Shown here piece after piece: positions 1 to 64,000 of a stretch of 64,000 nucleotides of DNA; position 1 is the stretch's first letter; every line of letters starts with the position of its first letter. The DNA comes from Glutamicibacter nicotianae (lineage in GTDB: Bacteria; Actinomycetota; Actinomycetes; Actinomycetales; Micrococcaceae): positions 124,001 through 188,000 of the forward strand of contig NZ_BJNE01000004.1 in assembly GCF_006539525.1 (NCBI RefSeq), in the 5' to 3' direction. The position numbers and the translations under genes are program-made. The notes under the pieces were generated by a model that made no database searches, had not been told where the DNA came from, and saw only the letters and a list, made by a program, of their open reading frames with translations.

Positions 1-861
1 CAAATCGAATTTCACCTCCATGTGGTCGGAGACGAAACCTAGCGGAACCACCAGTACCGCTTCAGTTCCAGATTCCGAAAGCTCGCGCATGCGGTCATTG
101 ATGTCCGGTTCCAGCCAAGGGGTGTGCGCAGATCCGGATCGGGAGCAGAACACCAGCTCGGCATCCAATTGTTCATCTCCATGCAATTCCCCGCTAAGCC
201 ACGCCATGAGCTCTTCATGCTGCCCCTGGTAGCCAGCGGTGAACTTCTCCGATGATTTCTGCATCGCCGTCGGAATTGAATGTGTTACGAAGAGGATCTT
301 GTGGCGACTGCGATCCAGGCTGCCGACAAGCCGTTTGAGATCTGCCAGCCCTCGCCGGAGGCATTCGAGCTGGGCCTGGGCGAATCCCGGGTGGTTATAG
401 TACTGGCGGACTTTGTCAATCATCACCTCGATGCCTTCTGCTTCCAGTGCGGCCACGGCACCTGCAAAATCCTCCCGGTATTGCCGGCAAGAGGAATACG
501 AGGAGTATGCCGAAGTATCAATAGCCAGGAACCTGCGCGAGCCGTGCATGCGCGCATGGTTACCGACCACTTCAGCGAGATACGGTTCCCAGTTCCGGTT
601 GCCCCAGAGCAGCGGCGCATCAATGCCTCGGCTCGCGAATTCATCTTGGAGCGCCCGCAGCAAAGCCTGGTTCTGCTCGTTGATCGGTGATTTTCCACCG
701 AACATGTAGTAATGCTCGCCCACCTCTTCGAGACGTTCATCTGGAATCCCTCGTCCCCGAGTGACGTTCTGCAGGAAGGGAAGGACATCAGCTGGCTTCT
801 CCGGTCCGCCAAACGACATCAACAGGATTGCATCGAACGGGGCTACCGACATGTTTCCCAT
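1..861 (-). CDS. hemH: Ferrochelatase (coproporphyrin ferrochelatase type), C-terminus missing
   Basis: Inserts Fe2+ into a porphyrin in the last steps of haem synthesis; in Actinobacteria the usual substrate is coproporphyrin III (CpfC). The reverse-strand reading from 861 gives MGNMSVAPFDAILLMSFGG, followed by the family hallmarks VTRGRGIP, FGGKSPIN, LLWGNRNW, the metal-site FVTHSIPTAM and VPLGFVSDHMEVKFD. The frame is still open at base 1, so roughly the last quarter of the enzyme lies outside the window. ATG 861 has GGAAGA five bases upstream; ATG 852 is an in-frame alternative. A short AT-rich palindrome lies upstream. Family assignment is secure; preference for coproporphyrin is inferred from the taxonomic setting. 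Confidence 0.95.
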   Translation of the reverse strand, partial: MGNMSVAPFDAILLMSFGGPEKPADVLPFLQNVTRGRGIPDERLEEVGEHYYMFGGKSPINEQNQALLRALQDEFASRGIDAPLLWGNRNWEPYLAEVVGNHARMHGSRRFLAIDTSAYSSYSSCRQYREDFAGAVAALEAEGIEVMIDKVRQYYNHPGFAQAQLECLRRGLADLKRLVGSLDRSRHKILFVTHSIPTAMQKSSEKFTAGYQGQHEELMAWLSGELHGDEQLDAELVFCSRSGSAHTPWLEPDINDRMRELSESGTEAVLVVPLGFVSDHMEVKFDL

Positions 862-952
862 CAGGATCTTCCACACTTTCTCCTGGAACAACTGCCGGCA
901 TGGGCAAGCTCCTCCCGCCGCCGGCAGATGCAAAAACTTATCTAGATTGGCT

Positions 953-977
953 ATTATCTAGCTAAGTTAATGATAAT
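953..977. promoter_or_regulatory. AT-rich inverted repeat upstream of ferrochelatase
   Basis: ATTATC (953-958) and GATAAT (972-977) form a perfect 6-bp inverted repeat with a 13-base spacer, about 90 bases upstream of the ferrochelatase start. The TAATGATAAT part resembles one half of a Fur-type box; similarity to the DtxR/IdeR 19-bp consensus is only about half of the positions. An iron-responsive operator is possible, but this is inference. The rest of 862-1084 shows nothing else recognisable. Confidence 0.25.
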
Positions 978-1084
978 CCGTTGGCTGGCTTATCTCCAAT
1001 TCGCCTGCACCCGGCTGGGCGAGCCCAGTTCCCTGCAGCGACCTAGCGCTGGAGCATTCGAAGCGTGGCAGGGGGTTCCAGCAC

Positions 1085-2434
1085 CTAGCTCGCGCCGAGG
1101 CTATGGGCCAGTTCGAGCTCTATCCGCTCGTTGCGGAATTGATGCCCGGAATCAAGCAGCTTGCGCGGGACGATCCGCTGATCGGCCATGGCCAGCAGTT
1201 GCGACCCTTCGGCGCCAAGCACCAATTTCGGGGCAGCACCGGGGACTGGTATTACTGCGGGCCGGTGCACCGCGCGCGCCAGGGACCGGGTGAATTCGGC
1301 GTTGCTGACCGGCTGCGGCGCTACCGCATTGACGGGGCCAGCCAATTGCGAATCCCAGAGCGCGCGATGGTAGATGTCCAGCAGGTCATCAAGGCCGATC
1401 CACGACAGCATCTGCTGTCCACCGCCCAAGGGTCCGCCCAGGCCTGCGGAGAATATCGGGCGCAGAACAGCGAGCATCCCGCCCTTGGGGCTGAGCACGA
1501 CACCGGTGCGGATCTGCACCCGGCGCATTGAACCGCCGCCTTCTTCGGCGGCTTGCTCCCAGCGCTGCACGACGCCGGAAAGGAAGTCCGGGGTGCCGGC
1601 CGGCGGGGAATCGAACTCGTCCAGCGGGTCCGGTCCGGCTGAAGCGCCATAGAACCCGATGGCCGAGGCGCTGATGAAGGTGCGGACATCTGAACGTGCC
1701 GCCAGCAGGGCGAGGGAGCGGGTGGGTTCGATGCGGCTGGAGGCGATCGCCTGGCGATGGGCCTGGCTGAATCGTCCGAAGATGCTCGCCCCAGCCAGAT
1801 GGATGACCGCATCGCACCCTTCGAGCAGGCTTTCGTCGGGGTCCGCCGGGTCCCAGCGCCGTTCACCAGCCGTGTTCGGCGCGTGCCGCACGAGCTTGAT
1901 GACCCGGTGCCCTCCGGTGGACAAGAAGGCGCAGAGGGCCTGGCCGACCAGTCCGCTTGAGCCGGTTACGGCGATCACCTGCGGTTCCAGCCCGGACTGC
2001 GCTGCGCGATGGTGGGCGGCAAAGTCGTCCGCCAACTGGCGGTGCCGGTAGGCGAGCATCGATTCGATCTGCCGCCCGGGCATATTCGACTCGATGCAGT
2101 CGCGCACAGTGGTGGACTGCGGCCCAGCGGGCTCGAAGTAATGCTCATGCCGCCACCTCACGGCACGTGCAGGAAGGCCGCGCAGCCCAACGGGTTCGAG
2201 CTGGTCGACGAAGCTGCGGTTCTGAGCGAAGCCTTCGGGCTGGTGCTTGGCGTTCCACAGCAATCCGCCGGGAAGACCCAAGACGGCTGCTCCGTCCTTC
2301 AGCGAGCCCGCTTCCTCGATGACCTTCAGCGGAAGCCACGGTGGCAGGAGCCGCTGGATGGCCCCGGGTCGCGAGAACCAGTCGAAGACGACAGGGGCAG
2401 ATACCGGCAGCTGGCTGGAGCGCTCAATGTTCAT
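1085..2434 (-). CDS. SRPBCC domain fused to TIGR01777-family epimerase/oxidoreductase
   Basis: 449 residues. The N-terminal ~140 residues (MNIERSSQLPVSAPVVFDWF, later RWRHEHYFEP) look like a START/SRPBCC lipid-binding fold. Residues ~153-449 are a Rossmann NAD(P)-binding SDR of the TIGR01777/YfcH group: dinucleotide motif TGSSGLVG at 157-164, then AVIHLAGASI, SASAIGFYG, RTGVVLSPKGGML and a C-terminal family domain. This two-domain fusion is common in Actinobacteria. The open frame extends 12 codons further upstream, but the homology starts at the chosen ATG. The physiological substrate is unknown. No operon partner: the neighbour ferrochelatase is 223 bases downstream. Confidence 0.85.
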   Translation of the reverse strand: MNIERSSQLPVSAPVVFDWFSRPGAIQRLLPPWLPLKVIEEAGSLKDGAAVLGLPGGLLWNAKHQPEGFAQNRSFVDQLEPVGLRGLPARAVRWRHEHYFEPAGPQSTTVRDCIESNMPGRQIESMLAYRHRQLADDFAAHHRAAQSGLEPQVIAVTGSSGLVGQALCAFLSTGGHRVIKLVRHAPNTAGERRWDPADPDESLLEGCDAVIHLAGASIFGRFSQAHRQAIASSRIEPTRSLALLAARSDVRTFISASAIGFYGASAGPDPLDEFDSPPAGTPDFLSGVVQRWEQAAEEGGGSMRRVQIRTGVVLSPKGGMLAVLRPIFSAGLGGPLGGGQQMLSWIGLDDLLDIYHRALWDSQLAGPVNAVAPQPVSNAEFTRSLARAVHRPAVIPVPGAAPKLVLGAEGSQLLAMADQRIVPRKLLDSGHQFRNERIELELAHSLGAS

Positions 2435-2585
2435 GGCCCCATCGTAGGAGCGAGGACATGATTTCCCCATGGGCTTTCAGGTTTCTTCCATAAGTCGCGC
2501 TGAACCGGCACCGGCTCAAAGGCCCACCAAGGTCCCAGGCCTCTGGAAACTGCAGCGGAGGAAGGGAAGTTCCTCCTTCCAGGCG

Positions 2586-3143
2586 CTACTCCCGGTACCA
2601 CGCGGGCAGATAATCCCACGGAGCATCTTCGCCCACTCGCCCGTCAACTGCTTCCCGCAGGAGATCTGCATGCCCTGCATGCCGGCCGTACTCTTCGATC
2701 AGATCGCAGATGATTCTGCGTATCGACGCATGCTTGCCTTCGAATTCCAATCCCGAGTCCGCATCCAGCGTCCCTTCCTCGATGATCGACTGCTGGATTT
2801 TCCGGCTCTTGGCCACCGCATGGTCGTAGCGTTGGTAAAGGACCTCCGGATCGTCGTCCAAATCCACAACGAACTGCTCACGCCCGTCGGCTGTGAGCTC
2901 AAGGAGCACCTCGGGGCGTTGCCCGGCGATGAAGTAGGTGAATTTCTCGTCTTCGACCAGGGCAAGGTGCTGCAGCAATCCGCCCAGGCTCAGCTGGCTA
3001 CTGGGCAGCTTCGTGGCCAGCTGGCGGATGTCCAGCCCGTCGGCCTTGTACCGGAAAGTGGTGCGCAGCCTGTCGAGCATCCCGAACAGATGCTGCTGCT
3101 CGGTACCGCCCATGGGCGGTTCCCAGACAGGAAAGTCTTGCAT
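2586..3143 (-). CDS. DinB-family (DUF664) protein
   Basis: 185 residues, a four-helix DinB/YfiT-type fold. Visible features are LRTTFRYKADGLDIRQLATK at the N-terminus, the LLQHLALVED histidine helix, and the C-terminal EYGRHAGHADLLREAVDG, whose histidines would complete the metal-binding triad typical of the superfamily. Members include thiol-dependent transferases (mycothiol or bacillithiol S-transferases), but many have no assigned reaction. The open frame runs far upstream, yet ATG 3143 is the only start that gives the family N-terminus. Divergent from the next gene with a 78-base shared promoter space. A second, separate DinB protein lies at 62700. Confidence 0.85.
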   Translation of the reverse strand: MQDFPVWEPPMGGTEQQHLFGMLDRLRTTFRYKADGLDIRQLATKLPSSQLSLGGLLQHLALVEDEKFTYFIAGQRPEVLLELTADGREQFVVDLDDDPEVLYQRYDHAVAKSRKIQQSIIEEGTLDADSGLEFEGKHASIRRIICDLIEEYGRHAGHADLLREAVDGRVGEDAPWDYLPAWYRE

Positions 3144-3221
3144 CGCGTCCCCCTTTTCCAGGAAGTGTGAGTTGGCGTACCAAACTGGTTTCATCGGCCC
3201 ATGAATTGAATAATTAGAAGT

Positions 3222-4121
3222 ATGCCTCTGACCGCCACCATTTTGGAACCCTCGCAGTGGATGCCTGATGCCGCCGAGCATGAAGCACGGGCGCGGGCCT
3301 TTGGCGAACCTTTCGTGGATCGGCGCATGAAAGGCAAGAAGCACCCTATCGAGGATTTCCTGTTCACCTACTACACGCAAAAGCCTGGCCAGCTCTACCG
3401 ATGGCATCCCGGAATGGACGTGGTTCTCACCGGAGAGGCCGCCCAAGAACGCCGCGACTGGAAGTTCTACCGCGTTGTCAAGGGCAGCCACGGCACGGGC
3501 TACCAATTTGATGCGCCGGCGTTCGGCAAGGCGCGCGCACGCGCCATCGAGTTCGCCCGAATCATCCTGGCCGGCACCTCTCAGCGTCCAGGCAATTTCT
3601 CCTGCTTCGGCCTCCACGAGTGGGCGATGGCATACAAGTCGGAGGAAAACGGCATCCGCCATGAGTACCTTCCGCTGCGCCTGGGCGCGCAGGGAACCGA
3701 TGAAGTGGTGGAAACCCACAAGATCCGTTGCACCCACTTCGATGCCTTCCGCTTCTACGCACCCCAGGCCATCGAGCTCAACGAGCTGCAGCCAACCAGG
3801 GAAACCCAGCGCGATCTGGAACAGCCCGGTTGCTTGCACGCCAACATGGACCTGTACAAGTGGGCCTACAAGCTCTCCCCGGCGGTACCCAGCGAACTGG
3901 TCATGGACTGCTTCGAGCTCGCTTGGGACATCCGCACCATGGACATGCAGGCCTCCCCTTATGATTTGGGCGATTGGGGCCACGAACCCATCCGGATTGA
4001 AACTCCCGAGGGCAAGGCCGAGTATGTGCGGTTGCAAAAGGAATTTGCGCAGCGCGCCGATGCGCTGCGCAAGCAATTGCTGGACGTCGCCAACAAACTG
4101 CCAATCTCCCCGGAAGACTAG
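3222..4121 (+). CDS. Conserved actinobacterial protein, often labelled 3-methyladenine DNA glycosylase
   Basis: 299 residues, soluble, no signal peptide. I recognise the opening (ATILEPSQWMPDAAEHEARA, HPIEDFLFTYYTQKPGQLYRWHPG) as a family conserved in Actinobacteria and often labelled 3-methyladenine DNA glycosylase in annotation. I see no HhH-GPD or AAG catalytic signature, so that label should not be taken as function. Conserved-looking stretches are NFSCFGLHEWAMAY, HKIRCTHFDAFRFY and LHANMDLYKWAYKLSP; the many His, Trp and Tyr residues suggest a ligand pocket. Monocistronic or followed by the lipoprotein 32 bases downstream. Confidence 0.75.
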   Translation: MPLTATILEPSQWMPDAAEHEARARAFGEPFVDRRMKGKKHPIEDFLFTYYTQKPGQLYRWHPGMDVVLTGEAAQERRDWKFYRVVKGSHGTGYQFDAPAFGKARARAIEFARIILAGTSQRPGNFSCFGLHEWAMAYKSEENGIRHEYLPLRLGAQGTDEVVETHKIRCTHFDAFRFYAPQAIELNELQPTRETQRDLEQPGCLHANMDLYKWAYKLSPAVPSELVMDCFELAWDIRTMDMQASPYDLGDWGHEPIRIETPEGKAEYVRLQKEFAQRADALRKQLLDVANKLPISPED

Positions 4122-4153
4122 AACTCTGGTTAGGGCCGGGGCATCATGGATGC

Positions 4154-4585
4154 ATGGGCGCAGCACGCGGAAACCACCTGCTGCTGGCCGGCATCGCGGC
4201 CAGCGCCGTGGGCCTCTTGCTGGCTTCTTGCGCCGCCGGCAGCGGCCATGAAACTCGCACCCGACTGGAAATCACCATCCGCGATGACGGCACCGAAATC
4301 TCGCAGCAGTACACCTTGGAATGCTCTGGCGAGCAAGCCGCTGATTCCAGCACCCTTCCCGACGCGTCCAAGGCCTGCTTGCAGCTCGAGCTTGAACCCG
4401 GCGTCATCACCGGAAAGCCCGGTCCGGACGAGATCTGCACCGAAATTTATGGCGGGCCGCAGCGGGCCGAAGTCAGTGGAACACTGCGAGGCGATCCGGT
4501 CGATGCGAGTTTCTCGCGGCATAACGGCTGCGCCATCGAGCGCTGGGACACCGCGGCATTTCTCCTCGGTCCAGTGAAACGATAA
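4154..4585 (+). CDS. Lipoprotein with subtilisin-inhibitor-like (SSI) domain
   Basis: 143 residues. A basic-hydrophobic signal ends in a lipobox, LLASC, with Cys26 as the predicted lipidated residue. The C-terminal half carries the SSI-like pattern: CTEIYGGPQRAEVSG, then FSRHNGCAIERWD, the two-cysteine framework of Streptomyces subtilisin inhibitor relatives. Expected to sit on the outer face of the membrane. If it is a true inhibitor it would block secreted serine proteases, but the reactive-site loop is not obvious and it could be a non-inhibitory homologue. Short distance (47 bases) to the antiporter downstream. Confidence 0.7.
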   Translation: MGAARGNHLLLAGIAASAVGLLLASCAAGSGHETRTRLEITIRDDGTEISQQYTLECSGEQAADSSTLPDASKACLQLELEPGVITGKPGPDEICTEIYGGPQRAEVSGTLRGDPVDASFSRHNGCAIERWDTAAFLLGPVKR

Positions 4586-4632
4586 GTCAATAATCCCGAT
4601 TAGGGACGTGGAGAAACTAGAATAGTTAGACT

Positions 4633-6210
4633 ATGGAGTTTTTCCTGCTGATCATCGCACTGCTATTCGCCACGATTCTGATTGTCGGCATCGGGGAACG
4701 CATTAAATTGCCCTACCCGATCTTGATGCTGATTTTCGCGACGTTGGCGGGCTTCTTGCCGTTCATGCCCGAAATGCACATCGAGCCAGAACTGATCCTT
4801 CCGATCTTCTTGCCCCCTTTGCTTTTCGCTACGGCCCAGCGCAGCAGCTGGTCAGTATTCCGCTTCCGATGGAAGGCCTTGATCAGGCTAGCCGTGGTGC
4901 TGATCGTAGTGACAGCAGGCACAGTGGCCGCCACCGCGCTGGCGTTCTCCCCGATCGTTTCCATTCCGCTGGCCCTGGCGATGGGAGCCGTTGTCGCCCC
5001 GCCCGACCCGGTGGCCGTGGATGCCATTGCCACCAAGGTGAAGATGCCGCGGCGCCTGACCTCCCTGCTGGAAACCGAGGGCCTGTTCAACGACGCCATG
5101 GCCATCGTGATCTTCCAGCTGGCAGTGCAGGCAACCCTGAATGGCTCGGAGGTCGGGCTCGAGATCATTCCGCAATTCCTGCTTGGCGCCGCAGGCGCCG
5201 TAGTCCTGGGCCTGGCCATGGGCTGGGCCATCGGCGCACTGAACCGCTTCGTTCCCAACCTGGCGGCACGTTGCGCAGCCACCCTGGTGGCACCCTATGC
5301 GGTCTATATGATTGCCGAGGAGCTGCATATTTCCGGCGTCATCGCGGTCGTGGTCACGGCCCTTGAAATGGTGCGCCGCGACCGTCCCCAGGACTCAGCC
5401 GAACGCCTGACCCGGCAGTCCTTCTGGGAAGTGCTCGAGCTGCTGGCCACCGGCTTGGCCTTCGGCTTGATGGGCATCGAGATGAACCAGGTGATCCAGG
5501 AGGAAGGCAGCAACCTGATCGGTTTCATCCCGGGCATTGCCGCGATCTGCTTCGTAGTCATCGCCGTGCGTGCGCTGTGGATGCTGGGGACCTACTACCT
5601 GCCCAACCGCGCCAAGCCCGCGATTCCTGCACGCAAGGACGCGCTGGTGCTCACCTGGTGCGGCATGCGCGGCCTGGCGACACTGGCCCTGGCGCTGGCG
5701 CTGCCCAAAGTCACGGCCGATGGAACTGCCATCGAGGGCCGCAATTTCGTGGTGGTGGCCGCCTGCTCGGTCTTGCTGTGCACCCTGGTGCTGCCGGGCC
5801 TGACCCTGCCGGCGCTGATGCGCGTGCTGAAGCTGCGCAATAACGAGCAGGACACCAAGCGCGCCCGCCGCGCCCTGGCCCGCCGTGCCGAAGCCGTCGC
5901 CTTGTCGGCGCTGCGCAAGAACGTCGAGCTGGAAGAGCTGCCGGAGAACTACCAGCAGGCGGTGCGCCGGCGCATGAACTCGCTGCACACCATCCTGGCC
6001 AAGGACCCGGATCCGCACGATGCGATCTCGGACGAGAAGTACACGCAGATCCGTGCGGTGATCGCCAAGGCGGATTCGATCCAGGCCATCGCGCTGGAAG
6101 CCGCCCGCGACGAGCTGCTCAAGGCCCGCCGCGAACCGAATATCGACCCGCACCTTGTTGATGAGATTGTCGGGCGCCTCGACCGGCGCACCGCAACCCT
6201 GGATCGCTAG
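4633..6210 (+). CDS. Na+/H+ antiporter, CPA1 (NhaP/NHE) family
   Basis: 525 residues with about 12 hydrophobic segments in residues 1-395, then a charged cytoplasmic tail of ~125 residues (LKLRNNEQDTKRARRALARR onward). Conserved CPA1 motifs are visible: VAPPDPVAVDAI at 121-132 and TEGLFNDAMAIV at 148-159, where the Asn153-Asp154 pair is the ion-binding ND signature. Exchanges Na+ (or K+) for H+ across the cytoplasmic membrane for pH and salt homeostasis. Its stop overlaps the stop of convergent rlmC by 4 bases. Confidence 0.93.
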   Translation: MEFFLLIIALLFATILIVGIGERIKLPYPILMLIFATLAGFLPFMPEMHIEPELILPIFLPPLLFATAQRSSWSVFRFRWKALIRLAVVLIVVTAGTVAATALAFSPIVSIPLALAMGAVVAPPDPVAVDAIATKVKMPRRLTSLLETEGLFNDAMAIVIFQLAVQATLNGSEVGLEIIPQFLLGAAGAVVLGLAMGWAIGALNRFVPNLAARCAATLVAPYAVYMIAEELHISGVIAVVVTALEMVRRDRPQDSAERLTRQSFWEVLELLATGLAFGLMGIEMNQVIQEEGSNLIGFIPGIAAICFVVIAVRALWMLGTYYLPNRAKPAIPARKDALVLTWCGMRGLATLALALALPKVTADGTAIEGRNFVVVAACSVLLCTLVLPGLTLPALMRVLKLRNNEQDTKRARRALARRAEAVALSALRKNVELEELPENYQQAVRRRMNSLHTILAKDPDPHDAISDEKYTQIRAVIAKADSIQAIALEAARDELLKARREPNIDPHLVDEIVGRLDRRTATLDR

Positions 6211-7337
6211 GCGGCCTTGCGCTCCAGCTTCACGATGACCTCGTAGTGGCTGGTCTGCGGGAACATGTCCATCACGCGGGCCAGCTGCGGGGTGTAGTTA
6301 TCCAGCCACTCCAGGTCCCTGGCCAGCGACTTCGCATTGCAGCTGGAGTAGATGACGTGCTGGACATCCGACTCGTTCAGCCACGCCGCCAGCTGCGCGG
6401 AAATGCCGCGGCGCGGCGGATTCACGATCACCGCGTCAGGTGCCCAGCCGGCATTCAGCGCGAATTCGGTAGCGTCCTGGGCCTTGAAGTGGACGTCTTC
6501 CAATTCCATGGCTTGCGCGCTGGTCTTGGCCGCTTCGACAGCTTCCGTGCTGGTCTCGATACCGTACACGGTGCGGTCCTCCGCAGCGCAGTGCAGCGCG
6601 AAACCGCCCACCCCGCTGTACAAATCCCACACGCTTTCCGGGTTGGCATCGTTGATCCATTGGCGGGCCTGGCGGTACAACGCGGCGGCGATCTCGCTAT
6701 TGGTCTGGAAGAAGCCTTGGGGACGCAGGTGCATCGGGACACCGTTCAGCCCGAATTCCAAGGTGCTGCGGCGGGTCAGGATGATTTCCTCTTCGCCTTC
6801 CAGCACCGCCTTGTGCTCGGGCAGGAAGTTCACCGACACCACGCTGTGGCGCGGAAGCTGCTCGAGGAACTGCGGCAGCGAATCTCTCAGCGCGACAAAA
6901 TGCTTCTTGGTGCGCAGCACCCAGCGGACCATCACCGCCCCGGTATCCGACAGAGTGAGAATCACATGCTTCAGTTCGCCCTTGCGCTTGGGAACATCGT
7001 AGGGAATGAGCTTCAGATCATGGATGAACTGCTCGATGACCGGGAACACCGCACGCAACGGCGCGGCGATGACACCGCAGTTGCGCAGATCGACGCCGTG
7101 GCCGTCGGCATCCAGGATGCCGATGGTCGGCTGCTCGGTGGTCCCGGAAATGACCATCTTGGCCTTGTTGCGGAAGCCCTGCTCGTTGCTGGCTTGGGGC
7201 GGAAGGAATTCCAGCGACTGGAAGCCGGAGAGCAGCTGCTGGCAATCCTCGACTTTTGATTGCAGTTGCCGGGCGTAGGGCACCGTCATCAAGGTGCACG
7301 AGCGGCAACGGGAGGCAGAAAAGTAAAGGCATTCCAT
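6207..7337 (-). CDS. rlmC: 23S rRNA (uracil-C5)-methyltransferase RlmC
   Basis: 376 residues. Methylates the uracil equivalent to E. coli U747 of 23S rRNA using SAM. The N-terminus MECLYFSASRCRSCTLM carries Cys3, Cys11 and Cys14, and with Cys87 forms the [4Fe-4S] ligand set of RlmC/RlmD. SAM-binding motif YSGVGG at 240-245, NPPRRG at 306-311, and the catalytic Cys333 in YSSCNAKSLARD. The frame is open for 16 more codons, but the Fe-S cysteines fix ATG 7337 as the start. The lack of an N-terminal TRAM domain and the close match to E. coli RlmC favour RlmC over TrmA or RlmD. Convergent with the antiporter. Confidence 0.92.
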   Translation of the reverse strand: MECLYFSASRCRSCTLMTVPYARQLQSKVEDCQQLLSGFQSLEFLPPQASNEQGFRNKAKMVISGTTEQPTIGILDADGHGVDLRNCGVIAAPLRAVFPVIEQFIHDLKLIPYDVPKRKGELKHVILTLSDTGAVMVRWVLRTKKHFVALRDSLPQFLEQLPRHSVVSVNFLPEHKAVLEGEEEIILTRRSTLEFGLNGVPMHLRPQGFFQTNSEIAAALYRQARQWINDANPESVWDLYSGVGGFALHCAAEDRTVYGIETSTEAVEAAKTSAQAMELEDVHFKAQDATEFALNAGWAPDAVIVNPPRRGISAQLAAWLNESDVQHVIYSSCNAKSLARDLEWLDNYTPQLARVMDMFPQTSHYEVIVKLERKAA

Positions 7338-7516
7338 GGTGCTAATGATTTTAGCGAAGATCGGCAGGGGCCGGGCACAGAGCAATCTTGACGCCGATTG
7401 ACCGCAAATTTTCAGCTTTGGCCGCTAAGCTCGCAAGTGATCAAAAGTTACTGAGCAGAGTCCCTGGATGGTGCGAAAACCATTCCGGGATGGGTTGTTG
7501 AACCGCGAAAGGACAG

Positions 7517-8506
7517 ATGGCACTTCATACCGGTCCCACCACGAACCGCCGTGGATTGGCATTGCTGGCGCTACCGCTGGCCGCGATCATGGGCGCATGC
7601 TCCAGCTGTTCCGCTTCCTCGCCCCAGGCCCAAGAAGTTGCTTCCAACCCGGCTCCCGCCCCTGCCTCCAGCGCTTCAGCCCAGGCTTCCACGCCTACCC
7701 CGGGCAAGGCCGCATCTGGCTCCAGCCTCCCGGCTCCGGCTTCCTCCCAAAGCGGCACCACCGCACCGACCACGACGCCGGGCAATACGGCCCAGCAGAC
7801 CAGCAGCCCTGCCGCCCCGGAAAGCTCCGAGACAACTCTTTCGCCACTGGCTTCGGGCGCCAACACCGGCGCTTCCATCAAGGCCCTTCCCAGCGCATCG
7901 GCTGGCATGCCCAAGTCCACTACCCAGCTCTTCGCTGCGGTGAACGAGGGCAAGCTGAAGGACGTCAAGGCGGCATTGAAGAAGGGCGCCGACGTTGATG
8001 CGCAAGACCAGTCCGGCCGCACCGCGTTGATGCGTGCTGTCATCAACAAGAACCATGCCATTGCCAAGGAACTGTTCAAGGCCGGTTCGGATCCCAATAA
8101 GAAGGACGACTTCTACGAGACCCCGTTCCTGCGTGCCAGCGCCAACGGCCAAGTTGAAACGCTCAAGATGCTCATTGACGGCGGAGCGGACCTCGCCTCG
8201 GTCAATCGCATGGGCGGCACCGCGCTGGCAGTCGCAAGCGAGAATGGCCAGGTCCAGGCCGTACGCCACCTGCTGCGCACCGGCATCCCTGTCGACCAGG
8301 TCAATGACCTGGGCTGGACTGCCCTGCACGAAACCATTGTCCTGGGCCAAGGCACCAGCAACGCCATCACCATTGCGCGCTTGCTGATTACCCACGGGGC
8401 CAATCCGCACCTGGAGGACCATTCCGGTTCCGATGCGTTCAAGCTGGCCCGTGAACGCCAGCAGACCCAGATGCTGACCATGCTGCAGGCCGCGGCCAAG
8501 CGCTGA
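7517..8506 (+). CDS. Ankyrin-repeat lipoprotein
   Basis: 329 residues. Signal peptide with lipobox IMGAC (Cys28), then a Ser/Pro/Ala/Thr-rich linker to about residue 130, then ankyrin repeats: KSTTQLFAAVNEGKLKDVKA, ADVDAQDQSGRTALMRAVI, DPNKKDDFYETPFLRASANG, GGTALAVASENGQVQAVRHL, DLGWTALHETI and a degenerate capping repeat. Exposed outside the membrane; such repeats bind other proteins, partner unknown. RBS GAAAGGACAG precedes the ATG. Ankyrin proteins of this kind are also found beside catalases in some bacteria, but here the neighbours are rlmC and ychJ. Confidence 0.88.
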   Translation: MALHTGPTTNRRGLALLALPLAAIMGACSSCSASSPQAQEVASNPAPAPASSASAQASTPTPGKAASGSSLPAPASSQSGTTAPTTTPGNTAQQTSSPAAPESSETTLSPLASGANTGASIKALPSASAGMPKSTTQLFAAVNEGKLKDVKAALKKGADVDAQDQSGRTALMRAVINKNHAIAKELFKAGSDPNKKDDFYETPFLRASANGQVETLKMLIDGGADLASVNRMGGTALAVASENGQVQAVRHLLRTGIPVDQVNDLGWTALHETIVLGQGTSNAITIARLLITHGANPHLEDHSGSDAFKLARERQQTQMLTMLQAAAKR

Positions 8507-8524
8507 GCGGCTGAACCCCCAGCC

Positions 8525-8935
8525 CTAGAGCGCGTCGAGGTAGTACCAGGCGCCGTCCTGCTTCACGAAGGTGCTCACCTCATGCTGCTGCGCCTCATGC
8601 CGTCCATCGCGGTAGTGCGCGGCGAATTCCACCACCCCGCGGGAGGCTGTTGCACCGCCGGCGCGGGTTGAAATGATCTCCAAACCCCTCCAGCGCAGCT
8701 GCGCATCCAATCCCAGCTCCTTGGGCCTGGTGCTCTCATGCCAGGTCGCCAGCAAATACCGTTCCAAGCCGAGCACGAAGGCGCTGTAGCGCGAGCGCAT
8801 CAGCTGCTCTGCGGTCTCAGGCAGCACCGAACCATCTTCCCTTCCGTCATGCAACGGTTTGCAGCAGTTTTCGTAGGACAGTTTCGCGGCGTCCAGAACA
8901 CGGCAGGCGCAGACGGCTTGACTAGCATTTTTCAC
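8525..8935 (-). CDS. YchJ-family (UPF0225) protein with Cys-rich N-terminus
   Basis: 136 residues from GTG 8935. The order of motifs matches the YchJ family: a cysteine cluster (CACRVLDAAKLSYENCCKPL), QLMRSRYSAFVLGLERYLLA, TWHESTRP, then a SnoaL/NTF2-like half ending HEVSTFVKQDGAWYYLDAL. The N-terminal cysteines resemble a SEC-C-like zinc site. Function unknown. The open frame continues to 9031, but the upstream residues are not family-like. The GTG has no strong Shine-Dalgarno, so the start is uncertain. Convergent with the ankyrin gene. Confidence 0.8.
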   Translation of the reverse strand: MKNASQAVCACRVLDAAKLSYENCCKPLHDGREDGSVLPETAEQLMRSRYSAFVLGLERYLLATWHESTRPKELGLDAQLRWRGLEIISTRAGGATASRGVVEFAAHYRDGRHEAQQHEVSTFVKQDGAWYYLDAL

Positions 8936-9155
8936 AGTTTCAGCATACGCGCCAAGCGCTGCCCGGAATCCCGTGAGCCAAAGATCACATGACTTAAACC
9001 GCGAGATATCGGTGCTATCGCACACAGGCACGTTTTCCCTGTCACATTCACGGGTAGACTATGAGGGCAAGCTCGCGGAGCGCCAAATCCCCCTGGTGTG
9101 AGACGGCATCTCCGTGTGGCATTTAACTTAACCTCGCCAACAGGAGATATGCCGG

Positions 9156-9407
9156 ATGCCCCGCATCGTTGTAGATGTCATGCTCAAGCCAGAAATCCTT
9201 GACCCACAGGGCAAGGCCATTGCGGGAGCGCTTCCCCGCCTAGGCTTCACCTCCTTCGAAGCTGTCCGCCAGGGCAAGCGCTTTGAACTGTCAGTGGACG
9301 GCGAGGTGACCGAAGAAATCCTCGCACAGGCTCGCGAGGCAGCAGAAACCCTGCTGTCCAACCCGGTGATCGAAGATGTCGTCAACGTCGAGGTAGTCGA
9401 AGACTAA
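9156..9407 (+). CDS. purS: Phosphoribosylformylglycinamidine synthase subunit PurS
   Basis: 83 residues, the normal size. PurS bridges PurQ and PurL in the three-subunit FGAM synthase (FGAR + ATP + Gln to FGAM), step 4 of purine synthesis. Family sequence: [36 protein letters not shown] and [18 protein letters not shown] at 9142-9147 fits ATG 9156; an out-of-frame ATG at 9149 is too close to the RBS. The stop overlaps the purQ start as TAATG, indicating translational coupling. It is the first gene of purSQL. Confidence 0.97.
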
Positions 9408-10159
9408 TGAGCGCCGAACTTCCCCTGATTGGCGACTACTCAACGCCAAGCACCGAAATTTCCGGAGCGCGCATCGGCGTGGTGACCTTCCCGGGCACCC
9501 TCGATGACCGCGACGCCGCGCGCGCAGTGCGCGCCGCCGGTGCCGAAGCCGTGTCCCTGTGGCACGCCGACACCGACCTGCAGGACGTCGACGCCGTGGT
9601 GATCCCCGGCGGCTTCTCCTACGGCGACTACCTGCGTGCCGGCGCGATCTCCCGCTTCGCACCGATGATGGCGAAGATCGCCGATGCCGCGAACTCCGAT
9701 GCCAAGCTGCCCGTGCTGGGCATCTGCAACGGTTTCCAGATCCTCACCGAGTCGCACCTGCTGCCCGGTTCGATGATCAAGAACGATCACCTGAAGTTCA
9801 TCTGCCGCGACCAGCTGCTGCGCGTGGAGAACAACCAGACCGCGTGGACCAACGGGTTCGAAGCCGGCCAGGAGATCACCATCGTGCTGAAGAACCAGGA
9901 CGGCCAGTACGTCGCTGACGAGAAGGTGCTGGACGAGCTCGAAGCCGAGAACCGCATCGCGTTCTCCTACGTGGGCTGGAACCCGAACGGCTCGCGCCGC
10001 TCGATCGCCGGCGTGAGCAACAAGGCGGGCAACGTTGTCGGCCTGATGCCGCACCCGGAGCATGCCATCGAAGCCGGCTTCGGCCCGGATCACCGCGGCA
10101 CCGACGGCTTGGCATTCTTCACCAGTGTTCTGACCCACCTTGTTGGAGGCAAAAAGTGA
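9407..10159 (+). CDS. purQ: FGAM synthase glutaminase subunit PurQ
   Basis: 250 residues, class I glutamine amidotransferase that supplies ammonia to PurL. Visible: [35 protein letters not shown], the nucleophile elbow [11 protein letters not shown] with the catalytic Cys, and the C-terminal His/Glu partners in [11 protein letters not shown]. Starts inside the purS stop and its own stop overlaps the purL GTG start, so all three subunits are translationally coupled, as expected for fixed stoichiometry. About 20 residues longer than typical PurQ because of the N-terminal segment [18 protein letters not shown]. Confidence 0.97.
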
Positions 10160-12471
10160 GCCAGGAAGCCACTAAGGAATTCAATATCGACACCGTCGAT
10201 AACGCAGCGGGCACCCCGGACGTGGAACTGCCCTGGGCAGAGCTGGGCCTGAAGGACAACGAGTTCGCCGAGATCGTCAAGATCCTCGGCCGCCGTCCGA
10301 CCGCCGCTGAATTGGCCATGTACTCGGTCATGTGGTCCGAGCACTGCTCCTACAAGTCCACCAAGAACCACCTGCGCCAGTTCGGGCAGAAGGTCACCGA
10401 GGAGATGAAGAAGGACCTGATGGTCGGCATGGGCGAAAACGCCGGTGTCACCGACCTGGGCGACGGCTGGGCCGTGACCTTCAAGATCGAGTCCCACAAC
10501 TCGCCTTCCTTCGTGGAGCCGTACCAGGGCGCCGCGACCGGCATCGGCGGCATCGTGCGCGACATCATCTCCATGGGCGCCCGCCCGATCGCCGTGATGG
10601 ATCCGTTGCGCTTCGGCGCGATCGACCACGAGGATTCGCAGCGCGTGGTGCACGGCGTGGTCTCCGGCATCGGCGGCTACGGCAACTCGCTGGGCCTGCC
10701 GAACATCGGCGGCGAAACCGTGTTCGACCCGATCTACCAGGGCAACCCGCTGGTCAACGCGTTGGCTGTCGGCGCGCTGCGCCACGAGGACCTGCGCCTG
10801 GCCAACGCGTCGGGCGTGGGCAACAAGGTCGTGCTCTTCGGTGCGCGCACCGGCGGCGACGGCATCGGCGGCGCCTCCGTGCTGGCCTCCGAGTCCTTCG
10901 ACGACACCAAGCCATCCAAGCGGCCGGCCGTGCAGGTCGGCGACCCGTTCGCCGAGAAGGTGCTCATTGAGTGCTGTCTGGAGCTGTTCAAGGCCTCGCT
11001 GGTCGAGGGCATCCAGGACCTGGGCGCCGCGGGCATCTCCTGCGCCACCAGCGAGCTTGCCTCCAACGGCGAGGGCGGCATGCAGGTCGAGCTGACCAAC
11101 GTGCTGCTGCGCGACTCGACCCTGACCCCGGGCGAAATCCTGATGTCGGAGTCCCAGGAACGCATGATGGCCGTGGTGACCCCCGAGAACGTCGAGGCAT
11201 TCGAGGCGGTCATGGCCAAGTGGAACGTGGAGTACTCCTGGCTGGGCGAGGTCACCGACACCGACCGGCTGATCATCACCTGGGACGGCGAAGTCATCGT
11301 CGACGTGGATCCGAAGACCGTCGCCCACGACGGACCGGTCTACGACCGCCCGTACGCCCGCCCCCAGTGGCAGGACGCGCTGCAGGCCGACACCTTCAAG
11401 TCCTCGGCAGCGGGCGCCAACCTGCCGGCCACCGGCGAGGAGCTGAAGGCCGCCACCCTGGAGCTGATCGCCAGCCCGAACCTGTGCGACAAGTCCTGGA
11501 TCACCAGCCAGTACGACCGCTACGTCGGCGGCAACACCGCGCTGGCCGCCCCGGATGATGCCGGAGTGGTCCGCATCGACGAGTCCACCGGACTCGGCGT
11601 GGCCATCGCCACCGATGCCAACGGCCGCTACACCTACCTGGATCCGTACGCCGGCGCGCAACTGGCTCTGGCCGAGTCCTACCGCAACGTCGCCACTTCC
11701 GGCGCCGTTCCTGCTGCCGTCTCCGACTGCCTGAACTACGGCTCCCCCGAGGACCCGGATGTCATGTGGCAGCTGGCCGAGGGCATCCGCGGCCTGTCGG
11801 ACGCCTGCATGGAACTGGGCGTCCCGGTCACCGGCGGCAACGTCTCGCTGTACAACCAGACCGGCGACAAGGCCATCCACCCGACCCCGGTGGTTGCGAC
11901 CCTGGGCAAGCTGGATGACGTCGCCCGCCGCACCCCATCGGGCTGGCGAGAAGAGGCCGACGGCCAGGCCATCTACCTGATCGGCACCACCGCCGATGAG
12001 CTGGACGGCTCGGAGTTCGCGAACCTGCGCGGCCACCTCGGCGGCCTGCCGCCGAAGGTCGATCTGGCAGCCGAGAAGGAACTGGGCGAGATCCTGATCA
12101 ATGCCAGCCGCGACGGCATGATCGACGCGGCGCACGACCTGTCCGAGGGCGGTCTGGTTGCGGCCCTGTCCGAGATGGTCCTGCGCTACGGCGTTGGCGC
12201 CCGCGTGGCCCTGGACGAGATCAAGCAGCGTGACGGACTTGATTCCTTCACCGCCCTGTTCTCCGAGTCCCAGGCCCGCGCCCTGGTTGCGGTTCCACGC
12301 AGCGAAGAGGTCCGCTTCAACGACATGACCAGCGCCCGCGGCGTCACCGTGGCCCGCCTGGGCATTGTCGATGCGCAGTCCGGCGCCCTGGAAATCCAGG
12401 GCGAGTTCACCGTATCGGTGGACGAGCTGCGCGAAGCATCCGAAGGCACCATGAAGAAGTACTTCGGCTAG
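10156..12471 (+). CDS. purL: FGAM synthase synthetase subunit PurL
   Basis: 771 residues, small PurL of the AIR synthase superfamily. Uses ATP to activate FGAR for amination by PurQ-derived ammonia. Diagnostic stretches: [50 protein letters not shown], and in the second half [16 protein letters not shown] and [16 protein letters not shown] start within the purQ stop region (aaaaaGTGAgcc). Followed by a strong hairpin at 12489-12525. A long antisense open frame here is a GC-skew shadow. Confidence 0.97.
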
Positions 12472-12488
12472 GCTCCAGCCAACCTGTC

Positions 12489-12525
12489 AACGGCGGCTCT
12501 CCTCATTGAGGAGGGCCGCCGTTTT
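12489..12525. terminator. Rho-independent terminator, convergent purL/lipoprotein
   Basis: Near-perfect stem (cggcggctctcctc paired with gaggagggccgccg) around loop att, followed by TTTT on the plus strand and preceded by AA on the other. It lies between the converging purL and lipoprotein genes and can serve both. Confidence 0.85.
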
Positions 12526-12536
12526 GCCTAGGCTGG

Positions 12537-13157
12537 CTATTTGGCGCTGAGCGCTTCTTCGAGCTTTTTTCCGTCAACAAGGATCTGGGCCTCGCCGGTA
12601 CCGGCCGCGGTCATCGCGGTGTACTGGAGCTGTCCGATAATGCGCGGATCATCGCAAGTGCCGCCGGAGCTCACGGTTCCGCTCAATTCGACGGTCACCA
12701 CATCGCCATCCACTGCCGATGAAACGTAGTCGAGATCAGAACCGGCCAAGGCGTTGCGCAGCCCGGATTCTCCGAGCATTTCCTCCTCATCATCGAGCAG
12801 CGCGTCAATCGAGGCCTCAATTTGGTTGGTGAATTCCTCTGGCCCCGTTTCGGTCGCGACCAGCGAGTCGCCGCAGCCGATCTCCGGCCCTGCTTTCCCT
12901 TCATCGCCCACGGCAACATAGAACAGCGTCAGGGCAGCGGTGGTTGGCTCCGCGACGCTTGCCGCCGGCTCCGTGCTCTGCGCCGGTGTCGATGCGGCAG
13001 GGCTAGTTGGCGATGCCGATGTTTCCGTACTCGCGCTGGTTGGCGGTGCAGGGCTTTCGGCCGTCTCGCCACCGGGGCCTTGGCTGCAGCCGGCAGCGAG
13101 CATGAGCACCGCAAGAACGAGCGCCAGTGGTGCTGGGGAGGTTCGTTGAGTTCGCAT
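12537..13157 (-). CDS. Hypothetical lipoprotein
   Basis: 206 residues. Start ATG 13157 has a strong RBS (GAGGAGGAATC) and gives the signal MRTQRTSPAPLALVLAVL with lipobox LAAGC (Cys24). A Ser/Thr/Pro/Ala/Glu linker to ~65 precedes a compact C-terminal domain beginning TTAALTLFYVAVGDEGKAGP. It has two cysteine sites (GCGDSLVAT and GGTCDDP) and ends AQILVDGKKLEEALSAK. The arrangement suggests an extracellular GerMN- or immunoglobulin-like domain, but I cannot assign a family with certainty. No operon partner. Confidence 0.75.
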   Translation of the reverse strand: MRTQRTSPAPLALVLAVLMLAAGCSQGPGGETAESPAPPTSASTETSASPTSPAASTPAQSTEPAASVAEPTTAALTLFYVAVGDEGKAGPEIGCGDSLVATETGPEEFTNQIEASIDALLDDEEEMLGESGLRNALAGSDLDYVSSAVDGDVVTVELSGTVSSGGTCDDPRIIGQLQYTAMTAAGTGEAQILVDGKKLEEALSAK

Positions 13158-13366
13158 GATGATTCCTCCTCGCCAGACTCGAACGAATGGTTTTTCTACC
13201 GTAGCCATGCGCGGTGAACCCAATCCAGCACGAATCCATTGCAGTTTGGCTCCTTTGCAGCCCCCAATGAATCAGCTCAAGAAGGCCGAATTAAAGTGAT
13301 TGACACGTCAATGACATCGAGTGATAATTGATGCATCAACCAAGTATTTGAAACGGGGAACACGCA

Positions 13367-14410
13367 ATGACCGCCAGCGAGACTATCGAATTCGGCCTTG
13401 ACACCTTCGGCGACGTGCCCAGCGACAAAACGGGCAAGCTGGCAACCCACGCGCAGGGTATCCGCGCCACCGTCCAGGAGGCCATCGTTGCTGACCAGGC
13501 AGGCGTGGACGTGATCGCCGTAGGCGAGCACCACCGCCCGGAATACGCCATCTCCAGCCCCGAAACGGTACTGGCCGGCATTGCCACGGCGACCGAGCGG
13601 ATCCGCCTCGGATCCGGCGTGACCGTGCTGTCCTCAGATGATCCGGTCCGCGTCTTCCAGCGCTTCGCTACCGTGGATGCGCTGTCCAACGGCCGCGCCG
13701 AGGTCATGCTGGGCCGCGGCTCGTTCACCGAATCCTTCCCGCTGTTCGGCTACGACATGGCCGACTACGAACTGCTCTTCGACGAGAAGATCGACCTGTT
13801 CCACAAGCTGCTCGACGAGAAGCCGGTCACCTGGCAGGGCACCAAGCGTGCGGCGCTGGTGGACATGGATGTCTTCCCGAAGACCGAGTCCGGCCGCCTG
13901 AACACCTGGGTGGGCGTGGGCGGCTCCCCGCAGTCGGTCATCCGCACCGCGCACTACGGATTCCGCATGATGCTCGCGGTCATCGGCGGCTCGCCCGAGC
14001 GCTTCGCACCCTACATCGATCTGTACCGCCGGGCCAACGACCAGTTCGGCCACGCAACCCTGCCCGTGGGCCTGCACTCCCCCGGCTTCGTGGCAGAAAC
14101 CGACGAGCTGGCCCGCGAGCACATGTTCGATGCCTACAAGGAGCAGCGCGACCGCATCGGTTCCAGCCGCGGCTGGAGCCCGATGAGCCGCGGAGAATTC
14201 GAGCATGAGATCAGCGAAGGCTCGCTGTATGTCGGCTCGCCGGAAACCGTGGCGCGCAAGATCGCCAAGACCATCAAGTCCCTGGATATCGGCCGTTTCG
14301 ATTTGATCTACTCCGGCGGCGCGGTGGAAGCCGACGCCCGCCTGCGTGCCGTGGAGCTCTACGGCGAGAAGGTCATCCCGCTGGTGCGCGACATGCTCGC
14401 CCAGAGCTAG
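13367..14410 (+). CDS. Luciferase-like (LLM class) flavin-dependent oxidoreductase
   Basis: 347 residues, bacterial-luciferase TIM-barrel fold. Starts [14 protein letters not shown] and shows typical strand motifs: [58 protein letters not shown] and, near the C-terminus, [18 protein letters not shown]. Uses reduced flavin (FMNH2, or possibly F420) for an oxidation of unknown substrate. The next gene, 34 bases downstream, is a Rossmann reductase related to F420:NADPH oxidoreductases, so the two probably form an operon and a redox pair. Substrate unknown. Confidence 0.88.
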
Positions 14411-14444
14411 GAATGGATTCGCGAACATGCCTGAAGGAGAGAAA

Positions 14445-15098
14445 ATGGCTCAGCAGACCATCGGCATCCTCGGTGCCGGGAAGATCGGCACGGTCCTTGC
14501 CCGCCGCGCGGTGCAAGCCGGCTACAAGGTGCTCATCGCCGGCTCCGGCGACCCCGGCCCCATTGCCCTGACCATCGAGATCCTCACTCCCGGAGCGGTG
14601 GCCGTGGATCCGGAAACTGCCGCACGGGATGCCGATATCGCCATCTTGGCGCTGCCGCTGGGCAAGTACCGGAACATTCCGGCGGCCGCACTCGAGGGCA
14701 AGCTGGTGATCGATGCGATGAACTACTGGTGGGAAACCGACGGCATCCGCGAGGATCTGAACGATCCTGCGGTGTCCACCAGCACCTTGGTCCAGGACTT
14801 CCTGCCAGCCTCGCGAATCGTCAAGGCCTTCAACCACATGGGCTACCACGATCTGGAGGACGAGGCCCGTCCGTCCGGCGCCGAGCGCCGCAAGGCCATC
14901 GCGGTGGCTGGGGATCTGCCCGAAGACGCTGAGCAGGTGGCACGGATTGTTGACGAGTTCGGCTTCGACCCGCTGCCCATCGGTTCCCTGGACGAAGGCT
15001 TGCGCCTGCAGCCTGGCCAGCCTGCCTTCGGTGCGAACAAGCCGCTGGCGGAGCTCGCCGAGCTGATCAGTTCCGCACAAATCCAGGCCTCAGCCTAG
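14445..15098 (+). CDS. NADPH-dependent F420-reductase-like oxidoreductase
   Basis: 217 residues. [20 protein letters not shown] is the dinucleotide fold of the F420-dependent NADP oxidoreductase (Fno) family; [15 protein letters not shown] and [20 protein letters not shown] follow as in that family. ATG 14445 has AGGAGA at good spacing; upstream in-frame ATG 14427 is less likely. Predicted soluble. Whether it uses F420 or another acceptor cannot be told from sequence. Downstream partner of the luciferase-like gene. The stop overlaps that of the convergent flavoprotein by 9 bases. Confidence 0.85.
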
Positions 15099-16472
15099 CT
15101 GCCCGAGCACCTCGTTCAGCGCCTCGGTGGACGAGGGGTGGGTGAAGATCTGGTCGCGCAGTTCGGCAGCTCCTATGCGCTGCCGCATGGCCAGTGCCAC
15201 CAAGTTGATGACCTCCTGGGAGTCCACGTGCATCAGCGCCGCGCCGAGGATCCCATCGCTGCGCGCATCGACGACGAACTTGATGATTCCCCGCGGATCA
15301 CCCACGATCTTGGGGCGCGGCATTGCCGCAATCTCCGCAACCTTCTTCACTGCGATCCTGGTGTCCAGCCCTTGCTTCGCCGCCTGCTTTTCGCTCAAGC
15401 CGACGCGTGCCAGTGGCGGGGTGGTGAAGATGGTGTACGGAACGGCCACCCGGTCCTTGGTGCTGCGCGATCCGTCGCCCAGCAGCCGGTTGGCCAGCAC
15501 CCGATGGTCATCAAGCGAGATATAGGTGAACTGCGGACCGCCATTGGCATCACCCACGGCGTAGATGCCCGGAGCGCTGGTGGCCAGGAACTCGTCCACC
15601 ACGATTTCCCCGCGGGAACCCGTGCGAACCCCGGCGGCTTCCAAGCCCAGGCCGGCAGTATTCGGCACGCGCCCCAGCGCGATCAGCACCGCATCGGACT
15701 GCAACCGATGCACCTCGCCCTCGCGTTCATAGCTGACGGTAGCACCGTGCTCGTCCTGGCTGATTGAGCGCACCGAGGCCGAGCTGATGATCTCGGCTCC
15801 CGCATCTTCCAAGCACCCCTGGACCTCGGCAGCCACATCCGCATCTTCCTTGGACAGTGCACGGCTTCCGCGATCCAGCACCGTGACCTTTGATCCGAAC
15901 TGGGCGAACATCGACGCGAACTCGATGCCGACATATCCGCCGCCCACCACGGCCAGGGTCTTGGGCAACGGGGCGTGCTGGATGGTGGTGGAGTCATGCA
16001 CCCGCCCGCCGATCTGCGCGCCGTCGATTTCCGGGACTGCAGGGAGGGCGCCGGTGTTGATGATGATCGTTTCTGCGCTCAGTTCCTGCTCTTCTGAACC
16101 GGCATTGACCTTGATGCTCTTCGGCCCGGTGAATGCAGCCGTGCCGTTGACCACCAGCACCGAGTCCAGCTCGTCAAGCATGGAGAAGTTCTTGGCGCGC
16201 ATCATTGCGGTGAGCTTATCCCGGCGATCGACTGCCGCGTGGAAAATCTGCGGGTCGTAGCCGGCACCATCCCGGGATTCGGCATCGTGGATCAGGGCCT
16301 TGGTCGGTACGCAACCAATATTGATGCAGGTGCCGCCATACATCTGGGATGACTGCTCGATGATTGCCACCCGCTGTCCTGCCCGGGCCAGGGTACCTGC
16401 CAAGGTCTTGCCGCCCTTGCCCCACCCGATGATTATCGCGTCGAGCTTTTCGTCCACGCTTGCTGAATCCAC
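15090..16472 (-). CDS. RclA-like pyridine nucleotide-disulfide oxidoreductase
   Basis: 460 residues. FAD/NAD(P) flavoprotein of the glutathione reductase superfamily. The N-terminus ([40 protein letters not shown]) holds the redox pair Cys49-Cys54 and matches E. coli RclA closely. Later motifs [40 protein letters not shown] and the dimer-interface [16 protein letters not shown] also agree. RclA is a copper(II) reductase linked to reactive chlorine resistance; mercuric reductase and dihydrolipoamide dehydrogenase are less similar. GTG start with GAGGGG six bases upstream. Confidence 0.88.
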
Positions 16473-16672
16473 GGCAAACCCCTCGCTGCTGAAACCTTCT
16501 TTCCACCACGAGTCTTGTTCCCGCGGGCCGCTTCCGTCAACACTTCACGGATCTTCCCAGCGGCAGACAGAAGCGCTGGGCATGCCACTTGTGGGAACTG
16601 CCATGAGCGTCTGAGTTCGGGATGCTTTCCATCGGAGGATTCGGGGACCTTATGGGACTCCGGATTGGAAAA

Positions 16673-17020
16673 CTAGATCTTCTTGACGATGGAAGACTTC
16701 AATTCCATCTGCCCAAAGCCATCGACCTTGGCGGCGATGTCATGGTCGCCTGAACCCTGGACCAATCGGATGCCGCGGACCTTGGTTCCGGCTTTCAACG
16801 CGCTTTGCGCACCCTTGACCTTCATGGTCTTGGTGATGCTGACGGTATCGCCGTCCTGCAGCACATTGCCGACAGCATCCTTGATCACCGCTTCGGCGGT
16901 TTCGGTGTGTTCGGCCTCGGCATTCCATTCATGCGCGCACTCTGGGCAGACCAGCAGGGCATCCATTGCGTAGGTGTATTCGCTGGAGCATTCAGGGCAC
17001 GGTGGCAAGGTATCAGACAT
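16673..17020 (-). CDS. yjdM: YjdM (PhnA-like) zinc-ribbon protein
   Basis: 115 residues. The N-terminus has a zinc ribbon (CPECSSEYTYAMDALLVCPE, Cys-x2-Cys twice), followed by the YjdM/PhnA C-terminal barrel (AVGNVLQDGDTVSITKTMKV, KAGTKVRGIRLVQGSGDHDI, MELKSSIVKKI). Formerly annotated as alkylphosphonate-uptake protein PhnA, but it is not part of a C-P lyase system and no phn genes are nearby. Function unknown. Small, cytosolic, monocistronic; divergent from the siderophore-interacting gene across 207 bases in which I see no clear operator. Confidence 0.9.
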   Translation of the reverse strand: MSDTLPPCPECSSEYTYAMDALLVCPECAHEWNAEAEHTETAEAVIKDAVGNVLQDGDTVSITKTMKVKGAQSALKAGTKVRGIRLVQGSGDHDIAAKVDGFGQMELKSSIVKKI

Positions 17021-17227
17021 GGGGCTAATTTTAGTGACCGGATCTGCTCATTGTCGAATGAATCGAATATCGAATAATCCGCGGAAATCCGCGGTAGAAA
17101 TGGCCAAGGCGCCAGGCGCATAGAGCTTGGCGTTCTGCAGATTAAAATGACTTGTTTTCCATGCCCGATATCCCCCATACTCAGGCATACAGGCGGGTGT
17201 TCACACCGGCCGGGTTAGGGGCACACC

Positions 17228-18421
17228 ATGTCTAAGCATCACAAGTACAAGAGCTACGGTCCGCAATACACGGTGACACCTAGGGAAGGGTTCACCCTGG
17301 AAGTCCTGGCCCAGGCAGAAGAGGCTGGAGCGAAGGCCGGATACGCGGTGGCCAAGGAGCAGTTATACCGGAATATTGGCGACAACTCGGTGCTCAACGA
17401 GCAGCATACCGACGAACTGCTGGCAGCTGCCGAACGTGCCGGTGCCGCCGCAGCGCTCGCCGCTGCACGCAAAGTCCTGGATAAGACGCTGCGCACCTCT
17501 TTCAAGCACTACCACCACCCGCCGGCGCAGGCCTCGCCCGCCCCTCTTGCTCCGCCACCCGCAGTCCCTTCGGAAACGCGCAGCTACGCAGAAGCCTATG
17601 AGGAGCCCCTCGCCAGGCACACCCCTGCCCTGGGATATCAAGAACCGCCAAGGAAAAAGGTTGATCAGCACGTTCTGACGATCACCCGGGTAGAGCGGCT
17701 GAATGACCAGATGGTGCGCATCATCGCCGGTGCCCCAGATCTGGATGGCTACCGTTCCAATGGAGCAATCGACGAATATGTAAAAGTCTTTGTCGCTGAT
17801 CCTACCCTTGGACTCGAGCCTCCCTATGATTTGCGGGCCTTGCGACAACGCCTGCCCCGCGAACATGTCCCACGTTCCAAGTCGTACACGATCCGATGGA
17901 TCGACGCGCTGGTCCCGGAAATCGCTATCGACTTCGTTGTTCATGGCGAGCCGGGCACCGTTGGCCATTGGGCTGGAACGGTGCAGCCCGGGGCTCCGCT
18001 GGTCATTTCGCCATCGCGCAGCAAGTCGTCGCTGTCGCTGAACGCCGACTGTTATTTGCTGGCAGCGGATGAAGCCGGCATCCCGGCGATCTGCAAGGCT
18101 CTGGAAGCATTGCCCGCCGATGCGCACGGCATAGCGCTGCTCGAGGTTGCGGATCAGAACGCAATGTTTGACGTGAAACATCCTCCTGGAGTTGATTTAC
18201 GCTGGTTGCCGCGCGATGGCATTTCGGCGGGACGCAGCACATTGCTGGCCGATGAGCTCCGTTCCCTGCCGCTGCCTCATCTTCGGATTGGGTTAATCGC
18301 TCATGCAGAGCGTTCCGCGGTCAAGGAGATCAGCCACGTTGCCCGGCACTGGCACCTCGACAAGCGTTCCACCCATATCTCCTCATATTGGACCCTCCGT
18401 GAAGAGAGGTTGCGCCGCTAA
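17228..18421 (+). CDS. Siderophore-interacting (SIP/ViuB-type) flavin reductase with N-terminal extension
   Basis: 397 residues. Residues ~145-397 are the SIP FAD-binding and NAD(P)H domains: VLTITRVERLNDQMVRIIAG, PRSKSYTIRWID, IDFVVHGEPGTVGHWAG, and the C-terminal SYWTLREERLRR that matches SIP proteins. Releases iron from imported ferric siderophores by reduction. The first ~140 residues are unusual: an Ala/Glu-rich, probably helical segment (TLEVLAQAEEAGAKAGYAVA, LLAAAERAGAAAALAAARKV) and a Pro/His-rich linker with no domain I recognise. AGGGG before the ATG. Followed by an imperfect hairpin at 18475 and a siderophore-binding lipoprotein. Confidence 0.88.
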   Translation: MSKHHKYKSYGPQYTVTPREGFTLEVLAQAEEAGAKAGYAVAKEQLYRNIGDNSVLNEQHTDELLAAAERAGAAAALAAARKVLDKTLRTSFKHYHHPPAQASPAPLAPPPAVPSETRSYAEAYEEPLARHTPALGYQEPPRKKVDQHVLTITRVERLNDQMVRIIAGAPDLDGYRSNGAIDEYVKVFVADPTLGLEPPYDLRALRQRLPREHVPRSKSYTIRWIDALVPEIAIDFVVHGEPGTVGHWAGTVQPGAPLVISPSRSKSSLSLNADCYLLAADEAGIPAICKALEALPADAHGIALLEVADQNAMFDVKHPPGVDLRWLPRDGISAGRSTLLADELRSLPLPHLRIGLIAHAERSAVKEISHVARHWHLDKRSTHISSYWTLREERLRR

Positions 18422-18474
18422 AGACCAGGCTGCATGCGCGCCGGCATCGGCAATGGCTCTTCCGCGGCTCCCCT

Positions 18475-18525
18475 GCGCAAGAAGCAGCGGTTTACGCAGT
18501 CAACGTGATCCGCTTGTTCTTGCGC
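18475..18525. repeat. Long imperfect inverted repeat (possible terminator hairpin)
   Basis: 16-base arms at 18475-18490 and 18510-18525 match at 14 of 16 positions (GCGCAAGAAnnAGCGG) around a 19-base loop. It lies 53 bases after the siderophore-interacting gene and before the promoter region of the binding protein. No T-run follows, so it may be a factor-dependent terminator, an RNA stability element or a protein site. Confidence 0.4.
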
Positions 18526-18642
18526 CAAGGGGCGTGCCTGCGGCTGGGGAACATAAAATGGGTTCGGAAAGAGATTTCGAGTAATACATTGCCGTCATAT
18601 GCCGCCTGGCCAGTTTTTGGCCATCGGCCCAGGAGAACTTTA

Positions 18643-19668
18643 GTGCGCCCCAGCTTGTCACGAATCGCAGTTGCCTTGTTCATCAGCGCATTAGCCTTCT
18701 CCCTTGGCTCGTGCGCGACGACACCTGCCGAGCCAGCGCGGGATACGGGCACAGCGGCATTTGACGTCGGGCACTGGCCTCGCACGTTCACGGATTCAAT
18801 GCAGAACACCGTAAGGATTCCGGCAAAACCTGAACGCATAGTCTCGACCTCGGTAGGGCTTACGGGCTCTCTGCTGGCCCTGGACGCGCCGGTCATTGCC
18901 AGCGCGACGGCACCGGAAGGACCAGACGCTGATCGCGACGGCTTCTTCAAGCACTGGGCTGATGTTGCCTCGGCTCGCAAAGTCGATTCGCTCTATGAAG
19001 TTGGAAAGTTCGATCTGGAAGAAATCACTGAGCAGAAGCCTGACCTCATCATTGTGGCGGCGACAGGCGCAGACTCCGAATTAGGCAAGATTGGTGCGCT
19101 GCGAAAGATTGCACCAACCATTGTCTTGGACTATGCGGATAAGGATTGGAACGAACTTTCAAAACTGCTGGGGGAAGCCACCGGCACCGAAGACAAGGCA
19201 CAGCAGAACACCGCAGCCGTTGCCGAACGGATCTCAACACTGAGAGCGAAGCTGTCAATCCCTTCCGGAACTACCGCCTCGCTCATTTCCTATGCTGCCC
19301 GTGGCACCTCTCCGATCGCCAAGGCCGCCGGGCCGTACGCGCAGCTGCTGAGCGGACTCGGCTTCACGATGGTTTCAACGCCAAAGCAGTTCGACACGTC
19401 CACGCAGCCAAGGGAGGATTTCAGTTTCGTCAGCTACCAAGACCTGCCAGCGGCGCTCACTGGCGATGCCACCTTCCTGCTGGCGGCGAACAAGAAAACC
19501 GCCATGGAGTTTACCGCGGATGAATCATTAGCCCAGCTGCCTTCGGTGCAAAGCGGCTCCGTCTTCCCGCTCAGCGCCCCGCACCTGCTGGATTACTACG
19601 CAGCCCAGGAGATCCTGGACTATTTCGAGCACGATTTCCCAGGGCTGAGTTCTTCCGAGCTTGAATAG
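18643..19668 (+). CDS. Iron-siderophore ABC transporter substrate-binding lipoprotein
   Basis: 341 residues from GTG 18643, which has AGGAGA at ideal spacing. Signal with lipobox SLGSC (Cys24). Type III periplasmic-binding fold (FepB/FhuD): NTVRIPAKPERIVSTSVGLT, SLYEVGKFDLEEITEQKPDL, IVAATGADSELGKIGALRKI, PTIVLDYADKDWNELSKLLG. Captures a ferric siderophore outside the membrane for an ABC importer. No permease or ATPase follows in the window, so it must work with components encoded elsewhere. Reading the frame upstream to 18505 would destroy the signal peptide. Confidence 0.9.
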   Translation: MRPSLSRIAVALFISALAFSLGSCATTPAEPARDTGTAAFDVGHWPRTFTDSMQNTVRIPAKPERIVSTSVGLTGSLLALDAPVIASATAPEGPDADRDGFFKHWADVASARKVDSLYEVGKFDLEEITEQKPDLIIVAATGADSELGKIGALRKIAPTIVLDYADKDWNELSKLLGEATGTEDKAQQNTAAVAERISTLRAKLSIPSGTTASLISYAARGTSPIAKAAGPYAQLLSGLGFTMVSTPKQFDTSTQPREDFSFVSYQDLPAALTGDATFLLAANKKTAMEFTADESLAQLPSVQSGSVFPLSAPHLLDYYAAQEILDYFEHDFPGLSSSELE

Positions 19669-19812
19669 CAGCAGTCTCTTATGCCTGTGCATTCAAAGTC
19701 ACGCCACCACACGAAGCAGGCACGGCTAAATCGTCAGCCCCACTGCCTATAGTTCAAGTCAGAGGCATTTTCATGCTCAAGCACCGGCCACTTTTAGGAG
19801 TAGTACCACCGC

Positions 19813-20520
19813 ATGCGTTTGCTGCGTCGCACCTTAGCGTTTTTCACCCTCGTATCCACTCTTGTACTCAGTTCGTGCTCTTCACTGGATAGCGCAGAGT
19901 TCCCTCCCCTGCCTGATGCGCAAGGCGCACCTGCCCCAAGCACCGCAGTGCAACGTGAGATCTATGCGGAATCCCTCGAACTGCTCGACGAAATTGCTGT
20001 GAAGGGCCGCGCGCCGAAAACCGGCTACGACAGAGCAAAGTTCGGCAAGGGGTGGAAAGATCCGGACCGCAATGGATGCGACGCGCGCAACGACATCCTG
20101 TCGCGAGATTTGGTGGACGTGACCTATAAGTCGGCCGCTCGACCCTGCGTTGTCCTGAGGGGGCGGTTCGATGATCCCTATACGGGCAAGACCATTGAAT
20201 TCAAGCGTGGCCAAGACACCAGCACCGCGGTGCAGATCGACCATGTTGTCGCGTTGTCCGATTCCTGGCAAAAGGGAGCGCAGGGCTGGGATGCCGACAC
20301 CCGACTGGAATTTGCCAACGACCCGTTGAACCTGCTGGCTTCCGATGGGCCGACTAATGCCGCTAAGGGCGACAAGGACGCCGCATCGTGGCTGCCGCCG
20401 AACAAGAATTTCCGCTGCGACTATGTCTCGCGGCAGACCCAGGTAAAAGCCAAATACGGAGTTTGGATGACCAAGGCAGAGCACGCCGCGATCGGGAAAC
20501 TGCTGAATTCCTGCATCTAG
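19813..20520 (+). CDS. Secreted HNH endonuclease-like lipoprotein (DUF1524/GmrSD C-terminal type)
   Basis: 235 residues. Signal MRLLRRTLAFFTLVSTLVL with lipobox LSSC (Cys22). The C-terminal half has the HNH-like core: QIDHVVALSDSWQKGAQGWD, the Asn-containing FANDPLNLLASDGPTNAAKG, and PPNKNFRCDYVSRQTQVKAK. Similar actinobacterial secreted proteins are annotated HNH endonuclease family (DUF1524). Expected to cut nucleic acid outside the cell. RBS GGAG is a little distant (12 bases) from ATG. Followed by a small membrane protein and the wall-anchored 5'-nucleotidase, a possible nucleic-acid scavenging set. Confidence 0.88.
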   Translation: MRLLRRTLAFFTLVSTLVLSSCSSLDSAEFPPLPDAQGAPAPSTAVQREIYAESLELLDEIAVKGRAPKTGYDRAKFGKGWKDPDRNGCDARNDILSRDLVDVTYKSAARPCVVLRGRFDDPYTGKTIEFKRGQDTSTAVQIDHVVALSDSWQKGAQGWDADTRLEFANDPLNLLASDGPTNAAKGDKDAASWLPPNKNFRCDYVSRQTQVKAKYGVWMTKAEHAAIGKLLNSCI

Positions 20521-20690
20521 CAGCCAAGCAGCTTTGCCTGCATCAATAGCCGGACACAGGATATCCCAAGGTAATATCCACCTTAAGGCCTATCGTAAAG
20601 TCGATGGATTTGTGGCAAGATGGATGTTATTCAACACGATAGCGATTATGTTCTGCGATCGCTTGGCCTAATCCTCCACTGCAAAGGCGC

Positions 20691-20903
20691 ATGATGAAGA
20701 CACGAATTCCCGGAGTCCTCCTGCTGGTTTCCAGCGGATTCATCTTCTCTTTTGCCCTGAACACCGCGCAGCGCGATACGGCCACTGCCTGCTGGGTCGT
20801 CTCCACCCTCATGTTCATTGGAGCAGCGATGCTGCTGCTGAAAGCGATTGTCGGCTCCTCCACCGTTACCGCGGGAGACCCCCCGCGAAAGCGTCGGCAA
20901 TAG
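20691..20903 (+). CDS. Small two-helix membrane protein, unknown
   Basis: 70 residues: MMKTRIPGVLLLVSSGFIF begins a first membrane helix (~7-23), CWVVSTLMFIGAAMLLLKAI is a second (~34-53), and the end is basic (PPRKRRQ). Codon use is ordinary for the region and a hairpin follows at 20922, which supports it as a real gene. AAAGGCG lies just before the two possible ATGs (20691, 20694). No family recognised. Confidence 0.5.
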   Translation: MMKTRIPGVLLLVSSGFIFSFALNTAQRDTATACWVVSTLMFIGAAMLLLKAIVGSSTVTAGDPPRKRRQ

Positions 20904-20921
20904 CTGCAAACTTCCATTTCC

Positions 20922-20960
20922 AGAAGCAACCTCTCGGCCTATGGCTGGGAGGTTGCTTCT
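20922..20960 (+). terminator. Hairpin after the small membrane protein
   Basis: 12-bp perfect stem (agaagcaacctc / gaggttgcttct) with a 15-base loop, 19 bases after the small gene and before the 5'-nucleotidase leader. No strong T tract, so terminator strength is uncertain. Confidence 0.55.
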
Positions 20961-21078
20961 GTTGAATAACCGCCAGAACTTGTACTTCTGCACCTAAATT
21001 TAACGCTAAAGCATCGACATGTTCATTCAGATGCGATAGACATATACCTTGTCACACTCGTCACATTTAGGAGTACCC

Positions 21079-23109
21079 ATGTCTGCATTCAGGCAGATAA
21101 GTAAACTCGGTCTCGCCTCGCTGGCGACGATTTCGCTGGCGGCCGGCGGTGCCGCAGCAGCCCAGGCTACGTCCACGCAGAGCCCATCTTCTTCCGCAGC
21201 CGCGAATGCCGCAGCAGTCACCGTGGACTTAGTCGGCATCAACGACTTCCACGGGCGCATTTCCGCAGACAGGAGCTCCGCAGGTGCTGCGGTGCTCGCC
21301 GGCGCCGTTGACGAACTGCGCGCAGAAAACGAGAACACCCTGTTCGTCTCTGCTGGGGACAACATTGGCGCTTCGACCTTCGCTTCCGCGTCCCAGGATG
21401 ATGAACCAACCATCGCGGCGCTCGGAGCCGGCGGCCTGGATGTCTCGGCAGTAGGCAACCACGAGTTCGACAAGGGCTTTGCTGATCTGGCTGGACGCGT
21501 CATCGACAGCTACGCTGATTCCACCGGTGAAAACGGTGCAGACTTCGCATTGGGCGCCAATGTCTATGAAAAGGGCACCAAGACTCCTGCCCTGCAGGAA
21601 TATGCGATCCGTGAAGTCTCCGGCGTTTCCGTGGGCTTCATCGGCACCGTTACCGAGGACATGCCCTCGCTGGTTTCCCCAGCCGGCATTGCCGATCTGG
21701 ATTTCGGCAGCGAACTGGAAGCAGCGAACCGGGTAGCAGCCCAGCTCTCCGACGGCGATGAAGCGAATGGCGAGGCCGATGTGGTGGTGCTGCTGACCCA
21801 TAATGGTTCCGCTGGCGACCAGTGCGCTGATATTGCTGCCGAAGACAGCACCTATGGCAAGCTCATCCGCGAAGCCAGCGATGAGATTGACGCGATCTTC
21901 TCGGGCCACACCCACCAGTCCTACGATTGCGACATCGCGGACCGCCCAGTGATCCAGTCCCACCAGTACGGCACCACCTTGGGCAAGGTTTCCCTGCAGG
22001 TGGATCCCGAAACCGGCGAAGTCACCGAAGCCGGCACCGAACGAATCGCCTTGGCCGCTGAGGGCGCCGACGGCGAATGGGCGGGCAACTTCGAGGCCAA
22101 CGCCCAGGTTGCAGAGATCGTCAGCAACGCTGAAGCCGAAGCCGAAGTGGTCGGCAGCGTGAAGATCGGCGCTATTTCCGAAGACATCCTGCGCGGCGGC
22201 GAAGAACCAGGCTCAGACCGTGGAGTTGAATCCACTCTGGGCAACACCGTAGCGGACATCCACCTGTGGGCCACCTCGAACGACGACTTTGCCGGCGAAC
22301 CAGCCGAGATCGCGTTCATGAACCCGGGCGGCCTGCGTGCCGACCTGCTCTACGGTGAAGACGGCACCGTGTCCTACAAGGACGCGGCCGAAGTCCAGCC
22401 ATTCGCCAACACCCTGATCACCTTCAACCTCACCGGAGCGCAGATCCGCGAGGCGCTGGAGCAGCAGTGGCAGCCGGCTGGCTCGGAGCGCTCCAAGCTG
22501 CATCTGGGCATTTCCGAGGGACTGTCCTACACCTACGTTGAGGAAGCCGCCCAGGGCGAGCACATCAAGGACATCACCTTCAACGGCGAGCCGCTGGACG
22601 AGGAAGCAACCTTCCGGGTCGCGGCCAACGCCTTCCTGGCGACCGGTGGCGATAACTTCATCGCCTTCGCAGACGGCACCGATCACGCCGACTCCGGCCA
22701 GATCGATTTGGACGCCACCGTGAACTACTTCAAGGCGCACGACGTCGTCGAGCCGGCTCCCCTGGGCCGCGCGGTCCTGCTCGAAGAGGAAGAGCCAACA
22801 CAGTCGCCGGTTCCTTCGGATGACCCGACCGAGGATCCAACCGAGCCAACCGCTTCGCCGGAACCATCTGAAGATGCGACCGACGAGCCCACCGGAGAGC
22901 CAACCAGTTCGCCAGAGCCAACTGGGGATGCAAGTGAATCCCCAGATGCTTCTGACGAGCCAAAGAAGGACTCCCCGGATCAAAACACCGATGATCTGGC
23001 CGACACCGGCTTCAACGCCAGCTGGATCGGCATCATCGCCGGTGTAGTTGTCCTGGCCGGAATCGCCTTGATTCTGGTACGCCGCTTCGGCAACAAGGCC
23101 GGCCGCTAA
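21079..23109 (+). CDS. Cell-wall-anchored bifunctional UshA-type 5'-nucleotidase (LADTG sorting signal)
   Basis: 676 residues. Signal peptide (MSAFRQISKLGLASLATISL, AAGGAAAAQA). Calcineurin-type metallophosphatase domain to ~330: VDLVGINDFHGRI, GNHEFDKG, VVLLTHNG, IFSGHTHQSYDCD. 5'-nucleotidase C-terminal domain ~355-560: FMNPGGLRADLLYGEDG, PFANTLITFNLTGAQIREAL, GGDNFIAFADG. Then a Pro/Thr/Glu/Ser-rich wall-spanning spacer (~570-637), LADTG at 640-644, a hydrophobic helix and a basic tail, which is the layout of a class E sortase substrate. Hydrolyses extracellular nucleotides to nucleosides and phosphate. AGGAG five bases before ATG 21079. Confidence 0.93.
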   Translation: MSAFRQISKLGLASLATISLAAGGAAAAQATSTQSPSSSAAANAAAVTVDLVGINDFHGRISADRSSAGAAVLAGAVDELRAENENTLFVSAGDNIGASTFASASQDDEPTIAALGAGGLDVSAVGNHEFDKGFADLAGRVIDSYADSTGENGADFALGANVYEKGTKTPALQEYAIREVSGVSVGFIGTVTEDMPSLVSPAGIADLDFGSELEAANRVAAQLSDGDEANGEADVVVLLTHNGSAGDQCADIAAEDSTYGKLIREASDEIDAIFSGHTHQSYDCDIADRPVIQSHQYGTTLGKVSLQVDPETGEVTEAGTERIALAAEGADGEWAGNFEANAQVAEIVSNAEAEAEVVGSVKIGAISEDILRGGEEPGSDRGVESTLGNTVADIHLWATSNDDFAGEPAEIAFMNPGGLRADLLYGEDGTVSYKDAAEVQPFANTLITFNLTGAQIREALEQQWQPAGSERSKLHLGISEGLSYTYVEEAAQGEHIKDITFNGEPLDEEATFRVAANAFLATGGDNFIAFADGTDHADSGQIDLDATVNYFKAHDVVEPAPLGRAVLLEEEEPTQSPVPSDDPTEDPTEPTASPEPSEDATDEPTGEPTSSPEPTGDASESPDASDEPKKDSPDQNTDDLADTGFNASWIGIIAGVVVLAGIALILVRRFGNKAGR

Positions 23110-23120
23110 GGTCCACAGGC

Positions 23121-23164
23121 AAAGGCAAAGGGAAGAACCGCTGAGGTTCTTCCCTTTGCCTTTA
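23121..23164. terminator. Strong bidirectional terminator
   Basis: 19-bp perfect stem (23121-23139 with 23145-23163) and five-base loop gctga. The arm is flanked by A-rich and T-rich ends (aaaggcaaag ... ctttgccttt). Sits between the convergent 5'-nucleotidase and monooxygenase genes. Confidence 0.9.
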
Positions 23165-23174
23165 TCCCGGTAAA

Positions 23175-23498
23175 TTAATCGATGACCAATTCGCCCATGG
23201 AATCCCAGCCCTCGCCATCCACCTTGCGGGAGACGATCTTCGGGGTGGAGACCAAGTGTGGCCGCATGGATTCAAGACCGGCAGCGAAGTGCGCCGAGTT
23301 CACATGTGCCGCAGCGGCCTCGTCATCACGGAAGGCCTCGACCAGCACGAATTCGTTGGGGTCTTCGACACTCACGGACCAGTCGAAGAAGATGTTGCCT
23401 TCCTCGGCGCGGGTAGCCGCGGTGAATTCAGCGACCTGATCCATGAAGGTCGGGGTTGATTCTGGCTTTACCTGGTATTTAACAACGATGAAGTACAT
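23175..23498 (-). CDS. Antibiotic biosynthesis monooxygenase (ABM) domain protein
   Basis: 107 residues, a single ABM ferredoxin-like domain: MYFIVVKYQVKPESTPTFMD, RAEEGNIFFDWSVSVEDPNE, VLVEAFRDDEAAAAHVNSAH. Homologues include quinol monooxygenases such as YgiN and small haem/quinone-active dimers; the substrate cannot be deduced. Starts 4 bases after the MmcQ-like gene and is probably co-transcribed with it and the CoA-binding gene upstream. Terminates at the 23121 hairpin. Confidence 0.85.
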   Translation of the reverse strand: MYFIVVKYQVKPESTPTFMDQVAEFTAATRAEEGNIFFDWSVSVEDPNEFVLVEAFRDDEAAAAHVNSAHFAAGLESMRPHLVSTPKIVSRKVDGEGWDSMGELVID

Positions 23499-23502
23499 GC
23501 CT

Positions 23503-23922
23503 CTATTCTATGCTCCCCTTGTTAATTGTGCCTTGCAGGCGGATGTATTCTTTGTCCCTCCGGGGCATGCCGTCGACCACCAGATCATAGGAATCCTCGA
23601 TGAGTTCACGCATCAGGTTCGGGTCGAGTCCAGCACGCACGGAATTCCAGTGCTTCTTGTTCATGTGATAGCCCGGGGTGATCTGCGGATGCTCGCTGCG
23701 TTGCTGGTCAGCAAGGGCAGGCTCGCATTTCAGGTTCAGCACCAATTCACCATTCAGGTGCATGATCAGCCCGAACATCTTGCCTTTGCCAGGATCCCTG
23801 CCCGCCACCTTGAATACGGTGCTCTCAGGGCCAAAAGGATAATCGGCATAAGCGCACGGCATGCTCAGGCACAGCTGCACCCACGCATTTTCCAGTTCAT
23901 CTTGAGCAGCTGATATTGCCAT
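23503..23922 (-). CDS. MmcQ/YjbR family protein
   Basis: 139 residues with the MmcQ/YjbR fold: AYADYPFGPESTVFKVAGRD, GLIMHLNGELVLNLKCEPAL, HPQITPGYHMNKKHWNSVRA and LIEDSYDLVVDGMPRR. The family has a double-wing DNA-binding-like fold, but function is not established. ATG 23922 has AGGA five bases upstream, placed just past the stop of the CoA-binding gene; a TTG at 23952 overlaps that gene. Small operon: CoA-binding, MmcQ, ABM. Confidence 0.85.
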   Translation of the reverse strand: MAISAAQDELENAWVQLCLSMPCAYADYPFGPESTVFKVAGRDPGKGKMFGLIMHLNGELVLNLKCEPALADQQRSEHPQITPGYHMNKKHWNSVRAGLDPNLMRELIEDSYDLVVDGMPRRDKEYIRLQGTINKGSIE

Positions 23923-23932
23923 CAATTCCTCG

Positions 23933-24349
23933 CTATCGGAATGGGTACTCAATCTTAGGGCAGGTATCCATCACCACGTCCAATCCCGCGTCCTTGGCCC
24001 GCTGGGCAGCGGCTTCGTCGATCACGTCGAGCTGCAGCCACACCGCTTTGGCGCCCACGGCGATCGCCTGGTCAACGATGTCCCCCGCCTTGGAGGAGTT
24101 CACGAAGCAATCCACCACATCGATGGGTTCCGGGATATCAGCAAGCTTTGCGAACCCCGGTTCGCCCATCACGGTTTCCCCGCTCAATGACACAGGAAAA
24201 ATCTTCATCGACAGCTCGTCGCGCAGGAACCGTGCGATGGAAGGAGCCACGCGAACGGGATTATTGGTCAGGCCGACAACGGCCCAGCGTCCCGGTGTGC
24301 TCAACAGCCTGCGGATCGTCTCTGGATCATTTACGTGATGGGTGTCCAT
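23933..24349 (-). CDS. CoA-binding domain (YccU-type) protein
   Basis: 138 residues, a stand-alone Rossmann CoA-binding domain: GRWAVVGLTNNPVRVAPSIA, KIFPVSLSGETVMGEPGFAK, DVVDCFVNSSKAGDIVDQAI, AVWLQLDVIDEAAAQRAKDA and VVMDTCPKIEYPF. The conserved Cys before PKIE is present. A paralogue follows metY at 55911. Role unknown; in both places the gene sits near sulfur genes. Start could also be ATG 24361. Separated from the monooxygenase upstream by a terminator. Confidence 0.85.
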   Translation of the reverse strand: MDTHHVNDPETIRRLLSTPGRWAVVGLTNNPVRVAPSIARFLRDELSMKIFPVSLSGETVMGEPGFAKLADIPEPIDVVDCFVNSSKAGDIVDQAIAVGAKAVWLQLDVIDEAAAQRAKDAGLDVVMDTCPKIEYPFR

Positions 24350-24394
24350 GCACGTCACCATACCGCGTTGCCGGCGATTCAGCTTCCGGGCATC

Positions 24395-24440
24395 AAAGAA
24401 AGACCAGTGGCCCGGACCCATCCATGCCACTGGCCTTTCA
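24395..24440 (-). terminator. Terminator after riboswitch-A operon
   Basis: On the minus strand GGCCAGTGG pairs with CCACTGGTC (one G-U wobble) around a 16-base loop and is followed by TTTCTTT. It lies directly after the NtaA/DmoA-like gene and closes the long importer-monooxygenase operon. Confidence 0.75.
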
Positions 24441-24452
24441 AGCTTGCGGAAT

Positions 24453-25871
24453 TCAGTGCTGCAGCTGCGCTGCTTTCTGGGTGGATGCTGCGCTGTTCTG
24501 CGTGAACGCTCCGCGGTATTGGGCCGCCGGATGATTTTCCGGAAGCTTGTCTCCGCGGCCGAACACCTTCTGCCGCAGGCTCCCCGGCGTGTACCCGGTT
24601 TGCGCCAGGCCGCGGCGACGCAGCTCCGGAAGGACGCCTTCGATGAAGTTGTCATAGGATCCGGGCAGTACGTGGTTCATGATGTTCAACCCATCAATCC
24701 CTGCGTCCTGCCATTGTTCCAGCTCATCAACGATCTGTTCCGGAGTGCCGACGATCTGCTGCGCCTTGGCGCGGTAGTGCGCCAGGTCGCGAAGGGTTGG
24801 GTTGCGTCCCGGGGTCGAGGCAAGCGCCGCTTCCAGCACGCCTTGGGCGCCTTCGGTCTTCACATCCCCCAGCGGGGTATCCAGATCCAGTCCACCCAGA
24901 TCCACTCCGATGCCTCCGCCGATGTGGGCGATGATGGCGTGCGGATCCAGGTACTGGTCGTACTCAGCTTCAAGGGCCTTGGCTTCAGCTTCCGTGGAAC
25001 CGACCACGAAGGACAGTCCGGCGAAGACCTTAATGTCTTCGCGGGTGCGGCCAGCGGCCTGCAGGTTGCTGGTCAACTGCGCATTCTTCTTCGCCACATA
25101 CTGCGGGTGCGGGGCGAACAGGAACGTCGCCTCCGCATGCGTCGCGGCGAATTGGGAACCGCGTGGCGAGGAGCCTGCCTGGAATAGGAACGGGGTGCGC
25201 TGTGCGCTGGGCAGAGCCAGATGCGGACCATCGATGGAGTACAGCTCGCCACGATGGTTGATCTTGTTGACCCGTGCAGGGTCGGCGTAGATGCCCGACT
25301 CCTTGTCGGCCAGCAGCGCGTCGTCCTCCCAGGACCCTTCCCACAGCTTGTAGGCCGCTTCCACATATTCCTCGGCCCAGGCGTAGCGGTCATCGTGCGC
25401 GACCAGGCTCGCACCGCCGAAATTGCGGTGCGAGTTCTCCAGCACGCTGGTGACGATGTTCCACGCCACGCGGCCCTGCGACAGGTGATCCAAGGTGGAG
25501 ATCTGCCGCGCAAACTGGAATGGGTGGGATTGGATGACCGAGCTGGTCATCGCCAGGCCAATATCCTTGGTGGTAGCGGCCAGCGCGGAGAGCAGCACCA
25601 TCGGGTCGTGGCTGGGCACCTGCATGCCCTTGCGCACGTGGGAGGCCCAGCCGCCTTCGTGGTCGCCGTAGAGGCCCACCACGTCGGCGAAGAACAAGTT
25701 GTCGAACTTGGCGTCTTCCAGCTTCTTCGCCAGGTCCACCCACAGATCCAGCTCGTTGAACTTGTGCTGCTGCGCCTCAGGGTGGCGCCACATGCCGCCG
25801 AGGATGTGGCTTGAGGTGTTCATGAGGAAGGCCGACAGCAGGAAGCGCGGCCGGGATTCGAAGGTTCCCAT
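24453..25871 (-). CDS. NtaA/DmoA (DszA/SnaA) family FMN-dependent monooxygenase
   Basis: 472 residues. Luciferase-superfamily monooxygenase of the two-component NtaA/SnaA/DszA/DmoA group: NTSSHILGGMWRHPEAQQHK, FFADVVGLYGDHEGGWASHV, SVIQSHPFQFARQISTLDHL, GRVAWNIVTSVLENSHRNFG, TPFLFQAGSSPRGSQFAATH and GIDGLNIMNHVLPGSYDNFI. Cleaves or oxidises organosulfur (sulfone, sulfide) or aminocarboxylate compounds using FMNH2 supplied by a separate reductase. Last gene of the SAM-riboswitch-A operon, 2 bases after the SfnB-like gene, so sulfur scavenging is the likely role. No flavin reductase is in the operon. Confidence 0.92.
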   Translation of the reverse strand: MGTFESRPRFLLSAFLMNTSSHILGGMWRHPEAQQHKFNELDLWVDLAKKLEDAKFDNLFFADVVGLYGDHEGGWASHVRKGMQVPSHDPMVLLSALAATTKDIGLAMTSSVIQSHPFQFARQISTLDHLSQGRVAWNIVTSVLENSHRNFGGASLVAHDDRYAWAEEYVEAAYKLWEGSWEDDALLADKESGIYADPARVNKINHRGELYSIDGPHLALPSAQRTPFLFQAGSSPRGSQFAATHAEATFLFAPHPQYVAKKNAQLTSNLQAAGRTREDIKVFAGLSFVVGSTEAEAKALEAEYDQYLDPHAIIAHIGGGIGVDLGGLDLDTPLGDVKTEGAQGVLEAALASTPGRNPTLRDLAHYRAKAQQIVGTPEQIVDELEQWQDAGIDGLNIMNHVLPGSYDNFIEGVLPELRRRGLAQTGYTPGSLRQKVFGRGDKLPENHPAAQYRGAFTQNSAASTQKAAQLQH

Positions 25872-25873
25872 GG

Positions 25874-27115
25874 CTACTTGGCTCCCTTGGCTTCGCCGAT
25901 CGAGTGCAAACCCGTCGGGATGGTTCCGTTGATGAAGTAATCGCCCACCGAACGCGCCTTGAAGGCCACTGGATTGTGGGTGGCGACGGTGCGCGCGTTG
26001 CGCCAGAAACGGTCCAGCGACTTCGAGGTGGATACCGCTGAGGCGCCGGTGACGTCGAAGAGTTCGCTGGTGGCATCCAAGACCAGCTTCGGTGCGGCCA
26101 CGTGCGCCTGTTGCACGGCAAGCTCGGCGCGCAGGAAGGCTTCCTCCGCGTTCAAGCCGAGGCTCGGGTCCAGTGCTGCGTCCAGGTCGCGGGCCGCCGA
26201 CACCACAATTGATTCTGCGGCGAATACGTTCGAGGCAAGGCGTCCTACGAGCTCTTGGATCTGCGGGTCGTCCTTGAACAACGCGCCGGAGCCGGTGTTG
26301 AAGGTACGGGTGCGGGTCGCCACGATTCGGGCGGCTTCGTTCCGGGCTGCTTTGCCGATGCCAACCAGTACCGAGAGCAGGCAGAGCTGGAAGAACGCCG
26401 GCTCCAGGGTGGAAGCCACCTTGCGCTGGATGATGTTCTGCTCGTCCACCGCGACGTCGGTGAAGATCGCGGTGCCGGTGCCGGTCAGCGGCTGGCCGAA
26501 TCCGTCCCAGTCGTCCAGGATTTCGACGCCTTTGGCGTGGCGTTCGACTACCGCGTACTGCCGCCCCTCAACGCCTTCGGTGGTGGCCATGACGACAACC
26601 CAGTCCGCGAAGATCGATCCGGTGGTGTAGTACTTCTCGCCGCGCAGCACCCACCCGGCGTCCGTCTTGACGAGTTTGGTGTTGGTGCTGCCCAGGGCGT
26701 TGCCGCCGCGCTCGGTGGCGGCATTACCGAAGATTTCCCCCGCAAGCACCCGCGGGAACCAGCGGTCCTGGAACTCCTGAGGCTGCAGGCCAATGGTTTC
26801 CACGAACGAGAAGTGGCTGCGCAGCAAGTGGGCTACGTTGGAGTCGGCTGCCGCCAGCTCGATAAGCAGGCGGAACAGGTGCTCATGGCTAATCGGCGAG
26901 CCACCGTGGCTGGCTGGCACGCGCAAGGTGGTGAATCCTGCGTCCTTGAGCCACTGCACCTGTTCGAAAGGCAGGATGCGCTGCTGTTCGCGTTCGGTGG
27001 CGCCCTGCGCGATACGGGCAAATACCTGGCTGAAGTGTGCCAAAAGTTCTTGGTAAGCGGCTTCGGTGTGCTGCTGGGCGGAAGGACGGAATGTTGCCAA
27101 GGCTTCAGTGCTCAT
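25874..27115 (-). CDS. DszC/SfnB-like acyl-CoA dehydrogenase-fold monooxygenase
   Basis: 413 residues. Acyl-CoA dehydrogenase fold, flavin monooxygenase subgroup (DszC, SfnB): EQQRILPFEQVQWLKDAGFT, LRVPASHGGSPISHEHLFRL, GNAATERGGNALGSTNTKLV, GEKYYTTGSIFADWVVVMAT, ILDDWDGFGQPLTGTGTAIF and SLDRFWRNARTVATHNP. These enzymes add oxygen to sulfur atoms of thioethers or sulfones with FMNH2 rather than acting on CoA esters. Co-transcribed with the importer and the DszA-like gene. Paralogue at 40390. True substrate unknown. Confidence 0.9.
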   Translation of the reverse strand: MSTEALATFRPSAQQHTEAAYQELLAHFSQVFARIAQGATEREQQRILPFEQVQWLKDAGFTTLRVPASHGGSPISHEHLFRLLIELAAADSNVAHLLRSHFSFVETIGLQPQEFQDRWFPRVLAGEIFGNAATERGGNALGSTNTKLVKTDAGWVLRGEKYYTTGSIFADWVVVMATTEGVEGRQYAVVERHAKGVEILDDWDGFGQPLTGTGTAIFTDVAVDEQNIIQRKVASTLEPAFFQLCLLSVLVGIGKAARNEAARIVATRTRTFNTGSGALFKDDPQIQELVGRLASNVFAAESIVVSAARDLDAALDPSLGLNAEEAFLRAELAVQQAHVAAPKLVLDATSELFDVTGASAVSTSKSLDRFWRNARTVATHNPVAFKARSVGDYFINGTIPTGLHSIGEAKGAK

Positions 27116-27153
27116 GGATGCTCCTAGTAGATTTTGGAATTGGTGTGAAATGG

Positions 27154-28776
27154 CTAGGCGGTACGCGAATCGGCCAATTCGCGAAGTACCTTGCCGGGAT
27201 TCGCCGCAAGCAGGGTCCTGGTGTACTCATGCTGGGGATTGGAATAGATTTCATCGACGGTTCCCGACTCGACAATTTGCCCACGGCACATCACGCCAAC
27301 GCGGTGGCTGATCCGTTCCACCACATGCAGATCATGGGAAATGAACAGGTAGGTCAGTTGTTCTTCGCGCTGCAACTGGTCGAGCAACTCAAGTATTTGT
27401 TCCTGGGTGAGTACATCAAGTGCGCTCAATGCTTCATCGAGGACGAGAATTTTGGCACCGCTTGCCAGAGCCCGGGCAATGGCGACGCGTTGGCGTTGTC
27501 CCCCGGAAAGCTCTCCTGGGCGTCTTCCGACCAGCTGTTCTGGCAGATTCACCTGATCCATCAACTGCGCGACTCGCTGGGCACGCCTAGCGGAATCACC
27601 CAGACGGTAGTTGACCATTGGTTCAGCGATGATCGAGCCGATCGACTGTCGCGGGTCCAGGGCAGAGTCGGGGTTCTGATAGACCAGTTGCGCGTCCCTC
27701 CACAGGTCATAGCGCTGCTTGCCGCTGATGTTGGCAACTTCTCTGCCGTTGACCAGCACCGATCCTTCGGTGGCTGGATGCATTCCCATGATGATTTTTG
27801 CTGTTGTGGATTTTCCGGAACCGGATTCGCCTACCAGCGAGAACGTGGTGCCTCGCTGCACTTCGAAACTGACGTCGGAAAGAACCTGGTGCTCGTTGCG
27901 GCCTTTGCCGAAGACCTTGCCGAGTCCCTCCACTGTGATCGCGATGTCGTCTGAGGTTGAAGGTTGCTGCCGGTCCTGATGCGCATAGGCCTGGTCGAGC
28001 AGTGCCTTGGTGTACGGTTCAGTGCTCTGTGCAACCAGCGCCGGAACGCTGCGATCTTCGAGGAGCCTCCCCGAATTCATGACCAGTACCCGGTCTGCGA
28101 TGTCAGTCGCAACAGCCAGATCATGGGTTACGAAGAGTACAGTGGTTCCCTTCTTCCGAGCCAGCGAAACGAAAACTTCCAAAACTGTGCGCTGGACGGT
28201 GACGTCCAAGGCGCTGGTGGGTTCATCCGCAATGAGCAGTTGAGGATTCAACGCGAAGGCGATGGCAATCAATACACGTTGCTTCAGCCCGCCAGAAAGC
28301 TCGTGCGGAAATTGATCCAGCCGGCTTTCCGCCCGGTCGATGCCAACGCTCTGCATCAGTTCGATTGCCTTAGAGCGCCACTGGGCCTTTGGAACTGAGC
28401 GTGACGGATGCAAACGGAATACTTCGATGATCTGGGAGCCAATGGTCTTCACGGGATCCAGCGAGGCGCCCGGATCCTGCGGGACTAAGCCGATTCCGGC
28501 ACCACGAATGGCACGCCAGTCGGACAAAGAAAGATTGGTGACTTCAGTACCGCCGAAACGCACGCTTCCCTGGACCTCCGTCCCCTGTGGCAATAGGCCA
28601 ATCAGGGTCTTGGTCAGCGTTGATTTGCCCGAGCCGGATTCACCGACAATGGCAACGATTTGTCCCGCTGGAATTTCCAAGTTGATGCTGTCAGCAGCTA
28701 CGGTGCCTTGGGCATACTGGACTGTTAAGTCCTCTATGCGGATCACCGCAGAAGAAGCGTTGCTGGTTGCGTTCAT
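27154..28776 (-). CDS. Fused double ATPase of oligopeptide/nickel-type ABC importer
   Basis: 540 residues with two complete ABC domains. First: GESGSGKS at 45-52, signature ELSGGLKQRVLIAIA, Walker B LLIADEPTSALDVTV. Second, from ~290: GESGSGKSTTAKIIMGMH, signature ELSGGQRQRVAIARAL, Walker B ILVLDEALSALDVLT. This DppD-DppF-like fusion powers uptake through the two permeases upstream. Placed between permease and monooxygenase genes (38 bases to the SfnB-like start). Peptide-type by family; the operon context argues for a sulfur-containing substrate. Confidence 0.93.
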   Translation of the reverse strand: MNATSNASSAVIRIEDLTVQYAQGTVAADSINLEIPAGQIVAIVGESGSGKSTLTKTLIGLLPQGTEVQGSVRFGGTEVTNLSLSDWRAIRGAGIGLVPQDPGASLDPVKTIGSQIIEVFRLHPSRSVPKAQWRSKAIELMQSVGIDRAESRLDQFPHELSGGLKQRVLIAIAFALNPQLLIADEPTSALDVTVQRTVLEVFVSLARKKGTTVLFVTHDLAVATDIADRVLVMNSGRLLEDRSVPALVAQSTEPYTKALLDQAYAHQDRQQPSTSDDIAITVEGLGKVFGKGRNEHQVLSDVSFEVQRGTTFSLVGESGSGKSTTAKIIMGMHPATEGSVLVNGREVANISGKQRYDLWRDAQLVYQNPDSALDPRQSIGSIIAEPMVNYRLGDSARRAQRVAQLMDQVNLPEQLVGRRPGELSGGQRQRVAIARALASGAKILVLDEALSALDVLTQEQILELLDQLQREEQLTYLFISHDLHVVERISHRVGVMCRGQIVESGTVDEIYSNPQHEYTRTLLAANPGKVLRELADSRTA

Positions 28777-28804
28777 GGTCTTGTCCGTTCATCGAAGTGT
28801 AGAG

Positions 28805-29692
28805 CTAGAAGCGGAATGCCTTGTTGATGGCACGTCCCAGTACGGCTGTCAGCATGACCGCCGACACGATGACCAATCCCGGCAATGTCGTCAGCCACCA
28901 AGCCACCGAAAGGTACTGGCGGCCTTCGGAAATCAGCAGTCCCCATTCAGGGGTTGGCGGTGGCGACCCGAAGCCGAGGAACCCTAAACCGGAGATCGCA
29001 AGAATTGCAGCACCCAGATCCACAGCTAGCAAGGACAGCACCGGACCGACGATATGCGGGATGATGTGCCGACGCAGCACCGTGAAGTACTTCCCGCCAC
29101 TCATTAACGCTGCCTGCACGAAATCTCGAGAGCGGACCCTCAGCACCTCTGTGCGCACGAGGCGTGCGAATACCGCGATCGAGGCGATGCCTACACCCAG
29201 GCCCAAGGACAGCGGTCCAGGTTCAGTCGCGGTGACCAGAATCAGCGCAATGAGGAAGGCCGGAACTGCCAGGACAATATCGACAAATCGCATTGCCACG
29301 GTATCTGCGAAACGTCCAGCAGTGCCCGCCAGCAGACCGAGGATCGAGCCGACAACGCTTCCAACCAAGCACGCCAGGCCCGCGGTCAGCAGGGTCTGGC
29401 GCGTTCCGTAGACAACTCGGCTGTAGATGTCACGCCCCAGATGGTCGGTTCCGAACAGGTGTTCCGCGGATGGCGCTAGCAGCTTGTCAGCCGGCACACC
29501 AGTAATCGGGTCGTGGCCCGTAAAGAGCGATGGAAGAAAAGCCCACGCCACAAATACGGCCAGCGGAATGAGAACCCACCAAGCGGCAAACCAGCGTGCT
29601 GCTGGATTTCCTATTTTGGTTGCAGTCTTGGTTGAAGCTAGCGGCTGGTCAGCAGTGTCCACCGATCCAACGTGTTCGGTTATGAGACTCAT
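28805..29692 (-). CDS. ABC importer permease, DppC-like
   Basis: 295 residues, N-terminal extension plus six membrane helices of the OppC/DppC family: PLAVFVAWAFLPSLFTGHDP, LFGTDHLGRDIYSRVVYGTR (the family HWLGTD-like entry), and the EAA region EVLRVRSRDFVQAALMSGGK. Ends VMLTAVLGRAINKAFRF. Pairs with the DppB-like permease 14 bases upstream. The ATPase follows after 28 bases. Confidence 0.92.
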   Translation of the reverse strand: MSLITEHVGSVDTADQPLASTKTATKIGNPAARWFAAWWVLIPLAVFVAWAFLPSLFTGHDPITGVPADKLLAPSAEHLFGTDHLGRDIYSRVVYGTRQTLLTAGLACLVGSVVGSILGLLAGTAGRFADTVAMRFVDIVLAVPAFLIALILVTATEPGPLSLGLGVGIASIAVFARLVRTEVLRVRSRDFVQAALMSGGKYFTVLRRHIIPHIVGPVLSLLAVDLGAAILAISGLGFLGFGSPPPTPEWGLLISEGRQYLSVAWWLTTLPGLVIVSAVMLTAVLGRAINKAFRF

Positions 29693-29706
29693 TAGTCCTA
29701 CTTTCC

Positions 29707-30663
29707 TTACGCAACAAGCGAGCGGGTTGCGCCGCTTGTTGACGTGACGATGCGTGGATCGAGCTGCGGGTGGATGAGATCAACGAGCAAGTTGACTGCG
29801 GTGAAAACGACTGCGGTCAGCAGCACCAATCCCTGGACCAGTGGAATGTCCTGCGCCGTCACTGACTGCAAGATCAGCTGGCCTAATCCCGCGCGGGAAA
29901 ACACGGTCTCGGTGATGACGGAACCAGCGAGCAAGGCACCAATGGTGATACCGGCAATGGATAGCGCGGCCGGGGCCGCGTTCTTCAAGGTGTGCCGGTA
30001 GAAGATCCATGCTTCGCTTGCGCCTTTGGCGCGCAAAACTTCAATAAACGGTTGCCTATTCACTTCCTGCACGCTCTTGATCAGGACCTGGGCAATCGGA
30101 GCGCTCAGGTGCACGGCCAGCACGAAGATTGGCACCGCCAACGACATGAACGATCCATCCGGGAACAGCGACATCACGCCGAGCTGCACGGCCAACAGCT
30201 GCAAGAGCAGCAGACCCAACCAGAAAACAGGTATCGAAACCATCAAAGGTGGCAGGTTCAGCAGCGCCTTGCGCAACTTGCCGCCTCTGGCCAGGCTCGC
30301 AGCCGACGCGATAATCAGGGCGAATACCACTGAAAGAACGAATGCACTGCCAGCCAGAATCAAGGTTGATCCAGCGACTTCCCCGATGCGCGTTGCCACT
30401 TCCGAACCATTGGATAACGAATATCCAAGATCCCCGCGAAGCAGCCCGAGCAACTGCGAGAAGTACTGCACGAAGAGCGGCTGGTCGTATCCGTAGTATG
30501 CCTTCATCTGGGCAATGGTGGCCGGATCCGCCGCCGAGTCAGTGCTCAGGAAGATCGTGACCGGGTCATTCGGCAAGGATTGCACGGCAATGAAAACCGC
30601 TGTGTAGGCAAGCCAGATGACCAGAAGCGCCTGTCCCAGTCGTTTTACGATGTAAGTGCCCAT
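29707..30663 (-). CDS. ABC importer permease, DppB-like
   Basis: 318 residues, six membrane helices. The N-terminus MGTYIVKRLGQALLVIWLAY and YGYDQPLFVQYFSQLLGLLR are typical of DppB/OppB; the EAA loop is EVLRAKGASEAWIFYRHTLK, followed by GSVITETVFSRAGLGQLILQ. ATG 30663 has AGGAA nearby and lies 11 bases after the stop of the substrate-binding gene. The longer frame to 30693 would overlap that gene and lacks homology. Confidence 0.92.
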   Translation of the reverse strand: MGTYIVKRLGQALLVIWLAYTAVFIAVQSLPNDPVTIFLSTDSAADPATIAQMKAYYGYDQPLFVQYFSQLLGLLRGDLGYSLSNGSEVATRIGEVAGSTLILAGSAFVLSVVFALIIASAASLARGGKLRKALLNLPPLMVSIPVFWLGLLLLQLLAVQLGVMSLFPDGSFMSLAVPIFVLAVHLSAPIAQVLIKSVQEVNRQPFIEVLRAKGASEAWIFYRHTLKNAAPAALSIAGITIGALLAGSVITETVFSRAGLGQLILQSVTAQDIPLVQGLVLLTAVVFTAVNLLVDLIHPQLDPRIVTSTSGATRSLVA

Positions 30664-30674
30664 GGATTTGGTTC

Positions 30675-32306
30675 CTAGCCTTCGCTCTTCCAAGCACCTT
30701 GGAAGATGGGCGCGGTACCGGAAGTGAACTCGACGTTCGCCGAGCTATTGGCGCCATAGACCTGGACTTCGTCCCAAAGAACCAGCGTCAGGGCCTTATC
30801 CAGCACCAGGGCACGCTGTTCTTCTTCGACCAGCTTCAGGTGTTCCTCATCGGTGGTCGCCGACTGCTCTTTGGTGAAAAGCTTGTTCAGTTCAGGATCA
30901 GCGCGAAGGGTCTGGCTGTTGTTCGCAGGTGCATAGACCGGGCCCAGTCCGCCGTACGCAAACTGGCGAGTTCCGAAGAACTCCACCTTGTCGTCGACAA
31001 GTGCGTTGGTCAGGAAAGTATTGTCCGCCGCGCGGTTGATCAGCTGGACGCCGATCTCGCGCCATTGCTGCTCAATCAGTTCGAACGCTGGCTTGATGAC
31101 TACGGAGTTATTGGAGGTGGAAACCGTGACTTCCAACTTTTTCCCGTCCTTCTCCCGAATGCCATCTGCGCCCGGCTTCCATCCGGCCTCGTCCAATAAC
31201 TGCTTGGCCTTTTCCGGGTTATAAGCCAATTCTGCTGACAGGTCTACAAACCCTGGTGCCTTGTGGTTGAGGATCGATCCCGAAATGACATAGCTATCCG
31301 AGAGAACGGTGTCTTTGATGGCCTGGCGGTCGATTGCAACCTGCAGTGCCTGGCGGACTTTGACGTCTTCCAGCTTTCCCGAGCCAATGCGCACGGCCGC
31401 GTGGTTGGTGGTCAGGTCCACCCCTTCGGCGGCATAAACCTTGCCGCCGCTGGAGGCCAGCACCTGTTCGTCTACCGGCTGCAATCCTCGGACGAGATCC
31501 ACCTGCCCGGACTGGGCGGCGCCGGCACGGCTAGCGACCTCTGGAAGGTACTTGATAACCAGGGTATCCAGGTAGGCATCGCCCTGGTTCGGGGCAGTTT
31601 CTGGCGCCCAGGCGTAGTCATCCCGGCTGCTGAAAACGACTTCTTCATCAGGCTTTTCCGATTCGAAGACGAATGGGCCGGAACCAACTATCTTGGAGAT
31701 CGAAGACTGCGCGGCATTGTCCAGTTCAAGGGTCTTCGGGGACACCAAACCAGCAGTTACGGAGGAAGTCGACCTGAGGAAATTGGCATCTGGTCGCTTG
31801 AGCGTTACCTTGACCTTGTTGCCCCCTACGACTTCTGCCGACTTATAGGCGGCAAAATCAACGTTTGGCGCAATCTGGGCAGACTTGATTCCCTTTCCAA
31901 GGGCGTCCAGGTTCAGCTTCACAGCCTCAGCATCCAGCTTGGAGCCGTCTGAGAAAGTGACACCGTCGCGAATGGTGAAAGTGAACTCCGTCTGGTCCTC
32001 ATTGGCTTCGAACTCGCTGGCGATCCAGCCAACCAGTTTGCCGGCTTCCACGTCATAGTAGGTCAGGCGATCAAGCACTGAGTTCAGAACATTCGCCTTC
32101 TCATAGAAGCGTGCTGCCTGAGTCTGCCAATTGTTGATAGGGGTGACTTCAGCGAAGGTGAAGGTGCCTCCTTCAACCGGCGTCCCTGGATCGGCTACCG
32201 CCTGCGCTGCGCCCGTCTTATTGGCGTTGCCGCCGCACGCGGTGAGCGATAAGCCCAGAACGGCAAGAATCGCAGTGGTCTTCAGTCCAAAATGTGCTGT
32301 ACGCAT
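30675..32306 (-). CDS. ABC importer substrate-binding lipoprotein (SBP family 5)
   Basis: 543 residues. Signal MRTAHFGLKTTAILAVLGLS with lipobox LTAC (Cys24), then the family 5 (DppA/OppA/NikA) fold: FTFAEVTPINNWQTQAARFY, LTYYDVEAGKLVGWIASEFE, FTIRDGVTFSDGSKLDAEAV, ASRAGAAQSGQVDLVRGLQP, AYNPEKAKQLLDEAGW. First gene of the SAM-riboswitch-A operon, so its cargo is expected to be an organosulfur compound, perhaps a thioether or sulfur peptide. ATG 32306 with GAGAGGAC upstream; in-frame ATG 32372 would spoil the signal peptide. Confidence 0.92.
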   Translation of the reverse strand: MRTAHFGLKTTAILAVLGLSLTACGGNANKTGAAQAVADPGTPVEGGTFTFAEVTPINNWQTQAARFYEKANVLNSVLDRLTYYDVEAGKLVGWIASEFEANEDQTEFTFTIRDGVTFSDGSKLDAEAVKLNLDALGKGIKSAQIAPNVDFAAYKSAEVVGGNKVKVTLKRPDANFLRSTSSVTAGLVSPKTLELDNAAQSSISKIVGSGPFVFESEKPDEEVVFSSRDDYAWAPETAPNQGDAYLDTLVIKYLPEVASRAGAAQSGQVDLVRGLQPVDEQVLASSGGKVYAAEGVDLTTNHAAVRIGSGKLEDVKVRQALQVAIDRQAIKDTVLSDSYVISGSILNHKAPGFVDLSAELAYNPEKAKQLLDEAGWKPGADGIREKDGKKLEVTVSTSNNSVVIKPAFELIEQQWREIGVQLINRAADNTFLTNALVDDKVEFFGTRQFAYGGLGPVYAPANNSQTLRADPELNKLFTKEQSATTDEEHLKLVEEEQRALVLDKALTLVLWDEVQVYGANSSANVEFTSGTAPIFQGAWKSEG

Positions 32307-32433
32307 GATTTCAAATGTCCTCTCGGTTGGTGACCCGAGGATTACGCCTAGATTCCCTGTACGTTCTGCCATGATTCGTGGGACTACTCTTGGCGAGTTT
32401 CTCCCGGCAGACTGTCGTGAAAATTAGCAATCT

Positions 32434-32519
32434 CCATCGGTCCCGGCCTTAGCACCGCTCCCGTTTACGGGTGGTTGCTGCGACTTCAACGAGCCAGGTC
32501 TCTCGGTCGCTCTGGATGG
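32434..32519 (-). ncRNA. SAM-I (S-box) riboswitch A, upstream of importer-monooxygenase operon
   Basis: 86 nt. P1 is CCATC/GATGG at the ends. The core reads CGAGAGACCTGGCTCGTTGA then GCAACC, a P3 hairpin (CCCGTAAACGGG) and GGTGCTA, matching the SAM-I consensus. P2 is GCGAC/GTCGC with the kink-turn GA elements. The P2-loop CCTGGC can pair with GCCGGG downstream (one G-U), the SAM-I pseudoknot. It lies 127 bases before the substrate-binding gene start, so SAM should repress the operon. Nearly identical 5' half to riboswitch B. Confidence 0.92.
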
Positions 32520-32739
32520 GGTGTGCGGCTGTACCGGCCGAACAATTCAAGTCTGCAACCCGTGAATTCAGCAGACAAGCGTTACGTAAGACAGGGGTCA
32601 TGAAGTCACACAACGCATTCTGAAATGCCCGATGTTCGTCATATTGGGCGTAATACTCTGTCACAAGTCCAAGGATTAAGCACCTTGACAGGAAATCCTT
32701 GACGCTGCTGGCCTAGGCGGAGACAATGCGTCATCAGGA

Positions 32740-32783
32740 GCGCGAAGCGGCCCGGCTCCTGTCGGTGCCGGGCCGCTTCGCGC
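32740..32783 (-). terminator. Strong hairpin after metQ
   Basis: 17-bp perfect GC-rich stem (32740-32756 with 32767-32783) and ten-base loop, starting 34 bases past the metQ stop on the minus strand. No T tract follows. Likely ends metNIQ transcription before riboswitch A. Nothing else coding is seen in 32520-32816. Confidence 0.7.
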
Positions 32784-32816
32784 ACGCCGAAACGTGCGGC
32801 GCAATGGGGGTTGCCG

Positions 32817-33728
32817 TCAGGAACCGGAGACCGGGGTGAGCACTCCCTGGACCAGCGGATCCTCGGTCGTGGCCAGGTACTCCTGCAGCCGCGGATCGGA
32901 AAATGCTTCCACCAGCTTCTGCTCATCGGCGCTCTTGGCATACTCCGCGCCCATGATCAGGCGGGAGGCAAAGGTCTTGGGCGGCTCGGGGAACAAGATC
33001 CCCTGGTCGCGGTCGACCTTGCCCGCATCGAACTGGGAGACGTAGCCGATCGCCACGCCGACGTCGTCGAGCATGCGCGGCATCGCCAGCAGGTCGGCTT
33101 CCTTCAGCTCGAAGCCCCGGGGGTTATCGATGACATCGGAGATCTTCGCGGTGCGCGGTTCGATGTCCGGGTCCAGGCCGAGCAGGCCCTCGCGTTGCAG
33201 CAGCCACAGCGCCTGGCCCTGGTTGGCCACGTCGTTGGGCAGCAGCAGCGAGGCGCCGCGCGGGATGTCCTCGACCGAGTCGTAATGGTTCGAGTAGAGC
33301 CCGAAACCCCACTGGAAGAGCTCCACCGTGGGTTCCAGCTCGACTCCGGCAGCCTCGGCGGACTGCTCCATGTACCACTGGTGCTCGAAAATGGTGGCAT
33401 CGAATTGGCCGCTGGCCACCGCCTGGTTGGCCTGGATCGGATCCTGCAGCCCGGCCTTCTCGATTTCGATGCCGTAGTCCGGTGCGATCTGGCGCGCCAC
33501 GAAATCCAGGATCTTCTCCTCCCCGGCCATGGCCGGTTCGAAGTGGACCGTGAACTTCGTCTGGCTTCCGGCGGCCGAGGCGGCGGCAGGGGCGGAGCGC
33601 TGCTGGCCCAGCAGCACGCCGAGGATGAGGGCGGCCACGGCCGCGAGGGAGGCGATGGTCCAGGGAAGGGCATTGCGGTTCTTGCGCAGCGTGAAGCCGT
33701 GGTCGTGCCCGGTGTGCGGTGTAGTCAT
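32817..33728 (-). CDS. metQ: MetQ-family methionine-binding protein, membrane-anchored without lipobox
   Basis: 303 residues, NlpA/MetQ fold: TKFTVHFEPAMAGEEKILDF, GLQDPIQANQAVASGQFDAT, IFEHQWYMEQSAEAAGVELE, VANQGQALWLLQREGLLGLD, DEQKLVEAFSDPRLQEYLAT. Binds methionine outside the membrane for MetNI. Oddity: the N-terminus (MTTPHTGHDHGFTLRKNRNA, then a helix ~22-41) has no Cys lipobox, so it is probably tethered by an uncleaved helix. Third gene of metNIQ, 33 bases after metI, under SAM riboswitch B. Confidence 0.9.
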   Translation of the reverse strand: MTTPHTGHDHGFTLRKNRNALPWTIASLAAVAALILGVLLGQQRSAPAAASAAGSQTKFTVHFEPAMAGEEKILDFVARQIAPDYGIEIEKAGLQDPIQANQAVASGQFDATIFEHQWYMEQSAEAAGVELEPTVELFQWGFGLYSNHYDSVEDIPRGASLLLPNDVANQGQALWLLQREGLLGLDPDIEPRTAKISDVIDNPRGFELKEADLLAMPRMLDDVGVAIGYVSQFDAGKVDRDQGILFPEPPKTFASRLIMGAEYAKSADEQKLVEAFSDPRLQEYLATTEDPLVQGVLTPVSGS

Positions 33729-33761
33729 GGTCTCGCTCGTTCGTTCGTTCGTCGATGGTGT

Positions 33762-34457
33762 TCAGGGACGCGCCAGGGCGCGGGCGATGCGGTCGCCGAG
33801 GAATTGGACAATTTGCACGGTCAGGATCAGCACCACGATGGTCGCCAGCATGACATTCATGTCGAAGCGCTGGTAGCCGTAGGTCACGGCGAGATAGCCG
33901 ATGCCCCCGGCCCCGATGGTCCCGGCGATGGCCGAGTACTCGATCATCGAGATGGTGTTCAGCGTGATGGCCGAGGCCAGGGCCGGCAGCGCCTCGCGGA
34001 TCTGGGTGGTGCCGATGATCTGCGCGGCCGAACCGCCGGTCACCAGCCCTACGGCCAGGTTGTGCCTCGGCAGGTCGTTCAGCGCGTTCTGCACCAGCCG
34101 GGCGAAGAACGGGATGCCGGCAATGGTCATGGGCACGGCGGCCGCGGCAATGCCGATGGTGGTGCCGGTGACCCATTTGGTGAAGGGGATGATCGCTGCC
34201 ATCAGCACCAGGAACGGCAGGGAGCGTCCCATGTTGGCGATCCAGCTGAGCACCGCATGCAGGCGCGCCCGCGGGAAGAGCCCCTGCCGATCGGTGTTGT
34301 ACAGCGCGATGCCCATCAGTCCTCCGAGGCTGATGACCAGGGCCATGACGATTCCGACCATGGCCCAGGTCTGGCCGTAGGCCGGCAGCATCAACTCGGG
34401 CAATTGCTGCCACGGAGTGTCGGTGCCCACCGCTGCGCTTTCAAAGGGGATTCTCAT
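33762..34457 (-). CDS. metI: Methionine ABC transporter permease MetI
   Basis: 231 residues, five to six membrane helices: QTWAMVGIVMALVISLGGLM, the conserved NMGRSLPFLVLMAAIIPFTK, TTIGIAAAAVPMTIAGIPFF, and the EAA-type coupling loop ALPALASAITLNTISMIEYS. Ends GDRIARALARP. Its ATG overlaps the metN stop (ATGA), so translation is coupled. Moves methionine with MetN and MetQ. Confidence 0.95.
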   Translation of the reverse strand: MRIPFESAAVGTDTPWQQLPELMLPAYGQTWAMVGIVMALVISLGGLMGIALYNTDRQGLFPRARLHAVLSWIANMGRSLPFLVLMAAIIPFTKWVTGTTIGIAAAAVPMTIAGIPFFARLVQNALNDLPRHNLAVGLVTGGSAAQIIGTTQIREALPALASAITLNTISMIEYSAIAGTIGAGGIGYLAVTYGYQRFDMNVMLATIVVLILTVQIVQFLGDRIARALARP

Positions 34458-35473
34458 GCGTTGGCCTCCACCAGTTCGCGATTGTTGCGGGCCAGGCTGC
34501 CCGGGTCGGCGTGCAGGCCCCACCCGTCCAGCAACCGGACCAGGTCCTGAGGGCTCGTGCCCCGAACGCCCAAGCGCACGCGGCCCAAGGTCCCCTCGTG
34601 GTGCGCCTCGACGGCCCCGCCAAGCAGGGCCACCGCGATCCCGTGCTCGATGCCCAGCCGGGAGATCCAGCCGGGATCGACCCGGTCTTTGCGGTAGGCC
34701 ACCGTCACGGCATAGTCGAAGCCTGCCGGCAGGTCCTCGGCCCGCAGCGGCAGCAGCTTCTCCCCGGTCGCCGAGCCTGGGGAGGCCACCAGCTCATGCA
34801 GGGCTCCGTGCTCGGCAATGCGCCCGCCGGCCAGCTGGGCGACCTCGTCGGCCACATGCCGCACCACATCCATCTCATGGGTGATCAGGATGATGGACAG
34901 GCCCAGGTCGCTGCGCAGCGAATCCAGCAGCCCCAGCACCTGGTGCGTGGATTCGGGATCCAGGCCCGAGGTGGCTTCGTCGGAGAGCAGCAGCCGTGGC
35001 CGCAGGGCCAGGGCCCGGGCGATGCCGACGCGCTGCCGCTGGCCGCCGGAGAGCTGCCCGGGATAGGCGTTCGCCTTCTCCAGCAGCCCGACCCGGTCCA
35101 GCAGCTGGGCCACCCGCTGCTGCATTTCGTGGTGGACCACCCCGAGGTTCCGCAGCGGAAGGGCCACGTTCTCGGCGACGCTCAGCCGGCTCAGCAGGGC
35201 CGAGTTCTGGAAGATCGTGCCGATGGCGCGGCGTTCAGCGCGCAAGGCCCTGCCAGAGAGCGCGCCGAGATCCTTGCCGTCGACGAGGATCTGTCCGCTG
35301 CTGGGCTTCTCCAGCAGCGAGATGCAATGGGACAGGGTCGATTTGCCTGCCCCGGAAGGGCCGACCACTGCGGTGATCGAGCCTTCCGGCACCGACAGGT
35401 CGATCCCCTTGAGCACCTCGATGCGCCCCTGCGCGGTGTCATAGTGCTTGTGCAGATCCTTGATCTCGATCAT
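34454..35473 (-). CDS. metN: Methionine ABC transporter ATPase MetN with NIL domain
   Basis: 339 residues. ABC domain 1-245: EVLKGIDLSVPEGSITAVVG, Walker A GPSGAGKST, signature QLSGGQRQRVGIARAL, Walker B LLLSDEATSGLDPEST. The C-terminal NIL domain (~265-335: DYAVTVAYRKDRVDPGWISR and VRLGVRGTSPQDLVRLLDGW) is the methionine-sensing module that shuts transport when cytosolic methionine is high. ATG 35473 has AAGGAG upstream. Begins 95 bases after SAM riboswitch B. Confidence 0.96.
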   Translation of the reverse strand: MIEIKDLHKHYDTAQGRIEVLKGIDLSVPEGSITAVVGPSGAGKSTLSHCISLLEKPSSGQILVDGKDLGALSGRALRAERRAIGTIFQNSALLSRLSVAENVALPLRNLGVVHHEMQQRVAQLLDRVGLLEKANAYPGQLSGGQRQRVGIARALALRPRLLLSDEATSGLDPESTHQVLGLLDSLRSDLGLSIILITHEMDVVRHVADEVAQLAGGRIAEHGALHELVASPGSATGEKLLPLRAEDLPAGFDYAVTVAYRKDRVDPGWISRLGIEHGIAVALLGGAVEAHHEGTLGRVRLGVRGTSPQDLVRLLDGWGLHADPGSLARNNRELVEANA

Positions 35474-35568
35474 GCTGCGTGCTCCTTGGATGTTGCACCG
35501 GGAAGGACTGCCCAGGGCCGAGGCTGTGCCGGCTCGTAGCCAGGCGTGGCCCGGTGGCAGCCACTGCT

Positions 35569-35654
35569 CCATCGGTCCTGGCGGTAGCACCGTCCCGCGG
35601 TTCGGGTGGTTGCTGCGACGTCAACGAGCCAGGTCTCTCGGTCGCTCTGGATGG
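35569..35654 (-). ncRNA. SAM-I (S-box) riboswitch B, upstream of metNIQ
   Basis: 86 nt with CCATC/GATGG as P1, CGAGAGACCTGGCTCGTTGA, GCAACC, a P3 hairpin and GGTGCTACCGCCAGGACC. The P2-loop CCTGGC pairs perfectly with GCCAGG. The intervening 95 bases to metN contain no clear intrinsic terminator, which favours control of translation or Rho access. The promoter must lie in 35655-35940, otherwise empty of genes. Confidence 0.93.
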
Positions 35655-35940
35655 GTTGCCCGGCCTTGGCGGCCAGGTGTTCCCAGTCTGCGTTCCATGC
35701 CCGGACCGAGCCAAGAGTTGCGCAACACTGCGACATCACGTCATCCCCGGTGCAAGGATGCGGGCCGTCGGCGTCATCTTCGGCGTCATGATTCGCCGCA
35801 TTGCCCCGCGTGTGACCTTCCGGGACGCAGGTGCCCTCGCGGATTTGACCTCGGCCTTGGGTCCTGTCCCCGGCTGGGCATCGGGAATACGCGCAGCTGG
35901 CCTACGGTTGGAATCACCGAATGCCTTGGAAAGGAATGCC

Positions 35941-36804
35941 ATGAAGATCGCAATTACCGGAGCCACCGGACAACTCGGAGGACTCGTCATCGATGCACTG
36001 CTGGAGCGCGGGGCCGATCCCGCGCAGCTGATTGCCATCGGCCGTTCGGAAGAAAAACTGGCCACGCTGGCAGGCAAGGGCTTGGAAACCCGCGTTGCCG
36101 ATTACAACGTCCAGTCAGATCTGGTTTCCGCGCTTGAAGGAGTCGACAAGCTGCTGCTGATCTCCTCCAGCGAGGTGGGCCAGCGCGTCGCCCAGCATGA
36201 GAACATCATCAACGCCGCCAAGCAGGTGGACGTCTCGCTGATCGCCTACACGTCAATTGCCAACGCGATGACCGGCGGCATGGAGCTCGCCGAGGAGCAC
36301 ATCGCCACCGAGCGGTTGCTGGCTGGATCCGGCATCGGCTACGTGCTGCTGCGCAACGGCTGGTACATCGAGAACTACACCGACCAGCTCATGGGCTACC
36401 TCAATAGCGGCATGATCCTCGGTGCCGCGGGCGAGGGCAAGATCAGCGCTGCGACCCGTGCCGATTTCGCGGAGGCAGCCGCGGCGGTGCTGCTGTCCGA
36501 TGAAGATCAGAACGGCAAGATCTACGAGTTGGGCAGCGACAAGCCATTCACCCTCGCCCAGCTTGCTGGCGCTGTCGGCGCCGCCGCTGGCCAGGACGTC
36601 GCCTACCAGGAAATGGATCCCGAACAGCTGGAAAAGATCTACGCTGACGCCGGAGTCCCCGGGCCCTTCGCGCATATCCTCGTCGATACCGACGTGCGCA
36701 TTCGCGAAGGAGCACTGGAGGTCAGCACCGGTGATCTGGCTGCACTAATCGGCCGTGCCCCAACGTCCCTGGGGAAGGTCATCAAGGACAACCTGGACAA
36801 GTAG
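35941..36804 (+). CDS. QorB-like NmrA-family NAD(P)H:quinone oxidoreductase
   Basis: 287 residues. Rossmann motif ITGATGQLGGLVIDALLERG at residues 4-23, then the QorB-type pattern: DYNVQSDLVSALEGVDKLLL, ISSSEVGQRVAQHENIINAA, YTSIANAMTGGMELAEEHIA, VLLRNGWYIENYTDQLMGYL. Members reduce quinones with NADPH, or act as redox sensors (NmrA). ATG 35941 follows AAAGGAATGCC. Monocistronic, ended by the hairpin at 36828. No obvious direct tie to the surrounding sulfur genes. Confidence 0.87.
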   Translation: MKIAITGATGQLGGLVIDALLERGADPAQLIAIGRSEEKLATLAGKGLETRVADYNVQSDLVSALEGVDKLLLISSSEVGQRVAQHENIINAAKQVDVSLIAYTSIANAMTGGMELAEEHIATERLLAGSGIGYVLLRNGWYIENYTDQLMGYLNSGMILGAAGEGKISAATRADFAEAAAAVLLSDEDQNGKIYELGSDKPFTLAQLAGAVGAAAGQDVAYQEMDPEQLEKIYADAGVPGPFAHILVDTDVRIREGALEVSTGDLAALIGRAPTSLGKVIKDNLDK

Positions 36805-36827
36805 CACCCTCTCATCAAGGGTCCAAC

Positions 36828-36867
36828 GGGCAGGCGCTCGCGGCAGTCGTTGCCGTGGTGCCTGCCC
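36828..36867 (+). terminator. Hairpin after QorB-like gene
   Basis: GGGCAGGC (36828-36835) pairs with GCCTGCCC (36860-36867), with an inner CGGCA/TGCCG stem. Followed by TTCAGCTT, a weak T stretch. Confidence 0.6.
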
Positions 36868-37020
36868 TTCAGCTTCTGAGCGTCATAACCGCGAATATTC
36901 GCTCGACAAGGGGAAATTTAACACCCAAAAAGATTGTGCCGCGTGTCACAAGCTCGCTGGGAGGTTCCGCTCCCGTAAATTTGCGCATACTTCATCCCCA
37001 CCTGAAGAGGAGATCAAAGT

Positions 37021-38844
37021 ATGCCACGAGCACGTTTGAGGCCAGTTGCCTGCGCTGCAGCCATCGCCTTGGGCCTGGGAGCTTTCTCGGCTGTGCCGGC
37101 GAGCGCGGATCCACGCCACACCGAAAAAGTCCCGACGGCCATTGGAACCGGAGGCGCGGTGTCTTCGGTGGACCCGGAGGCCACCGCCGCCGGCATCGAA
37201 GTCCTGCGCAAGGGAGGCAACGCCGTGGATGCGGCTGTGGCCACCGCGGCGGCACTGGGCGTCACCGAACCCTACAGCGCCGGCATTGGCGGTGGCGGAT
37301 ACTTCCTCTACTACGATGCGCAGTCGGGAAAGGTCAGCACGATCGATGGTCGCGAAACCGCCCCGGCAGGCATTGCCAAAGATGCATTCATCGATCCTGA
37401 AACCGGCGAGCCGTACAACTTCACCCCGGAACTGGTTACCAGCGGCGTGGCAGTCGGCGTGCCCGGAACCTTGGCCACATGGCAACGCGCCCTGGACAAT
37501 TGGGGTTCGCAGAACCTGAAGCAGGTCCTGCGGCCGGCAACCAAAATCGCTTCCCGCGGCTTTGCCATTGATGAGACGTTCCGCGAGCAGACCTTGGACA
37601 ACAAGGAACGGTTCGCCGCGTTCCCTGCCACGAGCGAATTGTTCTTGCCCGGCGGGGATGCTCCCCAGGTCGGGACCATCTTCAAGAATCCGGATCTTGC
37701 CGACACCTACCGGATGCTGGCCAAGCAAGGCCTCGACGGGTTCTATGCGGGAGACTTGGCTGCCGAGATCGCCCACACGGTGCAGGCACCGCCAAAGAGC
37801 GCAGATACCGGCCTCCCGGTTCCCGCGGGGCAGTTGTCCACCACCGATCTGGCCGGCTACGAAGTGGTTGAGCAGGAACCCACGCAAGTGGATTACCGGG
37901 GCTACGATGTCTTCGGCATGGCTCCATCTTCCAGCGGAGGAACCACCATCGGCGAATCGCTGAACATCCTGGGCCAGTTCGACGTGGCGGCCATGGACGA
38001 AGCCGATGCGTTGCACCATTATTTCGAGGCAACTGCTCTTGCCTACGCTGATCGCGGCAAGTTCGTCGGCGACCCGGCTTTCGCCAATGTTCCGACCCAG
38101 ACCCTGACCGGCAAGCTGTTCGGTGCGGAGCGTGCATGTGCCATCGATCCGGACCAGGCCGCGGCCAAGCCGGTCGCTCCGGGCGATATCGAGAACTATG
38201 ATGGCCAATGCCCTGCCACCACCAGCGAGCCGGTTGAAGAGCAGGATACGGAAAACATCTCCACCACCCACCTGTCGGTGGTGGATCGCTGGGGCAACGT
38301 CGTGTCCTACACGTTGACCATCGAGCAGACCGGCGGTTCGGGCATGGTGGTTCCGGGCCGGGGTTTCCTGCTGAACAACGAACTGACCGATTTCTCCACC
38401 GTGTATGATCCGCAGGATCCGAACCGCATTGAACCCGGCAAGCGCCCGCGCTCCTCGATGGCGCCAACCATTGTCCTGCAGGAGGGCGAACCGGTGCTGG
38501 CCATCGGTTCCCCAGGCGGTTCAACCATCATCACCACGGTGCTGCAGACCCTGGTGAACCGCATCGATTTGGGCATGAGCATCAGCGAGGCCATCGCCGC
38601 GCCGCGGGCATCTCAGCGCAATACGTCCGCTATCACCGCGGAACCCGAGTTCATCGAAGCCTATGGCCCTGCACTTGAGGCCTTTGGCCACAAGCTCACG
38701 CCTGCTGGCGATTCCTTCACCCCGCAGACTGAAATCGGTGCCGTTGAAGCGGTGGAAATCGCAGCCGATGGCACGCTCACCGCGGCGGCCGAGCCCACCA
38801 GGCGCGGCGGCGGCTCGGCCATGGTGCTGGAGCCAACCGAGTAG
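37021..38844 (+). CDS. ggt: Gamma-glutamyltransferase
   Basis: 607 residues. Secreted (signal RPVACAAAIALGLGAFSAVP, cleavage near ASA-DP). Cleaves gamma-glutamyl bonds, classically of glutathione, to give Cys-Gly. Conserved: VSSVDPEATAAGIEVLRKGG, GGGGYFLYYD, DGRETAP, and the autoprocessing site STTHLSVVD with Thr416 as predicted catalytic N-terminus of the small subunit. Then PGRGFLLNNELTDF, KRPRSSMAPTIV and GSPGGSTIITTVLQTLVNRI. Its place inside the riboswitch-flanked sulfur region suggests use of thiol peptides as sulfur source, though no SAM riboswitch precedes it. Confidence 0.95.
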   Translation: MPRARLRPVACAAAIALGLGAFSAVPASADPRHTEKVPTAIGTGGAVSSVDPEATAAGIEVLRKGGNAVDAAVATAAALGVTEPYSAGIGGGGYFLYYDAQSGKVSTIDGRETAPAGIAKDAFIDPETGEPYNFTPELVTSGVAVGVPGTLATWQRALDNWGSQNLKQVLRPATKIASRGFAIDETFREQTLDNKERFAAFPATSELFLPGGDAPQVGTIFKNPDLADTYRMLAKQGLDGFYAGDLAAEIAHTVQAPPKSADTGLPVPAGQLSTTDLAGYEVVEQEPTQVDYRGYDVFGMAPSSSGGTTIGESLNILGQFDVAAMDEADALHHYFEATALAYADRGKFVGDPAFANVPTQTLTGKLFGAERACAIDPDQAAAKPVAPGDIENYDGQCPATTSEPVEEQDTENISTTHLSVVDRWGNVVSYTLTIEQTGGSGMVVPGRGFLLNNELTDFSTVYDPQDPNRIEPGKRPRSSMAPTIVLQEGEPVLAIGSPGGSTIITTVLQTLVNRIDLGMSISEAIAAPRASQRNTSAITAEPEFIEAYGPALEAFGHKLTPAGDSFTPQTEIGAVEAVEIAADGTLTAAAEPTRRGGGSAMVLEPTE

Positions 38845-38856
38845 GCGTGCAGAAAA

Positions 38857-38903
38857 GCGGCGGCCTGCGGCAACATTCTTGCGAAGTTGCCGCAGGCCGC
38901 CGC
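38857..38903. terminator. Strong bidirectional terminator ggt / monooxygenase
   Basis: 18-bp perfect GC-rich stem (38857-38874 with 38886-38903) and 11-base loop, preceded by AAAA, so it can stop the convergent monooxygenase transcript with a T tract and ggt from the other side. Confidence 0.85.
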
Positions 38904-38927
38904 CTATTGCGCTAGCTGGCCAACTGC

Positions 38928-40331
38928 TCAGGCCTGGGTGGCCAGCCGGTTGGCGACCTTGTACTGGGCTGCGCGGTGGGTGCCCTTCACGCGGTCGCCG
39001 GCGCCGAAGAGCTTGTTGCGCAGCGAGCCCTTGGCGTACTCGGTCTTGTATGCGCCGCGCGCTTGCAGCTCGGGGACCACGTACTTCACGACGTCCTCGA
39101 AGGTTCCCGGGGTGATTGCGTAGGCCAGGTTGAAGCCATCCACGTCGGTGTAGTCCACCCAGTCGATGAGCTTCTCGGCGACCTCGGCGCCGGATCCGAC
39201 GGTAATCGGGCCGAAGCCGCCCACGCCGACCCACTCGGCCAGCTGGCGGATGGTCCACGGGTTGCCCTCGTCGCCGCTGGCCTTCTGGAAGGTTTCGACC
39301 GTGGACTGGATGGCGTTGGACTTCACGTTGGCTCCGATGACGTCGTCCGGGCCGTACTCGGACAGGTCAACGCCCATCCATCCGGAGATCAGCACCTGGG
39401 CGCCCTCGATGTCGGCGTAGGACTTGTAGTCCTCGAACTTCGCCTGGGCCGCGGCCGAGTCCTCGCCGGTGATGATGGTCTGCATGGCGAAGATCTTCAC
39501 GTCGTGGCGGTCGCGCCCGGCGGCTTCGACGGCATCGCGGATCTTGGTGACGGTGGCCTTGAGCATCTCGCGGGTCGGGCTGGTGACGAACACGGCCTCG
39601 GCATTCTCGGAGGCGAACTTGATGCCGCGGCTGGAAGCGCCGGCCTGGTAGATCACCGGGGTGCGCTGGGTGCTCGGCTCGGTGATGGCGATGCCCGGCA
39701 CCTTGAAGTACTTGCCCTCGTGCTCGATCGGGTGCACCTTGGCCGGGTCGGTGTAGATGCCGGTGGCCTTGTCGGCCTGCACGGCGTCGTCTTCCCAGGA
39801 GCCCTCGAGCAGCTTGTAGACCACCTCGAGGTACTCGTCGGCGTGGTTGTAGCGCTCGTCGTGCTCCATCTGGTCTTCCTGGCCCATGTTGCGCGCGGCC
39901 GAGGGCAGGTAGCCGGTGACCACGTTCCAGCCGACGCGGCCGTTGGTCAGGTGGTCCAGGGTGGCCAGGCGGCGGGCGAACGGGTACGGGTGCTCGTAGG
40001 CGGTGCCGGCGGTGACGCCGAAGCCGAGGTTCTCGGTGACCGCCGCCATCGCGGAGACCAGCAGGAACGGGTCGTTCACCGGGGCCTGGGCGCCGGTGCG
40101 CAGCGGGGACTCGTTGCTGCCGTTGAACACGTCGTAGGTGCCCAGCACATCGGCCAGGAACAACCCATCGAACTTGCCCTCTTCCAGCACCTTGGCCAGG
40201 TGGGTCCAGTAGCCCAGGGTCTTGTAGTCGGCGGCCTTGTCCTGCGGGTGGCGCCACAGGCCCGGCGACTGGTGCACCACGCAGTTCATGTCGAATGCGT
40301 TGAATAGGATCTCGCGCTTGTTCTCGCTCAT
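38928..40331 (-). CDS. NtaA/DmoA (DszA/SnaA) family FMN-dependent monooxygenase, second copy
   Basis: 467 residues. Same family as the gene at 24453 but clearly divergent: FNAFDMNCVVHQSPGLWRHP, FLADVLGTYDVFNGSNESPL, TAGTAYEHPYPFARRLATLD, GRVGWNVVTGYLPSAARNMG, TPVIYQAGASSRGIKFASEN and VDGFNLAYAITPGTFEDVVK. Two-component monooxygenase needing FMNH2 from another protein. Second gene of the riboswitch-C operon, 58 bases after the SfnB-like gene. The start is fixed by homology at ATG 40331. Probable organosulfur C-S cleavage; substrate unknown. Confidence 0.92.
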   Translation of the reverse strand: MSENKREILFNAFDMNCVVHQSPGLWRHPQDKAADYKTLGYWTHLAKVLEEGKFDGLFLADVLGTYDVFNGSNESPLRTGAQAPVNDPFLLVSAMAAVTENLGFGVTAGTAYEHPYPFARRLATLDHLTNGRVGWNVVTGYLPSAARNMGQEDQMEHDERYNHADEYLEVVYKLLEGSWEDDAVQADKATGIYTDPAKVHPIEHEGKYFKVPGIAITEPSTQRTPVIYQAGASSRGIKFASENAEAVFVTSPTREMLKATVTKIRDAVEAAGRDRHDVKIFAMQTIITGEDSAAAQAKFEDYKSYADIEGAQVLISGWMGVDLSEYGPDDVIGANVKSNAIQSTVETFQKASGDEGNPWTIRQLAEWVGVGGFGPITVGSGAEVAEKLIDWVDYTDVDGFNLAYAITPGTFEDVVKYVVPELQARGAYKTEYAKGSLRNKLFGAGDRVKGTHRAAQYKVANRLATQA

Positions 40332-40389
40332 GTCTTTGCCCCCATTAGGTCGATGTTCATGGAAAGTATCTGGTTTGCGTCGCGGGCGC

Positions 40390-41721
40390 TCAGGCCCGCT
40401 GGGCCGAATCTTCGCCGGTGACGGACAGCCGCTGCGGCTGGACTCCGTTGATCTCGTAGTCCCCGACGATGCGCGCCTTGTAGATCGCCGGGTTGTGCGT
40501 GGCGATGGTGCGCGCATTGCGCCAGTGCCGGTCAAGGTTGCAGCCGCTTCTGGTGGACGAGGCCCCCAGCCCGTCGAAGAGCTTGCTCGTCACCCCGATG
40601 GCCAGCGGCTGCACCACGGTTTGCGCACGGTTGGCTGCCAGCTCGCAGACCGCATAGCGTTCCTCGTCGTTCAGCCCCGGATCGCCCAGGGCCGCCTCGA
40701 CTTCGAGCACCGCGCCGATCACCACCGAGTCGGCAGCGGAGGATTCCGCGGACACCTCCCCCACCAGTTGCAGGACCTGGGGTTCCTGGTATACCGGCAC
40801 CCCTGTTCCGGTGGTGAAGATGCGGGTGCGTGCCTGCACCGCGCTGCGCAGGTCGTTCAGCGCGGCGCGGGCGATGCCTGCCTGCACGGACATGAGCACC
40901 AGCTGGAAGATCGCCGCTTCGGAGTCATTGCGCTGCTGCGGCATGAAGCAGTCCACCGGGACCTGATGGAATTCGGTGGTGCCGGTTCCGGTCAGGCCCT
41001 GGCCGAATCCGTCCCAGTCATCGAGGATCTTGACGCCGCTGCGCTGGGTGGACACCACCGCGATCTGGCGTCCGGCAAGCTCAGGGTGTGCCACCGCAAC
41101 AGTGGTCCAGTCGGCAAAGATGGTGCCGGTGCAGTAGTACTTCTCGCCGTCGACTACCCAGCGCCCGTCCACGAAGCTGGCCTTCGTATTCAAGGTGCCC
41201 AGGGCGTTGCCGCCGCGCTCGGTGTAGGCGTTGCCGACAATCTGCCCGGCGGCGATGCGGGCCACCCACTTCTTGCGCAGCGCCTCGTCTTCCAGTGCCA
41301 GCACATTCTCGACAAAAGCGATATGCGCGCGCCACAGCTGGCCTACATGGGAGTCGGCCTCGGAGAGCTCGATGAGCAGGCGGAAGACATCCACCAGCCG
41401 CGCACCGTAGCCGCCGTCGGCCACGGGAAGGCGCAGCGCGCCGAAGCGCTCGCGGTTCAGCAGGCCTACCTGCTCGAAGGGAAGCACGCGGTTCAGGTCG
41501 CGGTCCTTGGCGGTCGCGGCGATCTGAGCGAAGACCGGGCGGAAGATTTCGGCCAGCCGGTCGTACTGCTCATCCGCGCCGGGGCCAGGGGTGATCTTGA
41601 GCAGCTGCCGGGTGGGCAGCTGCTCCTCGAACTTGTCCAGTTCCAGCGCGGTGGCCTGCGAAGGATCGCTGAGCTGGTTGAAGTCCAGCCCTGGGGCATT
41701 CGGTGATTCGCCAATAGGCAT
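40390..41721 (-). CDS. SfnB-family sulfur acquisition oxidoreductase
   Basis: 443 residues. Acyl-CoA dehydrogenase fold of the SfnB type: DLNRVLPFEQVGLLNRERFG, RLPVADGGYGARLVDVFRLL, GNAYTERGGNALGTLNTKAS, GEKYYCTGTIFADWTTVAVA, KILDDWDGFGQGLTGTGTTE and HWRNARTIATHNPAIYKARI. SfnB proteins act in alkyl sulfone and sulfide use for sulfur. ATG 41721 is only 18 bases past SAM riboswitch C; an upstream TTG (41733), with GGA partly inside the P1 stem, is also possible. Either way the start is in direct reach of riboswitch folding. Confidence 0.92.
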   Translation of the reverse strand: MPIGESPNAPGLDFNQLSDPSQATALELDKFEEQLPTRQLLKITPGPGADEQYDRLAEIFRPVFAQIAATAKDRDLNRVLPFEQVGLLNRERFGALRLPVADGGYGARLVDVFRLLIELSEADSHVGQLWRAHIAFVENVLALEDEALRKKWVARIAAGQIVGNAYTERGGNALGTLNTKASFVDGRWVVDGEKYYCTGTIFADWTTVAVAHPELAGRQIAVVSTQRSGVKILDDWDGFGQGLTGTGTTEFHQVPVDCFMPQQRNDSEAAIFQLVLMSVQAGIARAALNDLRSAVQARTRIFTTGTGVPVYQEPQVLQLVGEVSAESSAADSVVIGAVLEVEAALGDPGLNDEERYAVCELAANRAQTVVQPLAIGVTSKLFDGLGASSTRSGCNLDRHWRNARTIATHNPAIYKARIVGDYEINGVQPQRLSVTGEDSAQRA

Positions 41722-41739
41722 CAGGGTTCTCAATTCTTT

Positions 41740-41825
41740 CCATCGGTCCTGGCGGTAGCACCGTCCCGCTCTTCGGGTGGTTGCTGCGGCGTCATGGAGC
41801 CAGATCTCTCAGCCGCTCTGGATGG
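41740..41825 (-). ncRNA. SAM-I (S-box) riboswitch C, upstream of SfnB/NtaA operon
   Basis: 86 nt, P1 CCATC/GATGG. Core GAGAGATCTGGCTCCATGA, GCAACC, P3 hairpin, GGTGCTACCGCCAGGACC. Loop CTGGC pairs with GCCAG for the pseudoknot. The ribosome-binding region (GATGGAAAG) overlaps the 3' strand of P1, so SAM-stabilised P1 would hide it. Divergent to riboswitch D across 273 bases. Confidence 0.93.
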
Positions 41826-42098
41826 GTCGTCATTCATTTGTAACGGTAATAATCCGGCCCTTCCAAGCCGCGAAGTCATATTTCGCCTCGGAGCGGGGAG
41901 GCCCTAGGCTCAATTCCCACAGCCTAATCGCCGTCCCATCGAAGATGAGTTGCACGGATTGGCTTGCAGTCGATCAAACCGGACCTAGGTGAAATAAATA
42001 ACGAAATTTCTGGGCAATGTGACGCAGTTGTCGAAGATTTTTTCATGTTACGCAAGATTTGCGTCCAAATCGTTCGACTCGCTGTAATAGAAGGGTAA
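41826..42098. promoter_or_regulatory. Shared divergent promoter region between riboswitches C and D
   Basis: 273 bases, AT-richer than its surroundings, no gene. For the ssu side TAATAG at ~42086 sits about 12 bases before the riboswitch and could be a -10 element; the matching -35 is weak. I found no convincing repressor palindrome. Both transcripts start within or next to this space and both carry a SAM riboswitch. Confidence 0.5.
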
Positions 42099-42195
42099 CC
42101 ATCCCGAGCGGCCGAGAGATCTGGCTCTTTGACGCCGCAGCAACCACCTTCGGAGCTCCACCTCCGCAGGCCGGTGCTACCGCCAGGACCGATGG
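42099..42195 (+). ncRNA. SAM-I (S-box) riboswitch D, upstream of ssuBAC
   Basis: 97 nt, P1 CCATC (42099-42103) with GATGG (42191-42195). Core GAGAGATCTGGCTCTTTGA, GCAACC, a longer P3 hairpin (CGGAGctccacCTCCG), GGTGCTACCGCCAGGACC; loop CTGGC pairs with GCCAG. The ssuB Shine-Dalgarno GGAG (42194-42197) shares two bases with P1 and stands six bases before ATG 42204, the clearest case here of a SAM riboswitch acting directly on translation start. Confidence 0.94.
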
Positions 42196-42203
42196 AGATT
42201 GAT

Positions 42204-43019
42204 ATGGCTCTTACCATTGCAGCGCCCGAGGCAACTTCAACCACCTCAACCGCACTGTACGTCCAATTCAGCAACGTGTCGCGGACCTTCACCACAAAGA
42301 AGGAAAGCCGCACCGTGCTGGCCGACATCAACTTGCACATACCAGCCGGCCAAGTCCTCGCGATCCTGGGCGCCAGCGGCTGCGGAAAATCCACGCTGCT
42401 GCGCTCGGTCTCCGGGTTGGACCACCCCTCCACCGGTGACATCCGCACAGGCACCCACGAGGTCAACGGCATCAACGAGCTATGCGCCGTTTCTTTCCAG
42501 GAACCACGGCTGCTGCCGTGGCGATCGGTGCGCGAAAACATTGCGCTGGGTCTAGCCCCAGGAACCGAGAAGGCCTCTGGCGACGCGCTGATTGATGAGC
42601 TGATCGAGCTGACCGGGCTGAGCCATGCAGCCAGCCTGCGCCCGCGGGAGATTTCCGGCGGCATGGCCCAGCGTGTTTCGCTGGCTCGCGCGCTGGCCCG
42701 CCGCCCGGGCGTATTGCTTCTCGATGAGCCCTTCGGCGCACTCGATGCCCTGACCCGCCTGAAGATGCAGGATTTGCTGCTCTCAATTCACGCATCATTC
42801 CCCACCACGGTACTCATGGTGACCCATGACGTGGACGAGGCTTTGACCTTGGCTGACCGCGTTATCGTCTTGGGACGCAGCACCGGGAACGGCGCGGCTG
42901 GTGTCATCGAAGACCTAGCGATCTCCGCCGGGCAACCGCGCCGGCACACGGACGAGAAGTTCGTTGCCGATCGCCTGCACCTGCTGCGCCTGCTCGGCGT
43001 CGACCCAACCAACCATTAA
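42204..43019 (+). CDS. ssuB: Sulfonate/taurine-type ABC transporter ATPase
   Basis: 271 residues. VLADINLHIPAGQVLAILGA, Walker A GASGCGKST, Q-loop AVSFQEPRLLPWRSVREN (the SsuB/TauB/NrtD type), signature EISGGMAQRVSLARAL, Walker B VLLLDEPFGALDALTRL and H-loop VLMVTHDVDEALTLAD. Powers aliphatic sulfonate import. ATG 42204 has GGAG six bases upstream; ATG 42192 in the same frame lies inside the riboswitch P1 and is less likely. First gene of ssuBAC. Confidence 0.93.
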   Translation: MALTIAAPEATSTTSTALYVQFSNVSRTFTTKKESRTVLADINLHIPAGQVLAILGASGCGKSTLLRSVSGLDHPSTGDIRTGTHEVNGINELCAVSFQEPRLLPWRSVRENIALGLAPGTEKASGDALIDELIELTGLSHAASLRPREISGGMAQRVSLARALARRPGVLLLDEPFGALDALTRLKMQDLLLSIHASFPTTVLMVTHDVDEALTLADRVIVLGRSTGNGAAGVIEDLAISAGQPRRHTDEKFVADRLHLLRLLGVDPTNH

Positions 43020-43103
43020 TCCAGGGAACGCATTGGATCCTCGGCGATCCTTGCTCTTTGCCCTATCGTCCATCCGCTTGCACGCATAATTCTAGGATTC
43101 TCC

Positions 43104-44126
43104 ATGCTCTTGAACCGCTTCTCCCGCCGCACCGCACTGTCCGCCGCCGCTTTGCTCATGGGCGCAGTTGCCCTGACCGGCTGCGCTGGCGAAAACGCTA
43201 CGGCCGACTCCGGTGATCAGACCTTGTCCATCGACTTTGCCACGTACAACCCGCTGAGCCTGGTGCTCAAGGAAAAGGGATGGCTGGATGCGGCCGCCAA
43301 GGAACAGGGCGTTGACGTCGAGTGGATCCAGTCCGCAGGTTCCAACAAGGCCAATGAGGCGCTTCGCGCCGGTGCTATTGATGTCGGTTCCACCGCCGGT
43401 TCCGCAGCGCTGCTGAACCGTTCCAACGGTGCACCAATCAAGACCGTCGCCCTGTACTCCCAGCCGGAATGGGCAGCCCTGGTAGTGGACAAGGATTCAA
43501 AGATCGAGTCCGTTGAAGACCTGGCAGGCAAGACCGTGGCCGCCACCAAGGGCACCGACCCCTACTTCTTCCTGCTCCAGGCTCTGGACACCGCGGGACT
43601 GAGCGAAGATGACATCAAGCTGCAGAACCTGCAGCATGCCGATGGCCGCACCGCGCTGGTCAACGGTTCGGTCGATGCCTGGAGCGGCCTGGATCCAATC
43701 ATGGCCGCCGCCGAAGAAGACGGCGCGCAGCTGGTTTACCGGAACCTGGACTTCAACACCTACGGTGCGCTGAACGCCCGCGAAGATTTCATCGAGCAGA
43801 GCCCCGAACTGGCCCAGCTCGTGGTCGACGCCTATGAGAAGGCTCGCGGCTGGGCCGCCGAGAACCCTGGGGAAACCGCTGAGATCCTGGCCGACGTTGC
43901 AGGGCTCGAACCAGAAGTTGCCAAGACCGTGATCGAGGAACGCTCCAATCTGGACGTTCCGGCGGTTCCCGACGCCAAATTCACCGGAGTGCTGAGCAAC
44001 ATTGGCCCCACCCTGGTGGCCAGCGGCGATGTTTCCAAGCAGGAATCCGTAGATGAAGCACTGGCAACCCTCGTTGACGACCAGTTCGCCCTCAAGGCAG
44101 ATGCTACGAAGATCTCCGGAGAGTAA
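43104..44126 (+). CDS. ssuA: Aliphatic sulfonate-binding lipoprotein
   Basis: 340 residues. Signal with lipobox LTGC (Cys27). SsuA/NrtA-type type II binding fold: SIDFATYNPLSLVLKEKGWL, DVEWIQSAGSNKANEALRAG, AIDVGSTAGSAALLNRSNGA, EDLAGKTVAATKGTDPYFFL, LVNGSVDAWSGLDPIMAAAE. Delivers sulfonates or related organosulfur acids to SsuC. 84 bases after ssuB, with no separate riboswitch. Nitrate/bicarbonate homologues exist, but the SAM riboswitch upstream supports sulfonates. Confidence 0.92.
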   Translation: MLLNRFSRRTALSAAALLMGAVALTGCAGENATADSGDQTLSIDFATYNPLSLVLKEKGWLDAAAKEQGVDVEWIQSAGSNKANEALRAGAIDVGSTAGSAALLNRSNGAPIKTVALYSQPEWAALVVDKDSKIESVEDLAGKTVAATKGTDPYFFLLQALDTAGLSEDDIKLQNLQHADGRTALVNGSVDAWSGLDPIMAAAEEDGAQLVYRNLDFNTYGALNAREDFIEQSPELAQLVVDAYEKARGWAAENPGETAEILADVAGLEPEVAKTVIEERSNLDVPAVPDAKFTGVLSNIGPTLVASGDVSKQESVDEALATLVDDQFALKADATKISGE

Positions 44127-44132
44127 ACAGCG

Positions 44133-44960
44133 ATGAGCACCGCAAACGTAGCTGATACCCGGGAAAATCCGACACCTGCCAAGCACAAGGCAGGCATCGC
44201 CGCAACGATCCTGCGAGCACCCAAATGGCTGCTTGCGCTGATCCTGCCGCTGGCCACCCTGGCTGTCTGGCAATTCGTCACGGTGAGCGGCACCGTTGCC
44301 CCGTGGACGCTGCCGACTCCAGGCTCGGTCGTTGCCGCCGCCTTTGAGCTCCTCGAAGATGGCGATCTTGGCAAGCACATCGGCATTTCCACCCAGCGTG
44401 TTCTGCTCGGCTTCGCCTTTGGTTCCCTGCTCGGCCTGGCGCTGGGCGCCCTCGTCGGCCTGTCCAAATTGGCAGATGCGTTTCTGGGCCTGAGCATCAG
44501 CGCCCTGCGCGCCGTCCCTTCGCTGGCTTGGGTTCCGTTGCTGGTGCTCTGGATGAAAATGGGCGAAGATTCCAAGGTCACGCTCGTGATCATCGGCGCG
44601 TTCTTCCCGGTCTTCACCACCGTCGCCTTGGCATTGCGCCATGTCGATGCCCACCTGATCGAGGCCGCTCGCTCCTTCGGCTTGAAGGGACTGAAGCTGC
44701 TGCGCACAGTCCAGCTGCCCGCGGTAGTCCCTTCCATCTTCTCCGGACTGCGCTTGGCACTGGCCCAAGCGTGGCTCTTCCTGGTCGCGGCTGAACTGCT
44801 CGGAGCATCGATGGGCTTGGGCTTCCTGCTCACCGATTCGCAGAACAATGGCCGCCTGGACCGCCTGATCATGACCATCGTGCTGCTGGCCGTCTTCGGA
44901 AAAATCACCGATGCCCTGCTATCGATAGCCGAACGCTGGGCGATCAAACGCTGGACCTAG
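44133..44960 (+). CDS. ssuC: Sulfonate ABC transporter permease
   Basis: 275 residues, six membrane helices. LRAPKWLLALILPLATLAVW, TQRVLLGFAFGSLLGLALGA, LRAVPSLAWVPLLVLWMKMG, and the EAA coupling loop LIEAARSFGLKGLKLLRTVQ followed by LPAVVPSIFSGLRLALAQAW, typical of SsuC/TauC. Six bases after ssuA. No ssuD or ssuE follows, so the desulfonating monooxygenase is elsewhere or is one of the NtaA/DmoA-like enzymes in the window. Confidence 0.93.
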   Translation: MSTANVADTRENPTPAKHKAGIAATILRAPKWLLALILPLATLAVWQFVTVSGTVAPWTLPTPGSVVAAAFELLEDGDLGKHIGISTQRVLLGFAFGSLLGLALGALVGLSKLADAFLGLSISALRAVPSLAWVPLLVLWMKMGEDSKVTLVIIGAFFPVFTTVALALRHVDAHLIEAARSFGLKGLKLLRTVQLPAVVPSIFSGLRLALAQAWLFLVAAELLGASMGLGFLLTDSQNNGRLDRLIMTIVLLAVFGKITDALLSIAERWAIKRWT

Positions 44961-45021
44961 CCCCGGACTAGCTAGCACCGGCTGGCAACGCTATCCCTTC
45001 CCCCACCAAAGAAAGTTTGCA

Positions 45022-46983
45022 ATGACCACCGAATTGGCAACAACCTCAGCACCTGAATCAGAGGCGGCACGCCAGGAATTCTGGGACGAAGCGGCGCACC
45101 TTTTGGATTGGGACACCCCGTGGCACACCACCAGCCGCATCATTCCGGCTGACCCCCAGGCGCAACGCGGCCCGGAAATTTCCTGGTATCTCGGCGGCAA
45201 GCTGAACGCGGCAGTGAACTGCGCCGACCGCCACGTCGCCGCAGGACGCGGCGAGAAGGTTGCGCTGTACTTCGAAGGCGAACCCGGCGACCGCGTTGCA
45301 GTCACCTACAAGAATCTGCAGGAGCGGGTTTCCCAAGCTGCCAATGCCTTGGAATCCCTGGGCGTGGTGAAGGGCGACCGCGTGGTCATCTACCTGCCGG
45401 TGCTCATTGAAACCATCGTCATCACCTTGGCATGCGCCCGCATCGGCGCCATCCACTCGCTGGTCTTCGGCGGGTTCTCTGCCGAAGCACTGAAGTTCCG
45501 CGTGGAAGACACCAAGGCGAAGGTGCTGGTCACCACCGACGGCCAGTTCCGCCGCGGCACCTCGGTCCCGGTCAAGGACAACGCCGATGCGGCAGTTGCC
45601 GGCGAGAACGAAATCGAAAAGGTGCTGGTGATCCGCCGAACCGGAGATGAGATCCCGTGGACCGAGGGCCGCGACGTCTGGTGGCATGAGGTGGTTGATA
45701 CCCAGTCCACCGAGCACACCCCGGAGTTCTTCGACTCCGAGACGCCGCTGTTCATCATGTACACCTCGGGGACCACCGGCCAGCCCAAGGGCCTGGTGCA
45801 CACCACCGGCGGCTACCTGACGCAGGCGGCCACCAGCTACAACATGCTGTTCGCCAATCCAGACGAGTCCCAGCGCGAGCACGATGTGCACTGGTGCACC
45901 GCTGACCTGGCCTGGGTCACCGCCCACACCTACGAGATCTACGGTCCACTGGCTAACGGCGTCACCCAGGTCATCTACGAGGGCGTGCCCAACGCCCCGC
46001 ATCCGGGCCGGCACTTCGAGGTCATCGAACGCTACAAGGTCACCAGCTACTACACCGCTCCCACCTTGGTCCGCTCGCTGATGGGCTGGTTCCCCGACGG
46101 CATCCCGGCAGAATACGACCTGTCGTCGGTGAAGATCGGCGGCACCGTGGGCGAAGCGGTCAACCCCGAGGCGTGGAAATGGTTCCGCCAGCAGATTGGC
46201 CGCGACACCGCGGCGGGCCTGCCCATGGTCGATACCTGGTGGCAGTCGGAGTCCGGCGCGACAGTGCTTTCCCCATTGCCTACGGATGAGCACTTCAAGC
46301 CGGGTTGCGCCGCACGTCCGCTGCCGGGCATTTCGGTGGACATCGTTGACGCCAATGGCCGCAGCATGCCGGCCAACGAGCAGGGAAATATTGTCATTAC
46401 CCGCACCGGCCCGTCAATGGCCCGTACCGTTTGGGGCAATCCGGCACGCTACTACACCAGCTACTGGGAACAATACGTCGAGCAAGGCTGGTTCCTGGCC
46501 GGTGACGGTGCCCGCTTCGATGAGGACGGCGACATCTACATCCTGGGCCGCACCGATGACGTGATCAACATTTCCGGCCATCGGCTGTCCACCATCGAGA
46601 TCGAGTCGGCGCTGGTCACCAACCCCGGTGTGGTGGAAGCCGGCGTCTGCCCCACCCCGGATCCCAAGACCGGACACGCTGCTACCGCCTTCGTTGTGCC
46701 GCTGGACAAGACCCTGATCGCCGAGTCGCCTGATGCGGATCTCGCTGCCCGGCAGGCCGAATTCATCGCCGAGCTTCGCGAGACCGTCGCGGTCCAGATC
46801 GGCCCGATTGCCAAGCCGCGTGAAATCGTCCTGGTTCCAGATGTGCCCAAGACGCGTTCTGGCAAGATCATGCGCCGCCTGCTCACCCAGTTGTTCGAGG
46901 GCACCACGCTCGGCGATACGACAAGTCTGCAGAATGAGCCGTGCATCCCGGAGATCAACGCGATCTGCCGCGCTCGCGGCTAA
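45022..46983 (+). CDS. acsA: Acetyl-coenzyme A synthetase
   Basis: 653 residues, full length for AMP-forming Acs: acetate + ATP + CoA to acetyl-CoA. Motifs: ALYFEGEPGDRVAVTYKNLQ, FIMYTSGTTGQPKGLVHTTG (P-loop), VDTWWQSESGA (acetate pocket Trp), WFLAGDGARFDEDGDIYILG, DDVINISGHRLSTIEIES and the acetylation-site RSGKIMRR (Lys615). Own promoter space of 61 bases after ssuC and a strong bidirectional terminator downstream. Lets the cell use external acetate, or acetate released by degradation. Confidence 0.96.
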   Translation: MTTELATTSAPESEAARQEFWDEAAHLLDWDTPWHTTSRIIPADPQAQRGPEISWYLGGKLNAAVNCADRHVAAGRGEKVALYFEGEPGDRVAVTYKNLQERVSQAANALESLGVVKGDRVVIYLPVLIETIVITLACARIGAIHSLVFGGFSAEALKFRVEDTKAKVLVTTDGQFRRGTSVPVKDNADAAVAGENEIEKVLVIRRTGDEIPWTEGRDVWWHEVVDTQSTEHTPEFFDSETPLFIMYTSGTTGQPKGLVHTTGGYLTQAATSYNMLFANPDESQREHDVHWCTADLAWVTAHTYEIYGPLANGVTQVIYEGVPNAPHPGRHFEVIERYKVTSYYTAPTLVRSLMGWFPDGIPAEYDLSSVKIGGTVGEAVNPEAWKWFRQQIGRDTAAGLPMVDTWWQSESGATVLSPLPTDEHFKPGCAARPLPGISVDIVDANGRSMPANEQGNIVITRTGPSMARTVWGNPARYYTSYWEQYVEQGWFLAGDGARFDEDGDIYILGRTDDVINISGHRLSTIEIESALVTNPGVVEAGVCPTPDPKTGHAATAFVVPLDKTLIAESPDADLAARQAEFIAELRETVAVQIGPIAKPREIVLVPDVPKTRSGKIMRRLLTQLFEGTTLGDTTSLQNEPCIPEINAICRARG

Positions 46984-47014
46984 TCAGCCAGGCCAAGCCT
47001 CCAGAGGTTAAATA

Positions 47015-47060
47015 AAGTGAAGCTTCTTCCCGGAATCGGGAAGAAGCTTCACTTGCTTTG
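47015..47060. terminator. Strong bidirectional terminator acsA / BCCT
   Basis: 17-bp perfect stem (47015-47031 with 47038-47054), six-base loop ggaatc, flanked by AATAA upstream and TTGCTTT downstream. Lies between convergent acsA and the BCCT transporter gene. Confidence 0.88.
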
Positions 47061-47067
47061 CCGGTAA

Positions 47068-48945
47068 TTACTCCCCGGCAGTTGGCTTCGGGCTCTCGCC
47101 GTCGCCCTCAGTTTTCTTGCCGTCCTCCACCGGGTCAATGGTGGCCTCGGTGGCTTCGGTGGCGAAGATCTTCACTTCAGCCTCCTTGCCATCGGCACTG
47201 ACCAAAGGAATTTCGGTGGTCATCAAGCTGAACTGGCTGCCCTCATGGCGGTCAATCGCCTGGCCCACGGAATGCTCAAGCACCTTGCGGGCCACCTTGT
47301 CGCCCAGCACCAGCGGATCGTTGCTCAAGTCCTTCCACAACGCCACGCAGAGCAGCAGCATCACGATGACGAACGGCAGCGCCGAAACAATGGTGATGTT
47401 CTTCAGGCCGTTCAATGCCTCCGCCGGATGATCACCGCCAGCCAGCAGCATCACCGCGGCAACAGCACCGGTGGCCACGCCCCAGAAGATCACCGCCTTC
47501 TTGGTTGGCTCTTCGGCGCCGCGTTCGCTGAGCGCACCCATCACGATCGAGGCCGAGTCTGCGCCGGTCACGAAGAAGATCGCAATCAGCAGCACGGTGA
47601 CGACCATCAGCACGGTAGCCACCCAGCCTGCCAGCGGCAGGCGGCCGAGCATGTCGAAGAGGATCAGATCGAAGTTGATGTCTGGGGCGCCATCGACGAT
47701 ATTGGCCAGCTTTTCCCCGGTTTCCCCGGCGCGTTCGGCACGTTCCTGAATGCCGATTGCGCCGCCACCGAAGATCGAGAACCAGATCAAGGTGACAGTC
47801 GATGGCACCAGCAGCACGCCGGTAACGAACTGGCGAATCGTGCGGCCGCGGGAGATGCGGGCGATGAACAGGCCGACGAATGGGCTCCAGGAGATCCACC
47901 AGGCCCAGTAGAAGACGGTCCACGAGGACAGCCAATCAGACATTGCAACATCGCCAGCCGCCGTGCGCGAAGCCATCTCCGGCAAGTCGCCAATGAAGGA
48001 GCCAATGGCGTTGGGGATGACATTAAGGATGAACAGCGTTGGACCGCCAATGAATACGATCAACGCGATGATCACTGCCAGCACCATGTTGGTGTTGGAC
48101 AGCCACTGGATGCCGCGCTCAATGCCGGAAACAGCGGAAGCAACGAACAAGGCAGTCAAAATCGCGATGATGACCACCAGAACGCCGGAACCGACTTTCT
48201 CCATCATCCCGGTGGCCTGGATGCCGCCGCCAATCTGCAATGCGCCAAGGCCCAGCGAACAGGCCGAGCCGAAGAGCGTGGCGATGATAGCCAGGATGTT
48301 AATCGTGCGGCCGCCCCAGCCGTGGATGGCGCGGTCGCCGAAGAGCGAGCTGAACATGGCGGAGAACAGCTGCGGGCGTCCCAGCCGGAAGCTGCCGTAG
48401 GCCATGCCCAAGCCGACAATCGCGTACATGGCCCATGGGAACAGCGTCCAGTGGAAGAGCGTGGTGCCCATAGCGGTACTCAGTGCCTCGCTGGTGGAGC
48501 CTTCCACGGTTCCCGGAGGAGGCGACATGTAGAAGTACAGCGGTTCGCCGACCCCGTAGAAGACCAGTCCGATGCCCATGCCGGTGGCAAACATCATCGA
48601 GATCCACGAAACCGTGGAGAACTGTGGCGATTCACCGTCCTTGCCCAGCGGGATGCGCCCGAAATTCTTCGCTGCTACGACAATAGCGAAGACCGCGAAT
48701 AATGCGGCGGCGATGACAAAAAGCCAACCAGTGTTGGTGATAACCCAGTCCAAGGCTGCGCTGGAGGCCTTGCCCAGCCCCGACGGGGTGGAGAAACCCC
48801 AAATGATGAATGCCAGCGCGATAACGCCGGCGATTCCGAATACCCAATAATCCGTACCGGAAAGGGAGTACTTCTTAGGTCGCCTGTGGCGAACTGAATG
48901 CAGTTCCTCGACGAGGTCTACGATTGATTGATCCGTCTGCTTCAT
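47068..48945 (-). CDS. BCCT-family (betaine/carnitine/choline) transporter
   Basis: 625 residues, 12 predicted membrane helices. Family motifs: LGKDGESPQFSTVSWISMMF, FATGMGIGLVFYGVGEPLYF, LFHWTLFPWAMYAIVGLGMA, and the conserved Trp-rich SWTVFYWAWWISWSPFVGLF, then FARISRGRTIRQFV-like (IARISRGRTIRQFVTGVLLV). Acidic C-terminal tail. Sodium- or proton-coupled uptake of quaternary ammonium osmolytes such as glycine betaine; some members take DMSP. The usual two glycine-rich segments of Na+-coupled carriers are present. Transcribed from the large 48946-49607 gap. Confidence 0.93.
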   Translation of the reverse strand: MKQTDQSIVDLVEELHSVRHRRPKKYSLSGTDYWVFGIAGVIALAFIIWGFSTPSGLGKASSAALDWVITNTGWLFVIAAALFAVFAIVVAAKNFGRIPLGKDGESPQFSTVSWISMMFATGMGIGLVFYGVGEPLYFYMSPPPGTVEGSTSEALSTAMGTTLFHWTLFPWAMYAIVGLGMAYGSFRLGRPQLFSAMFSSLFGDRAIHGWGGRTINILAIIATLFGSACSLGLGALQIGGGIQATGMMEKVGSGVLVVIIAILTALFVASAVSGIERGIQWLSNTNMVLAVIIALIVFIGGPTLFILNVIPNAIGSFIGDLPEMASRTAAGDVAMSDWLSSWTVFYWAWWISWSPFVGLFIARISRGRTIRQFVTGVLLVPSTVTLIWFSIFGGGAIGIQERAERAGETGEKLANIVDGAPDINFDLILFDMLGRLPLAGWVATVLMVVTVLLIAIFFVTGADSASIVMGALSERGAEEPTKKAVIFWGVATGAVAAVMLLAGGDHPAEALNGLKNITIVSALPFVIVMLLLCVALWKDLSNDPLVLGDKVARKVLEHSVGQAIDRHEGSQFSLMTTEIPLVSADGKEAEVKIFATEATEATIDPVEDGKKTEGDGESPKPTAGE

Positions 48946-49566
48946 TGCGTTCTTCCTTCACTGGTGAGATCCCGTGGAGAAGTTCCAGACGGAATCTGCC
49001 CAGCCATCGTTTCTAGAGTCAACGATCGCCATGCAGTGTGATTGATTGCGAATTGCTTTTCGGGTGTCCGTCCGTTGTCTCTAAATCTCGCGTCAGAACT
49101 GCCTGAAAGAAACAGCTATTCTGCGCAAATATCCCGCGAAATGTTCCTGCGAAGTGACCCGATTTAGCACGGAATTGACACGATAAATCCAAAATGGGCC
49201 TTTTCCAGCATTGTCGACATCTCACCGAGGGTCAAATCAGATCCTTGATTTCACGCCATTTCCAACGCTGGATACGCTCTGGATCACGATGTTTTCGCTG
49301 GCACCGCCATCCGTGTGAGCTTCCTCGCCTCGCTCGGATTTCCGGTTTCCGCTTCCACGAAATCCTTACCCGCCCCGAATTACTTCCGAAGTCGGAATGA
49401 CCTATTCTCCACTTTGTTTATTCGTCTGAAATATCCAGGATTCAACAATCGCCTCAGCTTCGATCCCCTCCCACCAAGGCATTCCTCATAAGGCATACTT
49501 CCTGCACAGAAACCTTTTCGACCCATTGTTGCCACTCACCAACTTGTAACCTGAAATACATTCGAA
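48946..49566. other. Long gene-free region between BCCT and furA
   Basis: About 620 bases, noticeably AT-richer than the genes on either side. Short open frames exist on both strands, but none has a ribosome site, codon pattern or homology I recognise. It must contain the BCCT promoter. I see no tRNA, riboswitch core or clear long palindrome; an unrecognised small RNA or osmotic control site is possible. Confidence 0.5.
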
Positions 49567-49607
49567 CTTATCTTGACTCGTTCAAAATAAGCAGGCATGC
49601 TGGTTAC
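49567..49607 (+). promoter_or_regulatory. furA promoter with Fur-like operator, apparently leaderless
   Basis: CTTATCTTGA (49567-49576) and TCAAAATAAG (49582-49591) form a 10-bp inverted repeat with one mismatch and a 5-base centre, overlapping the -35 TTGACT (49573-49578). A -10-like CATGCT (49596-49601) follows after 17 bases. A start point about 7 bases later falls on the A of the furA ATG, and no Shine-Dalgarno is seen, so the message is probably leaderless. FurA would repress its own operon here. Confidence 0.6.
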
Positions 49608-52320
<2,713 letters not shown>

Positions 52321-52352
52321 CCGCTAACCGGCCGCTAGCTTCAGGCAGATAG

Positions 52353-52401
52353 TGCTGGGCTGTTGCTCCCCCGATGGGAAGCAACAGCCCAGCATTTGTT
52401 T
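52353..52401. terminator. Bidirectional terminator katG / ogt
   Basis: 14-bp perfect stem (52353-52366 with 52381-52394), 14-base loop, followed by TTTGTTTA. Between convergent katG and ogt. Confidence 0.88.
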
Positions 52402-52418
52402 AATCCGGCTATGGGCAG

Positions 52419-53048
52419 TTAGAAAAGCGTCGCCGCGCTGCCGGCGAAGTCCGGATTCTCCAGTTTCAGCAGCTCCGTCTTGGCTTGCAGCCCTCCCAGA
52501 TAGCCGCCCAGCGAACCATCGGTGCGCAGCACGCGGTGGCAGGGCAGCACGATGGGAATCGGGTTGGTGGCGCACGCTGAGCCGACGGCGCGCACCGCCT
52601 TCGGCTTGCCGATCTGCTGCGCCAGCTGGGCGTAGCTGCGGGTCTGCCCGTACTCGATGTGCCCCAGTTCCAGCTGCACCTGGCGGCGGAACTCGGTGGA
52701 GAGCTGCAGATCCACCGGGAGCTCGAAACTGTGCCGTGTTCCCGCGAAGTACTCATCCAGTTGCCGGGCGGTCCCATCCAGGCTCGTCTTGTCGCGCAGG
52801 ATGCGTGGGCTGAGCTTTTCCGAAAGCAGCTCAAGTATCCGGTCATGGCCCTCGGATTCGAATGCCACCCGCACCAGCCCGGCATCGGTGCTTGCCAGCA
52901 GCAATGAACCCACTGGGCTGTCGACCACCCGATAGGCGACATCGACAAGTTCAAATGCCCGGGCTCGCTCAACGAGCTGGCCATGCAGCGCGTCGAGGGC
53001 TTGCATTTCAGCGGCCGTCGCCTGCGGCCGATAATTTTTTTCGTTCAT
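52419..53048 (-). CDS. ogt: Methylated-DNA--protein-cysteine methyltransferase
   Basis: 209 residues. Suicide repair protein taking the methyl from O6-methylguanine onto Cys170 in the IVLPCHRVLR motif; the preceding SYAQLAQQIGKPKAVRAVGS is the helix-turn-helix with the arginine finger, and GSLGGYLGGLQAKTELL follows. The N-terminal ~115 residues form the usual Ogt N-domain. ATG 53048 overlaps the sigma-factor stop as ATGA, so the two are coupled; the longer open frame lies inside the sigma gene. Confidence 0.94.
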   Translation of the reverse strand: MNEKNYRPQATAAEMQALDALHGQLVERARAFELVDVAYRVVDSPVGSLLLASTDAGLVRVAFESEGHDRILELLSEKLSPRILRDKTSLDGTARQLDEYFAGTRHSFELPVDLQLSTEFRRQVQLELGHIEYGQTRSYAQLAQQIGKPKAVRAVGSACATNPIPIVLPCHRVLRTDGSLGGYLGGLQAKTELLKLENPDFAGSAATLF

Positions 53049-53542
53049 GGCTGCTCCCGCCATAGTTCTTGGTCTGCTAGCCGGGCACGCAGGTTCTTGA
53101 TCCCGTCCGCTCCAGCCCTGCGGGCAGCGGCTTCGCTGCCGGAAAGGATTTCGGCAATTTGCGCATAGCTCATCCCGCCGAGGTACCGATAGGCCACCAC
53201 CTGCCTTTGCTTGCCGGGGAGCTGATTCACCTCGTGCCACAGCTGCAGATTTTCCAGCTGCAGATCCGGCCGGTTCATCCCGGAGCCGGGACCGTCCATG
53301 TCCTGGTCGATGAGGATCTCCGGCTTATGCTTGCGCAACTCGTCAATGGCCTTGTTCCGGGCAATGCGTACCAGCCATGCCAGGACATTGGCCTCCTCGG
53401 GAAGCTGCGGGTAGGCCTTGAGTGCGGCGAGGAAGGTTTCTGACCATGCGTCTTGCGCGCGGTGCTCATCCAGCAGGGCGCGGCAGACACGCAGGACGTT
53501 CAGTCCATAATCTTGGACTATCCGCTCGAATGGTGCTTGCAT
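53045..53542 (-). CDS. RNA polymerase sigma factor, ECF-like, linked to ogt
   Basis: 165 residues. Region 2: ERIVQDYGLNVLRVCRALLD, AQDAWSETFLAALKAY, NVLAWLVRIARNKAIDELRK. Region 4: VNQLPGKQRQVVAYRYLGGM, SYAQIAEILSGSEAAARRAG, DGIKNLRARL. No anti-sigma gene is adjacent; the coupled partner is ogt, an arrangement I recognise from other Actinobacteria. It may direct an alkylation or DNA damage response, but that is inference. ATG 53542 is preceded by AGGAGAGCC. Confidence 0.87.
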   Translation of the reverse strand: MQAPFERIVQDYGLNVLRVCRALLDEHRAQDAWSETFLAALKAYPQLPEEANVLAWLVRIARNKAIDELRKHKPEILIDQDMDGPGSGMNRPDLQLENLQLWHEVNQLPGKQRQVVAYRYLGGMSYAQIAEILSGSEAAARRAGADGIKNLRARLADQELWREQP

Positions 53543-53656
53543 GGCTCTCCTGGGATTTCGCGACCTCGTGGCCTCTCACCATGTAAACGCAGCGGCAACC
53601 GATCCTGTGAGGTGTGAATGAAAAAAATTTCGTTCATGCCGCGACAGCATGGATTT

Positions 53657-54217
53657 CTAGAAGGCCACCAAGTCCAATTCGCCGGCGAGCTGTTCGAGCC
53701 GGGCCAGGTCCACGTCGATGATTTCACCGTTCTCCACGCCTTGGGGTTCCTTGGTACCGGATAGCGCGTCGCGAATGGTGCGCATGGTGGCCCCATGGCT
53801 GACAATCATGATTTTGCGCCCGGCATGCCTGCTGGCGATGTCCAGCAGCGCCGGGACCGCGCGGCTCAAGATGTGCGCACGCGGCTCAATCTGCTCTGCG
53901 GCAGCAGCCGATTCCTCGTCACTGACCTCCGCCATGATCCGGCCTTCCAACGGGCCGAAACCGCGTTCAATGAGTTCCGGAACGGCGTTGCCCGTCGCTG
54001 CTCCGATCTGCTGGGCAATCAGCACGGCAGTTTCCTGGGCGCGTTCCAAGGGGGAAGCCAGAACCAGCGAGAAGCCTTCGCCGATGAGCTTGCGCCCGAC
54101 CTCGCGCGCTTGTTCGCGACCGGTCTCGTTCAACGGAATGTCGGTACGCCCCTGCAGGCGGCCTGCAAGGTTCCAATCGGTCTGCCCATGCCGTACCAGT
54201 GCGAACGAAGTATCCAT
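53657..54217 (-). CDS. Histidine phosphatase family protein
   Basis: 186 residues, phosphoglycerate-mutase-like fold. LVRHGQTDWNLAGRLQGRTD holds the RHG motif (His10 forms the phosphohistidine), LVLASPLERAQETAVLIAQQ the second arginine region, and IMIVSHGATMRTIRDALSG the second catalytic histidine. Acts on small phosphorylated molecules; the precise substrate (sugar phosphate, nucleotide, alpha-ribazole phosphate) is not deducible. Monocistronic; divergent from the riboswitch-E metY leader, 113 bases away. Confidence 0.9.
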   Translation of the reverse strand: MDTSFALVRHGQTDWNLAGRLQGRTDIPLNETGREQAREVGRKLIGEGFSLVLASPLERAQETAVLIAQQIGAATGNAVPELIERGFGPLEGRIMAEVSDEESAAAAEQIEPRAHILSRAVPALLDIASRHAGRKIMIVSHGATMRTIRDALSGTKEPQGVENGEIIDVDLARLEQLAGELDLVAF

Positions 54218-54330
54218 GACTCCAGCCTACCGGTGCAGCAGATGTCGAAGAATCTCCGATATCAGGCCCGATACGCAACGTTACGACTCATAGTTGGGTC
54301 ACGAACGGTCATGTTGCGAAGATTATTACA

Positions 54331-54419
54331 CCATCCCGAGCGGCTGAGAGATCTGGTTCGATGACGCCGCAGCAACCTGCCACATCCGGTGGTTACGGTG
54401 CTACCGCCAGAAACGATGC
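54331..54419 (+). ncRNA. SAM-I (S-box) riboswitch E, upstream of metY
   Basis: 89 nt. P1 CATC/GATG, core GAGAGATCTGGTTCGATGA, GCAACC, P3 (CCACATCCGGTGG), GGTGCTACCGCCAGAAACG. Loop CTGG pairs with CCAG. Slightly diverged from copies A-D in the P2 loop and 3' end. 118 bases of leader separate it from metY and contain the hairpin at 54442. Confidence 0.93.
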
Positions 54420-54441
54420 AGCCGCTTACCCGTTGGAGAAC

Positions 54442-54475
54442 GGCAGGAAGCGACATTGATTCCGGGATTCCTGCC
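54442..54475 (+). promoter_or_regulatory. Hairpin in metY leader, candidate expression platform
   Basis: GGCAGGAA (54442-54449) pairs perfectly with TTCCTGCC (54468-54475) around an 18-base loop, between riboswitch E and metY. No T tract follows. It may be an alternative structure responding to riboswitch folding or a Rho-access site; inference only. Confidence 0.4.
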
Positions 54476-54537
54476 TCGATCGCGGCCCGCCCTGCGGTGC
54501 ACGTGAAACCCCCGTCGACAAGGAGTCGTAAGCCACC

Positions 54538-55911
54538 ATGGCAGATCACAAGTTTGGATTCCGCACCCGCGCCCTGCATGCCGGAGGCACTCCCGATGCC
54601 GAGCATGGCTCACGCGCAGTGCCCATCTACCAGACCACGTCGTTCGTGTTCAAGGACGCTGACGATGCGGCCAACCTCTTTGCCCTGCAGAAGTACGGCA
54701 ACATCTACTCGCGCATCGGCAACCCGACCGTGGCGGCCTTCGAAGAGCGCATGGCTTCGCTGGAAGGCGGCATCGGCGCGGTAGCCACCGGTTCGGGCAT
54801 GGCCGCGGAATTCGTCACCTTCGCGGCGCTGGCCCAGGCCGGCGACCACATTGTGGCTTCCTCGAAGCTCTACGGCGGCACCATCACCCAGCTGGATGTC
54901 TCGCTGCGCCGTTTCGGCGTCAACACCACCTTCATCGATTCCAACGATCCAGCAGACTTCGAAGCCGCGATCCAGGAGAACACCAAGGCTGTCTACACCG
55001 AGGTGGTGGCCAACCCATCCGGCGACATCGCTGACCTGAAAGGCCTGGCCGAGGTGGCTCACCGCCACAACATCCCGCTGGTCGTGGATTCGACGCTCAC
55101 TCCCCCATACATCCTGCGCCCGATCGAGCACGGCGCGGATATCGTGATCCACTCGGCCACCAAGTTCATCGGCGGGCACGGCACCACCCTGGGCGGCGTG
55201 GTCATCGAGTCAGGCAAGTTCAACTGGGGCAACGGCAAGTTCCCCACCATGACCGAACCGGTAGCCAGCTACGGCAATGTCTCCTGGTGGGACAACTTCG
55301 GAGAGTACGGCTTCTTGACCAAGCTGCGCAGCGAGCAGCTGCGCGACTTCGGTCCGTCCCTTCCGGCCCAGTCGGCGTTCCAGCTGCTGCAGGGCCTGGA
55401 GACGCTGCCGCAGCGCATGGACAACCACCTGTCCAACGCCAAGCAGGTCGCTGCCTGGCTGGAATCCGATGAGCGCGTGACCTACGTGAACTACGCGGGG
55501 CTGGATTCCCACCCGCAGCACGAGCAGGCCAAGGAGCTGCTGCCCTTGGGCGTCGGCTCGGTCTTCAGCTTCGGCGTGAAGGGCGGACGCGAAGCCGGTG
55601 CGAAGTTCATCGAGGCCCTGCAGCTGGCCAGCCACCTGGCCAACATCGGCGATGCCCGCACCTTGGTGCTGCACCCGGCCTCCACCACGCACCAGCAGCT
55701 GAGCGCCGAGCAGCTGGTCTCCGCCGGCGTGCCAGAAGACTTGATCCGCTTGTCGGTAGGCCTGGAAGACGTCGAGGACATCCTTTGGGATCTGGACCAG
55801 GCATTAACTGCTTCGCAGGAAGCTATCGCCGGTTCCTCCGCCGAGTTCGAAGCACCGACCTATGACGGTTCCGCCTGTGCCTTGCCAACCGCTTCGAAGG
55901 GAGCAAACTAA
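54538..55911 (+). CDS. metY: O-acetylhomoserine sulfhydrylase
   Basis: 457 residues, PLP enzyme of the Cys/Met metabolism family. Joins sulfide to O-acetylhomoserine to make homocysteine. ALHAGGTPDAEHGSRAVPIY, QKYGNIYSRIGNPTVAAFEE, GSGMAAEFVTFAALAQAGDH, and PLP lysine Lys209 in VIHSATKFIGGHGTTLGG. The length, with the aromatic insert SYGNVSWWDNFGEYGFLTKL, is typical of MetY rather than MetB or MetZ. AAGGAG upstream of ATG. Under SAM riboswitch E and coupled by TAATG to a CoA-binding gene. Confidence 0.95.
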   Translation: MADHKFGFRTRALHAGGTPDAEHGSRAVPIYQTTSFVFKDADDAANLFALQKYGNIYSRIGNPTVAAFEERMASLEGGIGAVATGSGMAAEFVTFAALAQAGDHIVASSKLYGGTITQLDVSLRRFGVNTTFIDSNDPADFEAAIQENTKAVYTEVVANPSGDIADLKGLAEVAHRHNIPLVVDSTLTPPYILRPIEHGADIVIHSATKFIGGHGTTLGGVVIESGKFNWGNGKFPTMTEPVASYGNVSWWDNFGEYGFLTKLRSEQLRDFGPSLPAQSAFQLLQGLETLPQRMDNHLSNAKQVAAWLESDERVTYVNYAGLDSHPQHEQAKELLPLGVGSVFSFGVKGGREAGAKFIEALQLASHLANIGDARTLVLHPASTTHQQLSAEQLVSAGVPEDLIRLSVGLEDVEDILWDLDQALTASQEAIAGSSAEFEAPTYDGSACALPTASKGAN

Positions 55912-56405
55912 TGACTGCCGTTGAAACCACTTGGGAAGGCCCGGGAGCCGCGCAGCGCCTGGAGATCCTGCGCGGCACCAAGACCATCGCCATTGTCGGC
56001 GCCTCGAACAAGCCATCGCGCGCCAGCTATTTTGTGGCTACCTATCTGCTCTCCTCCTCCAAGTACAAGGTGTACTTCATCAATCCTGTACTCGATGAGA
56101 TCCTGGGCCAGCCGGTATACAAGTCGCTGGCTGATCTTCCGGAAACCCCGGATCTGGTGGAGGTCTTCCGCAAGCATGATGATCTGCCCGGTGTCCTGGA
56201 CGAGGCCCTGGCCGTGGGCGCGAAGACCCTGTGGCTGCAGCTGGGTTCCTGGCACGAGGAAGTGGCACATCATGCCGAGGCCGCAGGCATGAACGTGGTC
56301 ATGGACCGCTGCGTGAAGATCGAGCACGCCCGCTTCCACGGCGGTTTGCGCCTGGCCGGATTCAACACCGGCGTGATTTCCTCCAAGCGCCAGGTCCTCG
56401 CCTAG
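55911..56405 (+). CDS. CoA-binding domain protein coupled to metY
   Basis: 164 residues. Rossmann CoA-binding fold: TKTIAIVGASNKPSRASYFV, YKVYFINPVLDEILGQPVYK, DLVEVFRKHDDLPGVLDEAL, KTLWLQLGSWHEEVAHHAEA, VVMDRCVKIEHARFHGGLRL and a family C-terminus AGFNTGVISSKRQ. The conserved Cys lies in MDRCVKIEH. The ATG overlaps the metY stop, so expression is tied to sulfide assimilation and to SAM. Function unknown; a role in thiol or acyl-CoA handling is only a guess. Paralogue at 23933 lacks the C-terminal extension. Confidence 0.9.
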   Translation: MTAVETTWEGPGAAQRLEILRGTKTIAIVGASNKPSRASYFVATYLLSSSKYKVYFINPVLDEILGQPVYKSLADLPETPDLVEVFRKHDDLPGVLDEALAVGAKTLWLQLGSWHEEVAHHAEAAGMNVVMDRCVKIEHARFHGGLRLAGFNTGVISSKRQVLA

Positions 56406-56429
56406 GAAATCCTGAACTCCAACTAATGG

Positions 56430-56466
56430 GTGCATGCAACATCCCGTTGCATGCACTCATTTTTGT
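56430..56466 (+). terminator. Terminator after metY operon
   Basis: 11-bp perfect stem (56430-56440 with 56446-56456), loop atccc, followed by TCATTTTTG. It ends the metY-CoA-binding transcript. Confidence 0.85.
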
Positions 56467-56635
56467 TCGGAACAGCTCCATAGTTTCCGTGAAGGCCAAC
56501 GGGACTGGGCTTTTCCCGCTGCGCATTCGGCAGGAACGTACAGTTCACCGGAGCAATCATGCGCGATGCAATTTCCTCAATTCCCCCAAAACCCACTCAA
56601 AACCAAATAAAGCCAAAAATTCTCCACATTTTCAC

Positions 56636-56689
56636 TTGACGATGCCACACAATCGGGCATAAAGTCATGGAAACACAGATCAATGTGTT
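56636..56689 (+). promoter_or_regulatory. fru operon promoter and candidate DeoR operator
   Basis: TTGACG (56636-56641) and CATAAA (56658-56663), 16 bases apart, resemble -35 and -10 boxes. Just past the expected start point AACACA (56672-56677) and TGTGTT (56684-56689) form a perfect inverted repeat, a plausible site for the DeoR-type repressor encoded next. The remaining 56467-56635 shows nothing recognisable. Confidence 0.5.
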
Positions 56690-56718
56690 GCACGTCATGA
56701 GGAATTGCGGAGGCATGA

Positions 56719-57495
56719 ATGTTCGCCGAAGAACGACACCGGCTGATCGTTGAGCAGCTGGAAGCTGACGGGAAAGTAACCGTCGCCCAGCTCGCGCAGC
56801 GCTTCGACATCACCCGGGAAACCGTGCGGCGGGATCTGGCCCTGATGGAATCCGAGAACTACCTGCGCCGCGTCCACGGCGGAGCGGTCACCATCACCGA
56901 GGCCAGCACCCGCGAGGAAAGCTACGTGGTGCGCACCGCCATCCATTCAGAGTCCAAGGCCCGCATCGCCCAGCGCGCGCTGAGCCTGCTGCCGGTCTCC
57001 GACGCCTCAGTCATCATCGACGCGGGAACCACCACGGAAATCCTGGCCGAACGCATGCTCAAGAGCACCGCGGGCACCGGACTGGTGGTCATCACGCACG
57101 CCCTGCCCATCGCCGCTGCCCTGGTCCACAGCCCGGATATCGCCTTGGAGCTGATCGGCGGGCGGGTCCGCGGCATCACCGGCGCCTCCAGCGGAGCCCG
57201 CACCGTGCAGGAATACTCCCAGTACCGGGCGGACATAGCCTTCATCGGCACCAACGGGCTGCATGCAGGATTCGGCCTGAGCACCCCGGACCCGCTGGAA
57301 GCCGCCGTCAAGCGCGCCCTGGTCGCCAGCGCCCGCCGCGTGGTGCTGCTGGCCGACGGATCCAAATTCGACCAGGAAACCCTGGTCTGCTTTGCCCGGT
57401 TTGAAGACATCGACACACTGGTCACCGACCAGCAGCCCGGCGAGGAGCTCGCTGCCGCGCTGGAAGCCGCGGATGTCGAGGTGGTGATCGCATGA
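56719..57495 (+). CDS. fruR: DeoR-family regulator of the fructose operon
   Basis: 258 residues. N-terminal DeoR helix-turn-helix (FAEERHRLIVEQLEADGKVT, DITRETVRRDLALMESENYL, RRVHGGAV), then the sugar-phosphate effector domain: SVIIDAGTTTEILAERML, VVITHALPIAAALVHSPDIA, ELIGGRVRGITGASSG, VVLLADGSKFDQETLVCFAR. Likely senses fructose-1-phosphate or fructose-1,6-bisphosphate and represses its own operon. GGAGG six bases before ATG 56719; stop overlaps the fruK start. Confidence 0.92.
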   Translation: MFAEERHRLIVEQLEADGKVTVAQLAQRFDITRETVRRDLALMESENYLRRVHGGAVTITEASTREESYVVRTAIHSESKARIAQRALSLLPVSDASVIIDAGTTTEILAERMLKSTAGTGLVVITHALPIAAALVHSPDIALELIGGRVRGITGASSGARTVQEYSQYRADIAFIGTNGLHAGFGLSTPDPLEAAVKRALVASARRVVLLADGSKFDQETLVCFARFEDIDTLVTDQQPGEELAAALEAADVEVVIA

Positions 57496-58472
57496 TCATC
57501 ACGCTGACCGCCAATCCGGCACTGGACAAAACCATCGAGCTGGGCGAGCCGCTGGCTCCCGGTGCCGTGCAGCGCGCTGTGGCCAGCCATGTCCAGGCGG
57601 CAGGCAAGGGAGTGAACGTCTCGCGCGCCATCGCCGCGGCGGGTGGCGCCACCTTGGCCGTGCTGCCCGGAGCCAGCACCGACCCGCTGGTCACCGCGCT
57701 GGCCCACGACCAGCTGGCTCACCGGAACCTGCCGATCGCCGAAGCGCTGCGCACCAACACCACCCTGACCGATCCCGATGGCACCACCACCAAGATCAAT
57801 GAGCCAGGTCCCGCCCTTGATGCGCAGCAGCTGGCCGAGCTCGGCGAGCTGGTCGCCGAAGCGGCCGCCGGCGCCAGCTGGCTGGTGATGGCCGGCTCGC
57901 TGCCGCCGGGAGTTCCCGCCGGCTTCTATGCGCAGCTGACCTCAAAATTGCGCGCGGCCTTGGGCGCAAAGTGCCCGAAGATCGCCGTGGACACTTCCGG
58001 CGCACCGCTGCTCGAGCTCTTTGCCCACGGCCAGCAGCACATCCCAGACCTGGTCAAGCCCAACGCCGAGGAACTGGCGCAGCTGGCTGGCGGCCACAGC
58101 GAAGCGGCACTGGAAGGCTCCATCGAGCTGGCCGCCAGCTGCGCGCAGCAGCTGCTGGACCGGGGCGCCGGCGCGGTGCTGGCCACGCTCGGGGCACAGG
58201 GCGCGCTGCTGGTCACCAAGCAGGGCGCCTGGCATGGTTCGCACACCCCGATCATCCCGCGCAGCACCGTGGGGGCTGGCGATTCCTCGCTGGCCGGCTA
58301 CCTGCTGGCCGATGCCGCTGGGGCCAGCGCCCCTGAACGGCTGAGAAACGCCGTCGCCTACGGAGCTGCGGCAACGCAGCTGCCTGGCTCCACCATCCCG
58401 ACAGAATCCGATCTCACCGCTGGCGCCGTAACCGTCAGCGAACTTACCTCAACGCAAGGAACCGAGTCATGA
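57492..58472 (+). CDS. fruK: 1-phosphofructokinase
   Basis: 326 residues, PfkB/ribokinase fold. Phosphorylates fructose-1-phosphate to fructose-1,6-bisphosphate. MIITLTANPALDKTIELGEP, AGKGVNVSRAIAAAGG, WLVMAGSLPPGVP, DLVKPNAEELAQLAGGHSEA and the anion hole/catalytic base GAGDSS at 261-266 (Asp264). Starts within the fruR stop (ATGATC) and its stop overlaps the EIIABC gene. The operon makes it specific for fructose-1-phosphate rather than tagatose-6-phosphate. Confidence 0.95.
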   Translation: MIITLTANPALDKTIELGEPLAPGAVQRAVASHVQAAGKGVNVSRAIAAAGGATLAVLPGASTDPLVTALAHDQLAHRNLPIAEALRTNTTLTDPDGTTTKINEPGPALDAQQLAELGELVAEAAAGASWLVMAGSLPPGVPAGFYAQLTSKLRAALGAKCPKIAVDTSGAPLLELFAHGQQHIPDLVKPNAEELAQLAGGHSEAALEGSIELAASCAQQLLDRGAGAVLATLGAQGALLVTKQGAWHGSHTPIIPRSTVGAGDSSLAGYLLADAAGASAPERLRNAVAYGAAATQLPGSTIPTESDLTAGAVTVSELTSTQGTES

Positions 58473-60484
58473 GTGAACTAATCACCGCAGAGCTCGTGCT
58501 GCTCGACGCCGACCTGGGCAACAGCACGAGCGAGGTCATCGAGCAGCTGGCCCTGCTGGTGGCCAACCAGGGGCGCGCCACCGATGCCGCCGCACTGGCC
58601 GCCGATGCCAAGGCCCGCGAAGCCAAGACCGCGACCGGGGTGCCCGGCGGCATCGCCATCCCGCACTGCCGTTCGGCAGCGGTCACCGAACCGACCCTGG
58701 CCATGGTCCGGCTGGCCCCGCCGGTGGACTTCGGCGCGAAGGACGGCGAAGCCGACCTGGTGTTCTTCATTGCCGCCCCGGACGGCGCCGACCAGGCCCA
58801 CCTCAAGCTGCTCTCCAAGCTGGCCCGCGCGCTGGTGAAGAAGCCGTTCACCGCTTCGCTGCGCGAAGCAGGCAGCGAAGCGGAGATCGTCGAGCTGATC
58901 CGCGCCGTGGTCTCCGACGCTCCTGCGGTCTCCGTCCCCTCCGCTTCCCCGGCTTCCAGCCCTGCCGCCGCACCGGCCGCTGCGGCCGTTGCCAAGAAGA
59001 AGATCATTGCGGTCACCGCCTGCCCTACCGGCATTGCCCACACCTACATGGCCGCCGATTCGCTGGCCCAGGCCGCCGGCGAAATGGGTGTCGACTTCGC
59101 GGTGGAAACCCAGGGCTCCTCGGGTTCCACCCCGCTGGATCCGGCGGTCATCGAAGCCGCCGACGCAGTGATTTTCGCGGTGGACGTGGATGTGCGCGAC
59201 CGCGGCCGCTTTGCGGGCAAGCCGGTGATCCAGGTTCCGGTCAAGCGCGGCATCGACGAACCGGCGAAGCTCATCAATGACGCCATCGCCGCCTCCGAAG
59301 ACCCCAAGGCGGCCCGGGTTCCGGCTGGTGCCGCCGCGTCCAGCGAGGAATCAGCGGGCAGCGAATCCTTCGGCGCAGGCCTGAAGCGCGCGCTGCTCAC
59401 CGGCGTCTCCTACATGATCCCGTTCGTCGCCGGCGGCGGTCTGCTCATCGCGCTGGGCTTCCTGCTCGGCGGATACGCCATCACCGATGTAGCAGACCAA
59501 TACTTGACCGAGAATACGCTGTTCAACTTGCCGGAAGCCGGCTTGCTTGCCTACCTCGGTGCGGTGGCGTTCAAGATCGGCGGACTGTCCATGGGCTTCC
59601 TGGTCCCAGCGCTGGCCGGTTACATCGCCTACGCCTACGCCGACCGTCCGGGCATCGCCCCGGGCTTCACCGCGGGTGCCGTGGCCGGCTTCATGGGAGC
59701 CGGATTCATTGGCGGCATCGTCGGCGGTATCATCGCCGGCCTGGCCTGCCGCTGGATCAATTCCTGGACCGTGCCGCGCTGGCTGCGCGGGCTGATGCCA
59801 GTGGTCATCGTGCCGTTGCTTGGTTCCATTATCGCTTCGGGCTTGATGTTCCTGTTCCTCGGCGGTCCGATCGCCCAGCTCACCGAAGCCCTCAATGGCT
59901 GGCTCTCGGGCATGTCCGGCACCGCGGCAGCTATCCTCGGCCTGATCCTGGGCCTGATGATGGCCATCGATTTGGGCGGACCGGTCAACAAGGTCGCTTA
60001 CTCCTTCGCGGTAGCCGGCTTGGGTGCCGGCTCGGTGGCCGAGAACCCGGCCCCGCTGATGATCATGGCCGCCGTGATGGCCGCCGGCATGGTTCCGCCG
60101 CTGGCGATGGCCCTGGCCACCGCCGTCTCCCCGAAGCTGTTCACCGGGGCGGAACGCGAAAACGGCAAGGCGGCCTGGCTGCTGGGCGCCGCCTTCATTT
60201 CCGAAGGCGCTATCCCCTTCGCCGCGGCCGACCCGCTGCGCGTCATCCCGGCTTCCATGGTGGGCGCCGGGGTCACCGGCTCGCTGATCATGAGCTTCGA
60301 TGTGCTCTCCCAGGCACCGCACGGCGGCATCTTCGTCTTCTTCGCCATGGATAACACCTGGCCGATGTTCCTGCTGGCCACCGTCATCGGTACTCTGGTT
60401 TCCGCGGCGCTGGTGATCGTCCTGAAGAAATATGTCCGCAAGGCCCCCGCGGGAGCCGTTGAAGAGGCAAAGGCCGCAGCATGA
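58469..60484 (+). CDS. fruA: PTS fructose transporter EIIABC
   Basis: 671 residues, three fused domains. EIIA 1-150 with phospho-His66 in GIAIPHCRSA; Ala/Pro/Ser linker; EIIB from ~175 with phospho-Cys185 in VTACPTGIAHTYMAADSLAQ; EIIC ~305-660 with eight or more membrane helices (SYMIPFVAGGGLLIALGFLL, GFLVPALAGYIAYAYADRPG, MMAIDLGGPVNKVAYSFAVA). Imports fructose as fructose-1-phosphate. Overlaps fruK upstream and ptsI downstream by 4 bases each. Confidence 0.96.
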   Translation: MSELITAELVLLDADLGNSTSEVIEQLALLVANQGRATDAAALAADAKAREAKTATGVPGGIAIPHCRSAAVTEPTLAMVRLAPPVDFGAKDGEADLVFFIAAPDGADQAHLKLLSKLARALVKKPFTASLREAGSEAEIVELIRAVVSDAPAVSVPSASPASSPAAAPAAAAVAKKKIIAVTACPTGIAHTYMAADSLAQAAGEMGVDFAVETQGSSGSTPLDPAVIEAADAVIFAVDVDVRDRGRFAGKPVIQVPVKRGIDEPAKLINDAIAASEDPKAARVPAGAAASSEESAGSESFGAGLKRALLTGVSYMIPFVAGGGLLIALGFLLGGYAITDVADQYLTENTLFNLPEAGLLAYLGAVAFKIGGLSMGFLVPALAGYIAYAYADRPGIAPGFTAGAVAGFMGAGFIGGIVGGIIAGLACRWINSWTVPRWLRGLMPVVIVPLLGSIIASGLMFLFLGGPIAQLTEALNGWLSGMSGTAAAILGLILGLMMAIDLGGPVNKVAYSFAVAGLGAGSVAENPAPLMIMAAVMAAGMVPPLAMALATAVSPKLFTGAERENGKAAWLLGAAFISEGAIPFAAADPLRVIPASMVGAGVTGSLIMSFDVLSQAPHGGIFVFFAMDNTWPMFLLATVIGTLVSAALVIVLKKYVRKAPAGAVEEAKAAA

Positions 60485-62163
60485 GCCAGGCATTCACCGG
60501 AGTAGGCGTCAGCGCCGGACGGGTCATCGGATCCGTGCGCCGCATGCCCGAACCGATCCTCCCGCCCGCAGACGGCGCCCCTTTGCCGGCAGGCTCCAGC
60601 CCGGAAGCCGAGGCCGAGCGCCTGGCCGCGGCCGCGCAAGCGGTTGCCGCGCAGCTCAAGGAGCGCGCGGCGCAGGCCACGGGCGATGCCCAAGCGGTGC
60701 TCAAGGCCACCGCGCTGATGGCCAGCGACCGCACCCTGCTCAAGTCCGCCACCAAGCTGGTCGCCTCCGGCACCTGCGCCGAATCGGCCATCTGGGAGGC
60801 CGCCGATGCGGTGGCCACGCAGCTGTCGGCCCTCGGCGGCTACATGGCCGAACGCGCCGGGGACGTGCTCGACGTGCGCGCCCGCATCGTCGCGCAGCTG
60901 CGCGGCGTGCCCGCACCGGGCATCCCCGACTCGGATGAGCCGTTCATCCTGGCCGCGGTGGACCTGGCTCCGGCCGATACCGCGACATTGGATCCGGCGA
61001 AGGTGCTGGCGCTGGTCACCTCCGATGGCGGGCCGCAATCGCATACCGCCATCATCGCCCGCTCGCTGGGCCTTCCGGCCGTCGTGGCGGCGCCCGGCAC
61101 CACCGCGCTGGCCGATGGGGACCAGGTCTTCGTCGACGGCATCGACGGGCTGGTCATCGCCGATCCCGGAGCAGCCGAAGAGCACCTGGCCGCCACCTAC
61201 GCCAACCGCGAGGAGCTGCCGGAGTTTTCCGGCAACGGCCAGCTTTCTGACGGGCACCATGTCCCGCTGCTGGCCAATGTGGGCAGCGGCGTCGACGCGC
61301 AGCTGGCAGCCGCGGCGGGAGCCGAGGGCGTGGGCCTGCTGCGCACCGAATTCTGCTTCTTGGGCAAGGACAAGGAACCGACCCGCGAAGAGCAGGTCGA
61401 AGCCTACGGTGCGGTGTTCGCCGCCTTCGGCGGCCGGAAGGTCGTGGTGCGCACACTGGATGCCGGGGCCGACAAGCCGCTGCCGTTCCTGACCGATGCC
61501 AGCGAGCCGAACCCCGCCCTGGGCGTGCGCGGCTACCGCACGACCCTTGCCAGCCCCGGTGTGCTCGAACGCCAGCTCGAAGCCATCGCGCAAGCCGCCA
61601 GCGAGCACCAGGCCGAGGTCTGGGTGATGGCGCCGATGATTTCCATTCCATCCGAAGCGCAGCAGTTCGCGCAGCTTGCCAAGGCAGCCGGGCTGGCCAC
61701 CGCCGGGACGATGATCGAGGTCCCTTCGGCGGCCATGCTGTCAGGCCAGATCCTGCAGCGCTGCGATTTCGTCTCCATCGGCACCAATGACCTGACCCAG
61801 TACACCATGGCGGCGGACCGCCAGCTCGGTGCCCTGGCCGAGCTCAACGATCCCTGGCAGCCGGCAGTGCTGCACATGGTGGCCGCCACCGCCGCCGGTG
61901 CCAAGGCAGCTGGTGGCAAGCCGGTTGGCGTGTGCGGCGAGGCCGCCGCCGACCCGGCCCTGGCAGTGGTGCTGGTGGGGCTGGGCGTGAGCACCCTGTC
62001 CATGAACAAGCGTGCCTTGGCACCGGTCGCCGCGGTGCTGCGCACCGTGGATTTGGCCACCGCACAGCGCCTGGCCCAGCTGGCCCTGGACGCCGAGTCC
62101 GCCGAGGCGGCACGCAGTGCCGTGCGCGCGCAATTGGGCGAGCTGGACCGCTTTGGCCTCTAG
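60481..62163 (+). CDS. ptsI: PTS enzyme I
   Basis: 560 residues, normal length. Transfers phosphate from PEP to HPr. Phospho-His188 in SDGGPQSHTAIIARSLGLPA; PEP-binding barrel with GVGLLRTEFCFLGKDKEPTR, GVRGYRTTLASPGVLERQLE, VSIGTNDLTQYTMAADRQLG, and the catalytic Cys in PVGVCGEAAADP. Translationally coupled to fruA (ATGAGC overlap). Being inside the fructose operon implies that general PTS capacity rises only when fructose is present. Confidence 0.96.
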   Translation: MSQAFTGVGVSAGRVIGSVRRMPEPILPPADGAPLPAGSSPEAEAERLAAAAQAVAAQLKERAAQATGDAQAVLKATALMASDRTLLKSATKLVASGTCAESAIWEAADAVATQLSALGGYMAERAGDVLDVRARIVAQLRGVPAPGIPDSDEPFILAAVDLAPADTATLDPAKVLALVTSDGGPQSHTAIIARSLGLPAVVAAPGTTALADGDQVFVDGIDGLVIADPGAAEEHLAATYANREELPEFSGNGQLSDGHHVPLLANVGSGVDAQLAAAAGAEGVGLLRTEFCFLGKDKEPTREEQVEAYGAVFAAFGGRKVVVRTLDAGADKPLPFLTDASEPNPALGVRGYRTTLASPGVLERQLEAIAQAASEHQAEVWVMAPMISIPSEAQQFAQLAKAAGLATAGTMIEVPSAAMLSGQILQRCDFVSIGTNDLTQYTMAADRQLGALAELNDPWQPAVLHMVAATAAGAKAAGGKPVGVCGEAAADPALAVVLVGLGVSTLSMNKRALAPVAAVLRTVDLATAQRLAQLALDAESAEAARSAVRAQLGELDRFGL

Positions 62164-62215
62164 GCCCCCGGAATTTACCGCAATCAACCATTTACGAGAA
62201 CCTGAAGGAGCCATC

Positions 62216-62494
62216 ATGGCAGAACGTACAGCAATCATCGGAAGCCGCGTCGGACTGCATGCCCGCCCGGCAGCCATCTTCGCCGAGGCCGCGGCCGAAG
62301 CGCCCGTTGAGGTCACCATCGCCCACGAGGGCGAACCCGCCGACGAGGCGCTGGACGCGTCCAGCATCCTCTCGCTGATGGGCCTGGGCGCGGAATACGG
62401 TTCCACCGTCGTGCTGCGGGCCGAGGGAGAAGGGGCCGAGGCCGTCCTGGAGCAGCTGGCCGCCATCCTGGAAACCGACCACGACGCCGAGTAG
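62216..62494 (+). CDS. ptsH: HPr phosphocarrier protein
   Basis: 92 residues. IIGSRVGLHARPAAIFAEAA has phospho-His15 and Arg17; DASSILSLMGLGAEYGSTVV holds Ser50 at the position of the regulatory Ser46 of low-GC Gram-positives, but the preceding Lys is replaced by Ser. Passes phosphate from EI to EIIA of FruA. GAAGGAG six bases before ATG 62216. Last gene of the operon, followed by a terminator. Confidence 0.95.
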   Translation: MAERTAIIGSRVGLHARPAAIFAEAAAEAPVEVTIAHEGEPADEALDASSILSLMGLGAEYGSTVVLRAEGEGAEAVLEQLAAILETDHDAE

Positions 62495-62507
62495 TTTCCA
62501 GCGGTTT

Positions 62508-62547
62508 CCCGGGGATCATGCGCCATCGCATGGTCCCCGGTTTCTTT
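62508..62547 (+). terminator. Terminator after ptsH
   Basis: Thirteen-pair stem from CCGGGGA (62509-62515) with TCCCCGG (62534-62540), extended by TCATGC/GCATGG with one wobble, followed by TTTCTTT. Ends the fru operon. Confidence 0.88.
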
Positions 62548-62699
62548 GAATCCCGCTCATTGGTGATTTGAACTCAATCACTGGATATGCCCCTAATTAG
62601 AAGGAGGGGCTCGGCGCGGGAGCTGGCGGTTCCGCCGCCATATGTTCAAGGGCAAGCATCCTTCGGGACATTGAATCTGCGTGGCACTAGACTCAGCAC

Positions 62700-63287
62700 A
62701 TGGCAATTGACAAAAGTGGCCAAGGGGCCCAATTACGCGAGTATCTGAACGATGCCCGCGAAGCAATCTTGTGGAAATGCGAAGGATTGAGCGATGCCCA
62801 AGCACGGACGCCGCTGACAGCAACAGGCACCCACGTCATGGGGTTGCTGCTTCATCTGGCCGTCACCGAAGCCGGGTACTTCATCGAATGCCTTGGGCAG
62901 AAGATTGAGAATCCCCTGATCCGAGACATCATGGCAGACGATGACGCCCAGGCCGATTTCCGTCCGCCGTCGAATATGACCTTGACTGATGCCATGAATC
63001 TGTACCGTGAGGCAACCAGCGCAGCCGATGAGGTTCTGGATCATTCTGAACTGAATTCCCCTGCCGTTGTTCCATGGTGGGGAACGCATCGGCACACGAC
63101 TGTAGAGCGTCTCTTGATCCATATGATCGCCGAGTCCCATCGCCATGCAGGTCACATGGACATCGTGCGCGAGCAATTGGACGGGTTCGTCGGGTTGCGC
63201 CCCGCAGCTCCCAACATCCCAGATCTGACGCCCGCACAGTGGGACGAAGAACGCTTGCGGCTGCGCGGAATTGCCGACAACGCATAA
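62700..63287 (+). CDS. DinB-family (DUF664) protein
   Basis: 195 residues. QLREYLNDAREAILWKCEGL, GTHVMGLLLHLAVTEAGYFI (first His), and LLIHMIAESHRHAGHMDIVR (later His residues) make the three-histidine metal site of DinB/YfiT-like proteins. Middle segment DHSELNSPAVVPWWGTHRHT matches the DUF664 subgroup. Possible mycothiol-dependent transferase, not proven. Only weak RBS before ATG. Monocistronic; no relation visible to the fru operon. Confidence 0.88.
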   Translation: MAIDKSGQGAQLREYLNDAREAILWKCEGLSDAQARTPLTATGTHVMGLLLHLAVTEAGYFIECLGQKIENPLIRDIMADDDAQADFRPPSNMTLTDAMNLYREATSAADEVLDHSELNSPAVVPWWGTHRHTTVERLLIHMIAESHRHAGHMDIVREQLDGFVGLRPAAPNIPDLTPAQWDEERLRLRGIADNA

Positions 63288-63472
63288 CTCGTCAACAACC
63301 GGCTGGTCTTGCCTAGAGCAGGAATACCCAGCCGGCAGCTGATGGTTTTCAGATGAGACCGCTGGCAAATCCCATACTGACCACCACGGGTGAAGGCCGC
63401 GACCCATCGCTGGCCATGACGACGTAGCAACTCTCGATTGCCATGTTCTGCTAACGGAAGCAACGCTCAACG

Positions 63473-64000
63473 ATGACAGATTCTGAACCGGTTACTGCAC
63501 AAGAGCTTCGGATACCATTACCCCTTTGGACGGTTCTGATTCGCATTGCCTCCATGATCGGAGTCCTGGTAGCTGCGTTGCTGCTCGCGGTGGCCCTGGC
63601 CAACTCATCCGACCCGACCTCATATGGGAGCCTGCGGACCCGTATCCTCAGTGGACTTGTCATTTCTGGCCTCATTATCGCTATGCTCCTGGCCCTCATT
63701 CGTTGTTCAGGGCACCGCGGACTCGACGTTGCCGGTTTCACGACAGCCGTCAGGGACTTGCGAGCGTTCTGCCTGGGCTTCATTGCGTGGTCTGTGCCCG
63801 CGGCCGCGACATTCTTTGTTCTCGCGCTACTCGGCAGCCCATTGCAGGTCGCAGCGCCCTCCGCCGAATTCTGGCTTGTGCTTCTCCTGCTCTTCTTCGC
63901 GGTGCTCTTATCTGAGGCGATCCCCGAGGAACTTGTGTTTCGCGGGTACGTGTCCGCGGTTCTTGCTGAGCGGTTGTCCTCGTGGTGGGTCATCGGAGTG
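63473..64000 (+). CDS. CPBP-family intramembrane metalloprotease, C-terminus missing
   Basis: 176 residues visible and the frame is open at the window end. Four to five membrane helices (TVLIRIASMIGVLVAALLLA, GLVISGLIIAMLLALIRC, FCLGFIAWSVPAAATFFVLA, FWLVLLLLFFAVLLSEAI) followed by the first catalytic motif EExxxR, with Glu152-Glu153 and Arg157 in PEELVFRGYV. The downstream FxxxH and HxxxN/D motifs must lie beyond 64000. CPBP (Abi/CAAX-like) proteins process prenylated or peptide substrates in the membrane. Start ATG 63473 is the first good one after a 185-base gap; its RBS is weak. Confidence 0.85.
   Translation, partial: MTDSEPVTAQELRIPLPLWTVLIRIASMIGVLVAALLLAVALANSSDPTSYGSLRTRILSGLVISGLIIAMLLALIRCSGHRGLDVAGFTTAVRDLRAFCLGFIAWSVPAAATFFVLALLGSPLQVAAPSAEFWLVLLLLFFAVLLSEAIPEELVFRGYVSAVLAERLSSWWVIGV

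Follow-up and report, generated by a model that had tools for sequence, protein, structure and literature searches.

In the soil-type bacterium Glutamicibacter nicotianae, five SAM-I riboswitches lie within 22 kb of the genome, in front of importers, flavin monooxygenases, and metY. Do they form one regulon, or did gene order merely bring them together? We addressed this question in a 64-kb stretch of contig NZ_BJNE01000004.1 (here, the window) and in related genomes. The answer that we favor, and hold to be quite probable, is that the five leaders are SAM sensors that jointly turn down the import of methionine and organosulfur compounds, oxidative cleavage, and sulfur capture by MetY when SAM is sufficient.

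Five SAM-I riboswitches and their genes

Scanning the window with cmscan at the Rfam gathering thresholds returned five matches, all of them to RF00162 (threshold, 44.4 bits; scores, 52.1 to 61.8 bits), three on the minus and two on the plus strand (Table 1). A first-pass annotation made from the letters of the DNA had proposed five SAM-I riboswitches in 22 kb, and the covariance-model scan bears this out. The leader coordinates it gave are near the low ends of the matches; strands had not been given. The S-box core and the pseudoknot between the P2 loop and J3/4 that it described are both present, with compensatory changes among relatives. For aptamer 5, the Rfam match runs to 54439 and the model of the lineage ends at 54422; the Rfam alignment beyond the latter position is probably out of register. 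Seven SAM-I sites were found genome-wide, five of them in this stretch, and none of 200,000 draws of seven random sites on 3.55 Mb placed five within 22 kb, so the clustering exceeds what chance would give.

Table 1. Riboswitches and genes of the cluster, in positions of the window
Feature	Position	Strand	Match and remarks
P4-less SAM-I aptamer 1	32431-32522	-	RF00162, 61.8 bits; leader of opp-type importer/monooxygenase operon
P4-less SAM-I aptamer 2	35566-35657	-	RF00162, 56.5 bits; leader of metNIQ-like importer
P4-less SAM-I aptamer 3	41737-41828	-	RF00162, 60.2 bits; leader of second monooxygenase pair
P4-less SAM-I aptamer 4	42096-42198	+	RF00162, 52.1 bits; leader of ssuB
P4-less SAM-I aptamer 5	54328-54422	+	RF00162, 52.1 bits; leader of metY
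NtaA/DmoA-family FMN-dependent monooxygenase	24453-25871	-	TIGR03860, 499 bits (above cut-off, 279.7)
SfnB/DszC-like flavin monooxygenase, acyl-CoA dehydrogenase fold	25874-27115	-	TIGR04022, 304.6 bits (below cut-off, 430.9)
Double ABC ATPase, opp/nik type	27154-28776	-	PF00005, two stretches
ABC permease (opp-type operon)	28805-29692	-	PF00528
ABC permease (opp-type operon)	29707-30693	-	PF00528
Substrate-binding protein, SBP_bac_5/TIGR04028-like (oppA)	30675-32372	-	PF00496; TIGR04028, 370.1 bits (below cut-off, 468.5)
MetQ/NlpA-like lipoprotein	32817-33728	-	PF03180; NCBIfam MetQ models below cut-off
MetI-like permease	33762-34523	-	PF00528
MetN-like ATPase	34454-35473	-	Start 35473; TIGR02314, 259.8 bits (below cut-off, 499.7)
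NtaA/DmoA-family FMN-dependent monooxygenase (second pair)	38928-40535	-	TIGR03860, 540.8 bits, residues 78-508 (above cut-off, 279.7)
SfnB/DszC-like monooxygenase (second pair)	40390-41733	-	TIGR04022, 256.2 bits (below cut-off, 430.9)
SsuB-like ATPase	42204-43019	+	Start ATG 42204; PF00005; NF008420, 216.2 bits (below cut-off, 395)
SsuA-family sulfonate-binding protein	43104-44126	+	TIGR01728, 224.6 bits (above cut-off, 163.5)
SsuC-like permease	44133-44960	+	PF00528; NF008470, 174.7 bits (below cut-off, 347)
Acetyl-CoA-synthetase paralogue (acs)	45022-46983	+	TIGR02188, 760.9 bits (above cut-off, 724.95); last gene of presumed ssu operon
MetY, O-acetylhomoserine sulfhydrylase family	54538-55911	+	TIGR01326, 597.7 bits (above cut-off, 495.1)
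CoA-binding-domain protein	55911-56405	+	PF13380; touches metY stop

The units behind the leaders had been named as an oligopeptide-type importer with two monooxygenases, metNIQ, a second monooxygenase pair, ssuBAC, and metY. These names hold at the family level; the opp-type binding protein and the MetN-, MetQ-, SfnB-, SsuB-, and SsuC-like proteins remain below NCBIfam cut-offs, and because of these scores, their substrates are uncertain. Both SfnB/DszC-like proteins are under the equivalog cut-off of TIGR04022, both NtaA/DmoA proteins are over the subfamily cut-off of TIGR03860, and the two luciferase-type proteins scanned both fell short of the SsuD cut-off (TIGR03565). The ssuBAC unit stands, except that the acs paralogue closing the operon had been overlooked; in some relatives, acs is directly behind SAM-I. 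The CoA-binding-domain gene probably belongs to the metY operon. The oppA-type binding protein more likely begins at ATG 32306, and the second sfnB-like gene probably starts at ATG 41721, 15 nt past the aptamer, with TTG 41733 as the alternative. The NtaA/DmoA frame of this pair overlaps the sfnB-like gene; its true start is therefore probably near 40304, the onset of the family match.

Conservation of the cluster among relatives

SAM-I matches were found in all 18 genomes of the genus, 16 of which have three or more inside a 30-kb stretch, and the cluster arrangement is common to most close relatives. Across the family, 98 of 120 genomes had an RF00162 match, with up to nine per genome (P4 was read in only part of those). 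The crowding of S-boxes, which had been called unusual, is so as far as the literature searched describes such sites, SAM-I itself being common in the family; no report of such an organosulfur SAM riboswitch cluster was found in the open-licence literature searched.

The genes behind SAM riboswitches were classified in a table of 192 matches, 10 of which were dropped as duplicates. A homologue from the SAM-riboswitch units of this genome was found within 1.7 kb downstream (a few at more than 1 kb) of 164 of the 182 distinct sites, a count biased toward these units, as this genome supplied the target groups and also the genes or model with which most loci were retrieved. None of the 182 sites was assigned to nmrA or ggt, riboswitch-free neighbor genes in the same reference set. 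For 7 of the 18 sites outside the target groups, Pfam assigned the downstream protein as MTHFR (three sites), MetE-like, sulfite/nitrite reductase, solute-binding protein, or a regulator domain only (one each); seven more look MTHFR-like by eye.

A cluster need not be a selected regulon. Each riboswitch, though real, could serve its own operon, the clustering being due to gene-neighborhood evolution and leader duplication and the monooxygenase units being mainly under a sulfur-starvation transcription factor. The aptamers are indeed very alike, a LysR-type gene comes after the third monooxygenase pair, and the ssu genes of Corynebacterium glutamicum are under transcription factors, according to PMC2580772. 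However, the same kinds of genes follow SAM-I in other genera despite a differing gene order, and acs retains its leader in two genomes in which ssuB is reduced to a remnant. We consider separate service of each operon possible but rather unlikely and retain joint control by SAM as our model.

Start codons and the level of control

At 21 of 27 ssuB and 12 of 19 acs sites, the start codon, as chosen automatically in the gene table, lies 3 to 12 nt past the aptamer (the acs leaders counted include two sites with a decayed P1, L010 7012 and L226 12931). The same spacing was found at 16 of 37 sfnB-like, 7 of 22 metN, 2 of 3 flavin reductase, and 1 of 2 osmC sites and at none of the 16 oppA, 24 metY-family, and 13 dmoA-like sites, the start not being placeable in 9 of these 13. 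In the window, the ssuB start codon is 5 nt past aptamer 4, and part of its Shine-Dalgarno sequence GGAG (42194-42197) falls within the 3′ strand of P1 (42191-42195), an arrangement also present in relatives. With such spacing, the ribosome-binding site and P1 overlap at the 21 ssuB sites, which, judging from the sequences, makes translation the likely target of control in most ssuB leaders. A SAM-I aptamer with a ribosome-binding site overlapping P1 is what these leaders offer.

The start codons of the oppA, metN, and metY leaders of the window are 58 to 124 nt past the aptamer. The window fold of the oppA leader has a hairpin before ATG 32306, where the Shine-Dalgarno sequence GAGGA has UCCUC as a possible pairing partner; the consensus stem of this hairpin is complete in 11 of 12 sequences and broken at two pairs in one. 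Covariation was seen in none of seven pairs of the masking helix in oppA and in 1 of 12 pairs in metY. Thus, Shine-Dalgarno-masking helices in these two leaders are conserved, yet their covariation is not convincing. In the two leaders folded, P1 was already part of the minimum-energy fold without ligand, and the effect of the ligand must therefore be a stabilization that the fold model does not capture.

Control might instead be exerted at transcription, for instance through Rho-dependent termination exposed by SAM binding, and the long spacers of the distal leaders would leave room for a Rho-type platform. Intrinsic terminators were rejected as the expression platform, no terminator-like site having been found in the five leaders (the two sites found are elsewhere). 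Together with the start codons of most ssuB and acs leaders, placed 3 to 12 nt past P1, this makes transcriptional control improbable.

A P4-less variant of the SAM-I aptamer

Four of the window's five Rfam alignments pass over the P4 hairpin that RF00162 includes; the fifth fills it with bases among which are several nonstandard pairs, and we read this aptamer as P4-less as well. J3/4 directly joins J4/1 in all 78 aligned relatives, a set retrieved with a model that was itself based on P4-less sequences, and P4 is also absent by eye in RF00162-found sequences read from the genus and order. We file the five leaders as a P4-less variant of SAM-I, not as standard members. P1, P2a/P2b with a kink-turn, P3, and PK-1 are retained. 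In an alignment of 72 distinct sequences fitted to the model of the lineage, pairing was standard in 98.3% of cells, and PK-1 (P2 loop with J3/4) was paired in 99.7% of cells, with compensatory changes in three of five pairs, far above slid controls. The kink-turn motif in P2, assigned by eye from k-turn rules, has A20, G36, and A37 in 78 of 78 sequences and G19 in 67. The putative SAM-pocket columns, by our own mapping, are identical in all 78, apart from one column (77 of 78).

Loss of P4 was rejected as a peculiarity of this order. Among 20 further RF00162 matches from other groups of the phylum, 18, chosen for shortness, are also P4-less by eye, and two long ones have P4. Of the 30 top-scoring loci phylum-wide, 22 have a P4 visible by eye, five were too short for the extraction script, and in three the script cut inside P4. 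A naturally P4-less SAM-I aptamer stands structurally between SAM-I and SAM-IV.

That these RNAs now bind SAM poorly, being relics or sensors of another ligand, is very improbable. RF00162 does include P4, as does SAM-I in the comparison of PMC6890682, but the pocket columns are nearly invariant, PK-1 is kept through compensatory change, SAM-IV binds SAM without P4 (PMC6890682), and RF00162 matches, with P4 read in part of them, are kept in most of the family genomes counted above.

SAM-IV sites and flavin reductase

A SAM-IV identity of the five leaders was rejected. The five RF00634 matches of this genome all lie elsewhere, outside the window, and with its start codon so close, the ssuB leader has no untranslated room for the P5/PK-2 of SAM-IV. 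One of these SAM-IV sites precedes a flavin reductase gene, as the chosen site does in 16 of 17 relatives. In two Nesterenkonia, flavin reductase is behind SAM-I; homologous targets are thus found behind both classes. The SAM-IV-led reductase could feed reduced flavin to the monooxygenases, and the pattern hints at a way in which a single cell could place a regulon under both SAM riboswitch classes.

A model of the regulon

Under joint control, high SAM would close P1 in the five P4-less aptamers. In the ssuB leader, the closed P1 would cover the ribosome-binding site and halt translation directly; the predicted start of the sfnB-like gene is somewhat farther from its aptamer, and for oppA, metN, and metY, masking of the start site would be less direct. 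The five units would fall together at sufficient SAM and rise upon shortage of methionine or SAM; organosulfur compounds and methionine would then be imported, the FMN-dependent monooxygenases would carry out oxidative cleavage, and MetY would capture the freed sulfur. Two further SAM-I and the five SAM-IV sites elsewhere would widen the regulon to include flavin reductase. SAM-I control would thereby reach beyond methionine synthesis and take in the scavenging of organic sulfur and its oxidative cleavage. The import-to-homocysteine route envisaged in the first-pass annotation survives in part: the cluster contains no sulfite reduction genes, and the sulfite/nitrite-reductase domains located in the genome are off the window's contig, on C1, for which no SAM riboswitch is listed, and on C2, where the closest such riboswitch is some 105 kb away.

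DmoA-type monooxygenases release methanethiol, which several MetY-family enzymes would join to O-acetylhomoserine to give methionine. Organosulfur genes might then be under SAM sensors because organosulfur compounds bring methyl group and sulfur together, methanethiol leading directly to methionine, with the P4-less SAM-I and SAM-IV riboswitches, flavin reductase included, forming one two-class RNA regulon. We regard this fuller version as unlikely, although a methanethiol bypass would fit with the finding that 17 of the 18 genus genomes lack canonical methylenetetrahydrofolate reductase (PF02219). In the sole genome with PF02219, that copy is behind SAM-I.

Comparison with known systems

The five leaders share P1, P2a/P2b with the kink-turn, P3, PK-1, and the SAM-pocket columns with SAM-I (RF00162) and score over its threshold; they differ in lacking P4 and in targets that add organosulfur import and cleavage to methionine genes. 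With SAM-IV (RF00634), they have in common the SAM clan core and the absence of P4 (PMC6890682), whereas the kink-turn and the lack of space for P5/PK-2 in the ssuB leader set them apart. SfnB/DszC and NtaA/DmoA flavin monooxygenases with SsuBAC-type import are matched at the level of protein families, but not at the equivalog cut-off for the SfnB-like proteins or the SsuD cut-off for the two luciferase-type proteins scanned.

In the Xanthomonas met operon, SAM-I acts mainly on translation through a hairpin platform that sequesters the Shine-Dalgarno sequence and AUG, as described in PMC7270179; in the Glutamicibacter ssuB leader, by contrast, P1 itself overlaps the Shine-Dalgarno sequence. 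In C. glutamicum, McbR, CysR, and SsuR control sulfur and sulfonate genes, and sulfonate utilization is tied to the state of the methionine cycle (SAH), as described in PMC2580772. The tie is alike, but C. glutamicum uses protein regulators, whereas the Glutamicibacter cluster is predicted to use RNA sensors.

SAM-I riboswitches of the window and their genes

Scanned against the full set of Rfam models, the window gave five over-threshold matches, all to the SAM-I family RF00162. They lie where the first-pass annotation had put five SAM-I riboswitches within 22 kb, and this observation is confirmed. The whole genome (3.55 Mb in 43 contigs, 99.99% complete) contained seven RF00162 matches, these five included; when seven sites were placed at random, five never fell within 22 kb (0 of 200,000 simulations). 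Three of 14 control genomes had a match.

Features of the window, its genome and two comparison loci (window coordinates unless a contig or locus is named)
Feature	Position	Strand	Genes or remarks
SAM-I, oppA leader	32431-32522	-	Unit 1: opp-type importer (TIGR04028-like binding protein, two permeases, double ATPase), SfnB/DszC-like and NtaA/DmoA-family monooxygenase
SAM-I, metN leader	35566-35657	-	Unit 2: MetNIQ-like importer
SAM-I, sfnB-like leader	41737-41828	-	Unit 3: second pair, SfnB-like and NtaA/DmoA
SAM-I, ssuB leader	42096-42198	+	Unit 4: SsuB, SsuA, SsuC, then acetyl-CoA-synthetase paralogue (acs)
SAM-I, metY leader	54328-54422	+	Unit 5: MetY, CoA-binding protein
acs	45022-46983		
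Gamma-glutamyltranspeptidase	37021-38844	+	Between SAM-I units, no riboswitch of its own
BCCT transporter	47068-48945		No riboswitch connection seen
Fur-family regulator, then KatG-size haem peroxidase	49608-52320		No riboswitch connection seen
SAM-IV site	G000:C10:45297-45410		Before small protein, 88 aa (frame by eye), no Pfam match
SAM-IV site	G000:C2:290635-290747		Before small protein, 192 aa (frame by eye), no Pfam match
ssuB-start remnant, locus L122	4934	-	Alone between riboswitch and acs
ssuB-start remnant, locus L131	17790	-	Alone between riboswitch and acs

The earlier gene list was correct at the family level and had overlooked acs in the ssu unit; the accompanying interpretation, an organosulfur regulon, is partly supported and is extended here. 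Outside the window, one SAM-I site lies upstream of a MetY-like gene and cystathionine gamma-synthase, and the other upstream of two further SfnB/DszC-like genes and a LysR regulator. The gamma-glutamyltranspeptidase could be a source of glutathione sulfur.

Conservation of the SAM-I sites

RF00162 matches were found in all 18 genus genomes searched, at 4 to 8 per genome (116 in total, 6 of them below threshold). At least three matches fell within 30 kb in 16 of these genomes and at least four in 14. The two genomes without three matches in 30 kb were G005, which holds only four matches, and G011, where the region is apparently broken across contigs. In Micrococcaceae, a match was present in 98 of 120 genomes (over threshold in 90), representing 27 of 32 genera; so it was in 20 of 39 genomes sampled across the order and in 103 of 198 sampled across the phylum. 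For one window protein, the nearest named relatives were Glutamicibacter uratoxydans and Arthrobacter-named strains (82-87%), which places the organism in the Glutamicibacter group of Micrococcaceae.

We also surveyed loci encoding relatives of the SfnB-like protein found in the window, taking the best 79. Among the 36 judged actinobacterial from their titles, a SAM-I match lay within the fetched stretch in 27 and less than 300 nt upstream in 17; the 43 other loci had none, as searched with a model trained on the window's lineage.

acs as a SAM-I target

In four comparison loci (L009, L117, L122 and L131) ssuBAC is gone or reduced to a remnant of ssuB, yet acs follows the same leader; in L122 and L131 the transporter seems to have been lost while leader and acs were retained. 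Furthermore, in 12 of 19 acs leaders, including those of Paeniglutamicibacter and Sinomonas, the start codon lies 3-7 nt past the aptamer, although P1 is decayed in 2 of these 12. Together, these two features argue that acs is a genuine member of the ssu unit. The paralogue recurs as a SAM-I target, at times with its own leader (the window; loci L011, L012, L016, L017 and L021). A second acs elsewhere in the genome is 52% identical to that of the window, and the actual substrate of the paralogue may be a sulfur-related acid.

SAM-IV sites and methionine supply

The SAM-IV model RF00634 gave five matches in the genome, all at places other than the SAM-I sites. One precedes a gene for MetY, which scores over the NF005872 cut-off; others stand before genes for a flavin reductase and an OsmC-like protein, and the last two before small proteins that lack a Pfam match. 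Every family genome (41 of 41) and every genus genome (18 of 18) that was searched carried SAM-IV. With one SAM-IV site fetched per genome, a flavin reductase homologue (64-94% identity) was found downstream in 16 of the 17 other genus genomes; G003 had no match at its chosen site. Two Nesterenkonia loci have a flavin reductase homologue (43 and 52% identity) close behind SAM-I instead, and in Arthrobacter sp. AQ5-05 SAM-I is followed by an OsmC-like gene (32%). Monooxygenases of the NtaA/DmoA family depend on a partner reductase for reduced FMN, and none of the 20 window proteins scanned had a flavin reductase domain. We read these arrangements as one SAM-responsive set that would be served by two RNA classes, SAM-I and SAM-IV.

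The genome encodes sulfite/nitrite-reductase domains on contigs other than that of the window, away from the listed SAM sites. Canonical MTHFR (PF02219) was absent from 17 of the 18 genus genomes, and the sole copy, in G003, sits behind a SAM-I leader. Other families of the order likewise have MTHFR behind SAM-I (two cases among the proteins scanned, six more by eye) and, in one by-eye case, so does another genus of Micrococcaceae. Since canonical MTHFR is mostly missing and stands behind SAM-I where present, organosulfur cleavage might possibly feed methanethiol directly into methionine.

Position of start codons

The ssuB leader of the window has its P1 strand, GAUGG, overlapping the sequence GGAG, whose end lies six nt ahead of the ATG at 42204. 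Across 182 distinct sites, with starts chosen by script, the start codon was 3-12 nt past the aptamer in 21 of 27 ssuB, 12 of 19 acs, 16 of 37 SfnB-like, 7 of 22 metN, two of three flavin reductase and one of two osmC leaders, and in none of 16 oppA, 24 metY-family and 13 dmoA-like leaders (starts were unplaceable for 9 dmoA-like). For sfnB, eleven leaders of the genus genomes had the start 15-18 nt past the aptamer, and those of Paeniglutamicibacter and related genomes had it at 6-7 nt. In the oppA and metY leaders, where the start is distal, candidate pairs masking the Shine-Dalgarno sequence are conserved, with unconvincing covariation; no terminator-like sites were found in the window's five leaders. 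In the energy model, P1 was part of the minimum-energy fold without ligand in both leaders folded, so ligand dependence would follow from the riboswitch class.

A SAM-I aptamer without P4

The literature searched yielded no description of ssu or SfnB/DmoA-type genes under SAM-I control in Micrococcaceae, of SAM-I lacking P4 or of a regulon shared by SAM-I and SAM-IV; all three are provisionally new.

A covariance model built from 20 P4-less sequences of the lineage, and therefore biased towards such forms, found 78 matches; these came from 60 loci, part of which had also contributed to the training set. When the matches were aligned, giving 72 distinct rows, 98.3% of cells were paired and ten pairs had changed on both sides; no slid version approached this level. 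The P2-loop/J3-4 pseudoknot, PK-1, was paired in 99.7% of cells (e.g., CUUGG/CCAAG, CCCGG/CCGGG and CGUGG/CCACG). The SAM-pocket columns, mapped by us from the residue list in PMC6890682, were identical in 78 of 78 matches, except one column in 77.

P4 is absent: only two or three bases separate the PK-1 strand (mostly GCCAGG) from the P1 strand GAUGG. Among genus sequences found by RF00162 itself, 34 of 35 lacked P4 by eye, the 35th being the fifth leader of the window, for which the end given by Rfam is questionable; so did all 22 readable of 28 such sequences from the order and family. P4 was visible in 22 of 30 top-scoring loci elsewhere in the phylum, the other eight being unreadable by script, and was missing in 18 of 20 fetched from other phylum groups, those 18 having been picked for shortness.

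SAM-IV, as described in PMC6890682, differs from SAM-I in lacking P4 and possessing PK-2 and P5. The window's RNAs share the kink-turn, threshold score and core of SAM-I but not its P4, and the ssuB leader offers no untranslated room for the P5 of SAM-IV. Their score and core thus assign these RNAs to SAM-I, of which they are an anatomical variant.
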